This document shows positions 1-64,000 of a stretch of 64,000 bases of DNA, piece after piece. This DNA comes from Pelagomonas calceolata. Its lineage: Eukaryota > Sar > Pelagophyceae > Pelagomonadales > Pelagomonadaceae. Both the position numbers and the translations under genes were made by a program. Below the pieces are notes generated by a model that was not told the origin of the DNA, ran no database searches, and worked only from the letters and a program-made list of their open reading frames with translations. Every line of letters starts with the position of its first letter. Position 1 is the stretch's first letter. The stretch lies in NCBI GenBank assembly GCA_918797485.1, contig CAKKNE010000006.1, positions 2,232,001-2,296,000 of the forward strand, read 5' to 3'.

Positions 1-1269
1 CGCGCGGAAGGCCTCTTCACCATTACCCGCGCCCCACTGTTTCGACGCATGCTCCAGTTGTTCAAGGCGCGCCTCGAGCTCGTGCTTCGCCTTGCGGCCC
101 ATCAGTATCTCCGTGATGGCGTCGTCGACGCTCGCACCGTCAGCTTTCGGCTGCGACGCTCGTCTTTTCACATCTTCAAGGTCGCTCGTCGACAGGCGCC
201 GTCGATCTGTCTTGGTGTTGCGCGGCGCGAGGCCCCTTCTCTGTGAAGGCGCGAAGACTACAGAAGGAGAGGCCTTCGCGTCGATCTTTGACGCAGGCGG
301 TTCCTCCACGGGAGACGCCTCCTTGGCCTCGGCCTCATCACTCACGTCGTCCTCGAAGTCGTCCTCGTACGCGAGTGACGCATTGTATACCCGGACGACG
401 CCGTCCCTGCGGCACGCTACTGTACAGTCGTCGCCGCATTTGAGAGCACAGACACCCGCCAAACCGCCCTCGATTTCTCGACTGATGGGTTTCACATTGG
501 CCACGTTCCACTGTCTCATCCCATTCTCGGCCGCCACGACGAGCGACCGCCCCGACGACGAGAACGCACATTCTCGCACCGCGTGCGCTTCGAGAGATGC
601 AGGATGCGTCGCTCCTAATTCTTTCCACTGCTCCAAGTCATACAATCTAGCGGTTCTGTCCGAGCAAGAAGCAGCCAGCACCAGTTCCGTAGGTGAAAAC
701 ACAAGAGTCTTCGCAAACACCGCTTGGGCTCGTCTCGAAGCCCCGAAGCCCTTGAGCAATTTCCCGGCAGTTAAATCCCACACTCTAATTTGACCATCAC
801 CTCGAGAGGCCGACGCGAGCCATCTGCCGTCCGGAGAGAAACACACGGCATCGACCTCGCCGCCGTGGCCCTTGTAGGTCTGCAGGCAAGCTTTTTTCCG
901 GGCGTCCCAGACTTTCACCGTCGAATCGGCCCCGCCAGTCGCCACGAATTCTCCGTACGGGTGAAAACGACAGCAATTCACTTGGTTCCGGTGGCCCGTC
1001 AACCCTCGCGAGGCCTTGCCTTCTCGTAAATCGTAGACTCGAGCCGAACCACCTTCGCAGCCGCTCAACACGTGGGTCTCGTCATGATCTAGGTCGAGGC
1101 AGGTGATCGACGACGTGCTGGCCGCGAAGGACTGGAGGTGCTCCGCGTCTTTTAGTCTCCAAACACAACAGCGCCGTTCCTGGCCGCCCGTCGCGATGAT
1201 GGACGAGCCGAGCGCGATGCAGTTGATGGGTGCCGGCGAGGCGACCCACTCTTGTTGGAGGGCGGCCAT
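1..1269 (-). CDS. KATNB1: Katanin p80 WD40 subunit B1, N-terminal part (cut by window edge)
   Basis: Regulatory subunit of katanin, the AAA ATPase complex that severs microtubules and acts at centrosomes and basal bodies. The reverse strand is open for 423 codons from an ATG at 1267-1269 to the left edge with no stop. It reads as a run of WD40 repeats beginning EWVASPAPINCIALGSS, with FHPYGEFVATGGADSTVKVW and CFSPDGRWLASAS near residues 100-170. These match the p80 propeller, whose family signature includes FHPYGEFVASGS. After the propeller comes an acidic then basic linker. The con80 domain that binds p60 would lie beyond the window, so it is not seen. The gene is divergent from the BioD-like gene across a 444-bp gap that holds a CTAG-type element. 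I am confident of WD40 and fairly confident of p80. Confidence 0.85.
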   Translation of the reverse strand, partial: MAALQQEWVASPAPINCIALGSSIIATGGQERRCCVWRLKDAEHLQSFAASTSSITCLDLDHDETHVLSGCEGGSARVYDLREGKASRGLTGHRNQVNCCRFHPYGEFVATGGADSTVKVWDARKKACLQTYKGHGGEVDAVCFSPDGRWLASASRGDGQIRVWDLTAGKLLKGFGASRRAQAVFAKTLVFSPTELVLAASCSDRTARLYDLEQWKELGATHPASLEAHAVRECAFSSSGRSLVVAAENGMRQWNVANVKPISREIEGGLAGVCALKCGDDCTVACRRDGVVRVYNASLAYEDDFEDDVSDEAEAKEASPVEEPPASKIDAKASPSVVFAPSQRRGLAPRNTKTDRRRLSTSDLEDVKRRASQPKADGASVDDAITEILMGRKAKHELEARLEQLEHASKQWGAGNGEEAFRA

Positions 1270-1484
1270 CTTTTGTTGTGGGGCTGCTTTGCTGCTCACG
1301 TTTCGTCGCGGGATCGACGCGTCGCGGGGCAGCCCCCCCAGGAATGGAGGCGTCGCCGCGCTGCACGATTTGAACAGCAGGTCGCGTGGGCCGGCGTTCG
1401 CAGGAATGCGAGGCGTGCGCGGCGCGGCGTGGGCTGCTGCTGGATTTGAATAGCCAGTGGGGTGCGGCTGCAAAACTGAAAAAT

Positions 1485-1507
1485 GCTAGTGTGTCTATGA
1501 ACTAGCT
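1485..1507 (-). promoter_or_regulatory. CTAG palindromic upstream element, degenerate copy
   Basis: GCTAGTGTGTCTATGAACTAGCT. The outer GCTAG/CTAGC arms of the recurrent element are kept, but the inner GCCG block is lost. It lies mid-way (about 210 bp from each ATG) in the 444-bp gap between the divergent katanin p80 and BioD-like genes. I see nothing else in this gap. Confidence 0.5.
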
Positions 1508-1713
1508 CCAGCCTCCCCAATAGGCGTCCGCACGATCACATACGCGCAAACCTAGACATACTGTCCTTCGATCGACGTACCAGCCTCCGCGAAAGCCCTG
1601 CTTGTATACGTAGGCCGGGTTGCAGCTTTGGCCCAACCAGTACTCCAGAGCCAAAAGAGTCCCAGTCCATCCGCGGCGGGGATAAACGCTAGACATCGTA
1701 AAAAGACAGCAAA

Positions 1714-2664
1714 ATGGCCGCCCTGGCCGGCGCCTGGGCGCGCGAGGTCGCCGCCGACGCCTGGCCCGGCCCCGTCAACGAAGGCGCACCGAGAGCTACA
1801 CGATTGTTTGTGGCCGGCGGCGCTACCCACGCGGGCAAGTCGACCGTTTGTTTAGGCATCCTCCAAGCAGCTCTGGAAAAGTACGGCGCTTCCAATATAG
1901 CCTACGTCAAGGCCGCCACCCAAGATGAAAGAGAAGACACGGTGTCGCGGTGGTGCTCTACAAATAAAGTCGAGTATCGTTCGGGAAAGCATTGTCCTAT
2001 TGTGTACTACGCGGGCTTTACAAGAGCGTTCCTCGACGGCTCGGCGGGCACGTCGGCCCAGTGGTTGGATAGAGTCGCATCAGTAGTGGACGACCTCGCC
2101 CAGAACCGGAAATTCGTGCTGGTGGACGGCGTCGGCTTCCCGGCCGTCGGGAGCATCTGCGGCACGTCGAACGCGGATGTCGCCAAACGCCTCGAGGCGC
2201 CCGTTTTGTTAGTGGTGAAGGCGGGCGTCGGGGCTGCTATCGACGAGGCGAATTATGGCACGGCCTTCTTCGGGTCGCGGGACGTGCCCGTGCTAGGCGT
2301 CGTCTTGAACAGAAGCGCCTCTCAGGGCTTCTACGCTAGAGAGAAGATTCTCGCGCCCGTGCACGCGTACTTCGCCAAAACTAGATTGGGGCTGTACGGC
2401 GTCATTCCCGACGAGCCGTCGCTGACGAATCTGAGGAACGAGGCCGCGTCGTCGGACATCGACACGGCACCGGTTGCAACTCACGTGCGGAAGCACGTCG
2501 ATGTCGAGCAATTGATGTCAGACGCGGCGCGCGACCCCTGGAATTCTCGTAGAGCGCCGCCCTCCTCTACAGCAATGGACGCCATCGACGCCGACGATTT
2601 GCGGCTGCGCATCCAGCAGGCCGCGGCGCAGCTGGGGGCCGAGGTCGTCAAGGAGAAGTGCTGA
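1714..2664 (+). CDS. BioD-like P-loop NTPase (phosphotransacetylase N-terminal type)
   Basis: A 316-residue protein of the dethiobiotin-synthetase-like P-loop fold. A Walker A motif GGATHAGKST sits near residue 35. Around residues 140-180, VDGVGFPAVGSICGTSNAD followed by VLLVVKAGVG resembles the Walker B and substrate-loop region of BioD and of the AAA_26 domain found alone or at the N-terminus of phosphotransacetylases. GVVLNR near residue 200 is the base-recognition strand seen in the same fold. True BioD is about 220 residues and ligates CO2 to diaminopelargonate. Here the extra C-terminal tail (residues 255-316) and the changed loop make the substrate uncertain. The ATG at 1714 is preceded by an A-rich context (aaaatgg). 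The gene ends 97 bp before the stop of the convergent neighbour. Confidence 0.65.
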   Translation: MAALAGAWAREVAADAWPGPVNEGAPRATRLFVAGGATHAGKSTVCLGILQAALEKYGASNIAYVKAATQDEREDTVSRWCSTNKVEYRSGKHCPIVYYAGFTRAFLDGSAGTSAQWLDRVASVVDDLAQNRKFVLVDGVGFPAVGSICGTSNADVAKRLEAPVLLVVKAGVGAAIDEANYGTAFFGSRDVPVLGVVLNRSASQGFYAREKILAPVHAYFAKTRLGLYGVIPDEPSLTNLRNEAASSDIDTAPVATHVRKHVDVEQLMSDAARDPWNSRRAPPSSTAMDAIDADDLRLRIQQAAAQLGAEVVKEKC

Positions 2665-2761
2665 GGCGGCGGGTGAAGTCGTATTCCTCCCCCTTGCGTG
2701 ATTCGTGACGGCCCGTACCTACTCAGTAGTGGGGTGCGGGCCCGAGTAATTGCTCCATTTA

Positions 2762-3547
2762 CTACTTGCGGTCCATCGGGGCGACGGCGACGACTTCCGC
2801 GACGGCTTGCGGCGTTGCGGCGGCGCCGTAGGGCGGCGGAGCGACGGTCGTTCCGACCGGTTGCGCCGCTTGCGGCGGCGGCGGCGCGTAGCCTTGGACG
2901 ACGGCGCCCGTTGGGGCGGCGGCGTAAGGCGGCGGCTGCGTCACGTGGCCTTGCACGACGCCGCCCGCCGTTGGGGGATAGCTGGAGTTGTACGGCGACG
3001 GAGCAACGGTCGTCGGGACCGCCGGGCCCGGCGCAACTACCGTTCCGACCGCCGGGTTCGCCGCCGGGGAAACTATCGTTCCGACCGCCGGCCCTGCCGC
3101 TGGGACGGCTCCCGCCGTGACGACCACCGCTGGTGCGTTGGCTGGCGTGTAGGCGAGGAGTAAGCCGGGAAACTTCATGGCTCGACCCTTCAAGAGATTG
3201 ACCCACGGCTCGAGCGTGATCCCGAGCGGCGCGAAGGTTTGAGCGTGGCGCGTGCAGAGCTCCTGCATGGCCGTCCACCACTTGTTTCGCACCTCGCCGG
3301 GGCTGTCGAAGCACGGGCCAGAACACCCACATCCGCCGCACTGGGAGAGCGCGAGCGAGGGGAGTTTGTATAACTCTTGGCGGAAGGGCTCCCATTGCGA
3401 TTCTGTGACGCCTTGCGCGGTGAGCCCGGCCGTCAGTCCGCCGTTCGACGATATACGATTGAGTTGGTGCTTGTCGCTGCCGCCCATGAAGAAGAATTTC
3501 GTGCCCTCGGCGCTGTCCTCCGCCGGGATGTGGTGGGCGGCGGACAT
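2762..3547 (-). CDS. Unknown protein with a conserved N-terminal domain and Pro/Ala/Val-rich tail (paralogue of 3882-4868)
   Basis: I do not recognise this 261-residue protein. Residues 1-125 form a compact domain that it shares with the divergent neighbour: GTKFFFMGGS, then RISSNGGLTAGLTAQGV, QWEPFRQELYKLPSL and later FAPLGI. A short cysteine cluster, CGGCGCSGPC, lies near residue 72 and could bind metal. Residues 130-261 are low complexity, with repeated VVQGYAPPPP/VGTTVAPPP-type blocks, which suggests a disordered or multivalent tail. There is no signal peptide or clear membrane span. The start ATG (3545-3547) is the first in frame. The two genes face away from a common 334-bp gap and probably arose by an inverted duplication. 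Confidence 0.6.
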   Translation of the reverse strand: MSAAHHIPAEDSAEGTKFFFMGGSDKHQLNRISSNGGLTAGLTAQGVTESQWEPFRQELYKLPSLALSQCGGCGCSGPCFDSPGEVRNKWWTAMQELCTRHAQTFAPLGITLEPWVNLLKGRAMKFPGLLLAYTPANAPAVVVTAGAVPAAGPAVGTIVSPAANPAVGTVVAPGPAVPTTVAPSPYNSSYPPTAGGVVQGHVTQPPPYAAAPTGAVVQGYAPPPPQAAQPVGTTVAPPPYGAAATPQAVAEVVAVAPMDRK

Positions 3548-3881
3548 AGTCTGCCGTTCGACGCGCGAGTTAGTCTAGCGTTCGTGACCGCTTAATTATA
3601 CTCTCTCCGTTCGAGGACAGCACGACGTGGAGCAGTCTACTAATTCTTGAGCTGAGACAAAAGTATATAATTCTAGGCGGCTCGTAACCCGCAGTAAACG
3701 TTGGTAAGTGCACGTATTCGTCGTATTTACAGCAAGGTTTTCCGCGTGAAGAGGAGATATGGCGCGATCGTACGCGTACGTAAACATAAAAATAAGCTAT
3801 AAGGCTTGGCTTTTTTTTCGGGTTTTTCACGCTTTTTGCTGCAGCTGCGGCGTAATAGAGGAGGACAGACCGGGCGTTTTG

Positions 3882-4868
3882 ATGGCGAGTCGTCTGTTTG
3901 CGCCCGCCTCGTCGGAACGCGTCGACAACTCTGGCTCCCTAAGAGCCTCTGAGGTGAAGGAGCAAGACACTGCTGACAACGAGCCCAGCAGACGGAGGAG
4001 CAGCAGTCTCGTCGGCGATTTGGCCGCGTCTATACTAGGAGCAGACGTGCTCGCGGCCAGGAAGGCGCCGCCGTTCCCGGACGACGCCGAGGACGGCTCA
4101 GACGGTACTCGATACTTTTTTGCGGGCGGAGGCCGGAGCGCGCGTATCTCGTCGCATGGAACGCTGTCGCCGGCGCTCGCAGCCAAGGGCATACCGCCGC
4201 AGCAGTGGGCGGCGTTCCGCGAAGATCTAAAGAAATTGCCTTCGCTCAAGCGATCGATGTGGAGACCGTTGTGTCGGAGCTCCGCGCGAAAACAGGCGTG
4301 GCTCGACGCCGTCGAAGCGCTCGGTGACAAATATATCGCTCTCTTCGCGCCGCTTGGGATCGAGGTCCGCGCGTCCCTCGACGACAGAGCATCGACGCGA
4401 CATCGCGGCCCGGCTATTTTGTTCCGTTATACGCCGGCGGTCGTCGAGCCGGGGGCGACAACTACAATCCCAGTTCCGCCAGGGACGCGCGGCGGCGACG
4501 TGATTCATGCACGCGTGGACGGCCGTGAGATATCGGTCACCGTCCCCTCGCCGCCGCCGATGAAAATAGACGTCGCCGTGCCGCCTCCCTCGGCTCCTCA
4601 AGTCGGCGCATCGTACCAGCCGCTACAGGCACCGTACGTGCCGAAAGCGCCGTACCATCAGCAGGCACCGCCTCCCGCAATGGCCACGGAGTTAAAAGCA
4701 TCTGAGGCCGTTCCCGTCGGCCCGCCGTCGGCGCGCAATCAACGCGCACGCCACCGCGTCGACGACGTCAACGATCTCGAAGCGCCCGGGCGGCCGCCCA
4801 CCCCGCCGTGGCGGGCACGAGCGCCGGCGCGGAACATGTCGGTCGCGGGCGTGAGCGGTATAAATTAG
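3882..4868 (+). CDS. Unknown protein, paralogue of the divergent neighbour, with Pro-rich tail
   Basis: A 328-residue protein. The conserved block at about residues 80-195 (GTRYFFAGGGRSARISSHG, LSPALAAKGI, QWAAFREDLKKLPSL, FAPLGI) matches the domain of the gene at 2762-3547 almost position by position. The cysteine cluster of the partner is reduced here. A Ser/Arg-rich N-terminal extension precedes the domain and a Pro/Val-rich tail follows it. An open frame runs back to 3759 with an earlier ATG, but the extra 41 residues look unlike the family, so the ATG at 3882 is preferred. The 334-bp gap to the partner holds a short AT-rich stretch and no clear CTAG element. Function is unknown. Confidence 0.6.
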   Translation: MASRLFAPASSERVDNSGSLRASEVKEQDTADNEPSRRRSSSLVGDLAASILGADVLAARKAPPFPDDAEDGSDGTRYFFAGGGRSARISSHGTLSPALAAKGIPPQQWAAFREDLKKLPSLKRSMWRPLCRSSARKQAWLDAVEALGDKYIALFAPLGIEVRASLDDRASTRHRGPAILFRYTPAVVEPGATTTIPVPPGTRGGDVIHARVDGREISVTVPSPPPMKIDVAVPPPSAPQVGASYQPLQAPYVPKAPYHQQAPPPAMATELKASEAVPVGPPSARNQRARHRVDDVNDLEAPGRPPTPPWRARAPARNMSVAGVSGIN

Positions 4869-4929
4869 GTATTGTTATACCGAATGAATCCGGAAACAAG
4901 ACGCTGTTTTTTCCCGCCAGCCGTCGGCT

Positions 4930-4953
4930 GCTAGCGGCCTGTAAGACACTAGG
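4930..4953 (+). promoter_or_regulatory. CTAG palindromic upstream element
   Basis: GCTAGCGGCCTGTAAGACACTAGG is a near-consensus copy, followed by GATGCCTAGG. It lies 251 bp upstream of the transporter ATG at 5204, in a 335-bp gap that also follows the stop of the upstream plus-strand gene. No other feature is seen in the gap. Confidence 0.75.
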
Positions 4954-5203
4954 GATGCCTAGGGAGCACAACAAGCCAAGCTCCAGGCCCTGCACTGTGT
5001 TACGGCACAGCTAATCGTACAGCAACATTGTGTTTCAACGTTCTCTGGTGAGGCAACATCGCCGCCAGCACGCGTAAACGTGTGCCTGTCCCTGTACGGC
5101 TATCTAAGTGGGTCTCTCTGCAGTGCCTGAGAGCTCATCTCTGCAGGCGTCGCACCGGGACGCGCACGAGTTTCCTCCGAAAGAGAACAGACCAGCAGAT
5201 TAG

Positions 5204-6184
5204 ATGCAAGACGAGAACGCACCGCGCGACGCAACCCTACCGTTGCGATTGGCAGTCGTCCTGCTCATTGCATGCACTCAAGTCGGCGCCACGCAGCTCA
5301 CCAGCAGAGTCCAGCGTGGCTTAAACGCACCGTTCGCGATCACCTGGTGCCACGCATGCTTGCAAGTTCTCTGCTGGCCGGCCGGCAACGTTAGGAGGAC
5401 GCCTACGACGGACGCTCTTAACAGAAGCGACCTCGCGATCTTCCCGTTGCTCTTCTTGGGTGCGAATTACGCATATGTCCGAGCGCTCGCTCTGGCGTCG
5501 CCTGCCATCGTGCAGTGCGTCTTCGGCGCCGCACCTGCCGTTGTCTGCGTGCTGTCGAGGCTGTGGCTGAGAGAACCGTTCACGCGACGGCGAGCTCTCG
5601 CCGTCGGCGCCGCGTTATGTGGCGTCGCGCTCGTCGCGGCTCCTTCTGGCTCGGGCAGTCATCATCTGACGATCGGCGCCGTCATCGCGCTCTGCGCGGT
5701 GCTCTGCGCCGCCACGTACAAAGTGCGGTGGAAGCGGCGCTTCGGCGCGCCACCGTCCGATTTTGTTTTGCGAGCCGTCGGGCTCGTCGGCGGCGCTGTG
5801 GCGATATGTAGCTTGCCGATAGCGGTGGCGCTCGCCGCCACCGGCGCCGAGACGCCGCCGGGGCGGTGGACGGCCCACGATACGTTGATCGTGCTCGGCG
5901 GCGGCGTCATCGACGTATTATACAACTGCTCCATCGCGCTCGGGCTGTCGGTTGCGTCGCCCGTATTTGTCGCGACGGGAACAATCCTGGCAATTCCTGG
6001 CAACGCCGTCGTCGACGCGATCCTGGACCGCGAGCGGCTCGGCCCGCTACAGCTGCTCGGAGCGGTCGCGGTAATTGTAGCGTTCGCGGCGCTGGCGTCC
6101 GAGCGGCCGACGACGACGCCAGACGAAGAAACCGACGTGGCAAATCCGCTCGTCGACGACGAGGACGGGGAAACTGTGGTGTAA
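5204..6184 (+). CDS. EamA/SLC35F-type membrane transporter
   Basis: A 326-residue integral membrane protein of the drug/metabolite transporter superfamily with about ten hydrophobic segments. NYAYVRALALASPAIVQCVFG near residues 87-107 and WLREPFTRRRALAVGAALCGVAL match the first EamA repeat. DVLYNCSIALGLSVASPVFV, FVATGTILAIP and LLGAVAVIVAFAAL match the second. The pattern is closest to SLC35F3/F4-like proteins, one of which carries thiamine in animals, but the substrate here cannot be told. The protein ends with an acidic tail (DEETDVANPLVDDEDGE). The first in-frame ATG is used. Its stop lies 25 bp from the stop of the convergent RluA gene. Confidence 0.8.
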   Translation: MQDENAPRDATLPLRLAVVLLIACTQVGATQLTSRVQRGLNAPFAITWCHACLQVLCWPAGNVRRTPTTDALNRSDLAIFPLLFLGANYAYVRALALASPAIVQCVFGAAPAVVCVLSRLWLREPFTRRRALAVGAALCGVALVAAPSGSGSHHLTIGAVIALCAVLCAATYKVRWKRRFGAPPSDFVLRAVGLVGGAVAICSLPIAVALAATGAETPPGRWTAHDTLIVLGGGVIDVLYNCSIALGLSVASPVFVATGTILAIPGNAVVDAILDRERLGPLQLLGAVAVIVAFAALASERPTTTPDEETDVANPLVDDEDGETVV

Positions 6185-6209
6185 ATTATCTGTAAAAAAT
6201 ACAACATGA

Positions 6210-6977
6210 TTATGATACCCGCTGCCGCGCCAGAAACTCGCGCGCCGCGCGGGGCAGCGCGTCGTCCGCGAGCTCCGCCTCGAGGTCGACCGCGCTCCAG
6301 GCGTCCGCGAAGCGCCGCGACAGGAACGACGCGCCCGAGTCGGGCGACGCGCGCGCGTCGAGGCCCACGTCTGGGATGCGTATCGCGGCGGCGTGCAGGT
6401 AGAGCCTATCTGCTTTTCCGCCGCCGTAGAGGCCGTCGCCGAGAAGCGGCGCGCCAATGCTCTTCGCGGCGACGCGTATCTGGTGCGTCTTACCGGTCAG
6501 TGGTCTCGCGACGAGAAGTCGAGCGGCCGGATCCTCGCCGGGCCCTAGGCCGATCGACCGCGAGAGCCAGGTGCAAGCCGGGTTCGCGCTGTCCCGCGTC
6601 AGCCGCCACTGACTTCGCCGCGAGCGGACCATGTCTCCGACGATGACGCCCTTCTTCTTCGACGGCCTCGAAGCTGTCAGCCCCACGTAGACCTTGGCCA
6701 CGCGTTTCGCCGCGAACGCGTCGCCGATGGCCGCGGCGGCCCGCCGGCCCTTGGCGAGGACGAGGCAGCCGGACGTGCCGTCGTCTAGGCGGTGGCAGAG
6801 TTTCAAGTCCGTGCCGCCCACGAGCTCCAATATACCGGGCCGGTCGTCGCGTCGGTGACAGGGCACGCCGGCCGGTTTGTGGACGACGAGGTACTCAGGA
6901 CCTTCCGCAATAACTGAGATCGTCGGCGTTGACGCCGTCAGCGCCGACGCGCGGGCCACGCAGGCGAGCAGCGTCAT
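6210..6977 (-). CDS. RluA-family RNA pseudouridine synthase, probably organelle-targeted
   Basis: A 255-residue enzyme that would isomerise uridine to pseudouridine in RNA. The catalytic motif CHRLDDGTSGCLVLAKG near residues 60-76 has the invariant Asp of HRLDxxTSG. The PLTGKTHQIRVAAKSIGAPLLGD region near residue 175 has the family's second motif. There is no S4 domain before it. The ATG at 6977 starts MTLLACVARASALTAS, a signal peptide with an ASAL-like cleavage site as used for stramenopile plastid import. An open frame reaches 7130 with an earlier ATG but would bury this signal. Family is confident; target RNA and compartment are inferred. Confidence 0.85.
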   Translation of the reverse strand: MTLLACVARASALTASTPTISVIAEGPEYLVVHKPAGVPCHRRDDRPGILELVGGTDLKLCHRLDDGTSGCLVLAKGRRAAAAIGDAFAAKRVAKVYVGLTASRPSKKKGVIVGDMVRSRRSQWRLTRDSANPACTWLSRSIGLGPGEDPAARLLVARPLTGKTHQIRVAAKSIGAPLLGDGLYGGGKADRLYLHAAAIRIPDVGLDARASPDSGASFLSRRFADAWSAVDLEAELADDALPRAAREFLARQRVS

Positions 6978-7184
6978 AAGTGTCCGCGCGCCGCATCGCT
7001 GACGAATTCCTGCCATGCGTACTGCAGGTCTTGCAGGTGGAGGAGGCTCACGTCGAGTGCGGCGGCGGAACGTCCATATGAGTGCTGCAGCGGTGCAGCC
7101 TCGATCTATGTGATCAAAATCGATGCCCAATCTGCATCTCTACCTGCAAATCGACCCCCTGCTATTCTACGGCTGTGAGCGCTA

Positions 7185-7210
7185 GCTAGCGGTCCGTAAC
7201 ACACTAGCAA
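7185..7210 (+). promoter_or_regulatory. CTAG palindromic upstream element
   Basis: GCTAGCGGTCCGTAACACAC followed by TAGCAA. It lies in the 411-bp divergent gap, 208 bp from the RluA ATG and 179 bp from the sulfotransferase-like ATG. The rest of the gap shows no feature. Confidence 0.7.
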
Positions 7211-7388
7211 TCATACGCTGGAGTGCATATGCGCCTCTGGCGACGAGGTGCGCCTGAGACGAGTCCGGGCGTCTTATTGCATCGCCAGAGACTGCAAGAA
7301 CCACCCCTCGTTCCAAGCGCGCCGTAAAACTTGCATAACTTTGGGCTGAGTCGGTTTCACCTTTTTTTGCGTACGTCTAAGGAAGACG

Positions 7389-7831
7389 ATGCGCCTCGCT
7401 CTCGTGATATGCATCCTCCACGCCGCCGCCGCCAAGCAGGCGGACACGCTACTATTGAGAGAGGACCAGTGCGACGACGCGTTATTCGTCGCCCACTGGA
7501 CGCACGTGCCCAAGGCCGGCGGGACCGCATTAGCGGGTTTGGCGCGGCGCATCGCCTGCGCGAAGAACCCCCAGATCAAGCACCTGAACCCCTGCTGCAT
7601 CCAGGACTTTTGCGCTGACCACCGGACCTGCGAGGCGACGGCGACGACGTGCCCCCTCATCAAACTTGTGCGGGGCGCTCGACTTTTCCAGGGTCGACGA
7701 CGTCTGCGGGCGGTTGGAAACAAGGGAGGTGCTGCTGAAGAAGGCGGCGCACGACGCGCGGTGCGCGCACCGAGGACCTGGAGCTGTGCCCCGGATCGCG
7801 GACAGAGGAGGGTTGTTTTCGCAGCTGTGAG
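7389..7831 (+). pseudogene. Sulfotransferase-like fragment
   Basis: The frame from ATG 7389 begins with a signal peptide (MRLALVICILHAAAA) and then HWTHVPKAGGTALAGLARR. PKAGGTAL corresponds to the 5'-phosphosulfate loop of PAPS-dependent sulfotransferases. The cysteine-rich stretch that follows (CCIQDFC, ATATTCPLIKL) ends near 7670. Beyond this point the original frame becomes arginine-rich and unlike any protein. A different frame continues sensibly (VDDVCGRLETREVLL) to a stop at 7829-7831, only 17 bp from the stop of the convergent BRCT gene. A full sulfotransferase needs about 200 more residues including the 3'-phosphate loop, which is absent. I read it as a truncated, frame-shifted gene, though a sequence error or an unseen intron is possible. 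Confidence 0.55.
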
Positions 7832-7848
7832 AAGCTTAACACTTAACA

Positions 7849-8352
7849 TTAGTGGTACTCCGCGCACCAGTCACAAAACGGCGGCGCCCCGGGCACGTCG
7901 TGGCACGCGCACGAGCATCCCCCATCATACTTCGAGGACCCGACCCAGCACGCGTCGTCGTTCAAGTCGACGGCCTTGCCGCCGCCGCCGTCGGCGTCAC
8001 CGTCGGCGACGCGCAGCGCGTGCGCGTCGGCGTCGAACGCACCGGCCTCGCACGCGTCTAGGAAGGGCGCCGCGTCGACAATTGCGACCCCTAGTTTCGC
8101 CGCCTTGCGCACGCGCTGCGTCCTGCGTTCGACGGCGCCGGCGCTCGCCAGCAAGACGTGGACGTTGCGATGGACGGTAGCGCTGTAGGTGCCGCCCAAC
8201 GCTTCGGCGCGCGACCGCACGCTCGCGAAGGAGCCCGTCGCGTCGTCGTCGCCGCGGGCCGCGTCGACACTGATGCTGAACGTACCGATGGCCGAGTCCT
8301 TCGTTTCTTTTTTGCGTCGGCGTCGCCGTTTCTTGGGCCGTGGTTGCTCCAT
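7849..8352 (-). CDS. Single-BRCT-domain protein with Cys-rich C-terminus
   Basis: A 167-residue protein. Residues 35-110 read as a BRCT domain: GSFASVRSRAEALGG, HRNVHVLLAS, then TQRVRKAAKLGVAIVDAAPFLDAC, which is the beta3-alpha3 end of the fold. A lysine/arginine run (RPKKRRRRRKK) at the N-terminus is a likely nuclear signal. The last 25 residues hold CSCACHDVPGAPPFCDWC, which could bind zinc. BRCT modules bind phosphopeptides or DNA ends in repair and checkpoint proteins. No partner domain is present here. The ATG at 8352 is used because the longer open frame begins with GTG. Confidence 0.7.
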   Translation of the reverse strand: MEQPRPKKRRRRRKKETKDSAIGTFSISVDAARGDDDATGSFASVRSRAEALGGTYSATVHRNVHVLLASAGAVERRTQRVRKAAKLGVAIVDAAPFLDACEAGAFDADAHALRVADGDADGGGGKAVDLNDDACWVGSSKYDGGCSCACHDVPGAPPFCDWCAEYH

Positions 8353-8517
8353 CTTCACAGAGAGCACTTATGAGCAGAGAGCGAGGGCAAGCCGAACGGA
8401 TGGGTTGAGTGCTAGCGCGCAGCGTAAATTGGCATGCAGCCGCAAACAGTGATTAGAGTTGCGCCTGCACGCCCTCTCGTACGGCGCTGCTTGCAGGCCT
8501 TGCTTGTGGTTGCAGCG

Positions 8518-8540
8518 TGCTAGTGTCTTGCGACGCTAGC
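8518..8540 (-). promoter_or_regulatory. CTAG palindromic upstream element
   Basis: TGCTAGTGTCTTGCGACGCT followed by AGC. It lies 166 bp upstream of the BRCT gene ATG. The gap 8353-9259 (about 900 bp) also holds a hairpin-forming repeat and a dispersed repeat copy, listed separately. No convincing gene was seen in it. Confidence 0.7.
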
Positions 8541-8782
8541 TCCCTGCATAGGATCCCGTGATTAGTAGCCTCCTGTGATCACCGAAGGCCGATTCTAGGT
8601 CCTTCAGAGACGGATGAAACGCGCATTCATCCTAGAGGTGTATACAGAAGGTTATGTGGCTGCCCGAGCTCGGGCCACGAGAAGCCGATTCTGGAGCTCG
8701 GTCAAGTCGGTCGATTCAAATATAAACCATCGTGCTAAGGTCCCTGGTGATTGGACCGTCGCTGATAGTCTCTGGGTTATCC

Positions 8783-8861
8783 TATTTGCCCGTCTTTACT
8801 GATCGTTGCGGGGCGGCGTGCTGGGGACCGCAGCTAACGATTCTGTAAAGACGGACAAATA
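8783..8861. repeat. Imperfect inverted repeat (hairpin)
   Basis: The arms are TATTTGCCCGTCTTTAC at 8783-8799 and GTAAAGACGGACAAATA at 8845-8861. They pair with one mismatch across a 45-bp spacer, and the inner parts (GATCGTTGCGG and CCGCAGCTAACGAT) can pair further. It may be the ends of a tiny non-autonomous transposon or a structured RNA signal. It sits immediately before a dispersed repeat copy. Confidence 0.6.
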
Positions 8862-8874
8862 ATTAGACCTCGAG

Positions 8875-9026
8875 ATACCACGCGACGCCACCATCCAGGG
8901 GGACCATAGAACTGTTGTTATATTCGCGATCGACTCACTTACGAGTTGTCCAGAGTCGGCCGTGGGTAGACGGAGCACAGAAAGGCCCCCAGACTCGTGG
9001 AGAGTCATGAATAAATTTGCGTTTGC
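8875..9026 (+). repeat. Dispersed repeat X, copy 1
   Basis: About 150 bp, similar at roughly 70 % by eye to 26041-26204. The two copies share GCGACGCCACCATCCAG and AATAAATTTGCGTTT exactly, plus many shorter matches in the same order. It is non-coding. A second block at 9043-9096 matches 25928-25990. Confidence 0.6.
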
Positions 9027-9042
9027 GTCGCAACGGTCCTAG

Positions 9043-9096
9043 ATGTAGAATGGTCCATCCAATCGAGATGAACGAACTCTCTCTACATAGGATTCC
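9043..9096 (+). repeat. Dispersed repeat Y, copy 1
   Basis: TAGAATGGTCCATCCAATCG...CTCTACATAGGATTCC resembles TAGAGTCCATCCATACCG...CTTACTCCGTAGGCTCC at 25928-25990. In the other locus Y precedes X; here it follows, so the order is swapped. Confidence 0.4.
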
Positions 9097-9259
9097 CTGT
9101 TTCGTAAGCCGCGATCATGCAAATACGGGCAAATGACCCGGAGTTGCGACTATTTATTCCTTTCCCGCTCCTGTGCCCCGCGCAGCGGATGGTGTCTGCT
9201 TGGCGCACGTACAGTGTTTGCTTCCGCATACATCGTAGCGATTGACTAGTCTAGCGTGC

Positions 9260-10117
9260 ATGTCGTCGTCGGTCGGTGCCGAGGCCGCGGGCGCCGCGCC
9301 GCCGCCGTCGCCGCCGCCCGCGCCGCGCGCGCCGCCGCCGCGCATGGCGACGCCGCCCCCGTCCGCGCCGCTCGAGGAGAAGCCGTGCGCGTCGTCGTCG
9401 CCGCCGCCGCCCGTGACGACGCCGCCCGTGCGGTGCGAGGAGCCGGCGCCCGCGCCGTGCAAGGCGCCCGCCCAGGAAGACGCGTCGCCGGCCGCGGTCG
9501 TGCAGGAGAAGCCCGCGGTGCGCGTACCGGCCCGCTCCTTCGTCGCGCAGTGCGTGGAGAAGATCGAGGGGGGCGCCGCGGGCATCGACAAGGAGGAGAC
9601 GGGTGCCGCGCGCGCCGCCGCCGCGCGCGAGGCGCGGGCCGCCGAGCGCGCCGCCGCGGAGGCCAAGCTCAAGGAGGAGGCCGCCGCGCGCGAGGAGGAG
9701 CAGGCCGCCGCGCTCGCCGCCGCGGAGGCCAAGCTCAAGAACGAGGAAGACGCCGCGGCCGCGGCCGCGGCCGCGAAGTCCAGCAAGAAGACCCTGTCCA
9801 AGGCTCCGGCGGCTGACGCTAACTCGCCGCCGACGACGCCGCTGCGCACCCCCAAGGGCCGCTCTCCTTCGGGCCGCTCTACTTCATCATTGTCGTCCGT
9901 CCTCTCGAAGCTGTCGGATTTAACGAAGCGCAAGAACATGCCTTTCCGTACTAGATATCGCCGCGAGAAGTCGCTGTACGGGACGAACGCGTCGGATTAT
10001 GGCACCGAGCGGGCCCTCCGGGCCCGCCGCGGCAGCGGCCATGTGGCTCCGGGACGCTTCGCCAAGGTCCGGGCCAGGATTGCGCGGTTGACCGGCCGCG
10101 CGGCGCCGTCGAGCTAG
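9260..10117 (+). CDS. Unknown Pro/Ala-rich protein with a charged helical middle
   Basis: A 285-residue protein of unknown family. Residues 1-90 are Pro/Ala/Ser-rich. Residues 115-180 form a long Ala/Glu/Lys/Arg helix containing two copies of AAEAKLKxEE, likely a coiled coil or single alpha-helix. Residues 190-285 are Ser/Thr- then Arg/Gly-rich (TPLRTPKGRSPSGRSTSS, RRGSGHVAPGRFAKVRARI). The first ATG in frame is at 9260; the longer frame starts with TTG. The opposite strand is also open here (9154-9939), but it reads as Ser/Ala homopolymer runs. The plus strand is preferred for its varied composition at both ends. Confidence is moderate because composition alone supports it. Confidence 0.45.
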   Translation: MSSSVGAEAAGAAPPPSPPPAPRAPPPRMATPPPSAPLEEKPCASSSPPPPVTTPPVRCEEPAPAPCKAPAQEDASPAAVVQEKPAVRVPARSFVAQCVEKIEGGAAGIDKEETGAARAAAAREARAAERAAAEAKLKEEAAAREEEQAAALAAAEAKLKNEEDAAAAAAAAKSSKKTLSKAPAADANSPPTTPLRTPKGRSPSGRSTSSLSSVLSKLSDLTKRKNMPFRTRYRREKSLYGTNASDYGTERALRARRGSGHVAPGRFAKVRARIARLTGRAAPSS

Positions 10118-10637
10118 GCGCCACCTCACCATGCCCATTCTCATTCGTGATCACATCGCCTTCCGGTTGCACCGAAACGTTCCCGCCGCAAGACCACAAG
10201 AACGCATGACTTAAGATTCTACTCCCCTCAATTAGCATCTATGCGTCTCGTCTACTAGACACCGACACGAGTGTGCGCGGTGTCGTGAGCCGGAGGGGCT
10301 GCTCCGTGACCGTGACGATCCTGAGCGGCGCCGGTGAGCGCGAGGACGGGGCGGTGACGGTCGGCGCCGTCCGCTTCTCGACGGCCGACGGTCGCGACGC
10401 CTGGCGACCGCTCGACGACGGGGAGGGCGCGCTGCGGTGCGCGGCGTGCGTCGAGGGAGACGTCGCGGCGGCGGACCCGCCGCGACTGGGTCTACTACGT
10501 CCTTCCCGACCTATTCTCGCACTTGCCTCCGCTTCTTTGCCAAAATGATCAATACTTGGTATTGGTCGGTCCGGACGGTGCCTAACCTAGCCTAGCCTAG
10601 CACCGTAACAGATGCTTTACAAGCAGCCTTAAGAAAG
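10118..10637. other. Intergenic gap between convergent genes
   Basis: About 520 bp. An open frame at 10273-10548 begins with GTG and has no recognised domain; I do not call it a gene. At 10575-10608 a hairpin-like block has arms ACGGTGCCTA and CCTAGCACCGT around tandem CCTAG units. Its right part, CCTAGCACCGTAACA (10596-10610), recurs exactly at 14290-14304. Confidence 0.4.
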
Positions 10638-12305
10638 TCACCTTTCCCGGAACTCGAAGCCCGCCAGGCGCCGGCACCACGTCGCCGCCGCGCGCGCCAT
10701 GGCCCGGCGCAGGCGCGCGTCCGAGAGCCCCGGCGCGTTGGCTCTCAACGTAGCATATTCGAACTCGACCGCGTAGGACAACGCGACGCCCGCCTCACAA
10801 GGCATCAGCCGCCAGCAGGCGGGCAGGACCTCGGCGTCCGCCTTCCCCGCGTCCGCGTGCCGAACGGACCGCGTCGCGAGCGCGTAGCCCTCTCCGTCTT
10901 TCCGCCACGCCCGGAGCAGCGTCAGCCGCGCCACCGACGCCGGCAGCGAGCACCTACACAGACACCTTAGGAATCGCGCAGCGGCGGGCGCCTTGGAGTC
11001 GTGTCGGACTATGTCCCACTCGTCTCCATTCTCAACTTGCTCGATGCCCACACACAAGTGGTCCCACGCCGGCCGGTCATCCTTAACCACTCGAAACGCG
11101 GCGTCGACCGACGCTCCTGGCAGGATACAGTCCGTCTTGAGGACGAACGAGTCGCGGCCCCATGCATTTCCGGAAGCCCACACCACATCATCTGCACAAT
11201 GCTCCCACCGGAGCTCGTCCGTGAGGAACAGTCTCAATGAAGACTCCAATGTGAGCGCCGGCGCCTCCTTGACCAGCGACGCGTGCCAGGCGAGGGCGCC
11301 GCCCGTGCACGTGAGTAGGCGCCTTCGGGCCACGAACATGCGCCGGCGCGCGAGCGCATCAGCGGGTGCCTTGACCTGTGCGGAAATCGACCAGTGAGTT
11401 AGGTTACTCCACGCCATCGAGCCGATGCGCTGCTCGCCCGAAATTTCCACGCAGGCCACCACGTCCGGGAACCGCTGTCTCCCGTCGAAGAAGCCGAACG
11501 AGAAGTAGCCGACGTTGATCAGTTGTTCAGTCCCCGTCGCGATGTCCCGTTTCACGGCCCGCACCTTGACCTCGCCCCCGTCGTCGAACGAGGCCGTCGC
11601 CCTTGCCCGAAACACGAGGTGGTCGCTCACATTCGATCCAGTATTGAATGAGACACCATCCACACCTTGTGTCCGTACCGCGTCGACGGCGCAGCCGCAG
11701 TGCCGCGCGCAGCACGTCCGGGCCGCCTTGTGCATCCAGCTCATCACGACGCCCCCAAACGTGTGACCCATGTGGTTCTGGTGCTTGGGCAGGACGACTT
11801 CGATGGTCTCGAAGGTAAAGGTCTCGTTTGATGGCGTCGGCGGCGGCGCCGCGAGCTTCAGTAAGGCTCGTCTTCTCTTCGCGGTCGCCCGGGCCCACCT
11901 AGTTCGTTCACTTGCATCATCATCTTCCAGCGGCGGGCAGAAGCGCTTCTCGCCGTCCGGACCTCGCGTCGTCACGTAGGTGAACGCCGCGTCGCAGACG
12001 TGGCGCCTTACCTGACCCTTCTCGGCCGAGACACGGACAGAAACATCAATCGACGTCCGCCCCACGAGCACGGGCTCCGCAGTGAGTGTGAGGAGCTCGC
12101 CGACGCGCGGCGAGTGCTCGACGACCACGTCGCCCATCGCCACGGTCACGCAGTTCACCTTCGTGTGCCGTTCCGCCGCCGCGCAGGTCGCGATGTCCAT
12201 GCGCTGCAGTAACAGGCCAACATCGTGCACGGACGACACCTGCTCGACCATGCGCACGCAGCTGCTCGGCGCATTCATGCTGCTGTCGCGGCGGGTGAGC
12301 TCCAT
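10638..12305 (-). CDS. Acyl-CoA thioesterase with two hotdog domains and a START-like C-terminus (ACOT11/12 type)
   Basis: A 555-residue enzyme expected to hydrolyse acyl-CoA to free acid and CoA. The first hotdog domain (about residues 15-120) has CAAAERHTKVNCVTVAMGD. The second (about residues 165-285) has VLPKHQNHMGHTFGGVVMSW, the ACOT motif of the form PxHxNxxGxTFGG with the helix entry. The remainder (about residues 315-545) has the spacing and motifs of a lipid-binding START domain (WEHCADDVVWASGN, DFVVLKTD-like strand, FLRCLCRCSLPA). The domain order matches animal ACOT11/ACOT12. The start ATG (12303-12305) is followed at once by the family region, and the length is usual. There is no evident targeting peptide. 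Confidence 0.8.
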   Translation of the reverse strand: MELTRRDSSMNAPSSCVRMVEQVSSVHDVGLLLQRMDIATCAAAERHTKVNCVTVAMGDVVVEHSPRVGELLTLTAEPVLVGRTSIDVSVRVSAEKGQVRRHVCDAAFTYVTTRGPDGEKRFCPPLEDDDASERTRWARATAKRRRALLKLAAPPPTPSNETFTFETIEVVLPKHQNHMGHTFGGVVMSWMHKAARTCCARHCGCAVDAVRTQGVDGVSFNTGSNVSDHLVFRARATASFDDGGEVKVRAVKRDIATGTEQLINVGYFSFGFFDGRQRFPDVVACVEISGEQRIGSMAWSNLTHWSISAQVKAPADALARRRMFVARRRLLTCTGGALAWHASLVKEAPALTLESSLRLFLTDELRWEHCADDVVWASGNAWGRDSFVLKTDCILPGASVDAAFRVVKDDRPAWDHLCVGIEQVENGDEWDIVRHDSKAPAAARFLRCLCRCSLPASVARLTLLRAWRKDGEGYALATRSVRHADAGKADAEVLPACWRLMPCEAGVALSYAVEFEYATLRANAPGLSDARLRRAMARAAATWCRRLAGFEFRER

Positions 12306-12498
12306 GGCGTCGACGACGCGCGCCGCCGTCGTGCGGGCGGGCTGCTCAGCTCGCTGCCCTTACCGATGGTTTTTGTGGGTCCGAGGGCTGCCCCTGTCGC
12401 TCGGTGGGCGCTTGCCGAGTGCCACTTGCCTCTCCAGCAGCGTCGAGGGCAACACTGGTGTGGATTGCGCTCCCCGGATTGCGCTGAGATTGGGATGC

Positions 12499-12521
12499 CT
12501 AGTGTCTCTACAGGCCGCTAG
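12499..12521 (-). promoter_or_regulatory. CTAG palindromic upstream element
   Basis: CTAGTGTCTCTACAGGCCGC followed by TAG, preceded by GGATGC. It lies 194 bp upstream of the thioesterase ATG, in the 259-bp space between this ATG and the stop of the next gene. Confidence 0.7.
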
Positions 12522-12522
12522 A

Positions 12523-12535
12523 CGCCATCGACGCG
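12523..12535 (-). terminator. CGCGTCGATGGCG 3'-flank motif
   Basis: CGCCATCGACGCG, the reverse complement of CGCGTCGATGGCG, lies 29 bp beyond the stop of the diaminopimelate decarboxylase gene. The same 13-mer lies after other stop codons in the window (19277, 49318, 49383). A role in 3'-end formation is inferred only from position. Confidence 0.3.
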
Positions 12536-12564
12536 CCATAAAGAACTTCGCTATTTACCCCACC

Positions 12565-13938
12565 CTAGAGCTGCGACGCGTCGACCTGGACCTCGTTCTG
12601 GAGGAGCTGGTCGAGCGTCGACCTTCTTCTGATCGATACGAAGCCGCCCTTGGTGGTCTTGAGGACCTCGGGCGCCGTCGGGAACGAGTTGTAGCCCGCC
12701 GTCGACATGGCGCTGCAGTACGCGCCCACGCTCTCGACGACCAGCAGATCGCCCCGCTCGCACGACTTGAGCAGCCGCGGCGCGAGAGTCTCGGGCTCGT
12801 CCGGCGCCGGCGTGAGCAGGTCGCCGCTCTCGCAGCAGTGGCCCACGACGACGTACTCGTGCGTAGCATCATCGGCATCCTTCGCGGCGTCGGACGGCAC
12901 GACAACGAGGGGATGCTGCGACCCGTATAACGAGGGTCGCAAGACGTCGGTCATGCCCGCATCCAACTTCAAGAAATCATTACCTTTGGCGGCGCCGGAC
13001 GTGCAGGCGACGTCCTGGACCTTGGTCACCAAAGCGCCGGCGTTGGCCACGAGGTACGTCCCGGGCTCGACCTCGAGCTTGAGCTCCACGCCCGTGCGCT
13101 CCTTGTAATCCCTAAAATTGTCCGTCACCGGCTTGCCCACTTCCTGTAAATTGGTAGACGTCTCGTAGGCCATGCGCCCGACCTTGTAGCCTCCCCCTAG
13201 ATTTAAGGTCTTGACCGAGTCACCTAGTCTTTCACAAAGGTCCAGGGACATCGACGACACGCGCTTCCAGACCTCCGCGTCTGAGCCAGAACCGATGTGC
13301 GTGTGGACCCGGATCACTTCCAAGTCATGTTTCTTCGCGAGTGCTACTACCTCATCAAATTGTTCATGCCAAATCCCAAAGGACGACGACGGGCCGCCGA
13401 CGTTCGTCTTGGCCGTGCCGCCGGAGCCCAAGCCGGGGTTGAAGCGCACGCCGACTTTGGCGCCCGGTAAGGCACTGCCGATCGTATCGAGTTGCGAGAG
13501 CGAGCAGCAGTTGATCTCCAACGAATGTTCTTTCATGAGCGTGATCGCGTCGTCATCCAACTGTTGCGTGCTCAGGGAACATTTCGACGCGGGGACGCCC
13601 GCGCGCATCGCCCTTCTCACCTCGTGCGTCGACGACGCGTCGAAGTTGAGCCCCATGGACTCGAAGAGCTTGAGCACGGCGCCGTTCGGGCAGGCCTTCA
13701 TGGCGTACCTTACGGTGAGACCGTAGGCGTTGGGAAACGCTAACGCTTCCTCGGCCCTCGCTTTGAGGGTGGCGGCGTCGTAGACGTACGTCGGCGTCCC
13801 AAAGTCCTGTTGTACACTTCTGACGTCGTCATTGCTTAAGAAGCGTAACTTCTCTAAGTCCGGCGCCGCGCCTTTGCCCCGCATGATCTTGGGGAGCTGG
13901 AGCGCATGCACTGCGGTGGCAAGCAAGTAGAGCTTCAT
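12565..13938 (-). CDS. lysA: Diaminopimelate decarboxylase
   Basis: The PLP enzyme that removes CO2 from meso-diaminopimelate to give lysine, the last step of the DAP route, placed in plastids of algae. In this 457-residue protein the PLP lysine is in RYAMKACPNGAVL (about residue 90). HTHIGSGSD and the LNLGGGYKVG phosphate-binding loop are in the barrel. GHCCESGDLL near residue 370 has the catalytic Cys of the CESGD motif. The ATG at 13936-13938 begins MKLYLLATAVHALQLP, a signal-peptide-like leader. The open frame continues upstream to 14157, but that part has no family similarity. Its 3' end carries the CGCGTCGATGGCG motif. Confidence 0.92.
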   Translation of the reverse strand: MKLYLLATAVHALQLPKIMRGKGAAPDLEKLRFLSNDDVRSVQQDFGTPTYVYDAATLKARAEEALAFPNAYGLTVRYAMKACPNGAVLKLFESMGLNFDASSTHEVRRAMRAGVPASKCSLSTQQLDDDAITLMKEHSLEINCCSLSQLDTIGSALPGAKVGVRFNPGLGSGGTAKTNVGGPSSSFGIWHEQFDEVVALAKKHDLEVIRVHTHIGSGSDAEVWKRVSSMSLDLCERLGDSVKTLNLGGGYKVGRMAYETSTNLQEVGKPVTDNFRDYKERTGVELKLEVEPGTYLVANAGALVTKVQDVACTSGAAKGNDFLKLDAGMTDVLRPSLYGSQHPLVVVPSDAAKDADDATHEYVVVGHCCESGDLLTPAPDEPETLAPRLLKSCERGDLLVVESVGAYCSAMSTAGYNSFPTAPEVLKTTKGGFVSIRRRSTLDQLLQNEVQVDASQL

Positions 13939-14415
13939 GGTGTTATGCGTCGCCTGCTGTTGGTGCCTCGGGCTGAGCACGTGTCGTAGCGAAGGTATAA
14001 CGCTGGCCAGCTGCGCAGGTGGCGTTTGCAGTGGCACCAAAAGTATGTCGCTCGCGGATCGCACACCTAGATCAATGGACATACTAGAAATTTCGGCTCG
14101 AGCGCTAGTTCTGCGGGAAGTCGCGGGACAAGTTGATTGAACGGGCAAACGTTGCACATTGTTCGGGGGGGTTTGCCGAGGCGGTTCTGCTTAGAAGGAG
14201 GTACGCTGTTATGAAAGAAGCGGCCCGCGCCCGCCGCCGATGAATCGGCGACGCGCGGTGTCTCCCCCCCAGGGGCTCCGCCCACTAGTCCTAGCACCGT
14301 AACATCGACGCACAGCGCTAGTTCTAGCTGTCGGAACGCCGTCGACGCGACCCCAGGGGCCCACGACTCCGAGCAGGACCGCCCCAAGATGACTAGCAAC
14401 GAAGCCTTACGGACA
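13939..14415. other. Intergenic gap
   Basis: A 477-bp 5' region of the decarboxylase gene. It has no clear CTAG element, but CCTAGCACCGTAACA at 14290-14304 is identical to 10596-10610, and GCTAGTTCTAGC-like pieces lie close by, so a decayed relative is possible. An open frame on the minus strand at 14067-14399 has no recognisable content and is not called. Confidence 0.35.
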
Positions 14416-15804
14416 CTACTTGTCGAAGAAGTCCGGGATCTGCTCCGCGCCGCCGTTCCCGAACAGCCAATCTAGTAAAGGCGCCACGAGGAACGTAAAT
14501 AACGCGTAGTTGAACGCGACAAAGGCCACCGTAAATAACAGAGTGGCCCCGCCCGCGAAGAGGTCCACATATCTCGCCACCTTCACGATGAACGCGTCCC
14601 GCAGCTTTTGAGGGTCGAGTTCATCTTTCGGAACCAAATCAAATTCCCGCAGTTTATCTAAAACAACATCCCGCGCTTCCGACTCCGTGACGCGCTCGAA
14701 GAAATAGCCCGCGAGCTGCTCGACGAAGCCCGCGTTCTGGCTGCCTCGTCTAGTGGCGCACCTTAGTAACACCCACAACTCGTCGAAGTCGTCCCGGGAT
14801 CTATCGGAGGCGCTCTGCTTGCAGATCGTTTTGAGCTTCCGCCGAAACGCCCGTTCGAAGAGCGGCGTGCCATCGATCGCTAAGGAACGATCGACTTGCG
14901 TCGCATTTAGATTACACGAAAAATCATGAGTTGAGACCGCTTCGGCCGCGGCCATGAATGAGGATTTCTCGACGGCCGCGCCGAACGCCGCCAATTGGTC
15001 GTCCGGTGGTACTACACCTAAGGCACTTCGTTCGGACGCGACCAGGCACCAGTCGCGCCAGTGGTCATTTAAAGAGCTATAGAATCTTTCATTCACCTTA
15101 TACCCGAGCACCTCAGGAGTCAAGGCCTGCTGGACGTCTATACCGAATATAGTATCATCCTCGTCAAATAATTCTTCACCATCGTCGCCATCATCTACCG
15201 CCTCGGCGACCCTCTGCCAGTCGTCCTCGGACCACTCACCAGAGGTGTTGTTCTGGGAGACGTCACTGAGCGCCTCGACCAGTTTGTCAGTAGCTCCCTT
15301 GAACTGCGTCATGTCAATCTCGTCCTTCAGATCGACCTGGACACCTTCCAGTAAAGCGATGAGGTCGTCGTCGGCGTCTAGGGTCACTACTCGCGCCTGC
15401 ATGACGTCCACATGTTTTAAGCCCTCGCCCTGCATCTTTTCCAGGTTCAACACCTCGGCGAACTTGCGTTTTTCTGCCTCGGCGTCGCAGGTCGCTGGGA
15501 GTTGTGCGGTGTCGAGCTTCGAGAGCACGGTATCGACTTGCACCTTCCCGTCCCGGATCGCGGCGCCGCCCGTGATCCGCTCCTTCTTTGGCTCGGGCTT
15601 TGCTTCGACGGCGACGGGCGCGGCCTTTCGCTGTTCCTGTTTGTCCTTTTCGAGCGAGTCCTCGAGCTCTTTTATTTCTTCGCGGAGGCGCGCGAGCTCG
15701 TCGCCGTCGGTGGCCTGGCGCCGCGCGCGCAGATTGTGCCGGCGCGTCGGCGGTACGAGGGCGCTCGCGCCGACGAGGAGGGCGAGCGTTGTACACCGCA
15801 TCAT
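14416..15804 (-). CDS. Unknown plastid-targeted membrane protein
   Basis: A 462-residue protein I cannot name. The N-terminus MMRCTTLALLVGASALVPPT is a signal peptide with an ASAL cleavage site, followed by an arginine-rich transit-like stretch. This points to the plastid or its periplastid space. Residues 35-75 form a charged coiled coil (LARLREEIKELEDSLEKDKQ). The middle is acidic and folded-looking, with no known motif. Residues about 415-450 (LLFTVAFVAFNYALFTFLVA) make one long or two short membrane spans near the C-terminus, ahead of a short acidic tail. Gene structure is well supported; function is unknown. Confidence 0.7.
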   Translation of the reverse strand: MMRCTTLALLVGASALVPPTRRHNLRARRQATDGDELARLREEIKELEDSLEKDKQEQRKAAPVAVEAKPEPKKERITGGAAIRDGKVQVDTVLSKLDTAQLPATCDAEAEKRKFAEVLNLEKMQGEGLKHVDVMQARVVTLDADDDLIALLEGVQVDLKDEIDMTQFKGATDKLVEALSDVSQNNTSGEWSEDDWQRVAEAVDDGDDGEELFDEDDTIFGIDVQQALTPEVLGYKVNERFYSSLNDHWRDWCLVASERSALGVVPPDDQLAAFGAAVEKSSFMAAAEAVSTHDFSCNLNATQVDRSLAIDGTPLFERAFRRKLKTICKQSASDRSRDDFDELWVLLRCATRRGSQNAGFVEQLAGYFFERVTESEARDVVLDKLREFDLVPKDELDPQKLRDAFIVKVARYVDLFAGGATLLFTVAFVAFNYALFTFLVAPLLDWLFGNGGAEQIPDFFDK

Positions 15805-15992
15805 GGCTGTGCGCGGCGCTGGCAGGAGAAGAGCTAGTGTCCGAGACTGTGCGTTGTCCGCTGCGGCGGCTCGTGCAAAGGTTTCAGATATGGCCCTGCT
15901 TTCGTCCCACGCAGTTGGCTGGCTTCTGCGGGCGGTTGCGTGCCCGTATGGCGCCCGAATCTGCTCAAGCTCGTCGAGCCTAATCCCCGCGG

Positions 15993-16021
15993 GCTAGCGG
16001 CCGGTAAAGACACTAGCAAGC
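15993..16021 (+). promoter_or_regulatory. CTAG palindromic upstream element
   Basis: GCTAGCGGCCGGTAAAGACA followed by CTAGCAAGC. It lies 189 bp upstream of the plastid membrane protein ATG, in a 386-bp gap otherwise without visible features. Confidence 0.75.
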
Positions 16022-16190
16022 ATTTTCCGGATCGAGCGCTCGAAAGCTAAGGGTAAAGATCAAAAACTCCGCGCCGGAGCCCTACACCAGCGCCCGCCGC
16101 ACTTCCCGCCGCCGACGACTGTCCGAGCGCAGCGTTACCGTAGTTCTAGACCGGCAACAACGCCGCAGGGGGGAATATATATCAGGAAAC

Positions 16191-18122
16191 TTAGGAGAGA
16201 ACGTCCGCCAGCAGCGCGAGCCGCTTCTCGCGCCGCGCCGCGGCCTCCTCCGGCGGCTGGCCCGCGAAGGCTTGCGTGAGCAGCGCCGCCATCCGTGCCC
16301 GCGGCACGCCGGTAAAGAAGCGCCGGAAGCCGTCGCGCGTGCGCAGGTGGCGCACGTGCTTCGGCGGCTGCGCGAGCAGGGCGACGACGTCGGCGTCGGC
16401 CAAACGGTTCGCGGCGCCTTCGCGCGGGTCCGCCGGCGCGGCCGCCGCGGCCGCCGCGGCCACCGCGGCCGACGCCGCGCCCGCGGCGGGCGCTAGTGCG
16501 GGCGACGCGGGTGCGGCGTCGGCGTCGTCGCGCCGCCTCCGCGGTCCGAGCGCGGGCGAGGGCCGCGGTCCTAGCGCGGGCGATACCGCGGGCTCAGCGC
16601 GCGCCGGCGACGCCGCGGTTTCGGAAGAAGGCGTGTCCACGAGCACGAGCTCCTCGGGCGACGCGAAGGGCCGCCGCTTCTTCGTACTACAAGGCGTCCG
16701 CCGGGCTCGCCGCTTGATCTCGGCCCGATCTAGACATTCATCAGAATCAGAAGAGGGAGACGCCGTCCGCGCGGCCCAGGCCTGCTGCGGCGCCTTGCAC
16801 GAGTCCTTACGGCCGCGCGGGCCCCGCCGCGTCTGCGGCCGCGGCGCGAAGCCCAGTTGCTGTTCGGCCTGGCGCCGCGAGAACATCGGTGATGGAACAG
16901 GAGACTTTTTCTGTTGGGAGGGCGGCGTCGCCGGAACGGGCGTCAGTATGGGCCGGCGCTTCTTCTTTTGTACGGCAGCCGTCCGCACCGCATCGTCGGA
17001 TGAGTCCTTGTGGAGCTCCGCGTCGCGCCGCCACTCCTCGAGCAGCTGGTCAGACTCGGCGCTGCCCCGCAGATCCCCATCGAGCTTTCGTGCGACATCC
17101 AACGTCGAACAGACACTTGTAGTGACCTCGCCGACTTTCTTCGCTCGCCGCAAGATAGCTAGCGGCGCTCCAGCAAAAGTTCTATCCTCGGTTTTTGTGA
17201 GTTCACTGTCACTTTCAGAGTGCATCACCACAACAACGTTGTTCGAGTTGACCCGTCGGTTCCCGCGCGTGCCGGGGACCGTCTCCCAATCGGAATCCTT
17301 GCTGGATTCGTGGACAGGTTCTAAAGCCTGGGCCGCCGCCTCGAGGGCGTCATCATCCAACTCCACGTGCTTCGCGTCTAATGGAGATCCGTTCAATCTT
17401 CTAATATGACCGGCGTGATGCCTTACGAGCGTCTCGAAGGTCTTCGTGTCAAAGGCCGTCGCTAGTGGTGTATCGGTAAGTTCGACCTCCCTTAACTCAG
17501 CACAGGTCCCCAGCACTTCCAAACAGGTCAGCTCGTGCAGTGCCGTGCGACGCGCTCGCAATACAGATAGAGTGTCGTGATGAAATAAATCCGAGATGTC
17601 CGTCAATTCACTATTGTCGGAGATGTCGAGCTCTTGGAGCGACGGGAACGCGTTCAAGCCGTCGAGGTCGGTCAGCCCGCACTTCTTTATGCTCAGTTTA
17701 TTCAAATCTTGCAGGCGCGTGCCGAGGTCCCGCAGCGAACTCAAATGCGAGCCGTCCAGCGTCAGGCTCCGCAATGACGGCAGCAGCTCGCCCAGCGCGC
17801 CGGCGTCGTCGCCCTCCTTTATGCATAGGCGGGCCTCCCGCACTCCATCCAAGTGCGCCGTGTCGAGCTCGCGCCGCAACCGCCTCTTGTCAAAGGTGTG
17901 CCCTATAATTCTCTCGAGGTCGCTCTCGAGGCCCTCGTCTTCGCTGGGCGCCGGGTCGCTCGGGGGCGGCGCGGCGGCTTCACCGGTTCCGGGGCTGAGC
18001 TGCTGGCGGCGGTCGCCCTTCTTCCGCCGCCTTGCTTTTTGCTTGCGGCTGCCGCCCGGCGTGAGCAGGGGCGCGCCCACGTCGACGAGGGGGGACTCCA
18101 TCGGCGCGGCGCAGAGGACCAT
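16191..18122 (-). CDS. LRRC56-like leucine-rich-repeat protein
   Basis: A 643-residue protein. The N-terminal third carries leucine-rich repeats: LLPSLRSLTLDGSHLSSLRD, LGTRLQDLNKLSIKKCGLTD, LDGLNAFPSLQELDISDN. The SxLxSLRDLGT...CGLxDLDG pattern is that of LRRC56, a protein linked to intraflagellar transport and dynein-arm assembly. After the repeats comes a long disordered tail rich in Pro, Ala, Ser and basic residues, and a short helical end (FFTGVPRARMAALLTQAFAG). The open frame starts further up with TTG at 18341; the first ATG is 18122. An antisense frame at 16276-17409 is a composition shadow. The call rests on the repeat signature and is moderately sure. Confidence 0.7.
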   Translation of the reverse strand: MVLCAAPMESPLVDVGAPLLTPGGSRKQKARRRKKGDRRQQLSPGTGEAAAPPPSDPAPSEDEGLESDLERIIGHTFDKRRLRRELDTAHLDGVREARLCIKEGDDAGALGELLPSLRSLTLDGSHLSSLRDLGTRLQDLNKLSIKKCGLTDLDGLNAFPSLQELDISDNSELTDISDLFHHDTLSVLRARRTALHELTCLEVLGTCAELREVELTDTPLATAFDTKTFETLVRHHAGHIRRLNGSPLDAKHVELDDDALEAAAQALEPVHESSKDSDWETVPGTRGNRRVNSNNVVVVMHSESDSELTKTEDRTFAGAPLAILRRAKKVGEVTTSVCSTLDVARKLDGDLRGSAESDQLLEEWRRDAELHKDSSDDAVRTAAVQKKKRRPILTPVPATPPSQQKKSPVPSPMFSRRQAEQQLGFAPRPQTRRGPRGRKDSCKAPQQAWAARTASPSSDSDECLDRAEIKRRARRTPCSTKKRRPFASPEELVLVDTPSSETAASPARAEPAVSPALGPRPSPALGPRRRRDDADAAPASPALAPAAGAASAAVAAAAAAAAPADPREGAANRLADADVVALLAQPPKHVRHLRTRDGFRRFFTGVPRARMAALLTQAFAGQPPEEAAARREKRLALLADVLS

Positions 18123-18479
18123 CCGCGGCGTCGACGGCGTCGGAGCTGGCCTCCCGGGGCTGCCCGGCTCCGCGGGAAGCGGCTGCTCCCAATTAACTAA
18201 GTCTTGGGTGTCCGGGGCTGCCGCTCCGTCCACGGGCGCGCCGCGACGCGGGGCTGCCCGAGGGGCCAAAAGGGGCTGCCGGAGGGGCTTTGCACGCACC
18301 GAGCCCTGCCGGAGGGCGCTATTCGACGCCTGCTCCCGCAAAAACCACCGCGGCGCTACCCTAGTGGCTTTTGCAACCTACTAGACACAGATTGCAATCA
18401 GGAAAGCTTCCGACGAGTCTCGGGCCTGCGGGTGCCACTCCGGCCCAGAGGCGGTGCCAGGGCACGCGTCGATGCCGGG

Positions 18480-18502
18480 GCTAGCGGCTGTAAGACACTA
18501 GG
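18480..18502 (+). promoter_or_regulatory. CTAG palindromic upstream element
   Basis: GCTAGCGGCTGTAAGACACT followed by AGG and then AATGCCTAGC. It lies 257 bp before the ATG at 18759 and 358 bp from the LRRC56-like ATG, in a 636-bp divergent gap. A weak similar piece is at 18361-18384. Confidence 0.75.
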
Positions 18503-18758
18503 AATGCCTAGCACTGCCGTAGTGCCGCCGAGCAAAACACAGCCTGCACAGCCTTGCTGCATGCTAACGCGGCGGCAAATAGGCCGCACACTGCCGCATT
18601 CAGTTGCTGAAAGCTTCCGGTGCTGTCTCGACGCGTATCAGTGCTGTCTCCGCGAGTTGCTCTCTTGCAGCAGCTCTAGCGGTGCTCTGTTGCAGTGGCC
18701 GAGCGGTGCGTTACTCCAGGCAGCTCGCGCACGAGCCCTGCGACGCGCACAAGCCGTG

Positions 18759-19262
18759 ATGGGTAAAAAACGGCGAGCCTTCGACGACGACGACGAGTCC
18801 GAGGAGGATGAGATCTCGCGGCACGCGGAGGCGGCCTGGCTCGCGCGGCGCCGCGCGCAGCAGCCGCTGGCGGCCGCGCCGCCGCCGCCGCCGCCGCCGC
18901 CTCGAGGTCCTGGGCACCGGACGCAGGGCAAGGGCAAGCCGCCGAAGAAGAAGCGCAAGAAGCCGGCACCGCCGCCGCCCGCCGAGACCACTGAGCCGGA
19001 AGCCCAGCCGAAGCGGAGCAAGAGCGCGCGCAAGCGCGCCGCGGCCGCCGCCGCGCGCGAGCGCAAGGCCAAGGCCGTCAAGGCCGAGAAGAAGGCGAAG
19101 CGAAAAGAACGGTGGCGCCAGGAGGGCATCAAGAACAAAAAAGCCGCGGGAGGTCGAGTCCAGCGCCAGAGCGAGAAGCACGGCGAGAGCCGCTGGGGCA
19201 AGAAGGACGGCGAGGACGCTCCGAAGCCGTCCGCGAAGCCGGGGGGTCCTAAGAAGCCGTAG
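18759..19262 (+). CDS. Unknown highly basic, probably nuclear or nucleolar protein
   Basis: A 167-residue protein with an acidic start (RAFDDDDESEEDEISRHAEA), a run of eight to nine prolines, and then Lys/Arg/Ala-rich sequence with several nuclear-localisation-like clusters (KKKRKKP, KAEKKAKRKERWRQEG). The composition resembles ribosome-biogenesis or RNA-binding accessory proteins, but no named domain is seen. The ATG at 18759 is chosen because the longer frame back to 18204 is not protein-like. Its stop lies 71 bp from the stop of the convergent coatomer gene. Confidence 0.5.
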   Translation: MGKKRRAFDDDDESEEDEISRHAEAAWLARRRAQQPLAAAPPPPPPPPRGPGHRTQGKGKPPKKKRKKPAPPPPAETTEPEAQPKRSKSARKRAAAAAARERKAKAVKAEKKAKRKERWRQEGIKNKKAAGGRVQRQSEKHGESRWGKKDGEDAPKPSAKPGGPKKP

Positions 19263-19276
19263 CTACCGTGACCTGC

Positions 19277-19289
19277 CGCGTCGATGGCG
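19277..19289 (+). terminator. CGCGTCGATGGCG 3'-flank motif
   Basis: CGCGTCGATGGCG lies 14 bp after the stop of the basic protein gene, in the 71-bp convergent gap. It is the same 13-mer as after other stops in the window. Function is inferred from position only. Confidence 0.3.
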
Positions 19290-19333
19290 TGGCCCGTGCG
19301 TCTTAGTTAGAAACTACTTAGGCGCGCCGAACA

Positions 19334-19885
19334 CTACGTGTTCATCGTCTTGAAGATCTGGTCCGTGATCGTGCTAATCGCTTGCGAGGCCGTCATGTCC
19401 GTGATGGGCTGGCCTCCTTCCACACCTCTCATTTGCACCCGATTGGCCACGGCGTTCGCGTCCGTCTCCAGGATGGCCCCTCCATCCACAACCTCGTCGA
19501 CGCAAAGCATCGCCGTCTCGAGGTTCTCGAAGCACGTCCGCGCGTCGAAGGTGCCTCCGAGCAGCGCTGTTAAAGCGTCCACAAGACCGTCCAGGACCAT
19601 GTTCAGGATGAGCTCGTTCTCGTCGGACGAGCCGACGACGTAGGCTCTTGCGTCGGGCCCGCAGCGGAACACCGCCACGCTCTTGTCTATCAGGATGACA
19701 TCGGACTCACCTCTAGCTACCGCGGCGTTTTTGGTTTTCTTAAATAATTTCGCTTCAAAGGCGGCCGAGTCCCACTGCCGCGCTCCTCGATAGTACTTGG
19801 CCACGATGCGGCGGCCGTCGCCGTCCAACAGTAAAATGGCCTGGACGTTGGGCACCAAACTCTCCATGCCGGGCAGGGCCGCCAT
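19334..19885 (-). CDS. COPZ: Coatomer subunit zeta
   Basis: The small subunit of the COPI coat F-subcomplex, which forms Golgi-to-ER vesicles in the cytosol. Length (183 residues) is that of the family. VQAILLLDGDGRRIVAKYY near residue 15 is the opening beta strand pair of the longin-like fold. VILIDKSVAVFRC and ENELILNMVLDGLVDAL match the conserved centre, and ENLETAMLCVDEVVDGGAIL the region that contacts gamma-COP. The start ATG is clear. The gene is divergent from fibrillarin. Confidence 0.92.
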   Translation of the reverse strand: MAALPGMESLVPNVQAILLLDGDGRRIVAKYYRGARQWDSAAFEAKLFKKTKNAAVARGESDVILIDKSVAVFRCGPDARAYVVGSSDENELILNMVLDGLVDALTALLGGTFDARTCFENLETAMLCVDEVVDGGAILETDANAVANRVQMRGVEGGQPITDMTASQAISTITDQIFKTMNT

Positions 19886-20206
19886 CGCTGCGTAGTCCCT
19901 GGGTGTCTCCCGGTGTGCGGCACCGCTGCGGCGGTCCTAGAGTGTGCGGCGCGCGGTACCACACTGTAGAGTGTGCGCGCTGCCGAGGGCTACCCAGTGA
20001 TCGGCGCGTCCGGAGCTGTGGAGCTACGTGGCGCTGCCCGGCTCGGCGCAGGCCTCTGGTACGCTTGGTTGCGCGGCGACGGACGGCGTCCTCCCCAAGT
20101 TTGAGAGGCGGCGGCGCCGGGACGGCGGAGGTCGGCTCCCTCCGTCAGAAGAGCTCTGGGGAGACTTAGAAACGTATCTAAGAACCCGCAGCGGTGTGTC
20201 TCCTGA

Positions 20207-20231
20207 TGCTAGTGTCTTACAGGCCACTAGC
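20207..20231 (-). promoter_or_regulatory. CTAG palindromic upstream element
   Basis: TGCTAGTGTCTTACAGGCCA followed by CTAGC is a strong copy. It lies 206 bp before the fibrillarin ATG and 322 bp from the coatomer ATG in the 551-bp divergent gap. Nothing else is recognised in the gap. Confidence 0.8.
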
Positions 20232-20436
20232 TCGATTTCACCGCGAGAGCCTGGACTGAAGCGGCGAATACGAGCGTGCCGCCGCACCCGGAAGCCGGCC
20301 TGCGTGTTCGTAGGTCCCACTGGTGCGAGACCTCGGCGTAACCAGCGAGCGACGCGCCCGCAGCGGCCCCGCGCAACAGTTGCAGCGGCTCGCCGGGAGC
20401 AGAGCGCTGCGCTAAAGGAGCGCCGCAGAGGCACAA

Positions 20437-21324
20437 ATGGGCGGCTTCGGCTCGCCCGGCGGCGGACGGGGACGAGGCGGCAAGGGCCGCGGGAGAGGAG
20501 GAGGCAAGGGCGGCCGCGGCAGAGGCGGCGGCAAGGGCAAGGGCCGCGGCAAAGGAGGCAAAGGCAAGGGCAAGGGCAAGGGCGGCGCCAAGGGCGGCGC
20601 CAAGGTCGTCGTCGAGCCTCATAGACATGAGGGCGTCTTCATCGCGAGAGGCAAGGAGGACGTCATTGTGACCCTCAACAGCACCCCCGGCAAGGACGTC
20701 TATGGGGAAAAAAGAATTAGTGTGGACGGCCCGGCGAACGAGGACGGCACGACGACCAAGATTGAATACAGAGTGTGGAATCCGTTCCGCTCGAAGCTGT
20801 GCGCCGCAATCCTCGGCGGCGTCGATACGATACACATGAAACCCGGTAGCAAAGTTTTATACTTGGGAGGCGCCGCGGGTACCACAGTATCCCACGTGTC
20901 TGATCTAGTCGGCCCGCAGGGCTGCGTCTACGCCGTCGAGTTCTCGCACCGGCCGGGCAGAGATTTGATTAATATGGCCAAGCATAGAACCAACGTCATT
21001 CCCATAATAGAAGATGCCAGACACCCGCTCAAGTACCGCATGTTGGTGGGCATGGTCGATTGTGTGTTTGCGGACGTCGCGCAGCCGGATCAAGCCCGAA
21101 TTGTCGCGTTAAATTCGCAGTACTTCCTCAAGGCGGGCGGCGGCTTCGTGGTCTCGATCAAGGCGTCGTGTATTGATAGTACGGCGACGCCGGAGGCCGT
21201 CTTCGCCGCCGAGGTCGCGAAGCTCCAGAAGGACCAGTTCAAGCCCAAGGAGCAGCTGACGCTCGAGCCGTACGAGCGCGACCACGCGGTCGTGGTTGGC
21301 TTGTACCGGCCGCCCAAGAAGTAG
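20437..21324 (+). CDS. FBL: Fibrillarin (rRNA 2'-O-methyltransferase)
   Basis: The box C/D snoRNP methyltransferase of the nucleolus, which 2'-O-methylates rRNA using SAM. In this 295-residue protein, residues 1-55 are a Gly/Arg/Lys-rich (GAR-like) region in which lysine often replaces arginine. The catalytic domain follows: [18 protein letters not shown], the SAM loop [31 protein letters not shown], and [12 protein letters not shown] with the catalytic Asp, then [11 protein letters not shown] 20437 fits the family start [14 protein letters not shown]. Identification is secure. Confidence 0.96.
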
Positions 21325-21632
21325 CCTACTACGCGTCGCCTAAGGGTCGCTCCACCACGTTTAGTATCTCGTCGGCCAGCCTTGCCGGGGCTCGGGGCGT
21401 GCCTAGGGGCTCAAAAACGTATGAGGCCGGGGGCGGGAAAAACATTCATGGCGAGAAGCTCGGTACAACGAGGTCCGTACTACTAGATTCAGAGAGCCGA
21501 CCCTTACTCGGGCGCCAGAGCGTAGTCGTGCTCGGGGGAAGAGGGGAAGGGCGCGCGGCTCCGGCGTCGTCTCGCGCCGCGGCCCGTTGTTTGGGGGAAG
21601 GGAGACTGTCGCAACAGCCCTTGAAAGCGCCG
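21325..21632. other. Intergenic gap without visible gene
   Basis: About 308 bp between the fibrillarin stop and the stop of the opposite-strand calcium-repeat fragment. It is open in several frames without recognisable content. No CTAG element was seen. Confidence 0.4.
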
Positions 21633-21998
21633 CTAGGGCGCGACCGCGGCCAACGGTTCGTCCTCGTCGCCGCAGTCCTTGATCTCGCACGTGCAGCCGC
21701 CCTCGCCGCCGTTGAAGCACGTGTCGACGCCGCCCTGGCCGACGACGTAGTTGTAGCCGCCCGACGCGGCGAGCGTGTCGTCGCCCCAGCCGCCGTCCAA
21801 ATAGATGTAGTCGCCGACGGCCTCCACAATGTCGTCGCCGTCGTCGGCGTAGACGTAGAGCTCGTTGCCGGCGACGCGCGCGCAGTCGTCGTAGGGCGTG
21901 AGCGTGACCTCGGTGCCGTCGGGCACGGCGCCGTCGAAGCAGACGCACGACGACGCGTCGCCGAAGTCGAAGCCGTTGCTGCCGTCGACGACGGCGCA
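21633..21998 (-). pseudogene. Fragment with hemolysin-type calcium-binding-like repeats, no start codon found
   Basis: The reverse strand is open from a stop near 22012 to the stop at 21633 and reads as protein: GSNGFDFGDASSCVCFDGAV, VTLTPYDDCARVAGNELYVY, DDGDDIVEAV, DYIYLDGGWGDDTLAASGG, and a Cys-rich end CFNGGEGGCTCEIKDC. GGWGDDTL resembles the GGxGxDxL beta-roll repeat that binds calcium in RTX-type secreted proteins. There is no in-frame ATG; the only nearby ATG is in another frame. It is either the last exon of a gene whose first exon I cannot place, or a broken remnant. Five cysteines suggest an extracellular fold. Confidence 0.45.
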
Positions 21999-22251
21999 TA
22001 AGCGCTAAGTCTTTCCGACGTATTCAGCTTGCGAAACTTTTAGAGTGAAGCACTGAGTCCGCCGCGGGGGGGCGCGAACGGTCGGAACGTTGAAAGAGTC
22101 ACGCTGCGATGAGTACAACTAGCGCCGAGGTAAATGCGCCTCCTCGACTCCTGTTTTTCACGCCCAGGATTTTCTCCGTAAACCTGCCCGTAGGTCTTCA
22201 GCGGCCTAAGAGGCGTCCGAGACGGCTGCGAGGCCGGTTTTTCCAAATGGT

Positions 22252-22274
22252 GCTAGCGTCATAAACACACTAGG
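22252..22274 (+). promoter_or_regulatory. CTAG palindromic upstream element
   Basis: GCTAGCGTCATAAACACACT followed by AGG. It is a divergent copy in the 510-bp gap 21999-22508, about 250 bp upstream of the calcium-repeat fragment. Nothing else is recognised in the gap. Confidence 0.55.
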
Positions 22275-22508
22275 AAACTCTGTCCCGATGAGCTTCATGC
22301 GCGCCCATTTAGCTGCCCGAGGCTGCCCCGTTACGTCCTGAACGTTGAAACCCCGCACGATACGCCCCGACGCCACGCCGCCGCACGCCTTAGCCGCCCT
22401 CCGCGCCCGCGACACGCCTCCGCCGTCGGCGAGTGCGTAAATATGAGCCTTCTACGTGGTTCACGAGACGGAACGGATCGCTTGACGCGCATAAATAACA
22501 CAGCCAAC

Positions 22509-23141
22509 TTAGTCCAGTAGCCACTCGTCCCCCGACGCCTTCTCCGTAGGAGCCTCCTCCGATGCCGCCGCCGGCGGCGCCTCGTCTTCGTCATCGTCCA
22601 AACCCAAAGCCGCGTCCAATAAATCGGACGCGTCGTCCGCGAAGAGCGGGTCCTTCTCCTCCTTGACGACCGGTTCGATGTCGTCCACCGCCTCGACCTT
22701 TGTCGTCTTCTTCTGCTGCTTCTTTTTTCTTGGTTTATTGATTTTCTCGTCCTCGTCGTCGTCGACGAAGCGCCCCGCCTTCTCGAGGCGCTCCCAGGGA
22801 CTGAGCATGGCCGGGTGGTTCGCGGGAAGCCGCGCGTGGAAGGGCGCCTCGAAGAACGCGTGCGGCGCGATATTTGCTACTAAACTCAGATCTTCCAGAG
22901 GAGCGTTGTCTCTGGCAGTACCGGGCACGCAGGTCCCTTCGTAGGTCTCGTCGGGCACGTATTCGTCGGGCCAGTCCCGGAACCGATCTAGAGTAGAGTC
23001 CTCGTCCTGCTCGACATAACCAGAACCCTTCGGGGCGTAGAGGTGCCGTTTGATTGAGTGCCTCGTTGGTGTTGTCGTGACGTGGAACGCTGTTGTTGTG
23101 CAGGCGGTCGCGGCGACGGCGGCGCGGCGGAGGCGGCCCAT
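22509..23141 (-). CDS. Unknown protein with organelle-type leader
   Basis: A 210-residue protein of unknown family. Residues 1-30 (MGRLRRAAVAATACTTTAFH) look like a signal or transit leader with a TAF-like site. A conserved-looking core follows at about 35-120: YAPKGSGYVEQDEDSTLDRF, DWPDEYVPDETYEGTCVPGT and APHAFFEAPFHARLPANHPA. The rest is acidic and lysine-rich and probably disordered. The ATG is 13 bp downstream of a CACCCACAG acceptor-like sequence that ends the tRNA-Trp-bearing unit, so the tRNA may lie in an intron of this gene's 5' UTR. Confidence 0.6.
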   Translation of the reverse strand: MGRLRRAAVAATACTTTAFHVTTTPTRHSIKRHLYAPKGSGYVEQDEDSTLDRFRDWPDEYVPDETYEGTCVPGTARDNAPLEDLSLVANIAPHAFFEAPFHARLPANHPAMLSPWERLEKAGRFVDDDEDEKINKPRKKKQQKKTTKVEAVDDIEPVVKEEKDPLFADDASDLLDAALGLDDDEDEAPPAAASEEAPTEKASGDEWLLD

Positions 23142-23154
23142 CGCTGTTCTGTGC

Positions 23155-23308
23155 CTGTGGGTGTACCGTAGGCGTTGCCGCCATGGCCACCTGTAAAGTG
23201 ACCGATACGCGATTCGAACGCGTAACCTTCAGGACTGGAATCTGACGCGCTGCCGTTGCGCCAATCGGTCGGTCGAAGACAAGTAACGATGAGACGCCGC
23301 CGCGGTAC
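23155..23308 (-). repeat. tRNA-Trp-bearing intron-like unit, copy 1
   Basis: A 154-bp unit running GTACCGCGGC...CACCCACAG on the minus strand around a tRNA-Trp. Both edges are shared with 24242-24391 and with the coding-gene insert at 50931-51077. Similarity to the 24-kb copy continues about 20 bp beyond the GT edge. If spliced, it is a 5'-UTR intron of the gene starting at 23141. Confidence 0.55.
23199..23270 (-). tRNA. tRNA-Trp (CCA)
   Basis: 72 nt with a 7-bp acceptor stem GACCGAT/ATCGGTC, discriminator A, D-arm GCGC...GCGC, anticodon loop TTCCAGT with CCA (reads UGG), and T-arm ACGCGTTCGAATCGCGT containing the B box GTTCGAATC. It has no intron. The anticodon stem has one A-C mismatch at its loop-proximal pair, shared by all three copies in the window. 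It differs from the other two by one base in the D-loop (GGCA instead of GGTA). Confidence 0.93.
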
Positions 23309-23479
23309 GGCTCGGGGACGCCCTTGGGCAGTGCCGGCGAGCGCTGCTAAAGGCCGGCGTTGCGGCGCTGTTGTTGCCGTGTCGCAGTGTTGGCGTCAAG
23401 GACACTTGTGCACACACTTCTTTACTCGGTGACGGCGTGCAAGTGTGGTTTTGCGCCGCTGTTCAACTCTGGCGCAGGT

Positions 23480-23504
23480 GCTAGCGGCATGTAAGACACT
23501 AGCA
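23480..23504 (+). promoter_or_regulatory. CTAG palindromic upstream element
   Basis: GCTAGCGGCATGTAAGACAC followed by TAGCA is a strong copy. It lies 339 bp upstream of the ATG at 23141, beyond the tRNA-Trp unit, in the 491-bp gap before the stop of the deacylase gene. If the tRNA unit is a 5'-UTR intron, the element is about 170 bp upstream of that intron. Confidence 0.8.
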
Positions 23505-23632
23505 CCGAATTGAGAAACGCGCGTGCGTGCGTAACCCGCACATGACAACGCTGCAGAGGCGGTTGCCGCCGCCGACGGACACGACGCAACGCGCAGGCGC
23601 CGGAGCACGCCACCGAAGCACAGAACTAAAAC

Positions 23633-24145
23633 TTACACCGTCGCATCGTCCGAAGGCGGCACGACGGGCGCCAGGCCGTTCCCATCTCTGGAATCCAAGC
23701 TCAGCGTCACGGGCCCATCATTAATTAACGACACGTCCATCATCGCCCCGAACCTCCCGTCGGCGAGCTTGGAACTTTCGGGCAGCTCTCCTCTCAAATC
23801 ACTCAGAAACGTCTCGTAGAACGCCTTAGCAGGCTCCGGGCCCATCGCGTGGCGCCAGTCGAGGTTGCCGCGCCCCTTCTTTCGTTTCAATTCGCCGTAC
23901 AACGTGAACTGCGAGACGCACAACACATCTAAACCAAGGCTCCCGACCGAATGCTTCCAGGGCCGCCCGTTTTCGTCGGCCCAGAAGTTCGTTTTCAGGA
24001 TGCGTTCGCGGCACCAAGCAGCGTCCGCGTCCACGTCGTCCCGGTGGATGCCCACGAGCACGAGCATGCCTTTGCCGATCTCGCCGACGACCTCCTCGTC
24101 GACGGTCACGCTCGCGCGCTTGACGCGCTGGAGCACGAGCCGCAT
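23633..24145 (-). CDS. DTD1: D-aminoacyl-tRNA deacylase
   Basis: Hydrolyses D-amino acids from mischarged tRNAs. In this 170-residue protein, MRLVLQRVKRASVTVDEEVV is the family start. GKGMLVLVGIHRDD follows, then VSQFTLYGELKRKKGRGNLD with the conserved SQFTL active-site loop. GRFGAMMDVSLINDGPVTL near residue 135 gives the NxGPxT motif that completes the site across the dimer. The start is set at 24145. An upstream in-frame ATG exists, but it lies inside the tRNA-Trp unit before a CACCCACAG acceptor and would be spliced out or untranslated. Confidence 0.92.
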   Translation of the reverse strand: MRLVLQRVKRASVTVDEEVVGEIGKGMLVLVGIHRDDVDADAAWCRERILKTNFWADENGRPWKHSVGSLGLDVLCVSQFTLYGELKRKKGRGNLDWRHAMGPEPAKAFYETFLSDLRGELPESSKLADGRFGAMMDVSLINDGPVTLSLDSRDGNGLAPVVPPSDDATV

Positions 24146-24241
24146 CGCCCGAGCGCTTGTCGCTGCGAGGAGCAGCAGAACTTGTGGGCGCGCCAGCGTA
24201 CAGTGATGGGTCGCCTCGGCAGCGTCAATCGGAAGCCGTGC

Positions 24242-24391
24242 CTGTGGGTGTACCGTCGGCATATCTCACCTGTTAAGCCCAGTGACCGATACGCGATTCG
24301 AACGCGTAACCTTCAGGACTGGAATCTGACGCGCTACCGTTGCGCCAATCGGTCGAAGAGAGGGCACGCAGAGGAGACGCGGCCGCGGTAC
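24242..24391 (-). repeat. tRNA-Trp-bearing intron-like unit, copy 2
   Basis: A 150-bp unit, GTACCGCGGCCGCGTC...TGCCGACGGTACACCCACAG on the minus strand, containing a tRNA-Trp and lying 96 bp upstream of the deacylase ATG. Edges match copies 1 and 3. A CTTAAC branch-like sequence lies about 35 nt before the AG. Confidence 0.55.
24283..24354 (-). tRNA. tRNA-Trp (CCA)
   Basis: 72 nt, identical to the copy at 50964-51035 and one base different from 23199-23270. It has the acceptor stem GACCGAT/ATCGGTC, CCA anticodon in the loop TTCCAGT, and B box GTTCGAATC. It lies just upstream of the D-aminoacyl-tRNA deacylase gene, which acts on tRNAs, though this may be chance. The rest of the gap 24146-24876 shows no other feature, and the frames that read through the tRNA are not genes. 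Confidence 0.93.
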
Positions 24392-24876
24392 GAGGACGCC
24401 CTTGGCAGGTGAGTGTCGTGCGTGCTGCGAGACGCTCCAGCCAAGTGAGCCTGCACAGGCTCTGCGGCGAGAGAATTGCCCGGCGAAGCTGCTGCGGCAG
24501 GCGTAGGACTCGCGAGCGACAACTGCACCGAGTCTGGCTACTGCTGCGCGTAGCGTTGCCGCGTTTCAGACTCCCAATGCGAGAGCCTGCAGCTGCCTCT
24601 GCGAGGCTTAGTCTTTCAACCCAACGACACACGTCGTACGGGACACAGCACACGTCTGGAAGTCTCGTGGAAGCCTAGACAACAAAAAGCGGAGCAGCTC
24701 TCCGTGATGCACAGCGCGGCTGCGGAGACTTTGGGCAGCAAAACGCCGTCCGCGCGTGCGCCTCTCCGGCGCCTACGAGCCGTTCGTAGCTCACGGTCGA
24801 GCTGTTCGTCGCTCACGGTCGCAAAACTAAAAAGGGCTGTGTGAGGATAGCTGCCCAGCTCACAAGGGCATCAGCC

Positions 24877-25629
24877 ATGACCGAGGCCCTGCAGGCAGCC
24901 AGACCCCACCACCACGAAACCCTCGTGAACCAATTCCACGACGAGTTCGTCACGCCATCAGAGTTGAGAGATAGGGTAGAGGGCTGCCTGAAAGAGCGAC
25001 CGTCGAAAACGAAGGGCAAAATACCAAAAGAGGGCGAAGGCACCGTCACGGCCGCCCACTTATTACCAGTAAAACACCCGCAGTACCCGGCCCACGCTTT
25101 GCTCAAAGTGGACGACGTTCGGATCCTCGCGACGCCCGCGCAACTCCTCAAGCTGGCGGACGACGACCCGCGCTTCGGCCGGCTCCGGGAACGGGGCCTC
25201 TACGCCGAGTGGGATCCATCAAATTTTACTGAGAGAAGACTCCGCTACAGCTATATCATAAAAGTGCCCGTCGAACTTAATGGAGGCACTTTCTTCGTAC
25301 GCTCGGCGACGAAGCTGTACGCTCCTCGGGCGCCAGTTGCTACAGTACGACGGCGGTCGCGCTCTCCTAAAAAAAGGCGGCCGCGCACGGCGAAGGAACG
25401 GCAGAACGGTTGTGTGGACCGCAGCGTCGGCTTCCTGGACGCGATGCGCGATGCGTCGTTTAATGCAAGGCGGCGGCGCCAGCGCAGCGTCCGGCGCCTG
25501 GTGAACAGCGACGACTACGACTTCGCGGCCCAGTGGCGCGTGGCGTCGGAGTTCGTGGAGGCGTCCGGCGCGAGGGTGCCTCACGAGGCGCTCGATTGGG
25601 AGGCCATGGATGCCACCGACCTTTTATAA
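24877..25629 (+). CDS. Unknown protein with basic middle
   Basis: A 250-residue protein I do not recognise. The N-terminal half appears folded: ETLVNQFHDEFVTPSELRDR, VTAAHLLPVKHPQYPAHALL, RILATPAQLLKLADDDPRFG and YSYIIKVPVELNGGTFF. Around residues 155-190 is a basic serine/arginine stretch (RRRSRSPKKRRPRTAKERQN), likely a nuclear signal. The end is acidic. The frame opens earlier with GTG; the first ATG is 24877. No membrane span or signal peptide is visible. Confidence 0.6.
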   Translation: MTEALQAARPHHHETLVNQFHDEFVTPSELRDRVEGCLKERPSKTKGKIPKEGEGTVTAAHLLPVKHPQYPAHALLKVDDVRILATPAQLLKLADDDPRFGRLRERGLYAEWDPSNFTERRLRYSYIIKVPVELNGGTFFVRSATKLYAPRAPVATVRRRSRSPKKRRPRTAKERQNGCVDRSVGFLDAMRDASFNARRRRQRSVRRLVNSDDYDFAAQWRVASEFVEASGARVPHEALDWEAMDATDLL

Positions 25630-25927
25630 CTTGTTGAGTCTTCTTTTGCGCGTCGACGGCGTATTGGGGGTCCGCATCGATGGCGTGAAATCGAGGCATC
25701 TGTTTCCTAGTATGTCCATACGCTAGATCACTAGGTCTTAAGGCCCGCCAAAATACACCAGCGATTGAAGGCGCCTTCTACCATCCGAATAGTACATTAT
25801 ATCAACTCCAGCCCAGTTTTCATACATATTGGACGGAACCGGAGCCGACGGCCCGCGCTCGGAGGGCGGGAGAAGAATTCTACTAGACAACTCCCGGGTT
25901 TATGTTCGTTTCCTTCCGTTTGTTGGT

Positions 25928-25990
25928 GGTAGAGTCCATCCATACCGCTAGAACGCCCAGCTAGACCCATCTCTTACTCCGTAGGCTCCG
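25928..25990 (+). repeat. Dispersed repeat Y, copy 2
   Basis: TAGAGTCCATCCATACCGCT...CTCTTACTCCGTAGGCTCC is similar to 9043-9096. It precedes repeat X here but follows it in the other locus. Confidence 0.4.
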
Positions 25991-26040
25991 CGCGAAAGAG
26001 CGACTTCGCGCCCCGCGTTTATACGAATATGGACAACAAG

Positions 26041-26204
26041 ACCTCAACCTGCGAGTATCAGCGACGCCACCATCCAGATGAACCATAACGCCGTTGTTCT
26101 ATTCACAATCGACCGACTTGCCCGTTCTCCGCGGACGACGGTACGTACGCGGAGCACCGGAAAGGCCCCAGACCGGTGGTTTATATAATAAATTTGCGTT
26201 TCGG
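26041..26204 (+). repeat. Dispersed repeat X, copy 2
   Basis: It shares GCGACGCCACCATCCAG and AATAAATTTGCGTTT with 8875-9026, in the same order and spacing. It shares ATCGACCGACTT and ACCTnAACCTnCGAnnATCAGCG with 26331-26420. Confidence 0.6.
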
Positions 26205-26330
26205 GCGCTTTAGTAGTGGGACGGGCCAGATAACCGGCTTGATTGTGTACTACATTGCTCCGAGACCCAAAGATGCTCGGCGCGGGTCGTCGGTCTTGCG
26301 AGCCCACGATCTGGCTAGATTTTGCTCCAG

Positions 26331-26420
26331 ACCTGAACCTACGACCATCAGCGCGTGTACCATCACCATGGACCATGACGCGATCATTTGTTCCATGATC
26401 GACCGACTTCCGCGAGGTCC
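26331..26420 (+). repeat. Dispersed repeat X, copy 3 (partial)
   Basis: ACCTGAACCTACGACCATCAGCG...ATCGACCGACTT matches the first half of copy 2 and lies 290 bp downstream of it in the same orientation, so the two may form a decayed tandem. Confidence 0.5.
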
Positions 26421-26585
26421 AGATGCAGATGTTCACGTCCCGACCGTGGGCAGCCAAAAGTACCCTTCTTATAATGTAGATGTCATATACTTGTAGTTGA
26501 CTATCGGTGGGGTAGTATGGGGTCCAACGAGACCGCTATTACGATTCCTGGGGGCCCTCGGGTAATTGACGTTTTTGACGGGAAC

Positions 26586-26951
26586 GGGGCGCCATCGGGC
26601 CCAAATTACACACTTTTTTCGGGGGCCGATCGGCTCCTGGAGGCCTCTCGGGGTAGGTCTGGTGGTGGGTAAGCGCCTGCACCGCATACGCCATCGATGC
26701 GGCAGCCTAGAGCTCTGGAAGCCATTGCCAAGTAATTCATGGTTCAATGAGCCGCAGTGGTGAGAGAATTGGTCGATTATGCCCCGAGCCCGGGCGCATG
26801 CGCTATAGGCGATTGCACGTGTATAGTACCGACCATATGCGCCCCTCGGGAGACCTGTTTGGCAGGGATTGACAGGATTCCACTGGTGCGGCCGCCATCG
26901 ACCGTAGGGCGCCCTCGGCCGCGAATTAAAAAAAATTCTTTTTCGGCCCCC
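26586..26951 (+). repeat. Pair of imperfect 42-45 bp direct repeats flanking about 280 bp
   Basis: The left repeat, 26586-26627, reads GGGGCGCCATCGGGCCCAAA, then a T-run and CGGGGGCC. The right repeat, 26907-26951, reads GGGCGCCCTCGGCCGCGAAT, then an A/T-run and CGGCCCCC. A weaker third likeness is near 26551. They may be ends of a degraded element. Confidence 0.35.
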
Positions 26952-27027
26952 AGTACGTGTCCCATTGATCTCTTTGGACCAGTAGCGAACCGAACGGTAC
27001 TCAAGCGGCTGCATGTCGCGATTTGGC

Positions 27028-27051
27028 GCTAGTGTCTTACAAGCCGCTAGC
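27028..27051 (-). promoter_or_regulatory. CTAG palindromic upstream element
   Basis: GCTAGTGTCTTACAAGCCGC followed by TAGC is a strong copy, 234 bp upstream of the RRM-RsmH fusion ATG at 27285. Confidence 0.8.
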
Positions 27052-27284
27052 TGCCTCAACCGAGCGGCGCCCGAGAGCGATCGCTTGTGCGGCGTGTGAG
27101 GCCGGCCAGCTTTAGTGAAAAGTCTATATCGCTGCGGTCCATCGATTATCGCTGCCGCGTGTCAAGGCTGCATCATCAATCGAGCACTGCCACTACAGAG
27201 TGCACCCAAGAGAGAGCACCATTGCTGCACGCCACCGACGCGCATCAACAACAAAGACGCGCAGCAACAACAGCACACAACAAA

Positions 27285-28874
27285 ATGGCCGACAGCCAAA
27301 AGTACACCGCCGAGGAGAAAGCGCGCCACGCCGCGCGCGTCAAGGAGCGCGAGGCGCGCAAGAAGGAGCGCCAGAAGCAGAAGAAGGCCCTGACGAAGCA
27401 AGCTTCAATCGCACCACAAGCTACGAACGGCGGCCACAAGACTTATGATGCTTCATTACTCAAACGCGCGAGAAACGTGGGCGGACCCCCGTACGAGGCG
27501 TTTTTGAAATACTTGCCCCATGATTGTACCGAACAGCAAGTCACACAATTCTTCGCGGGCTGCGGTTCGTTGGAAAAAGCGCCTCGCATCCTGAAAGACC
27601 GGGCCACGGGAAGAGTTATAAGAGGCTTCGTGACGTTCGCCGAAGAGCAAGGCTTACAAAACGCTCTACAAAAAGACGGTCATAAGTTAGGTGGAAGAAA
27701 CATCAGCGTCACAATAGCCACAACGCACGGCACGTGCCAGCAGGAGGGCACGCACACGCCGGCGATGGCGTCTGAAGTGGTTGATGTTCTAGGTGCTCGA
27801 CATTCGAACGGTGTCTTCGTTGACGGGACTTTTGGAAGAGGCGGACATTCAAGGGAAATCCTGAAAGCGCTGGGTCCGTCGGGACGGTTACATGGCTTCG
27901 ACGTGGACGAGGACGCGATACGAGCCGGTAAACAACTGGAAAAACAGGACTCAAGGTTCACGATCCACCGGGCGCCCTTCTCGCAGATGCTCAAACACCT
28001 AGGAGACAAGGTACAAGGTGTTCTGCTGGATGTTGGTATTTCTTCACCTCAACTGGATGGCGGGCGAGGGTTTCGTCCGGAAGTGGAAGGTCCTGTTGAT
28101 ATGAGATTTGACGCCTCTGAGCAGTCCGAGACGGCGTTGCAGTACCTCGTACGAGTTTCAAGACAAGAATTAGCGGCTGCTCTAGAAGCGTTCGGTGGGG
28201 AGCGGCCCGCGCATGCTAGACGCATAGCCGACGCCGTCGCGCTCGCGAAGGCCGAGGACCCGTCACTCTCAAGCATGACGACGTCGAAACTAGCGCAATT
28301 GGCCTCGGCGGCGAAGGGGCACCGGGAGTACCAGCAGATGCACCCGGCCAAGATGACTTTTCAGGCTCTTAGGGTCGCGGTGAACCGGGAATTTGCCGAG
28401 TTAAGGGATGGCCTGGAAGCGGCGACGGAGGCTTGTGGCTTGAATGGCGCCGTTGCGGTCCTGACGTGGAAGCACGCCGAGTGTGCGGTTGTGGTCGATT
28501 TTCAGGCGACGCACTCATTGGCCGAGAAGGATTCAATGCTACTCAAGTATAGTAGTGGTGTCTCAGATTCTTGGGGCGTCGTGGTAGATCAAGCGCGGCG
28601 GCCCACGGATGCGGAACTGCGGCGCAACTCGCGGGCTAGGTCGGCCGTCTTGCATGTGCATAGGAAGTCAAGAGGGACGCGGTTGTCTGACTTGGAGGCG
28701 AAGGCTGGTGCAGTGTTGAATTGGGCGCCTCATCATATACCAGTGCCGGCGGAGCAGAGAGCCGGCTGCGACCGCTGGGGCGCCGGTGCTGGAAAGAAGA
28801 AGAAGAAGCGCGACGAGACGCCCGAGGAGCGCAAGGCTCGGAAGAAGGCGAAGAAGGCTCGCCGCAAAGAGTAA
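27285..28874 (+). CDS. RRM domain fused to RsmH/MraW-type rRNA N4-cytosine methyltransferase
   Basis: A 529-residue protein. A charged helix (residues 1-40) leads to an RRM at about 65-140: AFLKYLPHDCTEQQVTQFF as RNP2 region and VIRGFVTFAEEQG as RNP1 region. From about residue 150 it is a full RsmH: HTPAMASEVVDVLG, the SAM motif FVDGTFGRGGHSREIL, LLDVGISSPQLDGG, RGFRPEVEGPVDMRFD, and TFQALRVAVNREF. RsmH methylates N4 of C1402 in small-subunit rRNA of bacteria and organelles. A lysine-rich tail ends it. No organelle signal is seen from ATG 27285; the frame opens upstream at 27087 but that part is not family-like. The RRM fusion is unusual. Confidence 0.9.
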   Translation: MADSQKYTAEEKARHAARVKEREARKKERQKQKKALTKQASIAPQATNGGHKTYDASLLKRARNVGGPPYEAFLKYLPHDCTEQQVTQFFAGCGSLEKAPRILKDRATGRVIRGFVTFAEEQGLQNALQKDGHKLGGRNISVTIATTHGTCQQEGTHTPAMASEVVDVLGARHSNGVFVDGTFGRGGHSREILKALGPSGRLHGFDVDEDAIRAGKQLEKQDSRFTIHRAPFSQMLKHLGDKVQGVLLDVGISSPQLDGGRGFRPEVEGPVDMRFDASEQSETALQYLVRVSRQELAAALEAFGGERPAHARRIADAVALAKAEDPSLSSMTTSKLAQLASAAKGHREYQQMHPAKMTFQALRVAVNREFAELRDGLEAATEACGLNGAVAVLTWKHAECAVVVDFQATHSLAEKDSMLLKYSSGVSDSWGVVVDQARRPTDAELRRNSRARSAVLHVHRKSRGTRLSDLEAKAGAVLNWAPHHIPVPAEQRAGCDRWGAGAGKKKKKRDETPEERKARKKAKKARRKE

Positions 28875-28884
28875 TTGTAGTGTG

Positions 28885-29409
28885 TTAAATGACGTTAAGC
28901 CCGAAGCCCAGCCCCTTCGACAGCACGACCGAGCGCAGCCTCACTTGAAAATAGACGTCCGCGTTCGGCGGGATGATGGATCCTGCTTTTTCGCCGGACT
29001 TGGGGTAGCCTGTGCTACCATAAGCGAGCTTCGCCGGGAGCTTGCACCGCCGCGTGCCGCCGATGTTCATGTCGGCCAGGAGGCACTCCTCCAATCCCGG
29101 CGCTACTTTTTTTTCGCCGAGTTTGACTTTGATAGGCTTCTCGAAGCGCGAGAACTCCTTGCCCTCGAAGTCGTTGAGCCACGCGATGTAGTCGATCGTG
29201 ACGGTGTTATCTATTTTTGCCGGGCCGTCGCCCTGGCCAACCTTGACGTCGTAGTACTCTAAACCGGAGGCGGTTTTGGTCATCTCTTGGGCATGCGTCG
29301 GCGTCGGCAGGGCGAGGGCCGCGGGCGCGCCTAGCATCCATGCGCGGCGGTGCATCGGTTTCAGAGCGCTTGCTGCACATGCCGTGGCTGCGATGGCGAG
29401 GAGCTGCAT
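28885..29409 (-). CDS. FKBP-type peptidyl-prolyl isomerase, thylakoid lumen type
   Basis: A 174-residue immunophilin that would speed proline isomerisation in protein folding. The leader MQLLAIAATACAASALKP is a plastid-directed signal peptide. A second hydrophobic segment with a twin-arginine-like start (HRRAWMLGAPAALALPTPTH) ends in AQE and suggests thylakoid lumen import. The FKBP domain follows: SGLEYYDVKVGQGDGP, VTIDYIAWLNDFEGKEF, VAPGLEECLLADMNIGGTRR, and LAYGSTGYP. Some aromatic pocket residues differ from FKBP12, as is common in lumenal FKBPs. Its stop is 10 bp from the stop of the convergent fusion gene. Confidence 0.9.
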   Translation of the reverse strand: MQLLAIAATACAASALKPMHRRAWMLGAPAALALPTPTHAQEMTKTASGLEYYDVKVGQGDGPAKIDNTVTIDYIAWLNDFEGKEFSRFEKPIKVKLGEKKVAPGLEECLLADMNIGGTRRCKLPAKLAYGSTGYPKSGEKAGSIIPPNADVYFQVRLRSVVLSKGLGFGLNVI

Positions 29410-29535
29410 TTTTGCTAGCTAAAAATCGTAGTAATGCAGCAACAAGAACGCAGTGGTCGATTGAAGCAATCCGCAGTCAGCTGAGAGCACCAATCGCGCG
29501 TTTGCAGCTCACTTTTTGCCTGGCTGCAGCTGCAT

Positions 29536-29559
29536 GCTAGTGCCTTACATGCCGCTAGC
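29536..29559 (-). promoter_or_regulatory. CTAG palindromic upstream element
   Basis: GCTAGTGCCTTACATGCCGC followed by TAGC. It lies 127 bp from the FKBP ATG and 252 bp from the channel ATG in the 401-bp divergent gap. Nothing else is recognised in the gap. Confidence 0.8.
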
Positions 29560-29810
29560 TCTAAGTTTCCGGCTTCTCTTTGTCCGGGACGATTTAGCGG
29601 CCGTCGGCTTCAGCTGGACATCCCAGGCACTTATTCGTGAGATTTCTTGTGACCGCAGCGACCTCTCGGCTCCCAGGAGCTAGATACGCTAGCACCCCCT
29701 CAGTGGCACCTGGCCTGCAGCATCGCAGCGGTGGTCGGATCGGTGCACAAGCATCGTAGCGTCGCATAGGTGCGCAGTCGTCGCTGCGTCGTCGCGGATC
29801 GTAAGAAAAA

Positions 29811-30680
29811 ATGCTAAACACGCTGCGCCGCCGCGCCGACTACGCCACGCTGTCGCGAAGAGGCACGTTTCGCGAGTGGACGCGCGAGGTTCGGCTGCGC
29901 GAGTACGTGAAACGCGCCCTCAAGGCGACCGCGGCCGTCGCGGGCATCATCCTCGCCGGCGGCGCCGTCTATAGTCTTGCAGAGGGCCGCCAGTTCGCCG
30001 AGAGCTGCTACACGGCGCTCGCAATAGCAACAACAATTGGCGTTTCCGACGACCTCGAGCCGAAGACCGCCGCGGGCCGCTGCTTCACGGTTTTCTACTC
30101 GCTGTCGACGTTCGTCGCCCTGCCCTTGTTACTAAATGTGGCGGCCAACGGCGTGGCGCGCGTCGGCCTGACGCTCTGGGGCGCCGTGGCCGGCTACGAG
30201 TTGACGCGGGACCCGACGCTGCGCCACCAGCGCCGGCTGGGCTGCGTTTTAACAATTCTCGTGCTGCACGTATTGCTATTCGGCGGCCTCATGGGCTACA
30301 CGCTGACGTTTCTGGCGCCGTCGTACTGGGAGTCGGTCTACTACGCGTACATGGCGCTCTCGTCGATTGGCGTTGATTCCACTGTTCCGCACACGCCCGC
30401 GGCCGTCGCCTACGTGGCGTACTACGTGCTCGCCGGGCTGGGGCTCCTGACGCTCGTCGCGGAGGACGCCTACGGCCTCTACTGCGTCTACAAGGCGTAC
30501 CTGGATGACGAGGAGGATTGCGCCGTGCACGAGTCTCCCCGGTTACTGCGGCGCGACAGCTCGCAGATTGAACCAAAACTCAATTGGGTCCTCGGCACCG
30601 TGCACAAGATACTAAACCTCCCGCGGCGCCTCTCGGCCCAGGCCCTCGCGAGCGCCACGACGAATCCCCTGCGACCATGA
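29811..30680 (+). CDS. Two-pore-domain potassium-channel-like membrane protein
   Basis: A 289-residue protein with the transmembrane-pore-transmembrane pattern twice. Pore 1 is CYTALAIATTIGVSDD (residues about 66-80). Pore 2 is YYAYMALSSIGVDSTVPHTP (about 176-196). The filters read TIGVS and SIGVD instead of the canonical TxG[YF]G. Membrane segments are near residues 38-56, 95-118, 143-166 and 200-228. A short cytoplasmic C-terminus carries RRDSS, a possible phosphorylation site. The architecture is that of TPK/K2P channels, but ion selectivity is uncertain given the missing second filter glycine. ATG 29811 follows an A-rich leader. Confidence 0.75.
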   Translation: MLNTLRRRADYATLSRRGTFREWTREVRLREYVKRALKATAAVAGIILAGGAVYSLAEGRQFAESCYTALAIATTIGVSDDLEPKTAAGRCFTVFYSLSTFVALPLLLNVAANGVARVGLTLWGAVAGYELTRDPTLRHQRRLGCVLTILVLHVLLFGGLMGYTLTFLAPSYWESVYYAYMALSSIGVDSTVPHTPAAVAYVAYYVLAGLGLLTLVAEDAYGLYCVYKAYLDDEEDCAVHESPRLLRRDSSQIEPKLNWVLGTVHKILNLPRRLSAQALASATTNPLRP

Positions 30681-30711
30681 CTGTGTGTGTCCTAAGTGTT
30701 GTTAACATAAC

Positions 30712-32931
30712 CTACTTCCGCCGCTTCTTTTTCTTCGTCGGCAGCTCACCAGGCACTGGCGCCTCGACGTCTCCGTCCTCGTCCAATTGATCGGGGTGCG
30801 CCGCGAAATACGCGTCGGCGTCGGCGAAGGGCGACGCGCCCTTGCGCTTCTTTTTTTCCGAAGGCGCGGGCGCCGCGGCGGTCTTCTTCTCCTGTTGAGG
30901 GGGCGCCGCGTCGTCCTCGTCGTCATCAGAGAACGGGAAGTCGTCGGGCTCCGAGCCCGCGCTGCCGGAGTCGCCAGAGTCGCCCGACGACGCGTCCGAG
31001 GCCGCATCGCCGGAGCCGTCGGAGTCCGAAGCGCCGCCTTCAGACCCGTCGGAGTCGTAGATCGGCAGGCCGACGATCGGCGAGTCGTCACTATCACTAT
31101 CATCTTCCAGATCAAGGTCGTCCGCCGCGAAGGCCATAGCGTCGGCGCGGACGTCGTCGTCGTCGTCGTCTGAGGACGAAGCGTCCTCCTTCTTCGATGC
31201 TACGGCTTTGAAGGACCTCAAGAAAAACCGGTCTTCCGGCGCTACACTATCAAGGTGCTTCCCGGTCAAAGCCTTGACAGGTACTCTATCGTCGATAGCC
31301 GTCGTGCGCGCGTGGCCGTGCTGCTTCGTCCGCTGCTTCGGGTTTCTATAGGCAAATCTATCCAGGAAGCGCATCAGACCAAAGTCTACCAAGGGGTCGC
31401 CTCCATATTGGATCGTTTTTGAGGAAGCCAGCTTCTCGGCCCAGGCCCTACAAGAAGGGTGGTAGTGCGTCCTCAGCGTGTGGAGCTCCCAGAGCTTGCC
31501 CGGTGAGGCGTGGGCTGGATCGCGCTTCAAGAGCAAGCGCCAGTCATCTTCTGAAGCACGGCCCGCGATGAGTGATCGGCCTAATTCAGGCCGTTTCTCG
31601 AAGACATTGGACGCCAAATAAGTCGACGCGCAGGCGACCTGCGGCGAGTTGTGCAAAGCGACTTGGACGCATCTTTTTAGTAGAGCCGAGGCGTCGCCGC
31701 CTTTACACGCTCGGAAGACCACGTTGAGCAGTAGCGCGGGTTTGGACGGCGTCCGCGTCTCCGGGGCATGCAAAGCCGCATACAAGGCGCGCTCGAAGCG
31801 CGATCGCAGCACGGGCGCCTCCGACGACAATCTCTCTAGTAACTGTAAAGCCCTCACGCGGGCCGGTCCCGTGCCCGCGTGGGCCAGCCCAAACAAAGCA
31901 TCTAGCTCTTTGGAGGTAGAGGCGTCCAAGACACCCTTCCGGGCGTACGGTAAGGCGCGCGCGACGCCGGTCAGCAGCGCCGCTAATAGTTTGGTCTGGA
32001 GGTCGCCGGCGTCCACCGACGCCACAAATAAAGCAAGGTACATCTTCACGAGGGAGGTGGCGACCGGTTCTAACTCAGAAGACAGGTAGACCTGGGACAG
32101 GCACGCCACGGCGGCCAGGCGCGCCTTGGCTCCTACGGAACCTTTCGGTGCTCTCGCCGTGAAGCCCTGGATTTCTTCCACAACAACACCCGTCATCGCC
32201 CGATGCGCCTTGAGCACCTCTGATAATAGCTGAGACGCCCGCGCTGAGACCGACGGATCGGGATCACCCAACTTGTTGACTAAGAGAGCCAACAACTCCG
32301 CTTCTTGCTCGGGTTTTGATTTTAGTAAATGAGCGCACGTCTCCGCGGCAAAGCGTCGTAGTTCCGACGCGGAGTGCTTCAGGTAGCCCTGCACCACGTT
32401 CACAAAAGACGCGTAGCGTTGTTTGAGCTTCTCCTCAAACAACCACAGCACCTGCCGTTCCGAGGACTGCGGGAGAGGGGGGCGGTTCTCCAGCGTGACT
32501 AATCTACGGTCGCCCGGCAAGCCCGATCTGCTGGAAAAGACCTCCTTCAAGGAATCGATGGCCATCTTCGCCGTGTGCTTTCCCGCCTTCGCCGTCGAGA
32601 GTAATGAATCCAGCGTCTCGAGGCGATGGATCGGAGACTCTTGCACCATGAGCGTCATCGCAGCTACTTTGTCGGCCATGGTGCCGCTTCTTAAAACTTG
32701 ACTCATGTAGCGGTCGTCGCCGGAGGCGCGCGCTTCTCTTTTTGAAGTCCAATTTCGCACTTCGTCTCCAAATAAGCGCTCGGCGCTCGCTCGCAGCGCC
32801 GCGACTTGCGTCGCGTTCGGCGTGCCTTGCTCCTTGCCACCGTTTCGGGCGTGCCACGGCGTGTCATCCGTGTCGTCGAAGAGGACCGTGCCTTTGCCGC
32901 TGCCGCGCGGCTTTGCGGCGGGCTTGGGCAT
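30712..32931 (-). CDS. Noc1/MAK21/CEBPZ-type ribosome biogenesis protein
   Basis: A 739-residue protein of the CBF/Mak21 family, needed for early 60S pre-ribosome maturation in the nucleolus. GKHTAKMAIDSLKEVF and QVLWLFEEKLKQRYASFVNV in the first third, then HEAT-like helices, lead to the CBF domain (about residues 365-570), which ends with DFGLMRFLDRFAYRNPKQR. DRVPVKALTGKHLDSVAPED and DRFFLRSFKAVASKK follow. The C-terminal 150 residues are acidic (runs of Asp/Ser) with a lysine-rich end, as in Noc1. The start ATG is at 32931. The order and tail fit CEBPZ/Noc1 better than Noc3 or Noc4. Confidence 0.85.
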   Translation of the reverse strand: MPKPAAKPRGSGKGTVLFDDTDDTPWHARNGGKEQGTPNATQVAALRASAERLFGDEVRNWTSKREARASGDDRYMSQVLRSGTMADKVAAMTLMVQESPIHRLETLDSLLSTAKAGKHTAKMAIDSLKEVFSSRSGLPGDRRLVTLENRPPLPQSSERQVLWLFEEKLKQRYASFVNVVQGYLKHSASELRRFAAETCAHLLKSKPEQEAELLALLVNKLGDPDPSVSARASQLLSEVLKAHRAMTGVVVEEIQGFTARAPKGSVGAKARLAAVACLSQVYLSSELEPVATSLVKMYLALFVASVDAGDLQTKLLAALLTGVARALPYARKGVLDASTSKELDALFGLAHAGTGPARVRALQLLERLSSEAPVLRSRFERALYAALHAPETRTPSKPALLLNVVFRACKGGDASALLKRCVQVALHNSPQVACASTYLASNVFEKRPELGRSLIAGRASEDDWRLLLKRDPAHASPGKLWELHTLRTHYHPSCRAWAEKLASSKTIQYGGDPLVDFGLMRFLDRFAYRNPKQRTKQHGHARTTAIDDRVPVKALTGKHLDSVAPEDRFFLRSFKAVASKKEDASSSDDDDDDVRADAMAFAADDLDLEDDSDSDDSPIVGLPIYDSDGSEGGASDSDGSGDAASDASSGDSGDSGSAGSEPDDFPFSDDDEDDAAPPQQEKKTAAAPAPSEKKKRKGASPFADADAYFAAHPDQLDEDGDVEAPVPGELPTKKKKRRK

Positions 32932-33090
32932 GCTGCACTGCAGCTACAGTGTGTTGCGCGCGTCTGTCGCGTCGAAGCAGCTTGTGCAGCGGCGGCAGCG
33001 TCACGGTTTCGATGAATGCGGCTCAGCGAGCACGCTTATGTGGTAGCTGAAGTGAGTGCGGCGCCTCAGCAGCTTCAGCTTCGCCTATTT

Positions 33091-33113
33091 CTAGTGGTCT
33101 TACAGACGCTAGC
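33091..33113 (-). promoter_or_regulatory. CTAG palindromic upstream element
   Basis: CTAGTGGTCTTACAGACGCT followed by AGC. It lies 160 bp from the Noc1 ATG and 139 bp from the syntaxin ATG in the 320-bp divergent gap. Confidence 0.7.
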
Positions 33114-33251
33114 TCGTTCGCGGCCTTGGCCTTTTGAGTAGCGCATTGATCACGCGCGCGCTGATTACACACGTAAATCTCACCCGCCACACCGCCCGGC
33201 AGCGCAGCGCCGCGCCGCAGTTCCGCTGAGTCGACGCAGACTGCTGTGGAG

Positions 33252-34181
33252 ATGGACACCAACAACATCGATGTGGTGCGCGCCATCGTCAAGGCCGCGC
33301 GACCCTCCGACGCGAAGCGGGCGCCGCCGCGGCGCCCGCAAAAGCCGCCGCCGGCGCTCCAGCGCGCCGCGGCCTTGGTGCAGGGCGTGGACGCGTGCGA
33401 AACCGCTCTGAAACGCTGCGCGCGCGCTTATGCGATGCCCGATGACGACTCAGCGATGACGGATGCCGCCAGGGACGCCGTCGACGCGCGCGTCCGGGCG
33501 CTCTTGCGGGAATGCCAAGCTGCTTTGGACGAACCGTCGGCGGACAGCGGGAAACCGGGTTCACGAGAAGCGCACGCCCGGGGCGGCGTCGAGGTCGCGC
33601 GGGCGCGCACGGCGGCGCTGGCTGCGTTATTCCGGGACCTCGAGGTTTTAAGAAGGCGCCGAGAAGCCGCGGCGTCGGCGCCGCTCGCGATTCGCGCGGC
33701 GGTGGACGCCGACGCGGCGCTCCGCACGTCAAACGAGGACGCGGAGCTCCAAGCGATGCGCGGCCGGCGCATCGTCGCCGTCGAGCCGCCAAAGCCGAAG
33801 CCGAGGCCAGTCGCTGCGAAGCCGGCCGCGACGCCGCGGCCGGCGCCGGCGCCCGCGCGAGTGCCCGCGAACCAATTGCAACGGGAGCAGGCGCAGCTCG
33901 AGGCCGAGTTCGAGAGCCTGTCCGACGCCGCGCGGACCGTCGAAGCCAGGACCGAGGACGTGTCCCGCCTCGCGGCGCAGTTCGCCACCCTCGTCGACGA
34001 GCAGCACGACCAGGTCGTGACGCTCGACGGCCTCGTGGGCGACACGGCGAACCAGGTCGACAAGGCCGGCGACCACGTCGCCCAGGCGGCGTCGCGCCGG
34101 GCGACGCTGCCGCGCGTCTTCAACGCCGTCGTGTTAACGTTGGCGGCGCTGCTGCTGCTGATCCATGCGGTGCACTCGTAA
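33252..34181 (+). CDS. Syntaxin-18/Ufe1-like Qa-SNARE
   Basis: A 309-residue tail-anchored SNARE expected on the ER, for Golgi-to-ER fusion, the step that consumes COPI vesicles. The N-terminal third is helical (Habc-like), beginning DVVRAIVKAARPSDAKR. The SNARE helix is at about residues 215-280: NQLQREQAQLEAEFESLSD, RTEDVSRLAAQFATLVDEQH and VVTLDGLVGDTANQVDKAGD, with a glutamine at the central layer. A single C-terminal span, FNAVVLTLAALLLLIHAVH, anchors it. The LQxE...LExExESL pattern is characteristic of syntaxin 18. ATG 33252 follows a GTG-opened frame. Confidence 0.82.
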   Translation: MDTNNIDVVRAIVKAARPSDAKRAPPRRPQKPPPALQRAAALVQGVDACETALKRCARAYAMPDDDSAMTDAARDAVDARVRALLRECQAALDEPSADSGKPGSREAHARGGVEVARARTAALAALFRDLEVLRRRREAAASAPLAIRAAVDADAALRTSNEDAELQAMRGRRIVAVEPPKPKPRPVAAKPAATPRPAPAPARVPANQLQREQAQLEAEFESLSDAARTVEARTEDVSRLAAQFATLVDEQHDQVVTLDGLVGDTANQVDKAGDHVAQAASRRATLPRVFNAVVLTLAALLLLIHAVHS

Positions 34182-34251
34182 TGTTATGTTTGTGTCTTCT
34201 TACGCTGTCTGTGTCTAGACGGGGCTGTCTTCCTTAGAATTTGTTGTGGTT

Positions 34252-35544
34252 TTAAAGCATATGTCTTAAGCTACTCCATTTTCCCGAAGAGGAGGAGTCT
34301 CGGCGCCCGATATTCTGATCCGAATATGCGATGCGCTGTTCTGCGTGCTGCTTCTTCGCCGCAAGATACTCGTCGAGGTTGTCGAACTCGCGGCCGGGGA
34401 AAACGTGGTTGTTGGCCCACTTGCCGTTTTGTTTCTGATAGCCCCCCTCAACAGACACCCTTTCTAGCTCCGATTTGAACTTCATGCGCTTTGCCGAACG
34501 GTGACTAAATGTCGCTCTGAGCGTTGGCGCCTCGGGGTCGACAATCACCTTCGGCGCCGGCGCGCGTCCAGATCGGCGCGGTGTAGCCGCCGCCGCCAGC
34601 GTCGGCGGTAGCGCGGCCAACACTGAGGCGAGCGGCGCCTCCCCGGGAAAGTTGACGGCCGGCTCGTTCCTATACTCGACCAGCGCGGCGTCGTAGGCCC
34701 GCGCGGCGTCCTCCTCCTCGTCGAAGTCGCCGAGGTGAACTTTAGACCCTAGCAATTTGATCTGCGCGGTCCACTTGCCCCTATGCCGGCGCACGCCCGT
34801 AAATCGACTGGTCTTGGGGGCGCGGACCGGCGCGGGCCGCGCGGCAGGGACCGGCGCCGGTGCCTGCTTGTACTCAGCCTCAGTGCGGTAGGCACCGCCG
34901 GTTCGCGCGAGGGCGAGGGCGCCCTCGAGGTACTTCCTCAACGCGGACAACGACTGCGCATAGTCATGGGTTACGTAGTCCTTGCCGGTGACGTCGTAGT
35001 AGCACGGGAAGTCTTGAGGCACCGTGACGGCGAATTTGGTTTCATTCTCCTGTCCCGCGCCACAGATGAAGCCACGGCTCACCAGCGGCTCGTGGAGGCC
35101 CCTCATGTTCGTGCGATCCTTGAGCGCCTCGAGCAGGTCCGTGCAGACGGTGACCCAGGCCGACGCCGTCGACGCGACGTGTCGCCTCGTCGCGGGCTGC
35201 GGTGCCGGCGCGCCTGGCCTGGGTGCGAGGCAGACGTCGCCCTGTTTTGCCCGGCAGGGAGCACATTCGCCACAACGCCGATGAGGTAGGCCACAGCCGC
35301 AGCTCGCCGGGCACGGGTAGGTGCGGCGCGGCGCTACGGCGCGTGGCCTTGTCTGTGCGTCCCGGGGCACGACGGCGCGCGGAGCCGGTGGCGTGCCCAA
35401 CGCGCGAGGCGTCGACGCCGGCGGCGGGGCGGGTGGGGCCATCACCGGCGGCGGCGAATTGCCGTCGCTCAGAGACTCGCTCTCGCGTTGCGCGACGATG
35501 ATGGCGTCAAGCTGGAGCAGGACGTGGGGCGGCGGGAGTTCCAT
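34252..35544 (-). CDS. AP2/ERF-domain protein with Cys-rich motif
   Basis: A 430-residue likely transcription factor. One AP2 domain at about residues 248-305 (SRFTGVRRHRGKWTAQIKLL, KVHLGDFDEEEDAARAYDAA) would bind DNA through a three-stranded sheet. Upstream, around residues 77-106, is a cysteine cluster CPASCGCGLPHRRCGECAPC followed by a further Cys, with CxxxCxCx6CxxCxxC spacing that could hold zinc. Between them is an unknown conserved-looking block (DFPCYYDVTGKDYVTHDYAQ). The C-terminus repeats a KMKFKSELERVS/GGYQKQNGKW segment of unknown role. The start ATG is at 35544. Confidence 0.78.
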   Translation of the reverse strand: MELPPPHVLLQLDAIIVAQRESESLSDGNSPPPVMAPPAPPPASTPRALGTPPAPRAVVPRDAQTRPRAVAPRRTYPCPASCGCGLPHRRCGECAPCRAKQGDVCLAPRPGAPAPQPATRRHVASTASAWVTVCTDLLEALKDRTNMRGLHEPLVSRGFICGAGQENETKFAVTVPQDFPCYYDVTGKDYVTHDYAQSLSALRKYLEGALALARTGGAYRTEAEYKQAPAPVPAARPAPVRAPKTSRFTGVRRHRGKWTAQIKLLGSKVHLGDFDEEEDAARAYDAALVEYRNEPAVNFPGEAPLASVLAALPPTLAAAATPRRSGRAPAPKVIVDPEAPTLRATFSHRSAKRMKFKSELERVSVEGGYQKQNGKWANNHVFPGREFDNLDEYLAAKKQHAEQRIAYSDQNIGRRDSSSSGKWSSLRHML

Positions 35545-35721
35545 TTCACGACTAAACTTGTTTCACTTCAGGCAGAGCAGAGTCTCCAAAGCCAGGACTC
35601 CAGGATGAACCAGTACGAATTTCGACGCGAAATGATGCGCGGTCTGTGCGGTCTATTCACAACTATATTCACGGCGTCCGGCGAGCAAAGAGTGGCCCTC
35701 ACTTGAGGTCAAGCCTCGAGA

Positions 35722-35745
35722 GCTAGCTGCTGTAAGGCACTAGCA
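35722..35745 (+). promoter_or_regulatory. CTAG palindromic upstream element (proximal of two)
   Basis: GCTAGCTGCTGTAAGGCACT followed by AGCA, 178 bp upstream of the AP2 gene ATG. A second, consensus copy is 105 bp further up in the same orientation. Confidence 0.75.
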
Positions 35746-35826
35746 GGCAACGCGTTCGGCAATGAGCCAGTTTGAGGAGATCCCGCCCCCGGGGCGCGGC
35801 TTCCAGGGCTCCCGCGCTTTAGGTGG

Positions 35827-35854
35827 GCTAGCGGCCTGTAAGACACTAGCAAGC
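35827..35854 (+). promoter_or_regulatory. CTAG palindromic upstream element (consensus copy)
   Basis: GCTAGCGGCCTGTAAGACAC followed by TAGCAAGC is the best match to the window consensus. It lies 283 bp upstream of the AP2 gene and 70 bp from the stop of the cyclin H gene. The 379-bp gap has no other visible feature. Confidence 0.85.
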
Positions 35855-35923
35855 AAGCAACGCGAAGCGCTCGCTCGCCTAGACTACTCGGGCGAGGATT
35901 CACGAAGAACACAGGATAGCATA

Positions 35924-36997
35924 TTAAGTCGGCGCCGCCTCCCCGCGCACCGCCGCGAGCACGGACGCCGTCTCGCGCTGCGCGACGGAGTCCGATCCCG
36001 CGCCGACGAACGTCCCGGGCAGCGGCGCCGCCCCGCGGCGAGGACGCTTCGCCGCCGGCGCCGCCGCGCCACCCTCCTCAGGAACGTAGGCTTCCTCTGA
36101 CGAAGCCGGCCGCTTCTTCGGTTGTGGAGGATCCCGCCACAGCGCCGTTCTTTTTAACCGCTTGCGGATCTTCTTCAAAGCCGCGGCGTCCTCGTCAGGT
36201 TCCGCCTGTGATGCCAGGGCCTTCGCCTCGTCCAGGGCCTCGGGCGTCAAAATCTCCTTCAATTTCTCTTCACATCCACCGACCCTCAGACACGCCACGG
36301 CCGCGAGCAAGGATGGCGCATGTATTAATGGAGCGTCCGTCGTCAGCAGCTTGTCGCACTCATCTTCTATTCTACTAACGTCAACGTCCACTCCATCGAC
36401 GAGCGCGCGCGCGGCCCCGTGCGGGTGCGCGACCCGCAAATCGTAGCCCACGCCGCTCAAGATGGCCTGCTCCGCCTTTGACGCACGGAACGCCAGCCGC
36501 TGGACCTCGTCGCTGCTCTCGACGACGGCCGCCGCGAGTTCTCCGGCAGAGACGAACTCATCTTCCGTTTTGGCCGCCAAGAAGACCGCCGCGAGCGTAT
36601 GCGCGAGCGGCTCCCGTTCCAGCATGGAGTGGCTCAGGTAGAAGCGTTTTATTAGTATAGTGGCCGTCGCCGCGACTTTCCTATTTCTTCTCAGGCGTCT
36701 CGGTGCTTTTGTATCACCCGTTCGACCAACCAGTAAAGGGATCTGCTTCTCGTACCACCGTAGTAGTTTCGCCTCGTCATCAGCGGAAACGCCCGGCTCG
36801 GCGCACTCGTCGATTGTTGTTAATGGTACTCTACAACACGCTTCAGGCGGCGTCGTGACGCCGGCCGCGACCAATCCTCTTCCGCGTGCGTTCGCCGCTT
36901 TTCTCAGAGAAGTGATGTCTTGGGGCGTCAACCGCCACCGGTCTTGATTGGACGAGGGCTGGAACTCGTCTTTATCGGTGCGCGCGATGTGGCTCAT
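35924..36997 (-). CDS. CCNH: Cyclin H-like protein
   Basis: A 357-residue cyclin, probably the partner of CDK7 in the TFIIH/CAK complex, which phosphorylates RNA polymerase II and CDKs. NQDRWRLTPQDITSLRKAAN precedes the box. The first cyclin fold (about 75-185) has YEKQIPLLV, then ATATILIKRFYLSHSMLERE and LAAVFLAAKTEDEFVSAGEL, very like the cyclin H segment KRFYLNNSVMEY...AFLACKVDEF. The second fold has CDKLLTTDAPLIHAPSLLAA. The C-terminal tail is lysine/proline-rich. There is no destruction box. Cyclins K, L and C are the alternatives. Confidence 0.78.
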   Translation of the reverse strand: MSHIARTDKDEFQPSSNQDRWRLTPQDITSLRKAANARGRGLVAAGVTTPPEACCRVPLTTIDECAEPGVSADDEAKLLRWYEKQIPLLVGRTGDTKAPRRLRRNRKVAATATILIKRFYLSHSMLEREPLAHTLAAVFLAAKTEDEFVSAGELAAAVVESSDEVQRLAFRASKAEQAILSGVGYDLRVAHPHGAARALVDGVDVDVSRIEDECDKLLTTDAPLIHAPSLLAAVACLRVGGCEEKLKEILTPEALDEAKALASQAEPDEDAAALKKIRKRLKRTALWRDPPQPKKRPASSEEAYVPEEGGAAAPAAKRPRRGAAPLPGTFVGAGSDSVAQRETASVLAAVRGEAAPT

Positions 36998-37150
36998 GGT
37001 GTTGCTGCGGCGTCTGCTGCGTCGTTTGTGGCGGCGCCAATGCGGCGGATCGGTGGTCCAGTGGATTTTATTGATGCAGCAGGCTCATACAAGGCTTCAG
37101 GAGGTGCACTGGCGATCAATATGCGATTTTGCCAGGCCCGGCTTGCTTTT

Positions 37151-37175
37151 TGCTAGTGTCTTACATGCCGCTAGC
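37151..37175 (-). promoter_or_regulatory. CTAG palindromic upstream element
   Basis: TGCTAGTGTCTTACATGCCG followed by CTAGC is a strong copy in the 441-bp divergent gap, 154 bp from the cyclin H ATG and 264 bp from the RING-H2 ATG. Confidence 0.82.
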
Positions 37176-37438
37176 TGGGCCGTGATTAAAGAGCCGTGAC
37201 TGCCCGGCCGTCTTCCCGCGGCCTCAGGAGCACGCCACGGCCGCTGAGCACCGCACTGGATCAAAGATACGGTGCCAGCGCAAGCGAGCCGCCCCACGCC
37301 AGCCGTCGCGCCAAAATCAGTCAGCTCTGAGGCAGGCGGAAACCGCAAGCCCGAGCGCGGCACGCCCGCAAACGCCGAGCGAGCGCGTAAAAAGAGGCGC
37401 CAACTACCACTAAAACACAACCGGGCCAAAAGGAAGCG

Positions 37439-38389
37439 ATGCCGCGCCCGGCCTACACCCCGCTCGACGTCGAGCAGCAAGAGGAGCGACCAACAGTACA
37501 AATCCCGAACGTGCTGCGGAGGGAGGAGCCGTCGCGGAGCGCGAGACGAGGCCGACGACTTTTGAGATTACTGCACGCCAACGACCCCTTGGTGGCCTTC
37601 TACTGCTCGTGTCTCGTTAACCTTCCCCAAATTATTGCAGTGATCGTCGTCTTCGCGTACTTTAATGAAAACAAAGTCTGTTCCGTAACGGCCCGGAGGC
37701 AGTGGCGCGCCTGGGGGATTGTGCACGCTCTTCGATTAACAGCCGGAACTTTGGTGAGTGCGGGCCGCGCCCGGTTAGCAGCGACCGCGGGACCGCCTCC
37801 GGAGCCCGAAGGCCGGCGACGTTTACGAGCACTGGCCGCCAACGCCCGGAACTCCCTGGATGCATTAGCGCTGATCTGGTTCGTGGTGGGGAACATGTGG
37901 TTACTTGGTAGCGTACCATCTACTACATCATCAGGTGTCTGCCACGACGCGGGAAGAAGCCCAGTGTACGTCACCGATGTAGCGATGCTCGTCATCCAGT
38001 ACGCGCAGATTTGTTTGCCGTGTTTGTTTGCCGTGGCGATGGTGCCCGTCTTCTGCTTTTGCCTGCCGTGTGTGATTCGGTTGTTGGCGGCGCTGCACGA
38101 TCCCCAACATGGGCGAGGCGCGACACGGAGAGATCTAGACAAATTGCCGACTTGCCCCTTCAGTGCGGATTTAGACCTACTGAAGGGCGAGGAGCCGTGC
38201 TGCCCCGTGTGTATCTGCGACTATGAAGAAAATGACCGGTTGCGAGTCCTGCCCTGCTCGCACGTCTTCCATGCGGACTGCGTGGACCAGTGGCTCGCGG
38301 TCAACGCGACGTGTCCCTTGTGCCGGAAGTCGATCTTCGTGCCCGACAGCGACGTGGAGTCACCGACGCCGGGCGTAAACTTAACGTGA
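37439..38389 (+). CDS. Membrane RING-H2 E3 ubiquitin ligase
   Basis: A 316-residue protein with hydrophobic segments near residues 55-80 (FYCSCLVNLPQIIAVIVVFA), 140-155 and 178-215 (VAMLVIQYAQICLPCLFAVA). The C-terminal RING-H2 has CCPVCICDYEENDRLRVLPC, SHVFHADCVDQWL and TCPLCRK, giving all eight Cys/His zinc ligands. Such proteins transfer ubiquitin from an E2 to membrane or lumenal client tails. The domain order (spans, then RING at the C-terminus) is like plant ATL/RHA-type and RNF proteins. Its stop lies 6 bp from the stop of the convergent gene. Confidence 0.88.
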   Translation: MPRPAYTPLDVEQQEERPTVQIPNVLRREEPSRSARRGRRLLRLLHANDPLVAFYCSCLVNLPQIIAVIVVFAYFNENKVCSVTARRQWRAWGIVHALRLTAGTLVSAGRARLAATAGPPPEPEGRRRLRALAANARNSLDALALIWFVVGNMWLLGSVPSTTSSGVCHDAGRSPVYVTDVAMLVIQYAQICLPCLFAVAMVPVFCFCLPCVIRLLAALHDPQHGRGATRRDLDKLPTCPFSADLDLLKGEEPCCPVCICDYEENDRLRVLPCSHVFHADCVDQWLAVNATCPLCRKSIFVPDSDVESPTPGVNLT

Positions 38390-38395
38390 CATTAA

Positions 38396-39175
38396 TTACA
38401 CCCCTGGCTTTCGGATCAATCTCTCGGCGACGCGCGTCTCCCGGACCCGCTCTCCGTCAGCATACCTGTAGTAGACGATGTCGTACGTATCGTCGCCGTG
38501 GTCCCTCGCAACATTTCCGCGATAGAACGTGCCAAGCCTGCGTGGGAGCACTCGCCTCGAGGCCGTCGACGCGGCATTTCCAACTCGGACAAGGCACCCG
38601 GCGTAGTCGGCCTCGACCTCGTCCATTTCGCGGAGGCCCTCGCTGTCCTCGCGCGCGCCGTCGTCGTCGGGCGTGCCGAACAACTCATCACCTCGGTAGC
38701 GCCCCGAGGCCCTCATACATTGTACAATATAGGTCATGAGGTCCTTCCCGGTTTCCGCGTCGGTGGCGTAGATGTCTGTTCCGCTATCCCACTCTTCGTG
38801 GTACGAGTGCACGGTGAAGGGGCCGTAAAGCGTACTGTAGTCGGTGTAGGTGTTTATCGAGATGCTGCCGTCCCAGTCGGGGTCGGATAATGATTTGGGA
38901 TACTGGAATTTATCGCTCTTGACGCGCTTGGGCTCCAGCGCCGCAATCGCTTCGAGAAAGCCTCCGACGCGATCGAGTCCGAGCATAATTCCTCCGAGGT
39001 GATGGTCACGGACAGAAACGTCGGTCGGCGTCGACGCGAGCCGGGTAGCACCTCGACGCGGCGTCCTCGCCAACGTCAGCGCCGCTGCATGCGTCGCAAG
39101 TGCGATGACGAGCGTCGTCATCGGCCTGGGTGTGGTGCTCAGCCACCGCCTACCAAGCATGCTTGCGGCTCTCAT
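38396..39175 (-). CDS. Unknown protein with Tudor-like C-terminal segment
   Basis: A 259-residue protein, family unknown. The N-terminus (MRAASMLGRRWLSTTPRPMT) looks mitochondrial. A start at the next ATG (39121) would instead give a signal peptide, MTTLVIALATHAAALTLART. The centre has FQYPKSLSDPDWDGSISINT and GPFTVHSYHEEWDSGTDIY. The last 55 residues (LPRRLGTFYRGNVARDHGDD, then TYDIVYYRYADGERVRETRV) resemble the short Tudor-like module common in algal and oomycete proteins. No catalytic motif is seen. Confidence 0.6.
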   Translation of the reverse strand: MRAASMLGRRWLSTTPRPMTTLVIALATHAAALTLARTPRRGATRLASTPTDVSVRDHHLGGIMLGLDRVGGFLEAIAALEPKRVKSDKFQYPKSLSDPDWDGSISINTYTDYSTLYGPFTVHSYHEEWDSGTDIYATDAETGKDLMTYIVQCMRASGRYRGDELFGTPDDDGAREDSEGLREMDEVEADYAGCLVRVGNAASTASRRVLPRRLGTFYRGNVARDHGDDTYDIVYYRYADGERVRETRVAERLIRKPGV

Positions 39176-39391
39176 CGATGCTTTTTGCCTTTACGCGTCG
39201 CGGGGCAGCTCCAACTGCACGAATCTACAGCTGCAACCAAGTTCAGCTCTCGCAATGCTTTGCAGCTCGAGGCACATTCTTGGGCAGCCAACCATCAAAG
39301 AAATATCCGGGCTCCTGACAAGGCTCAGGGAGCCGCACGGAGCCGCTTGCGAAGGCTCAGAGGCCTCGTGGCCGCTCAGACGTGCGCTAGA

Positions 39392-39413
39392 GCTAGTGTA
39401 GACAGGCACTAGG
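39392..39413 (+). promoter_or_regulatory. CTAG palindromic upstream element, degenerate copy
   Basis: GCTAGTGTAGACAGGCACTA followed by GG keeps both CTAG arms with an altered middle. It lies in the 365-bp divergent gap, 128 bp upstream of the methyltransferase ATG. Confidence 0.5.
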
Positions 39414-39540
39414 TTTATCAGACGCCGCGGCTTGGCAAAAGGGATGCAATAAACGGCAGCGAGAGCTGCCCCCGTGCGCCGTGGACACGCCAACTCGTCC
39501 TCGCGTACCACGGCGCACCGCTTCGGCACGACTGGGCACC

Positions 39541-40809
39541 ATGCGCCGCATCTTGTTGTGCTGCGCTGCCCTCACGCACGCATTGAGACTGGAGCTCGAC
39601 GTCGACGGGAGACGCCTACACCTCGAGTACGAGGAGAGCAACCTCTGGGAGGCGCGCTTCCGCTACGCCGAGGCGTTCGTGGCGAAGCACGACCTCGCCA
39701 AGTACCAGGGTCTCGGCTGCGAAGAAGTTTTATATGCGAGGCATAAATGCGTCGCGTCGAAGATCGAGGAGGCCATGAAGGCGCATCGGGACCAGGTCCG
39801 GGCGATCATGCGCCAGTGGGTCTCTACTGTTAAGGAGACCGTCTCACTAAATGCTGATGGGGAGGAGGACACTACCTGGCTCCAGTTTTTACAGAGGCGC
39901 ATGTTCCGGGGCTGTGCGCTAGATTCGATCGCCGACCCTCCTTCAAATATCCTGTCGAAATTCATTGCATTAGAAGTAGGATGCGGCTCGGGAAAACTGA
40001 TGAAGCGCCTCGCTACCAGGGTACGACGGTTGGACGGCGCGGACACGTCGAAGGCTGCATTATCCAAAGCCCACGAGAGATTAAGTGGAGAGTACACGTT
40101 ATTCCATGCCGACGGTTTATCATTGGACGCCGTGCCCAACGCCACCTATGATATTGTTTATTCTGCGAACTTGCTGCAACGCATACCGATTCACGCTTTA
40201 CGGTACAAGCACCTCGAGGAGTTCTTCCGCGTTTTGAAGTGCGACGGCCACGTATCGCTACAAATGGGCTTCGGTGAAGGCGGTGCCGACTATCATGACG
40301 ACCACCTGACGACTTCCACTGAGGTCTCGGTCACGAACGCGACGCACCTCTTGCAAGACCTCTACAAGGTCGGGTTCAGGGACCACACCCACGAGATTAT
40401 TGAGCAGAGCCCCCCTGGTTCATTATTCAGTCAGTCGCTGATGGTCGTCGCCAGGAAACAGTGTCCCAGGCTCGGGATCACAGTTATTATCGACGGCGTC
40501 GAACAACCAAAGATCGAGGCGGGCGGCTCGAGGCAATACGTGGATCCCGTCGTGCACGACGTCGCGCCTTCTCCGGAAGGTATCAGGCGGCGGAAGCGCG
40601 CCGCGGAGAATTGTGGTGGGGAGGTCGAAATTGATGAAGACGAGGTCGACGCGGAGATCGCCGACTTACAGAGACAGCTCGCCGAGGCGAAGCGGAAGAA
40701 GAAGCGGAAGAAAGGTGCTCCGACGAAAAGACAACCTTTGCATCCGCAGTTCGTCGAGGACAACCTCGTGGGTCTGGACGGGAAGACTTGTCCTTCCTGC
40801 GTAAACTAG
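39541..40809 (+). CDS. Class I SAM-dependent methyltransferase, secretory or plastid leader
   Basis: A 422-residue protein. MRRILLCCAALTHALRLELD is a signal-peptide-like start. The SAM-binding motif FIALEVGCGSGKLMKRLATR lies near residue 145, followed by the acidic loop RLDGADTSKAALSKAHERL, motif II-like DADG...ATYDIVYSANLLQRIP, and a post-III region (HLEEFFRVLKCDGHVSLQMG). This is a Methyltransf_11-type fold; the substrate cannot be told. The C-terminal 70 residues are charged and include EIADLQRQLAEAKRKKKRKK, a basic helix. The first ATG is used (the earlier open start is GTG). Its stop codon directly abuts the stop of the convergent gene. Confidence 0.78.
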   Translation: MRRILLCCAALTHALRLELDVDGRRLHLEYEESNLWEARFRYAEAFVAKHDLAKYQGLGCEEVLYARHKCVASKIEEAMKAHRDQVRAIMRQWVSTVKETVSLNADGEEDTTWLQFLQRRMFRGCALDSIADPPSNILSKFIALEVGCGSGKLMKRLATRVRRLDGADTSKAALSKAHERLSGEYTLFHADGLSLDAVPNATYDIVYSANLLQRIPIHALRYKHLEEFFRVLKCDGHVSLQMGFGEGGADYHDDHLTTSTEVSVTNATHLLQDLYKVGFRDHTHEIIEQSPPGSLFSQSLMVVARKQCPRLGITVIIDGVEQPKIEAGGSRQYVDPVVHDVAPSPEGIRRRKRAAENCGGEVEIDEDEVDAEIADLQRQLAEAKRKKKRKKGAPTKRQPLHPQFVEDNLVGLDGKTCPSCVN

Positions 40810-41709
40810 TTATGTGTTATCAAAGCTCGCGTCCACTACAACGACTTTCACGAGGGGCTGGCCCGCCTTGCCCCCCAATGCTGCTCGTGACGAGACGACG
40901 GGCAGCGACCCAAGCCGCGCAAGCAGCTTCATGGACGCGTCGTCGAGTAGTGCACCGACCGCATACCTGCCCTTGCCGTCGGAGGGCGCGAACGACAGCG
41001 CGAAATCCAGGTCCGGGCCCGGGCCGCTCTTCGCTACAGACAAAGCGCCGGCGGGCAGCGGCATTGATGGCGCCTCCGATTTGATCTTTTGCGGCGTCGC
41101 CGCCCGGAAGTCCGCTGGTGTTTTTCTAGAACCGGTCCGCCGGCGGTAGGCCAGTTCCTGGGACGACGCGGACTGCGCGAGAAAGACGAAGGGTTTTTCT
41201 ACTTTCCAGGTCGTGCCGTCCAAGCCCGCTGGTGTTGTTTCCGGAGTATCTTTGTAGGCGCCCTGAGCTAACAAAGCGAAGGTCTCCGCGGCGACGGGAG
41301 TTTCAGAATAGAGTCCTACTCTGAGCAGCCCCTCGTCGTTGCCGGCTATACTAATACGCAGCGTCGCGACGCCGCCGAACCGGCCCGCTGGTTGGGGCAC
41401 GGGCTGCGCCGTGGCGAATTCGCCCGTGCCTCCATCCGTAACGCAATTTGGGTCGGCAGCATCACATCTAGAAGCGCCGCCCCAGCTGATACCTAATGCG
41501 GCATCAAGATCCAGCTCCTTGTTGGGCGTGCCGACGGCGCGCATGCCTCTTCCTATTTTCGTCGTCGCTGGCGCGGCGTCGGCTGCTGTCGAAATCAACG
41601 GTGCGACGGCTGCTGCGCCGCCGGCGAGCCATGTGCGGCGGGTGGGTCGCAGGGCGGCTGCAAGGCTGCCCAAAAGCAATGCTGCTGTATGCGGGCTGAG
41701 ACGCGCCAT
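40810..41709 (-). CDS. Cyclophilin-like plastid lumen protein
   Basis: A 299-residue protein with a leader MARLSPHTAALLLGSLAAAL and a twin-arginine-like second signal (TRRTWLAGGAAAVAPLISTA) ending ADAAP, typical of thylakoid lumen proteins. The body from about residue 110 follows the cyclophilin pattern: LRVGLYSETPVAAETFALLA, DLDFALSFAPSDGKGRYAVG and VSSRAALGGKAGQPLVKVVV. It lacks the canonical FHRVI and catalytic Arg/Phe motifs, so isomerase activity is doubtful. A structural role like plant CYP37/38-type lumen proteins is possible but not shown. Confidence 0.7.
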   Translation of the reverse strand: MARLSPHTAALLLGSLAAALRPTRRTWLAGGAAAVAPLISTAADAAPATTKIGRGMRAVGTPNKELDLDAALGISWGGASRCDAADPNCVTDGGTGEFATAQPVPQPAGRFGGVATLRISIAGNDEGLLRVGLYSETPVAAETFALLAQGAYKDTPETTPAGLDGTTWKVEKPFVFLAQSASSQELAYRRRTGSRKTPADFRAATPQKIKSEAPSMPLPAGALSVAKSGPGPDLDFALSFAPSDGKGRYAVGALLDDASMKLLARLGSLPVVSSRAALGGKAGQPLVKVVVVDASFDNT

Positions 41710-41825
41710 TGCTGGAGCCGGCTTGTGTAGGAGAAGGGCGAGGCTACAGTAATACGCGACTGAAGCGCCAAGCTCCAGAAAGACCGGTGCGCCCAGTTTT
41801 CGCGTAGATCGCGCCGAGGGCTCAT

Positions 41826-41852
41826 TGCTAGTGTGTCTTACATGCCGCTAGC
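41826..41852 (-). promoter_or_regulatory. CTAG palindromic upstream element
   Basis: TGCTAGTGTGTCTTACATGC followed by CGCTAGC lies midway (about 115 bp from each ATG) in the divergent gap between the cyclophilin-like and F-box genes. Confidence 0.8.
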
Positions 41853-41965
41853 TAACTCAGCCACAGGAGTTACGCGCCGCATTGCCCGCGGGACGCGCGT
41901 GCGAGCGGCCCCAGCTCTCTAGACGCACCTCAGATATCGGCACACCCGAACGCGGGAGCGCTAAG

Positions 41966-42874
41966 ATGCTCAAAACGCCCCGCCGCCGCGGAACTGAAGA
42001 CGATGAAGAACAGCACCGGCAAGCGAAGCGCGCCGCGCCGGACGCCGTCTGGGCCACAGAATTACCGACCGACCTCTGGAAGCGGTGCCTGGACTTCGCC
42101 TACGGCCCGGCGACGGCCTGCGTCGACCCGCTGGCGCCGCTCAAGGCCGCCGCGACGCTCGCGATGGTGTCGCGCGGCACGCAGCGCGCGATGGCGGACC
42201 CGGGGCTCTGGAAGGACCTCGCGCGGGGCTCGGAGCGCTGCGGCTGCGACAAGATCGTCCTGGCGGCCGACGTCGGAGGCTTTTCGGCGCAGAACGGGCG
42301 GCCGTGGCGCGTCCTCGGCCGCGCGCTGCGCGACTTTTTGAAGAAGTGCACCCACTGCCGCGCCGTCGAGGCGCCGATCCGCGTGCCGTTCGGCGTGCGC
42401 CTCTGCAACGCCTGCGCGACGATCCGGCCCGGCGGCGCGTTGATCAGAGAGGGCCGCGCGCGCGACGACTACCACCTCGCCGCCGCGGATCTTGTGAAGC
42501 TGCCGTTCCTCGACACGCCGAGGAGATCAGCGCCCCCGCCCGTGCCGGACTTCACGGAAGCGCCACCAGTGACCCAGTCGCCGGCCCTCGTCTTCTCGCC
42601 GCGGAGCGGCGAGGTCGCGCTCGACGTCGCGCCGCCGGTCGAGGAGCGCGTCTTCGGCGGCGCGCCGTTCCTGTCGCCGCCGCCCTATACAAGGGCGCCG
42701 CCGGCGGAGCGCGTCTTCGCGCGGCGGCACCTCGTCTTCGCGCAGCAGCGGCGCTTCGGCACGGCCGCGGCCGTGGACGTCCTGGACCGCGATGCGGACG
42801 CGGCGCGGACGGCCGTCGACGCGGCGCGGCGCGCGGCGGCGACGGAGGAGCTCCTCCAGGCGTACAGCCTCTAG
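41966..42874 (+). CDS. F-box-like protein with XPA-like zinc segment
   Basis: A 302-residue protein. ELPTDLWKRCLDFAYGP at about residue 33, with TLAMVSRGTQRAMADPGLWK after it, fits an F-box, the Skp1-binding module of SCF ubiquitin ligases. Then KKCTHCRAVEAPIRVPFGVR and LCNACATI give two CxxC pairs. GALIREGRARDDYHLAAADL followed by VKLPF resembles the helical part of the XPA DNA-repair fold that follows its zinc site. The remainder is Pro/Ala-rich with an alpha-helical end. ATG 41966 is chosen as the first in-frame ATG close to the F-box. Confidence 0.72.
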   Translation: MLKTPRRRGTEDDEEQHRQAKRAAPDAVWATELPTDLWKRCLDFAYGPATACVDPLAPLKAAATLAMVSRGTQRAMADPGLWKDLARGSERCGCDKIVLAADVGGFSAQNGRPWRVLGRALRDFLKKCTHCRAVEAPIRVPFGVRLCNACATIRPGGALIREGRARDDYHLAAADLVKLPFLDTPRRSAPPPVPDFTEAPPVTQSPALVFSPRSGEVALDVAPPVEERVFGGAPFLSPPPYTRAPPAERVFARRHLVFAQQRRFGTAAAVDVLDRDADAARTAVDAARRAAATEELLQAYSL

Positions 42875-42926
42875 GTTGTGCGACTAAGAAGATATCGCAA
42901 CAACGTACTTACCGGCCCCGATCAAC

Positions 42927-43163
42927 CTAGTCGCCCCCGCCGCCGTCGTCGGCCGCCGGCGCCGCGGCGGCCTCGCCCTCGAGCACCTCCGGGTAGTGCT
43001 TCGCGAGGTACTCGTACATGAATTTGACGGGCGACTCGGGCATCGTCGCGATGAGCTCCGCCGTCATGTCTCTATATAATTTCTCGACGCCGTGGGCGGC
43101 GAGGTACTCCTCCCACTTTTTTTGTTGCTGGGCGACGTGGGCGCTGACGCTGTCCTCGGCCAT
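42927..43163 (-). CDS. Small RIIa/Dpy-30-fold protein
   Basis: A 78-residue protein. YLAAHGVEKLYRDMTAELIA followed by TMPESPVKFMYEYLAKHYPE is the helix-turn-helix dimerisation motif of PKA regulatory subunits and related flagellar radial-spoke proteins, where it docks onto amphipathic helices of AKAP-like partners. The tail is Ala/Asp/Gly-rich. The ATG at 43163 is used; the longer frame begins with GTG. In algae such short proteins are often axonemal, which is inference here. Confidence 0.75.
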   Translation of the reverse strand: MAEDSVSAHVAQQQKKWEEYLAAHGVEKLYRDMTAELIATMPESPVKFMYEYLAKHYPEVLEGEAAAAPAADDGGGGD

Positions 43164-43385
43164 CGTCGTCTCCCGGTGGTCGTGCGCGTGAGTGGTCGCG
43201 GCCGGGGGTGGCTCCTCGGGGAGGTTGCTCACTGGGCTGCTCGTTCGTCGGCGCCGGGCGGTCTTCTCCGCGGCGGGTGGGCGACGAGGGACGACGGAGC
43301 CTTTGTGGAGTGACCCTACGTGTCGATAGTCGGGGGTGCGTGAGTTGGGCAGCCCTGCGCTAGATGGATGAGCGGCGCTGCGTGT

Positions 43386-43405
43386 TGCTAGATAGACTTA
43401 CTAGA
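43386..43405. promoter_or_regulatory. Possible degenerate CTAG element
   Basis: TGCTAGATAGACTTACTAGA keeps CTAG at both ends but little of the centre. It lies in the 306-bp divergent gap 43164-43469, which shows nothing else. Confidence 0.3.
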
Positions 43406-43469
43406 ATTCCGCAGGAGTTCCGCGTGTGCAGCTTGTAGCGCTATTCCAAGCGCTTCGGGCAGCCCAAAG

Positions 43470-43902
43470 ATGCGCTTCTTACTACTCTTGATCGGTCTTG
43501 CCGCCGCCGCCGAGGTGGGTCCCGGCGCCGACTCACCCCAGCCTTCGCATCCCGAGAGAGCGCCACGCGCAACGCCATCGAGCAGACGCAGTAGAGCGAC
43601 GCCGCCGCGCGCAGGTCATCCGCGACAAGAAGGAGGCCGAACAGGTCGCCAAGAAGCTGTTCAAGGACCGCCCCGGCCCTCCAAAAAAGGTCAAGGACGC
43701 GCGGAAGGCCGTCAAAAAAGAAGAATCGATCAAGCTGACGCGCGGCGGCGGCGCGCCACCCATCCCGAAGCCGCCGTCGGGCGAACCGCCGTCGGAGGAG
43801 GAAGCTAGGCGCCGCGCGCGGCGGCTGATGCGGCGCATGTCGCGGAAGCGCAAGGGCAAGAAGCACCGCAAGTCGAAAGCTTTCAAGAAGGGTATGCTAT
43901 AA
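43470..43902 (+). CDS. Short basic protein with signal peptide, probably one intron
   Basis: ATG 43470 begins MRFLLLLIGLAAAAE, a good signal peptide, but its frame soon becomes poor. The downstream lysine-rich frame (IRDKKEAEQVAKKLFKDRPG, EEEARRRARRLMRRMSRKRK) ending at 43902 has no ATG of its own. A GT at 43515 and an AG at 43613-43614 would join the two in frame: exon 1 43470-43514, intron of 100 nt, exon 2 43615-43902, giving 110 residues. Other AGs (for example at 43559-43560 or 43595-43596) also restore the frame. The product is very basic; its role is unknown. A frameshift instead of an intron cannot be excluded. Confidence 0.45.
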
Positions 43903-43925
43903 TGTGCCTTTCCATGTACTAGTCT

Positions 43926-45092
43926 CTAGTTACTCCCGCCGCGCCGGAAGAACGGCAGCGATATCTCCGCGTCGAGCATCCGCGCGACGAGACCTGGGGC
44001 CTCGGGCCGGTCGTCGTCGTCGTCCCAGCCCTCGCCGGCCGGCGCGGCGGGTGCCGGCGCGGGCGTGGGCGGCGGATCCTCGACGGCGCCGTCGTCGCCC
44101 CAGCCGTCGCCCGCAGCTGGTTCGGGCTCTTCTGACGGCGGCGGCGGCGCTTCGGGCGTCGCGGGCGCCGGCGGCGGCGCGGCCGGCTTTTTCTGCGCGG
44201 CCTGGATCGCGAGGCGCGCCTTTCTCTTCGCCTCGGCGGCCTTGGCGTGCGCGAGGCGCGCCGCGACCTTGACCGCCGACGTCATCGCGTCCTGCGCTTC
44301 TTTTTGAGCCGCCGCCGATGTACGAGAAGCGGCGATCGCGGCGTCGGCGGCGACCAAAGCAGCCCGGTCCGCCGCGGCCGCGCCGGCGTCCTTCCCTTGG
44401 GGCTTCTTCGCCCCTCTCAACACCTTGTTCGACCGCCGCTTATACCTCTCGAAGTCCGCCCGCAGCCGCGCGTTCGCGTCGCGCTCGTTGTCCAGAGCGT
44501 CGAGCGCGGCCCGTAATCTCGCGTCGTCGCCGCCTTTTTGTGGTACTACGGGTGCCGCGGCGACTGGCGTACGCGCCTGTCGTAAAGCGTCGTCGCGCTG
44601 CGTCTGCGCGTGGCGTAACTGAGCCTTCACATCGTCGAGGGCCGTCGCCTTGGCCTCTTCGAGAGAAGCCAATTTCAATTCCGCGGCCTTGCACTCCTCG
44701 TCGCGCTTCTTCGCGAAGTCCTGGACGGCTTTCAGTTTCTCTTTGACGGCGGCGATCTTCTTTTTTGCTTCTATTTTAACATCTTCTACCGCTTTTTTGA
44801 CCGCATTGTCTTTCTCGGTCTTTGCATCTCTCTGTAATTGTGAGAGTGCCCCCTTGGCGCCGTCCTTCACACTATCGATCGATTGACTTAGTTGGCGTTC
44901 CGCCTTTGCTCTTGCTTCCTCGGCCGCGTCGCGGGCGTCGAGGGCCGCGTCGCGCTCCCGCTCCAGCGCTTTTATCAGTTCATTGTCATCTTTGGTGTTG
45001 TTGCTGGGGGCGCTCGCGGCCAGCGCGTCTCGCAAGACTTCGAGTTCTTCCTCGGCGGCGGCGGCGCGCGCTTCGGCGGCGGCCAGGGCCAT
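43926..45092 (-). CDS. Unknown long coiled-coil protein
   Basis: A 388-residue protein. Residues 1-200 are a nearly continuous coiled coil ([60 protein letters not shown]). It continues after a short Pro/Val break with RLRAALDALDNERDANARLR and an alanine-rich helix. The C-terminal 90 residues are Pro/Glu/Asp-rich with two GW(D/G)DD motifs (GDGWGDDGA, GEGWDDDDD) and a hydrophobic end ISLPFFRRGG. The pattern recalls golgins or tethers but there is no GRIP or GRAB signature. The family is unknown. Confidence 0.65.
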   Translation of the reverse strand: MALAAAEARAAAAEEELEVLRDALAASAPSNNTKDDNELIKALERERDAALDARDAAEEARAKAERQLSQSIDSVKDGAKGALSQLQRDAKTEKDNAVKKAVEDVKIEAKKKIAAVKEKLKAVQDFAKKRDEECKAAELKLASLEEAKATALDDVKAQLRHAQTQRDDALRQARTPVAAAPVVPQKGGDDARLRAALDALDNERDANARLRADFERYKRRSNKVLRGAKKPQGKDAGAAAADRAALVAADAAIAASRTSAAAQKEAQDAMTSAVKVAARLAHAKAAEAKRKARLAIQAAQKKPAAPPPAPATPEAPPPPSEEPEPAAGDGWGDDGAVEDPPPTPAPAPAAPAGEGWDDDDDRPEAPGLVARMLDAEISLPFFRRGGSN

Positions 45093-45306
45093 GTCTTGGT
45101 GTGACTGCTGCGCGTCGGCGGCGCGTGGCGTCTGTGTTTGGCTGGCTCAGCTGTTTAGGGCAGCAGCTTTTTTTTGCCTCGGCGGCGGTTGCGCGCAAGG
45201 TCTCGTTATAGCTCGACGGTGAACGGCTCCAGGAGGCCTCGCCTCTCGCGCAGGCGTGCGAACAGTGCGCGTGCCGCGAGCAATCGAGCCCGCGACCTTA
45301 AGCGGA

Positions 45307-45333
45307 GCTAGCGTATGTAAAGCCACTAGCAAG
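45307..45333 (+). promoter_or_regulatory. CTAG palindromic upstream element
   Basis: GCTAGCGTATGTAAAGCCAC followed by TAGCAAG. It is 215-216 bp from each ATG in the 456-bp divergent gap between the coiled-coil and E2 genes. Confidence 0.7.
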
Positions 45334-45548
45334 TGGTCGACGACGCGGCCTTTGCGAGGGCATAGCGCTTGGCCACGGCGTACTACGAGACGCTGTGACT
45401 CGCGCATCGCTGCGCACTTACCCTCGCGCCGCGATATCTCATCCCTCGACGCCGCCGCAGCGCGCCGCTGCAGCAAGCCTCGACTCCACACCACACCGCA
45501 CCGCCGCGCGCCGCGCCGCACCGATCACGCGACGCCCGCAAGACAACC

Positions 45549-46493
45549 ATGTCCAAAAAAGGCGCCGGCTACCGCTTAAGGAAGGAACTCCTAGCGATCA
45601 ACAAGGACCGCCCCGAGTTCATCTGGGCGACTCATAAAGAAACAAACATACTACTATGGTCCTTTCTCGTAGCCCCCCCGGACGACACGGTCTACGGCGG
45701 CGGCTACTACTGGGGCCGAGTGACCTTCCCCCAGGACTACCCCTTCGCGCCGCCCGGGATTCAATTTGTCACACCGTCCGGACGGTTCCGACCGGAGACG
45801 AAGATCTGCATGTCCATGTCGGATTACCATCCCGAGAGCTGGAACCCCGCATGGTCGGTGTCGACCATATTGAAGGGTGTCCTGTCGTTCATGCTGAGCG
45901 ACGAGATCACTACTGGTGCCGTCGAGTGTTCGGATAGTGAAAGGAGGAGGCTCGCAAGTGCATCTGTAGCCTGGAACTGTAGTCAACCGGAGTTTAATGC
46001 TCTATTTCCGGACTTCGCGGAGCTGCGGGAGGAAGAGTTGTTGCGGAGAGCGCGTCCGAAAAATGCGGGGCTCATCGCGAGGGGTGCGCTGGACGAAGCC
46101 GGGCTGCCCGGCGCCGCGGCCGCGAAAGCCACTGGTGATGCGTTCTTCCGCGCCAAAGCCTACGACAAGGCCATCGGTGCCTACACGCTCGCTCTAGAGG
46201 CGGCGCCGGGCTGCGCGGCCGTGTTAAGGAACCGCGCGGCGGCGCACGAGAAGCTCTCGGACTGGATTAATGTAGAAGCCGACGCGGCCGCGTCCCTGAA
46301 AGCGGACGCGGCGGCCGGCGAGCCGGTGTCCGCCAAGGCATTATTGCGGCGCGCGGCGGCGCTGGTGCAGCTTTCGCGGCCTGAGGACGCCATCACAGCG
46401 TATACGGATGCTCTGGCGCTGAAGCCGCCGAACGCCGATGCGATCAAGAAGGCGCTCGCGGCGCTCGAGAAGCCGCCGCCGCCTCCGAGCTAA
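45549..46493 (+). CDS. UBE2J2/Ubc6-type ubiquitin-conjugating enzyme with C-terminal TPR-like repeats
   Basis: A 314-residue E2. The UBC fold (residues 1-150) has YRLRKELLAINKDRPEFIWA, YYWGRVTFPQDYPFAPPGIQ and then TKICMSMSDYHPESWNPAWS, where Cys87 is the active-site cysteine in the Ubc6-family context lacking the usual HPN. SVSTILKGVLSFM follows. Ubc6/UBE2J2 enzymes work in ER-associated degradation and normally end in a membrane anchor. Here there is none; residues about 190-305 form TPR-like helices (GDAFFRAKAYDKAIGAYTLA, LRNRAAAHEKLSDW, RPEDAITAYTDALALKPPNA). The fusion suggests recruitment through TPR contacts instead of a tail anchor. Confidence 0.88.
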   Translation: MSKKGAGYRLRKELLAINKDRPEFIWATHKETNILLWSFLVAPPDDTVYGGGYYWGRVTFPQDYPFAPPGIQFVTPSGRFRPETKICMSMSDYHPESWNPAWSVSTILKGVLSFMLSDEITTGAVECSDSERRRLASASVAWNCSQPEFNALFPDFAELREEELLRRARPKNAGLIARGALDEAGLPGAAAAKATGDAFFRAKAYDKAIGAYTLALEAAPGCAAVLRNRAAAHEKLSDWINVEADAAASLKADAAAGEPVSAKALLRRAAALVQLSRPEDAITAYTDALALKPPNADAIKKALAALEKPPPPPS

Positions 46494-46523
46494 GGCGCTC
46501 GCGGCGCTAAAGTAAGTATGTTG

Positions 46524-47699
46524 TTACGCAAGCGACAGCAGCTCCGCGCCGCCCTCCGTCGTCATGACCTCTGACTCATCATCATCAAAAGCCATGACCT
46601 CCGGCTCCGCCAGCGAAGCGAGACTGCGAGACGCCGTCTCCTCGTCCAGCGCCTGGCCCGGCGACTGGGGCTGGAAGGACGCCGATTCGTCGTCGAAGGC
46701 CATCACCTCGGGCTCCGACGAATCTTCCTGAGTAGCACGGGCGAGGCCGTGCCGCGCGAGCGTGAGGAAGTAATCTCGTAACGCCGCGCAGTCGACGGCG
46801 TCCTCGGCGACGGACGACGGAAAGGCGAGTGACAAAGCCACTGCTTCGTGGTCGTCGATATGGACCCTAAATAAATCGAACAATAGCCGAGCCGCCTCGT
46901 CGCACGGCATGGGCGCGCCTAGCACATCTAGTCCTTTGGCGCCCTCGCCCACTCGATCATAATCTAGAGCAGCAGCCAATAACTTGAGGAAGGCACTTCG
47001 TAAGACTCGCGCACGTCGATCTAAGGACGCCTCCCCGGAAGGCGTCATCGTCGTCGGCGGTCGCTGGCCCGCAGCCCCCCAGAAGCGTCTTTTCCCGCCG
47101 AAGAACTTTTCTTCACGCATTTTCAGCCGCGTTTTCTGGCGAGCTTTCCACTCGTAAAAAGCTCGCGTTCCTTTCTCCGGCACCTTTGCAGTGTCGGGGG
47201 ACCACTTCTTGTCCGGGGACATGCGCTTGACCCGTCGGGAAGGCTCTTTGAGTAGCGAGCTGGACATGCCCCTCGTCTTGATGCCGATGTTCCTTCGACA
47301 CTGTTCGATGGCGCCCAATTCAGAGTAAAAAACGGCAAAATCCCGCGAGTCGACGCGCCCGTCCGGCGCCAGGGCCAAGACAATGCTGCCGAGCTCCTTT
47401 GGTGTTAAACTCTTGGGCAGGACGCCTTTCAACAGATACCTCAGATCCTTCGGGGATAACAATCTTTTAGCTGCCCGCCAGACGGGTGGCAACGGATTGC
47501 GAGCGGCCGCGTCCGTGAGCTTGGCTACTGCTCTTCTTCGGTCGCGCTCGGTGTGATCGTAATCGCAGCCCGTGAGTGAGAACTCGAGGTCATCAAGTCT
47601 ATTCAGTATGATCGTCGAGGCCGCGGACCGTGACGTCGTGACCGTCGGCTGGGCGAGGTCGTAGTAGGCGTCGTCCTCTTCTTCGTCTGAGGAGGACAT
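46524..47699 (-). CDS. Unknown protein with acidic tail repeats
   Basis: A 391-residue protein of unknown family. After MSSSDEEEDDAYYDLAQ, residues about 75-130 look EF-hand-like in shape (KDLRYLLKGVLPKSLTPKEL, GSIVLALAPDGRVDSRDFAV), with DGRVDSRDF as a possible calcium loop. A basic linker follows (RRVKRMSPDKKWSPDTAKVP), then a helical region (LRSAFLKLLAAALDYDRVGE). The C-terminus repeats EPEVMAFDDE/EPEVMAFDDDE. The first ATG is 47699; the frame opens with TTG before it. No signal peptide. Confidence 0.6.
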   Translation of the reverse strand: MSSSDEEEDDAYYDLAQPTVTTSRSAASTIILNRLDDLEFSLTGCDYDHTERDRRRAVAKLTDAAARNPLPPVWRAAKRLLSPKDLRYLLKGVLPKSLTPKELGSIVLALAPDGRVDSRDFAVFYSELGAIEQCRRNIGIKTRGMSSSLLKEPSRRVKRMSPDKKWSPDTAKVPEKGTRAFYEWKARQKTRLKMREEKFFGGKRRFWGAAGQRPPTTMTPSGEASLDRRARVLRSAFLKLLAAALDYDRVGEGAKGLDVLGAPMPCDEAARLLFDLFRVHIDDHEAVALSLAFPSSVAEDAVDCAALRDYFLTLARHGLARATQEDSSEPEVMAFDDESASFQPQSPGQALDEETASRSLASLAEPEVMAFDDDESEVMTTEGGAELLSLA

Positions 47700-48078
47700 G
47701 GCGTGACGGCGTCGGGCAGCCTCCGGGTCCAATGGGGCTGGCTAACTTGGTGGTGCCGGCGGGTGCTCACGCGTGCCGCGGCGACGAGTCCGATGGAGGG
47801 AGTTGCTGGCGACCGCTGCGCGTTGGACGCAGCCCCTGCGTCCACGCGGGCCGTATTACTCTGGCCGCTATACAGAGAGCAAAATCGGCCTGGGAGCCGA
47901 GAGCCGTTGTCGAGCCAGGGAGCGCGCCAGGCGTCTGGGTACCATTGATATGGCTCGTCGACGACTGCGTGGCGCGGCTTAAAAACGCGCGGGTTGAAAT
48001 GGTGATGCATCCTTGATCATTGATTTACGGCGCTGGTACTCCGTCAATTCAAGCCAAGACATCAAGGGCAGCGGTGCC
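47700..48078. other. Divergent gap without CTAG element
   Basis: 379 bp between the ATG of the acidic-tail protein and the ALA dehydratase ATG. I find no copy of the palindromic element and no other feature here. Confidence 0.4.
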
Positions 48079-49251
48079 ATGAAGTCTATCATCGTCGCCC
48101 TCGCGCTCAGCAGCGCCACGGCCCTGGTCGCGCCGTCAGCGCCGCGTATGCCCACTGCTTTACAAGCTGCGACCAAGGACCCGGCCACGACCTCCTACCA
48201 GCCGACGGAGGGCGCCAACGCCGCCGTGGACACGAATAATAAGGGAGACGCCTGGGTGAGCCAGATGCAGCGGCCGCGGAGGAACCGCAAGTCCGCCGGC
48301 GTCCGGTCGATGGTGCGCGAAAACTTTTTGACACCGGCCAACCTCATGCAGCCCATTTTTATTCATGAAGATTCGGACCAAGTGGTTCCTATTCCCTCGA
48401 TGCCTGGACAGAGCAGACACACGCTCGACTCCATGGTCGAGCAGGTGAAAAAGGGCATGGCGTTAGGTGTCAAGTCCTTCATCTTGTTCCCGAAAGTACC
48501 TGATGACTTAAAGACGAATTTTGCTGATGAGTGCTACAATCCCGACGGGATTGTTCCTAGAGCGGTCGCCATGTGCAAGGCCGCGTGCCCGGAGGCGACG
48601 ATCTGCACTGATATTGCTTTAGACCCTTATTCGGACCAAGGGCACGACGGCATTGTACTGGATGGCAAGATCGTCAACGACATGACCATCGAGCAGCTCT
48701 GCAAGCAGGCCGTCTGCCACGCGCGCGCGGGCGCGGACTTCGTCGGACCGTCGGACATGATGGACGGGCGCGTGGGCGCTTTACGTATGGCGTTGGATGC
48801 GGAGGGCCACACGGACGTCGGCATCATCTCCTACTCCGCGAAGTACGCGTCGGCCTTCTACGGCCCCTTCCGAGATGCGTTGGATTCGCACCCGGGTTTC
48901 GGAGATAAAAAAACCTACCAGCAGGACCCGGCGAATGGCAGGGAAGCGATCATCGAGGCGACCTTGGATGCGGCGGAAGGTGCCGATATGTTGATGGTGA
49001 AACCGGGCGTGCCTTACTTAGATGTGATTCGCAGAATCAGAGACGTCGTGGACCTGCCGATCGCGGCCTACCACGTGTCGGGCGAGTACGCGATGATCAA
49101 GGCCGGCGCGGAAAAGGGCTGGGTCGACGAGAAGGCGATCGTCCTCGAGACGCTCATGTGCTTCCGGCGCGCGGGCGCGGACGTCATCCTGACGTACTAC
49201 GCGACGGACGCGGCGCAGTGGATGAACGACGAGGGCAACGTGTGCCTCTAA
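48079..49251 (+). CDS. hemB: Delta-aminolevulinic acid dehydratase (porphobilinogen synthase)
   Basis: Condenses two 5-aminolevulinates to porphobilinogen in plastid haem and chlorophyll synthesis. In this 390-residue protein, MKSIIVALALSSATALVAPS is a plastid-type signal leader with ATAL. CTDIALDPYSDQGHDGIV is the metal-site region with Asp in place of the Cys residues of animal zinc enzymes, so it is the magnesium-type plant enzyme. ADFVGPSDMMDGRVGALR, ISYSAKYASAFYGPFRDAL (first Schiff-base lysine) and DMLMVKPGVPYLDVIRR (second lysine) complete the active site. ATG 48079 is preferred over the open frame's earlier start at 48013. Confidence 0.95.
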   Translation: MKSIIVALALSSATALVAPSAPRMPTALQAATKDPATTSYQPTEGANAAVDTNNKGDAWVSQMQRPRRNRKSAGVRSMVRENFLTPANLMQPIFIHEDSDQVVPIPSMPGQSRHTLDSMVEQVKKGMALGVKSFILFPKVPDDLKTNFADECYNPDGIVPRAVAMCKAACPEATICTDIALDPYSDQGHDGIVLDGKIVNDMTIEQLCKQAVCHARAGADFVGPSDMMDGRVGALRMALDAEGHTDVGIISYSAKYASAFYGPFRDALDSHPGFGDKKTYQQDPANGREAIIEATLDAAEGADMLMVKPGVPYLDVIRRIRDVVDLPIAAYHVSGEYAMIKAGAEKGWVDEKAIVLETLMCFRRAGADVILTYYATDAAQWMNDEGNVCL

Positions 49252-49317
49252 TCGCGTAAGTTTCACAAGACATCTTAGATACTACGTTCTTCTTCGACCC
49301 GTGATTGCCGCGGTCGT

Positions 49318-49330
49318 CGCGTCGATGGCG
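49318..49330 (+). terminator. CGCGTCGATGGCG 3'-flank motif (with inverted copy at 49383-49395)
   Basis: CGCGTCGATGGCG lies 67 bp after the ALA dehydratase stop. The exact inverted copy, CGCCATCGACGCG at 49383-49395, lies next to the stop of the convergent Psb28 gene, so each gene has one copy pointing at it. The two arms can form a hairpin across 52 bp. Confidence 0.35.
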
Positions 49331-49398
49331 TCACCCTACGCCGTCGCCGCGACGCGTCGTTGGGTTCGCGATACCACCAGGGCGCCATCGACGCGCCG

Positions 49399-49896
49399 TC
49401 ATGGAGAAGAAGCGTCCGCCGCGGTGAACCCCATGCCGTTCTTGTCACTATACCTCTTCATGAAGCGCATGAACCGGTTCCATTCATCGGGGTTTGTGAG
49501 TAAGACCACGGCCGAGATGCCCGACGGGTTGCCTCTGACGAATTTGGCGCGCACGTCTTCTGTCGTCATACACCCCTCGGCGTCGCACAATCTCATGCCC
49601 GCTATTAATGAGTCCGGCGTGATCTCCCTATACAGCGCGTCAGCTCTCGGAAACCAGAACGTCGCCGTACCCGTAAAAAACTTGCCGTCTCTTTGGGAAG
49701 TGGCGCTGCGCGTCATCGAGACTTCCGGGATGACCGTCTCATCCACACCGGGCACGAACTGTATGACCGGATCGGACGACGGGCTGTCCTCTCGTATAAT
49801 CGGCTTGAGGTCGCGCGCGCGCTTGATGTCGCTGAAGGCCGTTGTTTTTGCGAGTAATGCGATTAGCGTCCAGCGTCGTCGTCGTCCGGGAGGCAT
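49399..49896 (-). CDS. psb28: Photosystem II assembly protein Psb28, nuclear-encoded
   Basis: Psb28 binds assembling photosystem II on the stromal side near CP47. In this 165-residue protein the mature part begins VIQFVPGVDETVIPEVSMTR, as in the family (IQFxxGxxExVxPxVxLTR). It continues GTATFWFPRADAL, then MRLCDAEGCMTTEDVRAKFV, GNPSGISAVVLLTNPDEWN and FMRFMKRYSDKNGMGF, the highly conserved end. The N-terminal 45 residues (MPPGRRRRWTLIALLAKTTA followed by F) are a signal/transit leader. In many red-lineage algae psb28 is plastid-encoded; here it has a nuclear-type leader. Confidence 0.93.
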   Translation of the reverse strand: MPPGRRRRWTLIALLAKTTAFSDIKRARDLKPIIREDSPSSDPVIQFVPGVDETVIPEVSMTRSATSQRDGKFFTGTATFWFPRADALYREITPDSLIAGMRLCDAEGCMTTEDVRAKFVRGNPSGISAVVLLTNPDEWNRFMRFMKRYSDKNGMGFTAADASSP

Positions 49897-50266
49897 CGCG
49901 GCGACGGCCTCTGGGTTGCTAGAGTGCGTGCAGCTGGTGAGTGCAGCTCTAGTGTGCTAAGAGCGCTGATCGCGGCGGCGGCGTCTGGGTGCGTAGATTG
50001 TGCAGCAGTGCTCAAGTGAGCAGTGTGCAGAGTGTGGCGCCTTACGGATGCGCACGATTAGAGATGTGGATGTAAGGACAATCGGGATGCAGTACAGAGG
50101 ACACGCACTGCTCACCTCCAGCTGTGGCGTGCGTTTGCCCTTTGCCAAAGCCCTGCATCGCAGCAAAGAGGGCTTGAGCGGCGCGGCTCTTTACTTGCCC
50201 GGGATCGGTCACGCCGTCTGTTGGAAGGCTCTGAACGTCGTTCGACGCGTTTCGCGCCACTGAGGA

Positions 50267-50294
50267 GCTAGCGGCTGTAACACACTTAGCAAGC
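50267..50294 (+). promoter_or_regulatory. CTAG palindromic upstream element
   Basis: GCTAGCGGCTGTAACACACT followed by TAGCAAGC. It is 170 bp from the ATG of the coiled-coil gene and 371 bp from the Psb28 ATG in the 567-bp divergent gap, which shows no other feature. Confidence 0.75.
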
Positions 50295-50463
50295 GCTCAG
50301 TTTTTGCGTTTGTGCTGCGTACGGCCCACTTGACGCGGTGTTGACATACACAACGCTGCTGCGAGCGCAAGTCGGTCATCAAGCCGCGAGAGAGGCGAAA
50401 TCTTGGCGTGAAACGGCGCAGCGGGTGATATTTTAACGCTATTCTCAAAGTAACTGTTAGACG

Positions 50464-51894
50464 ATGCCGCGGAGCGCCAGACACACGATGGGCGGCCGGG
50501 AAGTCCTCGACGCGAAGACGATGCTGGACCTGCTCGAGGGCTCGGCCTCCGACGGCGGGCCCACGGTCACCATCGACGTGGACGTGTTCAAGGACAACTT
50601 CGGCGCGCCGCCGCCGCGGCGGAGCAGCGTCTCGGGGGGCCGGCGGTCGAGCTCGAGCGGCGCCTCGCGCCGCCGCGAGACGGCGGACCCGGCGCAGCTC
50701 AAGGAGCTGCTCCAGGCGTGCCTACTCGAGGGCAACGACGCGGCGGCGGCCGCGAGCCCGACGAGCCAGCCGCCGCGGCCCGCGCCGCGCCGGAGCCCGC
50801 GCTTCGCCAAGCCGCGGAGGCGGATGACGTGCGACCCGCGCCTGCTGAACCGCCTCGTCATGGAGCACTCGGGCGAGATCCCGACGATCCCCGAGGAGAC
50901 GAGCGCCACGGAGTCGCTCACGTCGAACCCGTACCGCGGCCGCGTCCGTCGTAGGTGCCTTCCGACCGATTGGCGCAACGGTAGCGCGTCAGATTCCAGT
51001 CCTGAAGGTTACGCGTTCGAATCGCGTATCGGTCACTGCCAGCTCGTCGATGCGCGCTGCCGACGGTCCACCCACAGGCTCACGAGCAATCTGACGAGCA
51101 ACCCGGCGACGAGCAACCTCACGAGCGGCGTCAGCAACCTCACGTCGGGCACGGGGCTCGAGTCCTTCGAGGAGAGCCGCGCGGCGGCGGCGCACGAAGA
51201 TCCACAAGAGAACGAGGACGACGACGACGACGAGGACGACGTGAGCTACGCGCGGCCCGTCGCGGCGCGTTCGTCAATTGCGTGGACCTTCGACGAGACG
51301 CGCGCGACGATGCAGGAGCTGCGGCGCCAGCTGCAGATCGAGAAGGAGGTGTCGCGCGACGCCGAGCGCGAGCGCGACGAGCTCGCGCGCGAGTTGAGTG
51401 GAATGCGCGCGGAGCAGGCCGCTAGAAGCGAGGTGCAGCAGGCGCTCGAGGCGCAGCGCGACGCGGCGGCGGCGCGCGCGTCGTCGGCCGAGGGCCGCGC
51501 GACGCGCGCGGACGCGGCGCTCGGCCGGCAGTCCCAGGAGTTCGCGGCCATCGACGCGGACCTCGCGGCGCGGGAACGGGAGATTGAACAAAGCGCCGAG
51601 CGCGTGAAACTCGAGGCCGACGCGCGCGTCGCCGCGGCCGAGCGCGACAAGGCCGAGGCCGAGGCCGAGCTCCTCGCGTTGAGGGACGAGGCGGCGGCTT
51701 TACGGGCGCGCGTGGCGCAGCTCGAGAAGGTCAAGATCACGTCGGGCCTCGCGGCGAAGATCCAGAAGGTCGTTCAGGAGCGCGACGAGTTATTGGCGGC
51801 GGCGCGCAAGGGCGGCCGGTTCAACGACGAGAACGCGGCGCCGTTCGGCGCCGAGGACCTCTCCCAGGCCGGCGGCGAGTGCCGCCAGTCCTAG
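50464..51894 (+). CDS. Unknown coiled-coil protein; gene interrupted by an intron carrying tRNA-Trp
   Basis: Read as two exons (50464-50930 and 51078-51894) this encodes 427 residues. The first part is basic and serine-rich with GGREVLDAKTMLDLLEGSAS. Around the junction, removal of the insert restores a repeat, ...SLTSNP-LTSNLTSNPATSN, so splicing is more sensible than reading through the tRNA. The second exon has an acidic run, then a long coiled coil (ETRATMQELRRQLQIEKEVS, EREIEQSAERVKLEADARVA, AEAELLALRDEAAALRARVA) to near the end. The insert is 147 nt and happens to keep the frame open. A filament, centrosomal or tethering role is possible but unproven. Confidence 0.65.
   Translation: MPRSARHTMGGREVLDAKTMLDLLEGSASDGGPTVTIDVDVFKDNFGAPPPRRSSVSGGRRSSSSGASRRRETADPAQLKELLQACLLEGNDAAAAASPTSQPPRPAPRRSPRFAKPRRRMTCDPRLLNRLVMEHSGEIPTIPEETSATESLTSNPYRGRVRRRCLPTDWRNGSASDSSPEGYAFESRIGHCQLVDARCRRSTHRLTSNLTSNPATSNLTSGVSNLTSGTGLESFEESRAAAAHEDPQENEDDDDDEDDVSYARPVAARSSIAWTFDETRATMQELRRQLQIEKEVSRDAERERDELARELSGMRAEQAARSEVQQALEAQRDAAAARASSAEGRATRADAALGRQSQEFAAIDADLAAREREIEQSAERVKLEADARVAAAERDKAEAEAELLALRDEAAALRARVAQLEKVKITSGLAAKIQKVVQERDELLAAARKGGRFNDENAAPFGAEDLSQAGGECRQS
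50931..51077 (+). repeat. tRNA-Trp-bearing intron-like unit, copy 3 (inside a protein gene)
   Basis: A 147-bp insert beginning GTACCGCGGCCGCGTC and ending TGCCGACGGTCCACCCACAG. GT...AG ends are present, phase 2, and removal gives a repeat-consistent protein. The same edge sequences bound the tRNA-Trp units at 23155-23308 and 24242-24391. GCTCACG occurs on both sides (50916-50922 and 51078-51084), which could be a target-site duplication or merely the host gene's own repeat. Confidence 0.6.
50964..51035 (+). tRNA. tRNA-Trp (CCA) nested in an intron
   Basis: 72 nt, identical to the copy at 24283-24354: acceptor GACCGAT/ATCGGTC, D-arm GCGCAACGGTAGCGC, anticodon CCA in TTCCAGT, T-arm with GTTCGAATC, discriminator A. 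It has the same sense as the host gene. The internal A and B boxes are intact, so it could be transcribed on its own by RNA polymerase III. Confidence 0.9.
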
Positions 51895-51925
51895 GTGACC
51901 TCCCCCGCGTAACGACCAAGCGTTA

Positions 51926-52810
51926 CTACTCCTCAGGCTTACGCCTACTCCTTGACGCGCGCGCCGCCGCGTCGACGGCGTCGAGCCGCGCTTGCAATTC
52001 GGGATTTTTGGTGCCATCACGGTAGGCCATCCGGGCCTTGCCCGCGGACAGGGGCAAATCCACAGAAGGCGACCGGGCCACATGCTCACAATGTACGGTA
52101 GCCGGCGAAACACCGGTCAGCCCGACGCGCTGGGCGATGGACCCGTCGTAGGCGCGCGCCGGCGGGTGGCGCGTGACCGCTTTCTGTGGATTTTCCACTG
52201 TGTCGCACGCCGAGAACTCCAAAAAAGCGGTCGGAGACACGGGCCGGTCGTGATTAGGTACCAAGGCCGACGGCGGCGTGACGCCCCGCTTCGTCCCGGA
52301 CGGCGTCGCGTAGCCTCCCCGAAACACGCGCAGGTCCAAGGTACCGCCCTGGATAACTGTACCGGGGCCCTTCGCGACTTCATAATGAGATTTGGGGGGT
52401 GCAAACCTCCCGAGCGGGCCCCGTAACATGCGTGCGAGCTTCCGCTTCGTCGCCCGATCTTCCGGAGAGAACTGGGGTCTTGGTAATTCTGGGCTCGCCA
52501 TTGATTTCATTATCAATGCAGGTGGCACTTGTTCGTTCTTTGGCGGCGACGCGGCGACGTAGGCGTCCCGCAGCGGGCTATGTTGCGAGTCCTTGCCGGA
52601 GCACTCTGATCTATAAGCCTCGACCAAAGGGTGCTCCAATTCATTACTGCCCCGTCCATAGCTCGCGTCGAGCGCCGGTAATAGGTGGCCGTCCTTGACC
52701 TCCGCGCTTCTTACCCTTCCATCGTCGCTCTCCGACGGTAACGAGAGCGACGTCTGGGGCGAGAGGACCGGCGGGTCGCTCGCGTAGCGCGGGCGGCGCG
52801 GCGCCGGCAT
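51926..52810 (-). CDS. Unknown, probably disordered protein
   Basis: A 294-residue protein without a recognised domain. It is rich in Pro, Ser, Arg and Ala with short conserved-looking pieces (LPALDASYGRGSNELEHPLV, RKLARMLRGPLGRFAPPKSH, IQGGTLDLRVFRGGYATPSG, SPTAFLEFSACDTVENPQKA). The C-terminus is a short helix with basic residues. The ATG at 52810 opens MPAPRRPRYASDPPVLSPQ. No signal or membrane span. Its stop is 31 bp from the stop of the convergent coiled-coil gene. The strand is chosen because it keeps one long open frame with varied composition. Confidence 0.5.
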   Translation of the reverse strand: MPAPRRPRYASDPPVLSPQTSLSLPSESDDGRVRSAEVKDGHLLPALDASYGRGSNELEHPLVEAYRSECSGKDSQHSPLRDAYVAASPPKNEQVPPALIMKSMASPELPRPQFSPEDRATKRKLARMLRGPLGRFAPPKSHYEVAKGPGTVIQGGTLDLRVFRGGYATPSGTKRGVTPPSALVPNHDRPVSPTAFLEFSACDTVENPQKAVTRHPPARAYDGSIAQRVGLTGVSPATVHCEHVARSPSVDLPLSAGKARMAYRDGTKNPELQARLDAVDAAARASRSRRKPEE

Positions 52811-53209
52811 TTGTTTTTTGTCGTTTCCGGCTGCCCCTCCCTCGTTTTACGCTGCCCGACCGGCGCAGGTGCTGAATACGTTACTTGCGAAGTGTTCTTG
52901 CGCTACGGAGACGCCGTGCGCGGCTACAATGGCACGGAGAGCGGCTTGGCGCTGCGTTCGCGGAGGCCCCGGGTTTTGCGACGCCGTCTACACTTTACCA
53001 CTCCTAGGGCAACACCTCTGCGCTCACTACTCTTCACGCGACCTTTGTTTGGAGCTCGGCGGCCCAAGGAGAGCTAAGCAAGCGGACAGGCGAGCAATTT
53101 GCTGCTTGACGTACGCGCGAAAACGCAGACGCAGCACTGCTCTCGCACGCTCACATCATCTCAAAAGCACCGCATTACTGCACCGCGAAAAGCGCCGCAC
53201 CGCTAACAC
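52811..53209. other. Divergent gap without CTAG element
   Basis: 399 bp between the unknown minus gene and HisC. It contains GAGCTAAGCAAGCG near 53070, which recalls only the end of the palindromic element. No gene or RNA is seen. Confidence 0.35.
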
Positions 53210-54433
53210 ATGGCATCCACCACAAAAGACAAGCTCACCGCCGCCGCCGCGGGCGCGGCCATAGCGCTCGTCGTCAGCCGCTACCTCAAAAAGCAAGCAC
53301 CGTATGATGCATCCCATGATGAAGTGAGAGCCATCGTCCGACCGAACATTAGGAAATTGGAGCCGTACCGGTGCGCGCGCGACGACTACGAGGAGGGCGT
53401 TTTGCTCGACGCGAATGAAAATGCCTACGGTGCGTGCGTGAAAAGCGACGAAGCCTTGGTGAAGGCGGCGCTGAAATTTGATTTACATAGATACCCCTGC
53501 CCGCATCAACGTACTGTCAAAGATCGCGTCGCGGCGTTCCGAGGTGTGAAGCGCGACAACGTGTTTGTCGGTGTGGGATCAGACGAGGCCATCGATTTGC
53601 TGTTCCGAGTGTTCTGCGAGCCGCGGACGGCGAATGTGGTCGTGACGCCGGCGACCTATGGCATGTACAAGGTGTGTGCGGCAACGCAAGATGTGGAAGT
53701 TCGAAGTGCCAATCTGCTGCCCGAGTCGTTTGACGTGGACGTCGACGCTGTGGAACGAGCTGTCGATGCGAACACGCGGTTAGTGTTCCTCTGCAGTCCG
53801 GGCAATCCGACCGCGAGACAAGTGCCTCGGAAAACGGTAGAAAGATTACTGGCTTCGCCCAAGCTACAACGAACAATAGTGGTCGTAGACGAGGCCTACG
53901 TGGACTTCGCGCCGGAGCCGTCGACCGCACCCTTGGTGAAGACGTACCCTCGGTTAGTTGTATTACATACGCTGTCCAAAGCCTTTGGCTTAGCTGGTGT
54001 AAGGTGCGGCACGGCGATCGGGTCTCCCGCTACCATACACTACATGAACGCCGTCAAGGCGCCCTACTCCATCAACAAGATGACGTCGTGTCTGGCCGCG
54101 GAGGCCCTGTCGTCTCCATCACTGGCGGCGTTGAAAGCTGTGGTAAAGGATACGCTGCGGGAGCGCGAGCGACTCGCGGCGCGGCTCGCTTCCTTACCGT
54201 ACGTGTGCACCGTGTTTCCGTCGGACGCGAACTTTTTGTTGGTGCGCCTGAAGCAGCACGACAAGGCGAAGCCGCTGTACACGAAGCTGGCCGAGAGCGG
54301 CGTCGTCGTGCGGTACCGAGGCGACCAGGCGAATTTATCCGGGTGCATCCGCGTGACCGTGGGGACGCCGAGCGACAGCGACGCGCTGCTGAAGCTGCTG
54401 GGCGAGGTCGCGCCGTCGTTCGGTTTGATCTAA
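53210..54433 (+). CDS. hisC: Histidinol-phosphate aminotransferase
   Basis: A PLP enzyme converting imidazole-acetol phosphate and glutamate to histidinol phosphate in histidine synthesis. It has 407 residues. After a 30-residue leader with a hydrophobic stretch (LTAAAAGAAIALVVSRYLKK), the fold-I transferase begins NIRKLEPYRCARDDYEEGV and LLDANENAYG. VGVGSDEAIDLLFRVFCEP, LVFLCSPGNPTARQVPRKTV and VVVDEAYVDFAPE give the cofactor pocket. HTLSKAFGLAGVRCG carries the PLP lysine. The C-terminal ANLSGCIRVTVGTPSDSDAL has the substrate Arg. The N-terminal hydrophobic stretch may anchor or target it to an organelle. Confidence 0.94.
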   Translation: MASTTKDKLTAAAAGAAIALVVSRYLKKQAPYDASHDEVRAIVRPNIRKLEPYRCARDDYEEGVLLDANENAYGACVKSDEALVKAALKFDLHRYPCPHQRTVKDRVAAFRGVKRDNVFVGVGSDEAIDLLFRVFCEPRTANVVVTPATYGMYKVCAATQDVEVRSANLLPESFDVDVDAVERAVDANTRLVFLCSPGNPTARQVPRKTVERLLASPKLQRTIVVVDEAYVDFAPEPSTAPLVKTYPRLVVLHTLSKAFGLAGVRCGTAIGSPATIHYMNAVKAPYSINKMTSCLAAEALSSPSLAALKAVVKDTLRERERLAARLASLPYVCTVFPSDANFLLVRLKQHDKAKPLYTKLAESGVVVRYRGDQANLSGCIRVTVGTPSDSDALLKLLGEVAPSFGLI

Positions 54434-54557
54434 GATATCATGAGTTAACTTAGAACGAGGTAGTCTAGGACGGCCACGTCACGAGGTGCAGAGCGGGAGG
54501 GCGTCGCGGTTCGGCCGCGAACGAGGTCCCGCCCCGCGGCATGCAGAGGGAGATCAG

Positions 54558-56090
54558 TCAGAAGGGCCACGTCGCGAGGCAGAGTAATAGAAAGGCGATT
54601 TTGGATTGTTCGAGGCATAGCATCAAGACGGCGAGGCACCACAGGATTCGAGGCACGTGATTCACCGGCCGCGGCTTCTCCCGCCAGCGCACCAAACAAA
54701 GCACGGTATGTTCCATGTCGTGCGGGCTGTCTCCACTTTCCAAGGCAATACCTAATGAATCCTCCCTCTCCGAACAACGGCGGCCGATCGCGACCCCATC
54801 GTTCAAGCCAGACGGCACGAGCAGGTCGCCGCAGCGCACGGGCCCGCGGCACCGCACGGGCACCTGGCCCAGGAATGCGCACGTCGCGCCCGAACTATTT
54901 GCACAGGGCACGCCGGCGGCCAGAGATGGAGAGGTGGAAGTGACGAGGCACGGGCCCGATCCGCGCGTGTCCAGGGTCAATTTTCGGGCAGCGAGCCGCA
55001 CGACCGTGCCCGGCGGTGTCACGCAACCATTCCTAGACTGCAGAATATCAGACCAGGGAAACCACTCCCCATAATCGGCGGCGCCGGGCGGCGTGACCAG
55101 CGTCCCGTGGATCCTCCCCGAAACGTAGATGGACCCCAAAAAGCGCACGTCGTCGGCCACGACGTGTTCCCCACGATGTGGAGACAGCGGCCTCTGTTGA
55201 AGGGGGGGCGACGGGCCGCCCACGCTGCCGGCGGACGACGCCCAGCCGCCCGAGGAAGAACCAGAAGCCATACCAGCTTGCAGCCAACGAGGAGACTCCT
55301 CTACATCACTTCCAGTAACACCGGTGGCGGAGGAGCCCGCGTCACTGCCAGCATCGTCCTCGTCCGAGCCCTTGGCCTTGTGGCGCTTGCGCGACTTGCG
55401 CGTCGCCACTGCTTGCTGGGGCGCGTGGGCCTCCTTCCATATTTGTACCAAGCTGCACTGGGCGTTTCTATCCGCAGCAGCGGGGCCGTCCGGGAGTCTC
55501 CTCTGGACCAAGGTGTACTGCCTCCCTCGATAGCCGTGGACCTGTCCCGCGCTCTCGCCCGACCTATACCTCCGCGCCATCGGCCGCGCACACACGCCAT
55601 TCGCTGGTGAAAGCGGGTCCCACCAGCACTCGCCGTTCAGCGGCGACTGGAAGGCGACGGACACCGTGTTTGTGTTAGGTGGTCCCACGACGGGCGGCGC
55701 GCGTTCTCTGGAAACAAAAAAGGCGTCGTGGTCTTGAGCGAAGGCGGCGAAGGGGCTCGCTCGAGGTCGCACCGACACGGAAGCAGGAAAGGGCTCCTGG
55801 TCCGACCGCGAGAGGCGTCTTAGTACAGCATAGACGCCCTCCAGCGTCGCGACCTCGCCCTGTTGGAGGCGCCTGACAGCATCAGCCTCGGCCGCTTGTT
55901 CTGAAGCGGTCTGTTCCAGTGGAGGCGGCGGCGGGTTCGACGGCTGCGCCGCGGCCACGGCCTCGAAGGCGTCGGCCTTGACCTCCTCGTCAAAAACGCC
56001 GCCGCCCGTCGCGAAGAGGGAGTCCTCGAGCTGCCGGCCGTCGCCCGTGTCCTCGAAGCCGCTGCCGAAGTCGGTCCACTGGTCCGCCAT
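54558..56090 (-). CDS. Unknown protein with C-terminal GD-L-VPSG domain and tail membrane span
   Basis: A 510-residue protein. The first 250 residues are acidic, then Pro/Ala/Ser-rich and disordered. Residues about 155-215 (NGECWWDPLSPANGVCARPM, RGRQYTLVQRRLPDGPAA) look partly folded. From about residue 300 a beta-rich domain reads DDVRFLGSIYVSGRIHGTL, VVRLAARKLTLDTRGSGPCL and FLGQVPVRCRGPVRCGDLLV, then PSGLNDGVAIG and SLGIALESGD. This resembles a C-terminal module seen in various protist proteins; I cannot give its name with certainty. The last 30 residues (ILWCLAVLMLCLEQSKIAFL) form a membrane segment. Confidence 0.6.
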   Translation of the reverse strand: MADQWTDFGSGFEDTGDGRQLEDSLFATGGGVFDEEVKADAFEAVAAAQPSNPPPPPLEQTASEQAAEADAVRRLQQGEVATLEGVYAVLRRLSRSDQEPFPASVSVRPRASPFAAFAQDHDAFFVSRERAPPVVGPPNTNTVSVAFQSPLNGECWWDPLSPANGVCARPMARRYRSGESAGQVHGYRGRQYTLVQRRLPDGPAAADRNAQCSLVQIWKEAHAPQQAVATRKSRKRHKAKGSDEDDAGSDAGSSATGVTGSDVEESPRWLQAGMASGSSSGGWASSAGSVGGPSPPLQQRPLSPHRGEHVVADDVRFLGSIYVSGRIHGTLVTPPGAADYGEWFPWSDILQSRNGCVTPPGTVVRLAARKLTLDTRGSGPCLVTSTSPSLAAGVPCANSSGATCAFLGQVPVRCRGPVRCGDLLVPSGLNDGVAIGRRCSEREDSLGIALESGDSPHDMEHTVLCLVRWREKPRPVNHVPRILWCLAVLMLCLEQSKIAFLLLCLATWPF

Positions 56091-56663
56091 TTGCCGCTGC
56101 TCGTGTTGGTCGTGGGCTTAGTGTTCTCCGCAGTGGGGTTGGGCAGTTGTTCTCCGCTGATTGCCGCCGCGGAGGCCCTGCTGCTCTCACAGGGCTGCTT
56201 GTGGCCCCCGGCGCCAGCTGCTGGGCAGCCCGCAGGCGCGCGGCGCGATTCCTGTGGATGATGTGGAGCCACCGACGGTGTCGATTGGCCTCTGACGAGA
56301 TTTTACGCCTTGCGAATTTGACGTGATCTGCAGGACAACAGGAGCAGGAGCAGTGCCTGAGGCGTTTGGCATCTGCACGTGCCATTTCAGAGGCAATCCA
56401 TTGGCAAGAGACGGGTGCGTGTGGGGGGTTCGAGTCCTAGGACGGGTTCTTCTCGTTTGAGTCTAGTGTGTATCATCTAATAAGGCATGGTTAAAGCCCC
56501 AACGTTGAATGTGCCGCCTAGCCTGCGTAGGCATCGCTACGCGATCTTAATAGACGTCCTGGTCACAATTGAACGGCCCGTCATCGCTTCGGCGCGCTCG
56601 CTGACTGCATCGCTCGGTGCCACTCACGCTGCTTGCTGCAGCAGCCTGCCAGTCGCCGCATCG
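56091..56663. other. Divergent gap without a clear element
   Basis: 573 bp. TCTAGTGTGTATCATCTAAT at 56462-56481 is a very weak relative of the CTAG element. GGGTTCGAGTCCTAGGAC near 56427-56444 matches a tRNA B box, but no tRNA can be folded around it. An ATG at 56487 is in frame with the DUF501 gene and could extend it. Confidence 0.35.
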
Positions 56664-57248
56664 ATGCGGCGCGCCGTCTTCTCCGTAGCTGCAGCAGCAC
56701 ACTCGGCGCTCTCCATCAATGTGCCACGAGCCAAGGGCGGCGCACAAGTAGTTGGGCCGAAAATAGCGCAGCAGTTGGAAGCGCAGCTCGGCTACTGCCC
56801 GCTCAACGCCCTCGACGTCGTGACGACGACGGACGACGCGCCAGCCGTCGTGATCGCCCATCCGCTCCTGCACCGCAAAAAGAAAGTGGAGCCCTTCCCG
56901 ACGACCTACTGGCTGGCGCACGGCGACATCGCAGCAGCCGTAGCGACGGTGGAGCGAGACGGCGGCGTGAGCGCAGCGGGGGCCGCGGTCGATAGTGACG
57001 CGATGGCGAGGGCGCACGCGGCCTACGCGGCGGACCGCTGGGCTTTGCTAGACGATGAGGAACGCGCGTTCGTCCAGGACCGCGGCTGGGACTCGTTGAG
57101 GACCGTGGGCGTCGCGGGCATCCGCGACGGCGGCACGAAGTGCTTGCATGCACATTATGCGCACTTCCTCGCGACGCGCGCGAACCCGGTCGGCGAGTGG
57201 GTCCACGAGCGGCTCCCCGAGGCCATCCGGGCGCTCTGTCCAGACTAA
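56664..57248 (+). CDS. DUF501-family protein, probably organelle-targeted
   Basis: A 194-residue protein of a small bacterial and algal family of unknown function (DUF501). It has FPTTYWLAHGDIAAAVATVE near residue 75 (family P-T-xYWL) and CLHAHYAHFLATRANPVGEW near residue 160, the highly conserved KCLHAHYAHxLA...NPVG end. The leader MRRAVFSVAAAAHSALSINV suggests plastid or mitochondrial import. The frame is open upstream to an ATG at 56487, which would add 59 residues without family similarity, so 56664 is preferred. The conserved Cys/His residues could hold metal, but no activity is known to me. Confidence 0.8.
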   Translation: MRRAVFSVAAAAHSALSINVPRAKGGAQVVGPKIAQQLEAQLGYCPLNALDVVTTTDDAPAVVIAHPLLHRKKKVEPFPTTYWLAHGDIAAAVATVERDGGVSAAGAAVDSDAMARAHAAYAADRWALLDDEERAFVQDRGWDSLRTVGVAGIRDGGTKCLHAHYAHFLATRANPVGEWVHERLPEAIRALCPD

Positions 57249-57262
57249 TCTGTGAATTGTTA

Positions 57263-57784
57263 CTACCGCCGCTCCCAGTTCTCTCCAGGCTCCGGCACCG
57301 ACGCGAGCGCGCGAATCGTCGCCGCGAGCGCAATCAACCTAGCTTCGACGGCGGGCCACGGGTTTCTGAGGAGAAACAGCACGGGCAGGCGGAACAACCG
57401 CCCGCCCGCCGCGAGCGCGGACGCCGCGAACGGCTCCCGGACTTCCGCCCGCTGCAAGTGGCCGAGGGCAACTGAATAAGCATCCCGGGCGCCGTTCAGG
57501 TCACTTTTGGTCGCCAGCTGCTCGGCTACCTCTATATATTTGCGAGCATCCCGCAGACTCCACTCGTCAAAAAGGTGCGCCGCGAGCCACACAAAACTGA
57601 GCCACACCATGGTCAGCTTCGTCGTGTCCCACAGGAAACGGAGAATGGCATAAAAGCGGTCCCTATACACCTCGCCGCGCGTCGGCTCGTACTCCCAGTC
57701 GTCACTAGAGTCGCTCTGGAAGCTCCGGCGGCGCTGCGAGCCCGCGGAGCCGCTGCTCGTCGTGGGCTTGCGGCGGCGCGGCAT
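57263..57784 (-). CDS. Unknown single-span membrane protein with TPR-like helices
   Basis: A 173-residue protein. The N-terminus is basic and serine-rich (MPRRRKPTTSSGSAGSQRRR). A hydrophobic segment near residues 45-70 (FLWDTTKLTMVWLSFVWLAA) is a likely span. The rest is helical: RKYIEVAEQLATKSDLNGAR followed by DAYSVALGHLQRAEV looks like one TPR hairpin. A second hydrophobic helix region (LFRLPVLFLLRNPWPAVEAR) follows. The family is not recognised; a small TPR-containing organelle membrane protein is possible. Its stop is 14 bp from the stop of the convergent DUF501 gene. Confidence 0.6.
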   Translation of the reverse strand: MPRRRKPTTSSGSAGSQRRRSFQSDSSDDWEYEPTRGEVYRDRFYAILRFLWDTTKLTMVWLSFVWLAAHLFDEWSLRDARKYIEVAEQLATKSDLNGARDAYSVALGHLQRAEVREPFAASALAAGGRLFRLPVLFLLRNPWPAVEARLIALAATIRALASVPEPGENWERR

Positions 57785-58380
57785 TTTTTGTGGTTTTGCG
57801 GTAACGGAGGCGCTGCGGCAGCGTTCCTCGCGTGCACCGCCGCCCGATGTCGATGGCGACGCGCACGCGGGAGAGCGCTCGTCGGCGAGCGCGGCTGGAG
57901 TGAAGCAGTGAGTGGCTGTGCACTCTCAGTGCGCGCAGCGTCCGGAAAGACCTCGCGCGATCGATTGCGGCGTTCTAACGCTGTCACAAGCGTATAACGA
58001 ATACGTCGTAAAGCTGCCGCGCGCTGGGTTATGCGCTGCTGCAGTCTGCTGCACTGAGAGCAAAGTCAATCGAGCGCTGGGCTGATCCGCCCGAATGAAC
58101 TCGTCTACAGAACGGAGGGGTGATAACATGGCGTTTTATCGGCTCGAAAGGGAGAGCGGATAAAACCCGCACTCTCAGAGATCAGTCGAGCGCGGCGGCG
58201 GTCCCAGCTCGTATATACGCGCCCGCTGACCCCAGAAGGCTAGCGCTCGCGGACACAGCCACCTGCCAGTGCTGCGCGGCGAGCGAGCCAGCTCTTTCTG
58301 CGCGCGCGCGCCGCCAAGAGCCAGGAGAGCCAAAAGGCGTAATTTAAACCCAGCGCTGCGCCGCCGCCGCAACAAAACAA
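57785..58380. other. Divergent gap without CTAG element
   Basis: 596 bp between the ATGs of the TPR-like membrane protein and nibrin. GCTAGCGCTCGCGGACACAG near 58239 has only one CTAG arm. A TATA-like string GTATATACG lies near 58211, 170 bp before the nibrin ATG. No gene is seen. Confidence 0.35.
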
Positions 58381-60654
58381 ATGTGGCTCCTCACGCAAAC
58401 AAACCCACCCCAAGACGGCTCGAAGCCGACCATCTTCCGCCTGCCGCGCGGCAGGTCCAACGTCGGCCGCAAGGACCAGCCGGTTTTGATCGCAGAAAAA
58501 TCTGTATCTAGAAACCACGGCTACGTCACTTCTGATGGCAAAACGCTCAAAGTGGGCGACGGCGGCTCGAAGTTCGGGACCCACGTCGATGGGAAAAAAG
58601 TTTCCAGTGAATCGGAAGTGCAGGAAGGCCAGGTCATAAGGTTTGGCGGGCGAGAAGACGGCTCCGCGGACTTCCGCGCGTCCAAAGAAAGTGTCCTGAT
58701 CGCCCTGACGGCGTGCGGCGAGAAGCATGCTGCCTTCAAAACGCAAGCGCTCACGTGCGGCCTCGATGTCATCGGCGAGCACGACGCGTGGCCCCAGGTG
58801 CCCATCGCTTGTGTTTCTACTGCCGATCCTTCCAAGAAGAAACCTTTCTCTGTTGCCTGTTTAAGAGCTGCTGCGTTGGGTGTGAAACTAGTGCAACCTT
58901 CCTACCTCGAGGCGTGGCAGTCTCGCAATCCCTTATCTGAAGCGCCGCCGGCCGTCGAGGACCACCTGCTGCCTTCCTCACAACTATTACAAAGGATCGG
59001 CGAGTCGTGTGCTTCTGCTCTGGAAAATCTACGATTAGTTTTCGTCGGCGACGCGCTAGGCGACCTGCAGCACACGCTCCAAAGTCTCGGTTTTAAGGAC
59101 CAGTGCCCGTCCGTCACGAGAGCCCAGGCGTCCGCTACGACGCTGCCGGCGTGCCTACGAGGCTTCACTGGGAAAGTCGCCGTCGTCTCGGCGGACCCGT
59201 GCTTTGGGCCGCTCGCGCAGCCGCCGCGCTTCTTCGAGGCCGAAAAGTTGGTGGCGGCTTTAGTTGATGGTGCACCTTTAGCTTCGGTCGACGCGGCGTC
59301 GCTGGTGCCTACGCCGGCGCCTCCTGCGCCGGCACCGAAGCGGTCGAAGCGCCGCACCGACGAGACCGACGACGGCGCGGAGCCGGAGCCGGCGCCGGCG
59401 CCGGCGCCGCGGCGGTCGCCTAAAAGAAAAGCGAGGGAGGCGCCTTCACCAGCACCGAAGCGGTCCAAGACCGACGAAGATTTTGATGAGGCCGCCGCCA
59501 CGCGCGCGGCGAAGAAGCTGAAGGTCGCGGAGTTGCGGGCGGCGCTCGAGGCCCTGGGCGAGGCGACGGACGGCACGAAACCTATCTTAGTCGAGCGGCT
59601 CGTCGACGCGCGGCGCCGCGCGGCGGCAACCCCCGCGGAGCCCTCGCCGGAGCCCCCGCCGCCCCCGTCGCCGGAGCCGTCGCCGGCGCCGCCGCCGGAG
59701 CCCTCGCCGGAGCCGTCGCCCGCGCCGAAGCGCCCGCGTCGCTCGCCGAAGCGCAAGGCCCGCGAGGAGCCGTCGCCGCCGCCGAAGCGCCAGCGCGCCG
59801 CAGAAGAGGAGGCGCCGCCGCCGCCGCCGCCGGAAGAAGATGATGAAGACGAGTTCGACCTCGCGGCGGCCATGGACGCGCCGCGCGCCGCGCCGGCGCC
59901 GGCGCCTCAGGCCGCGTCGCCGTCGCCGCCACCTAGAAGGAAGCGTCGAGCTGCCGAGGAAGAAGAAGAGTCGCCGGCGCCTGTACCAAAGCGCAAGAAG
60001 AAGCGGCGCGAGGAAGAACCCGTGGTCCAAAGGCGGGGCCCCACGCATGTGCCGCCGCCTTCACAAAGAAAGCCCGCCGACACGACGGGCGGCGGCTGGC
60101 TGAGTACGTCAGAACACGCCGTCGCGAATGATGAGGGAGGCGACGTCGACCCGGAAGCGGCGCTCGCGGCGCAGTTAGCTGACCAGGAGCCCGAGGTCGT
60201 CGAGGAGGCCCCGAAGCCGAAGGCGAAGCGGGGCGGCCGTGCGACGAAGCCGTCGAAGGCCGAGGAAGCGAGGCAATTGGACGCCTTCGCCGAGAGCGGC
60301 GCGCGCGATAAAGAATTAGACAAGGCCTACGCGAACTGCGTGGCTCCTCGGGCGCCGACGGTCGTGCGCGATCTCGTCGTGCCGCGGAAGGAAAGGCCGG
60401 CCACAGCTTCCAAGAAGAAGAAGGGCCCCAACTTCAAGAGGTTCCGCAAGAACGCCGTCCGCGTCGCGCCCGCGTCGGACATCGTGACGGGCGATTACCT
60501 GGACAAGCTTGCTGCTGCGGAAAGCGAGACCGAGCTGCAACTACGACGGGACGCGGCTGCTCTCGCGCAGGAGAAGGCTCGGGCGGAGGAGGACTGGGAC
60601 GACGACGCGGCGCCCAAACCTAAAAGGAAGCCTGCGGCGCGGAAGCGGCGCTGA
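58381..60654 (+). CDS. NBN: Nibrin (NBS1)-like MRN-complex subunit with added SAP domain
   Basis: A 757-residue protein of the Mre11-Rad50-Nbs1 complex, which senses DNA double-strand breaks. The FHA domain (about 15-90) has LPRGRSNVGRKDQPVLIAEK, then SVSRNHGYV and KFGTHVDGKK, the phosphothreonine-binding pattern. BRCT1 follows (about 100-180; VACLRAAALGVKLVQPSYLE) and a BRCT2-like region (about 215-305; NLRLVFVGDALGDLQHTLQS). Residues about 370-408 (ATRAAKKLKVAELRAALEAL) form a SAP DNA-binding motif. After a long Pro/Lys/Glu-rich linker, PNFKRFRKNAVRV near residue 683 matches the Mre11-binding NFKxFxK motif. The SAP insertion is not usual in nibrin. Confidence 0.85.
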   Translation: MWLLTQTNPPQDGSKPTIFRLPRGRSNVGRKDQPVLIAEKSVSRNHGYVTSDGKTLKVGDGGSKFGTHVDGKKVSSESEVQEGQVIRFGGREDGSADFRASKESVLIALTACGEKHAAFKTQALTCGLDVIGEHDAWPQVPIACVSTADPSKKKPFSVACLRAAALGVKLVQPSYLEAWQSRNPLSEAPPAVEDHLLPSSQLLQRIGESCASALENLRLVFVGDALGDLQHTLQSLGFKDQCPSVTRAQASATTLPACLRGFTGKVAVVSADPCFGPLAQPPRFFEAEKLVAALVDGAPLASVDAASLVPTPAPPAPAPKRSKRRTDETDDGAEPEPAPAPAPRRSPKRKAREAPSPAPKRSKTDEDFDEAAATRAAKKLKVAELRAALEALGEATDGTKPILVERLVDARRRAAATPAEPSPEPPPPPSPEPSPAPPPEPSPEPSPAPKRPRRSPKRKAREEPSPPPKRQRAAEEEAPPPPPPEEDDEDEFDLAAAMDAPRAAPAPAPQAASPSPPPRRKRRAAEEEEESPAPVPKRKKKRREEEPVVQRRGPTHVPPPSQRKPADTTGGGWLSTSEHAVANDEGGDVDPEAALAAQLADQEPEVVEEAPKPKAKRGGRATKPSKAEEARQLDAFAESGARDKELDKAYANCVAPRAPTVVRDLVVPRKERPATASKKKKGPNFKRFRKNAVRVAPASDIVTGDYLDKLAAAESETELQLRRDAAALAQEKARAEEDWDDDAAPKPKRKPAARKRR

Positions 60655-61962
60655 TGGGCTCCTAGGCCGTGTATAAGGTGTGATATACTTATCTAATCGT
60701 ACTGTGTAGGGCGGCTTCCATGGATCGGACCAGAGAGTTTGGTCAGTACCTGGAACCGGCTTCCATGTATGCTTCGAAACTGCGTCTCCGCCGCGAAGAA
60801 GGAGGATTTCACGGGCCTCATCCGCATCCTCATCACTCTCACAGTGTAACCAAGTATAAAAGTCGGAGAACACACGCAGGCGCGGGCACCCCCGCACCAA
60901 CCGCAGCACGTGCTCTCCGCCCAGATCGAGGCCACGGTCCGTTTTAGAGATTTCTATCTCCTCGAGCGACGCCGCGCTGGAGCTACCAAGGATACCGTCA
61001 ACGATTCCAGGGTCGTCACCAATTTGATCGCAATCTAGGGCTACAAGGCACCTCAGACTCAAAGACGAGCATGCTGCTGCGATGTGGCTATCTTCTGTGG
61101 TCTCGGACGCACAGAATTCGAGATAAGCGAGCTCGGGGCGCGCATGCGCGAGCGCTTCATAGAACGCGACGCCTCCAAGCTCATTCTTGGGAAGAACTAA
61201 CACCCGTAGCTGGGGAAACCCTCGCGCACAGGCCAAAAGATCATCGGCATCAACTTGACCATCACGAAATGACAGGGCCCGGAGCCGGGTCCCGAACGGC
61301 GTGCCAATGAACAGGTCAACGACGGGGCGCGCAATTTGGCACTGATTACAATACAATTCGACGGCACTTGCGCACACGCGCAATGTCTCCGATATGGCAG
61401 CTAAGTCGGTGGGAACATAATCATCAGTCAGCTCACCACTTCTATCCGGACTTAGGTGCACCTGGCGCAGTTTGGGGAAGCACCTTGCCCAGGTCTCGGC
61501 GGGGCTGACCTCATCCCAACCAGAAAATTTGACATCCTCCAACAGCGGACACGCGCTACCAATGGCAGCGGCTCTCTCCATAGTGATGCAGACGTGTGAC
61601 GAAGCGTCGAGGGACACTAGGTTAGGCGCCGTCCTGCACCACTCGACGAGAAAATTGTCTCTTGGAAGGCTCTGGCCATTCAGGACGGCATAATTAGGTG
61701 TGGTAGACCATTCAAGATGACGGCACGCGTGGCCAAACGCACGCGCCACGAGCATCCGCGACTCCATCGATCGAGTAGATCTCAACTGCACACGAGAGCA
61801 CCCAACGTGTGACCCCGCGGCATACCGAATCGCATCGCGGCAATGCGTCGACTGGCAGCGGAGGCCCAGGAGCTCGTGACCGTGCAAGTAGCTGGTGATA
61901 TGGCAGAGCGCGTCCCGCGGCAGGGTGTCTAGAGCTATGACCTGCTCAGGCGGCTGAGCCAT
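60541..61962 (-). CDS. F-box/leucine-rich-repeat protein
   Basis: A 473-residue protein. ALDTLPRDALCHITSYLHGH followed by ELLGLRCQSTHCRDAIRYAA at residues 9-48 is an F-box. The rest is built of Amn1/FBXL-type repeats (CPLLEDVKFSGWDEVSPAET, CFPKLRQVHLSP, FPQLRVLVLPKNELGGVAFY, CPRLRVFSDFYTW). Such proteins recruit targets to SCF ubiquitin ligases. The start ATG is at 61962. The last 38 codons run antisense into the nibrin coding end (60541-60654), and this tail (RPRSPSAPLPRRRLPFRFGR) is not family-like. Either the genes truly overlap or an unseen intron near 60660 ends the protein earlier. Confidence 0.75.
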   Translation of the reverse strand: MAQPPEQVIALDTLPRDALCHITSYLHGHELLGLRCQSTHCRDAIRYAAGSHVGCSRVQLRSTRSMESRMLVARAFGHACRHLEWSTTPNYAVLNGQSLPRDNFLVEWCRTAPNLVSLDASSHVCITMERAAAIGSACPLLEDVKFSGWDEVSPAETWARCFPKLRQVHLSPDRSGELTDDYVPTDLAAISETLRVCASAVELYCNQCQIARPVVDLFIGTPFGTRLRALSFRDGQVDADDLLACARGFPQLRVLVLPKNELGGVAFYEALAHARPELAYLEFCASETTEDSHIAAACSSLSLRCLVALDCDQIGDDPGIVDGILGSSSAASLEEIEISKTDRGLDLGGEHVLRLVRGCPRLRVFSDFYTWLHCESDEDADEAREILLLRGGDAVSKHTWKPVPGTDQTLWSDPWKPPYTVRLDKYITPYTRPRSPSAPLPRRRLPFRFGRRVVVPVLLRPSLLLRESSRVPS

Positions 61963-62107
61963 TTTTTTTTAGCCGCAGTTCTCGTCGCAGCGCTATCCTT
62001 CGCAAGTACTGCTCCGCTGCGGTTCGCGGCGCCCCCTGTGAGCTCCGCTGTGGACAATTTGGCCCAGCAATTATGGTCGACTCCAAGACTCCAAAGTCGA
62101 CCCGAAT

Positions 62108-62132
62108 TGCTAGTGCCTTACATACCGCTAAC
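62108..62132 (-). promoter_or_regulatory. CTAG palindromic upstream element
   Basis: TGCTAGTGCCTTACATACCG followed by CTAAC. It lies 54 bp before the prolyl hydroxylase ATG (the shortest distance in the window) and 146 bp from the F-box/LRR ATG. Confidence 0.75.
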
Positions 62133-62185
62133 TCATTTTTTCGAGCAGTTTCGAGCCCGCAGGGCCATTGGCAGCATAGAGAGCA

Positions 62186-63730
62186 ATGAGAGCGCTACTT
62201 ACATTCGCATTGCTGGCCTGCAGCGCGCGGGCCGGCTGGTTCAGCCGCGGTGGCACTGAAAAGCCAGATACCAAAAAAGCAGCCCCAGCAACACCAGCCG
62301 CGCCCGACGCCGCCGAGAAAAAGACAAAGGCGCCGCCGCCGCCGCCCGTCGAAGAGCTGGCCGCCGCCGAAAGGGACCACACCTGCGCCGCCGGCCTCGT
62401 GTTCGATGTCTACGCGAACGGCGCGTCTGAAAATCCGGTCAGAGTAGAAATGTCCGGCGGCCAGTGCGAGACGGTAGCGGCCTTCGAAGCTGCCGTGTCG
62501 AGAGCGGTTTGTGAAGATACGGCGGCCTGTCATGTGCGAGACGGCGCCGGGAGAAGAGTACGGCGCTGCTCCGAACTCTCGAGAAACAGCGCCGAGGCGG
62601 GCGTCCAGCCTGGATTAATCCCGCGGGCCTACGGTGTCAGGAGAGACATGCGCTGGGTCTTTCCGACGGAGGAGGTTGGTTATAAACGATACTTACCCCA
62701 CCTGCAGATCACGTTAACGACGCTCGCGGAGGAGCCTCGACTTTTCGCCCTCGACAACTTCCTGACCGAAGAGGACGCGTCGCAGCTCATCGAAGACGCC
62801 CTAGCTATTTCTGATGATGAGCACAAGCTGACACGGAGTAGTGTGGGCGCCAAGGGCTACACGGTGTCCTCCACGAGAACGTCGGAGAATGCTTGGGTCA
62901 AAGATACAAAAACGGCCATGCGCATGAAACGTCGAGCGTTTGAATTACTGGGCTTCGACCATTACGACGAGCGCATGGCCGACGGGCTGCAAGTTCTCAG
63001 ATATAACAACACGAATGGCTATGCGGCGCACAAGGACTACTTAGATAGGCCGCGAGGTTTGTCGAGGGAAGCGATGGAGCCGTCCCTGGGTGGTGCTAAT
63101 AGACTCGCGACGGTGTTCTTGTACTTATCCGACGTGCAACACGGCGGCCAGACGGTCTTTCCTCACGCGCCGCGGCCTTCGATTGCATCATCATTACCAG
63201 CTTTGGAGTCCAGACCGTTAGATGACGAGGTCATTGGACTGAGAGACGCTATAGTATCAAAAGATGAATACACGTGGGAGCCCCGTTTGATCGATGAGTG
63301 CTATACCAAATTAGCAGCAGCCCCGAAGAAAGGTCGCGCGATCCTCTTCTACAGCCAACATCCGGATGGTACGTTGGACAACATGGCGACGCACGGCGGC
63401 TGCCCCGTCCTCGAGGGCACGAAGTGGGCGTCGAATCTGTGGATCTGGAACAAGGCGATGCCCTTTGGTTCTTCTCGGTTCCAGTCAAAGGACGACGATT
63501 CAGGAGATAGCTCAGGCGTCGACGTCGAGGTCTCTACTACTGGTGTCAGTGCCGAAGTGTTCTGGGTTGGTGGCGGCGGCGAGGAGGCGCCCATGGGGAC
63601 GGTCTCACAGGGAGACAACCTGCGGCTGAACTCGTTCGTGGGACACTCGTTCGTGGCGCGGCGGAATGGCGCGGAAGTTTCTAGGTATACGGTCGCGCGG
63701 GGGGCGCAGGCGTGGGCCGTGCCTCCGTAA
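62186..63730 (+). CDS. Prolyl 4-hydroxylase-type 2-oxoglutarate dioxygenase with C-terminal beta domain
   Basis: A 514-residue secreted or ER enzyme expected to hydroxylate prolines using Fe(II) and 2-oxoglutarate. MRALLTFALLACSARAGWFS is the signal peptide. The catalytic domain (about 185-435) opens FALDNFLTEEDASQLIEDAL. Iron ligands are in GYAAHKDYLDRP (HxD) and ATHGGCPVLEGTKW (His, then the 2-oxoglutarate Lys), ending with NLWIWN. About 50 residues are inserted between ATVFLYLSDVQHGGQTVFPH and GRAILFYSQHPDG. The C-terminal 65 residues (VSAEVFWVGGGGEEAPMGTV, SFVGHSFVARRNGAEVSRYT) resemble the VHL beta-domain-like tail seen in some algal P4Hs. Confidence 0.9.
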   Translation: MRALLTFALLACSARAGWFSRGGTEKPDTKKAAPATPAAPDAAEKKTKAPPPPPVEELAAAERDHTCAAGLVFDVYANGASENPVRVEMSGGQCETVAAFEAAVSRAVCEDTAACHVRDGAGRRVRRCSELSRNSAEAGVQPGLIPRAYGVRRDMRWVFPTEEVGYKRYLPHLQITLTTLAEEPRLFALDNFLTEEDASQLIEDALAISDDEHKLTRSSVGAKGYTVSSTRTSENAWVKDTKTAMRMKRRAFELLGFDHYDERMADGLQVLRYNNTNGYAAHKDYLDRPRGLSREAMEPSLGGANRLATVFLYLSDVQHGGQTVFPHAPRPSIASSLPALESRPLDDEVIGLRDAIVSKDEYTWEPRLIDECYTKLAAAPKKGRAILFYSQHPDGTLDNMATHGGCPVLEGTKWASNLWIWNKAMPFGSSRFQSKDDDSGDSSGVDVEVSTTGVSAEVFWVGGGGEEAPMGTVSQGDNLRLNSFVGHSFVARRNGAEVSRYTVARGAQAWAVPP

Positions 63731-63835
63731 GTTTATCGTGTGGTTAGCTTGCCTTTGGGGCCGCGTCGGCGGCTTCTTGCGGACGGCTATTCACGCAGTT
63801 TTAAGGCTCAGGCTCAGTTCGTCGCGTATTTAAAT

Positions 63836-63858
63836 ACTAGTGTGTTACTGGTCGCTAG
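63836..63858 (-). promoter_or_regulatory. CTAG palindromic upstream element
   Basis: ACTAGTGTGTTACTGGTCGC followed by TAG, downstream of the prolyl hydroxylase stop. It probably belongs to a gene beyond the right edge. The last 270 bp hold no other visible feature. Confidence 0.55.
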
Positions 63859-64000
63859 ATAACTCCGGCTCGAGGAGGTCAAAAGGCACAATCTCCCGCT
63901 CGCAGCTCTATCGCCTTTGCGTCAACTGAACACGTGCGCTGCTTCAGCGGCGCCTGAGAATTAGCCCTCGCCGCGCGGCCTTTGCGCGGATAATTGCGAC

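Follow-up and report, generated by a model that had tools for sequence, protein, structure and literature searches.

Promoter elements for comparison

Core promoters have been little studied outside animals, fungi and plants. In yeast, the sites of Reb1, Abf1 and Rap1 (that of Abf1 being bipartite) are orientation-free and lie in the open promoter regions of many genes; free orientation and association with many genes, and in the case of Abf1 the bipartite layout as well, are shared with the element of Pelagomonas calceolata described here (consensus AGCTAGCGGC(A/C)TGTAAGACACTAGCAA, approximately 27 bp), but the yeast sites are shorter and their proteins are known. According to the part of the source that was available, Rap1 restricts divergent transcription and does not promote it (PMC6602560).

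The vertebrate CGCG element (TCTCGCGAGA, 10 bp) is described, in the available portion of the report, as a palindromic or imperfectly palindromic, bidirectional motif of TATA-less promoters that occurs in either orientation, is silenced by methylation, directs transcription in a reporter mainly from positions 28 and 51 nt away, and is found in annotated one-way promoters in 93% of cases (PMC6192621). Judged against that description, the Pelagomonas element is similarly near-palindromic, orientation-free, enriched at gene starts and kept out of gene bodies, but it is much longer, carries a fixed asymmetry, and is found for the most part between divergent genes; the CGCG sequence and the Pelagomonas consensus have no sequence in common. 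The gCATGCa motif of Toxoplasma (7 letters, approximately 82 nt upstream of starts) is present in 44% of promoters, its factor being unknown, in a genome with pervasive divergent transcription and with long leaders that lack uAUG suppression, as far as the available text of that study goes (PMC7854901). It resembles the present case in being found at a large share of the promoters of one protist, and differs in its unrelated sequence and shorter length. Among stramenopiles, the oomycete INR/FPR is a core motif of 16-19 nt that lacks TATA and lies near starts, INR and FPR occurring together at the start site of approximately 13% of genes (PMC3599244); the accessible part of that source does not describe it as a two-way palindrome. 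A start-site motif of the INR/FPR type is fixed to gene direction, and the Pelagomonas element is not. The human M4 motif (ACTAYRNNNCCCR), reported as a THAP11 site with 520 copies in human promoter regions (PMC5006282), is also a gapped motif common to many promoters, but its sequence differs beyond ACTA.

Sequence and architecture of the element

The initial annotation had called the element a palindrome, which is correct for its outer arms only. The four mirror pairs of CTAG are intact in 46-48 of the 48 sites with the commonest span, whereas the pair adjacent to them is a C/A mismatch that is itself fixed, no more than 4 of the 48 having a standard pair there. The centre TGTAAGA and one arm base are fixed and asymmetric. 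The element, found in both orientations, is a quasi-palindrome whose arms differ by a single fixed mismatch. Conservation ends approximately 4 bp outside CTAG, farther out no position exceeds 0.13 bits, and no strong positioned motif was found 4-50 bp outside the element. CAAAA/TTTTG words are concentrated in the 40 bp to either side (seen without formal control), and A/T tracts flank the element. There is a dip in CpG 150-175 bp out, where GCTGC/GCAGC words are frequent.

Copies in the window and in the genome

The window, meaning the whole 64-kb stretch that was analyzed, was searched with an untrained pattern for both arms (CTAGYG ... CACTAG), which gave 18 distinct sites, with the consensus allowing up to three mismatches (8 matches, versus 0.00 in shuffles), and with a two-block weight model trained on the window copies (threshold score ≥16). 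The model recovered a copy at each of the 22 positions listed in the initial annotation, plus two others, and none in the reversed window; within the window this recovery is partly circular owing to the training. Coordinates below run from CTAG to CTAG.

Copies with exact arms in divergent gaps are located at 7186..7207 (+, score 38.4, with a pseudouridine synthase gene at left), 8520..8539 (-, short span of 20, 29.5), 18481..18501 (+, span 21, 37.7), 20209..20230 (-, 37.5, upstream of the fibrillarin gene, PF01269 at 20437-21321), 29537..29558 (-, 36.5), 33091..33112 (-, 26.9, with a CBF/Mak21 gene at left), 37153..37174 (-, 41.0, the best score of the window), 39393..39412 (+, span 20, 23.6), 41828..41851 (-, span 24, 31.6) and 45308..45329 (+, 34.5); divergent gaps also hold the copies 1486..1505 (-, 25.7) and 50268..50288 (+, 25.8). 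Tandem gaps contain exact-arm copies at 4931..4952 (+, 36.0), 12499..12521 (-, span 23, 26.9), 15994..16016 (+, span 23, 32.1), 22253..22273 (+, 33.2), 23481..23502 (+, 35.5) and 27029..27050 (-, 34.7, upstream of an RRM/MraW-methylase gene), two copies within a single gap (35723..35743, +, 29.3; 35828..35849, +, 38.5, exact arms), and one copy absent from the earlier list (25707..25726, -, 24.1). Another copy lies upstream of a 2OG-oxygenase gene (62110..62131, -, 36.5), and one at the window end (63837..63858, -, 31.8, exact arms). The remaining match, in a 47-bp convergent gap (28877..28898, -, 21.7), is weak and possibly due to chance. The gene names are from Pfam matches.

Outside the training window, 250 kb from five other chromosomes contained 62 model sites (reversed control 0); when the threshold was lowered to a score of 10, the window gave 26 (reversed 3) and the other chromosomes 67 (reversed 2). 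A genome-wide pattern scan found 4,375 exact-arm matches (2,166 forward and 2,209 reverse), versus 58 (25 and 33) for the reversed control pattern. A polarity along the chromosome strand, suggested by a preponderance of + matches inside C1 among the matches listed, was rejected because the whole counts are even. The full pattern had no match in IMG/VR; a 14-base core was found at 48 viral loci, but none of those that reach model score 14 (GC 0.30-0.50, best score 26.0) has both arms, and these matches were taken as unrelated to the element. The one match among prokaryote genomes is an algal piece within a Spirochaeta MAG contig.

Placement relative to genes

Placement was assessed with self-trained gene models, which differ in source from the published annotation, in a 314-kb sample of one genome (approximately 1% of it, six nuclear contigs, 86 sites; L006 and L007 were removed as duplicates of L040 and L042). 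None of the 86 sites is coding, in a sample that includes 228 kb of model-coding sequence (p = 2.6e-49), as had been claimed for gene bodies. The element is present in 46 of 71 divergent gaps versus 4 of 68 convergent gaps (p = 4.6e-14), and within the window in 12 of 19 divergent gaps, consistent with the initial annotation's assignment of the element to most 5' gaps. Its exclusion of convergent gaps held with four exceptions among the 86 sites: the weak match at 28877, and three sites in unusually long gaps (470, 814 and 2563 bp), in which a gene may have been overlooked. A lack of enrichment near gene starts relative to gene bodies and 3' gaps, which the initial annotation had named as contrary evidence, was not observed in this sample. 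Twenty-six further C1 sites, chosen by pattern and blind to genes (20 of the 100 matches listed plus 6 of 8 loci), comprise 17 in divergent gaps, 5 in tandem gaps and 4 with a single gene in view, with none coding and none convergent.

Within divergent gaps the element is central (39 of 47 sites in the middle third; KS p = 0.0005), and in tandem gaps its orientation is free, 12 sites facing the gene and 19 facing away. Median distances to ATG are 179-208 bp, with most values between 80 and 400 bp and outliers from 2 to 1,558 bp, in rough agreement with the 54-371 bp noted initially. Altogether, 121 of 205 sampled gene starts have the element and 84 are without it.

The neighboring genes do not point to a single program, neither for the element nor for the element-less set, in a Pfam sample of 36 window proteins and of divergent-gap genes from the other blocks (30 of 48 with the element, 30 of 30 without). 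Element neighbors encode a kinase, COX15, signal peptidase, oxygenases, an RPE65-like protein and a ubiquitin-conjugating enzyme, and in the window also the ribosome-biogenesis proteins fibrillarin, CBF/Mak21 and pseudouridine synthase. The element-less set includes dynein, kinesin and TMEM138.

Depletion of ATG beside the element

A new observation of this analysis is a step in gene-sense ATG density at the edge of the element, from 13.0 to 3.6 per kb, approximately 5 bp outside it. Counts were made on 161 sides, skipping two-site gaps (45 of the 46 element-bearing divergent gaps were used) and the last 30 bp before coding edges. Ahead of the element (12-62 bp) there are 25 gene-sense ATG versus 92 expected, whereas behind it (2-62 bp) the number is near expectation (100 versus 118). 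The change point, at +5 bp, has an interval of 5-8 and a delta log-likelihood of 42.7, which no other of the 64 trinucleotides reaches, and CAT, the ATG of the other gene, has a mirror-image step at -32 (delta 29.4). At 10-20 bp outside the element, ATG has almost reached its minimum (4 in 1,600 positions). The step is sharp on the side of the CTAGYG arm (interval 5-8). It is wide on the side of the CACTAG arm, where the interval runs from -52 to +10 (delta 10.2), and likewise in tandem gaps, where it runs from -28 to +18 (delta 8.2).

In 26 off-centre gaps, the stretch from element to midpoint contains 13 ATG oriented like that side's gene, where 22.6 are expected, and 21 oriented like the other gene, where 22.2 are expected; aligned at the element the counts are 5 versus 17.5, and aligned at the midpoint 9 versus 17.6, all of these numbers being small. 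The depletion fades towards the gene (24 versus 41.1 at 92-122 bp; 33 versus 38.0 at 152-200 bp), perhaps because true starts lie there. Other trinucleotides shift strongly elsewhere, namely AAA at -61 (delta 37.2), CAC at +33 (27.0), GTG at -60 (24.9), TTT at +27 (24.0) and GGG at +39 (16.3), so that transcript starts may be spread over tens of base pairs or other sense-strand signals may contribute. We infer that ATG depletion marks transcript starts; 5' leaders would then begin at the two edges of the element.

Proposed function and alternative explanations

The number of copies, their exclusion from coding sequence, link to gene starts and centring in divergent gaps, the free orientation, the mixture of genes and the ATG depletion at the edges support the suggestion, made initially, of a core promoter or general-regulator site; the earlier interpretation as a whole is partly supported. 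On this sequence evidence, the element is probably a general two-way promoter element, the site of a putative general factor that sets divergent starts. A sequence-specific protein would recognize the quasi-palindrome and, if it opens chromatin as is assumed from known general regulatory factors, would hold the gap between two genes open and position the transcription machinery, such that RNA synthesis would begin approximately 0-40 bp outside each arm and proceed outward both ways, whichever orientation the element has.

A Reb1/Abf1-like factor could instead serve solely as a chromatin organizer, clearing nucleosomes while separate core promoters set the starts, and ATG depletion would then start at the element for no other reason than that the open gap starts there. 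The free orientation, the central position, the A/T tracts at the flanks and the sense-strand signals that shift 27-60 bp out are all compatible with such an organizer, which nevertheless appears rather unlikely: ATG is near its floor directly outside the element, the flanks beyond 4 bp carry almost no information, and the enrichment of TATAA that would be expected of TATA-box promoters is not seen in 45 single-element divergent gaps (11, versus 20 in reversed sequence). The ribosome-biogenesis genes of the window might suggest a regulator of one gene program, but presence at over half of the gene starts in the sample, thousands of copies and neighbors ranging from a kinase to a ubiquitin-conjugating enzyme make this improbable.

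A mini-transposon or repeat family inserting upstream of genes, perhaps domesticated, would account for the high copy number, both orientations and the inverted ends. The initial annotation's tiny transposon is, however, not supported and is very improbable, as there is no target-site duplication in 112 sites (k = 2, 3, 4, 5, 8 and 9 at five offsets, none better than shuffled flanks at 0.05), no conservation beyond the approximately 27 bp and no copy in a gene body among the 86 sites, and the centre is conserved and the arm mismatch fixed; an ancient mobile origin is possible. No better prospects attach to a replication origin or boundary element placed in gaps, which would suit the central position in divergent gaps, when there are several thousand copies per 32 Mb and the gene-sense ATG step links the element to transcripts. 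Least credible is an RNA-level signal, either a hairpin in the 5' leader, as the inverted arms might suggest, or a splice site, given the central GTAAGA, which we take to resemble a 5' splice site: orientation is free relative to the gene, the leader-like stretch starts outside the element, and the outer stem pairs are nearly invariant with a fixed mismatch next to them, compensatory changes not being found.

If the element is a general two-way promoter, a bolder reading, possible but doubtful on present sequence evidence, is that in over half of the genes of this lineage the usual TATA/initiator logic has given way to a symmetric 27-bp "double initiator," with divergent starts at the edges of a single complex, approximately 30-100 bp apart. 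Initiation complexes would overlap at such distances, and the two genes may therefore have to take turns. A single element, long and rich in information, is found at over half of the gene starts sampled in a highly abundant ocean eukaryote, and the DNA sequence by itself may suffice to place transcript starts to within tens of bases. The element could improve gene annotation, supply algal genetics with a candidate bidirectional promoter, and offer a clean test of one bound factor driving two divergent genes.

Divergent gaps without the element

Among the divergent gaps of the 314-kb sample, presence of the element is all-or-none: the best scores in element-less gaps are like those of the reversed control (p = 0.43), with no sign of degenerate copies. 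TATAA occurs 11 times in element-less divergent gaps versus 4 in reversed sequence (small numbers), and another word, GGCTGCCC, is commoner there, being found in 15 of 25. The all-or-none presence together with GGCTGCCC points to two promoter classes, which can be compared using existing RNA-seq. TBP is represented by two Pfam matches within one 294-aa frame (C6:2195118-2195636).

Abundance and anatomy of the element

The feature described in the initial annotation proved true and striking, and all 22 of the copies that it listed are present in the window. The genome searched comprises 32,445,274 bases in 8 contigs; the RCC100 assembly of P. calceolata is reported as six nuclear contigs (32.4 Mb) plus plastid and mitochondrion, with 63.6% GC, 16,667 genes and 0.45 introns per gene (PMC9481584). 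The full consensus with at most 3 mismatches matched 8 times, versus 0.00 in shuffles. Genome-wide, an untrained exact-arm pattern (CTAGYG, 6-14 bases, CACTAG) matched 4,375 times, versus 58 for the same pattern read backwards; these genome counts may be lower bounds. A two-block weight model trained on the window alone identified, at scores of at least 16, 24 sites there and a further 62 in the 250 kb taken from five other chromosomes, with none in either reversed control (at score 10, 26 and 67, with 3 and 2 in the reversed controls). This 314-kb sample contains 86 model sites, along with 68 exact-arm sites. The genome total is estimated at ~5,500 elements if the genome-wide exact-arm count is scaled by the sample's ratio of model to exact-arm sites, or ~8,900 if the sample count is scaled by length, exact-arm sites being denser in the sample than across the genome (0.22 versus 0.135 per kb).

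The consensus, AGCTAGCGGC(A/C)TGTAAGACACTAGCAA (~27 bp), derives from the 48 of 86 sites that have the commonest CTAG-to-CTAG span, 22; spans of 20, 21, 23 and 24 occur in 17, 14, 3 and 4 sites, respectively. The term palindrome suits the four CTAG mirror pairs, intact in 46 to 48 of these 48 sites, but not the next pair, which is a fixed mismatch (left C in 44/48, right A in 48/48). Mirror symmetry is therefore incomplete, and the departure from it is itself conserved. Information is lost within ~4 bp beyond the arms, and no target-site duplication was found in the flanks of 112 sites. CAAAA and TTTTG are concentrated within 40 bp of the element on both sides (an uncontrolled count). The 5' flanks of genes ~100-200 bp outside the element show a fall in CpG and a climb in TpG/CpA, and GCTGC/GCAGC words are common there on both strands.

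Pelagomonas-like nuclear DNA was also found in a Spirochaeta MAG contig (CAJWEZ010000013.1, L102:2043-2900, possibly onward), 97% identical to C1:2154808-2155663 of a nuclear contig. The piece is apparently wild Pelagomonas DNA, and the MAG contig looks chimeric or contaminated. Its element equals the copy at C1:2154909-2154929 over the 21 bases listed and lies within a few bases of the corresponding place, a weak indication of conservation from one site.

Placement relative to genes

Genes were called with a self-trained six-frame coding model in the 314-kb sample (~1% of the genome, in blocks from all six nuclear contigs), which labelled 228 kb as coding. The enrichment near gene starts that the initial annotation had proposed to seek by scanning was evident: sites occupy 46 of 71 divergent gaps versus 4 of 68 convergent gaps (Fisher p = 4.6e-14). 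Of the 86 sites, 47 occupy divergent and 32 occupy tandem gaps, 4 are in convergent gaps, and 3 lie at the ends of blocks; none is coding, in agreement with the earlier statement that gene bodies lack the element. The companion statement about convergent gaps is nearly right: of the four that have a site, three (470, 814 and 2,563 bp) rank with the longest convergent gaps in the sample, and a gene may have been overlooked in them. Central placement in divergent gaps was borne out (39 of 47 sites in the middle third). Tandem gaps whose upstream gene has a nearby stop contain a site in 29 of 63 cases, versus 1 of 25 for those without, which are probably mostly introns. When each side of a divergent gap is counted, the element serves 121 of 205 gene starts (59%), with median site-to-ATG distances of 179-208 bp. 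Tandem-gap sites have no preferred orientation, as 12 point toward the gene and 19 away. In a further set of 26 C1 sites chosen by sequence, blind to genes (20 of 100 places listed, most with span 22, plus 6 of 8 loci), 17 were divergent, 5 tandem, 4 had a single gene in view, and none was coding or convergent.

Probable transcript starts

Ribosomes scan from the cap, and selection therefore purges ATG from leaders but spares untranscribed DNA. Gene-sense ATG density on 161 gene-facing element sides accordingly served as a proxy for transcript starts. Strong depletion sets in ~10 bp outside the element: 13 ATG were seen versus 21.5 expected at 2-12 bp ahead, and 6, 3, 7 and 9 versus 19.8, 19.2, 27.1 and 26.3 in consecutive bins covering 12-62 bp, whereas numbers behind the element were near expectation (49/58.9 and 51/58.8). 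The fitted change point is 5 bp beyond the arm (interval 5-8), where density drops from 13.0 to 3.6 per kb, and its delta log-likelihood (42.7) is the highest among all 64 trinucleotides; the same-composition controls GAT (10.3), TGA (2.5), GTA (6.4), AGT (0.6) and TAG (2.6) have no step at the element edge. CAT, the ATG of the other gene, has a mirror-image step at -32.

The depletion appears to follow the element more closely than the middle of the gap. In the first 30 bp of 26 off-centre gaps, ATG numbered 5 versus 17.5 expected when aligned on the element and 9 versus 17.6 when aligned on the midpoint; between element and midpoint, ATG was reduced in the sense of the near-side gene (13/22.6) and normal in that of the other gene (21/22.2). 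Element-less gaps have no step at their midpoint (ahead 14/16.2 and 14/15.1; behind 8/17.9 and 18/16.1). Intervals are wide for the CACTAG-arm side alone (-52 to +10) and tandem gaps alone (-28 to +18), other trinucleotides shift strongly 27-61 bp away (delta log-likelihoods: AAA 37.2, CAC 27.0, GTG 24.9, TTT 24.0, GGG 16.3), and depletion fades toward the gene (33/38.0 at 152-200 bp); starts are thus read as a zone, not a sharp point, probably from the element edge to ~40 bp outside on both sides.

Element-less gaps

Among 25 element-less divergent gaps no decayed copies were detected, best scores equalling those of reversed gaps (Mann-Whitney p = 0.43). GGCTGCCC occurs in 15 of these 25 gaps versus 0 of 25 reversed, and in 11 of 45 single-element divergent gaps; across the sample, divergent gaps contain 38 copies of GGCTGCCC/GGGCAGCC (1.05 per kb), tandem gaps 22 and convergent gaps 0, with 14 in the whole 228 kb of coding sequence. 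TATAA numbers 11 in element-less gaps versus 4 reversed, and 11 in single-element gaps versus 20 reversed. These small numbers hint that GGCTGCCC and TATAA mark a second promoter class.

Possible mechanism and relatives

The likeliest model is that an abundant, putative sequence-specific factor binds the element, would hold the gap open and would direct initiation outward from each side. That the element lies in either orientation yet keeps an asymmetric sequence points to one asymmetric protein or complex whose output is symmetric. The genome has a candidate TBP gene (two PF00352 matches). A single regulon is disfavoured by the mixed functions of the genes served (fibrillarin, Mak21-like, pseudouridine synthase, ubiquitin-conjugating enzyme, kinase, COX15, signal peptidase and oxygenases); with these and its tie to gene starts, the element was rightly classed at the outset as a core promoter or general-regulator site. 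The genome-wide count, 314-kb placement test, corrected anatomy and all-or-none distribution are new, as is the evidence, indirect and drawn from sequence, that the genes on either side begin near the element edges.

The vertebrate CGCG element comes closest in behaviour: this 10-bp palindrome drives two-way transcription, and in a reporter the predominant starts lay 28 and 51 nt from it (PMC6192621). In Toxoplasma, 44% of promoters carry a short motif, its factor unnamed (PMC7854901). Both differ in sequence from the Pelagomonas element. A further core promoter, INR/FPR, is described in oomycetes, which are distant stramenopile kin (PMC3599244). No description of the element was found in titles and abstract openings of open-licence literature, and the main texts of the Pelagomonas papers examined mention no motif, palindrome or promoter. 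The only full-text match to 13-base core strings in open-licence papers was GCTAGTGTCTTAC, in work on yeast diphthamide genes.

Other features of the window

ARAGORN predicts three tRNA-Trp(CCA) genes within 28 kb (23198-23270 and 24282-24354, minus strand; 50964-51036, plus strand, inside a 476-aa open frame labelled coding, 50464-51894) and no tRNA genes in the 250 kb of other sampled sequence. A 473-aa open frame (60541-61962, minus strand), located in a strongly AT-skewed gap of 1.6 kb, mostly lacks coding signal and has no Pfam match. The frame at 34345-35208 (minus strand), which adjoins a gap holding two element copies, weakly matches the AP2 domain (E 6e-06; 26.9 bits, under the curated cut-off of 33.3), and its product is possibly a DNA-binding protein.
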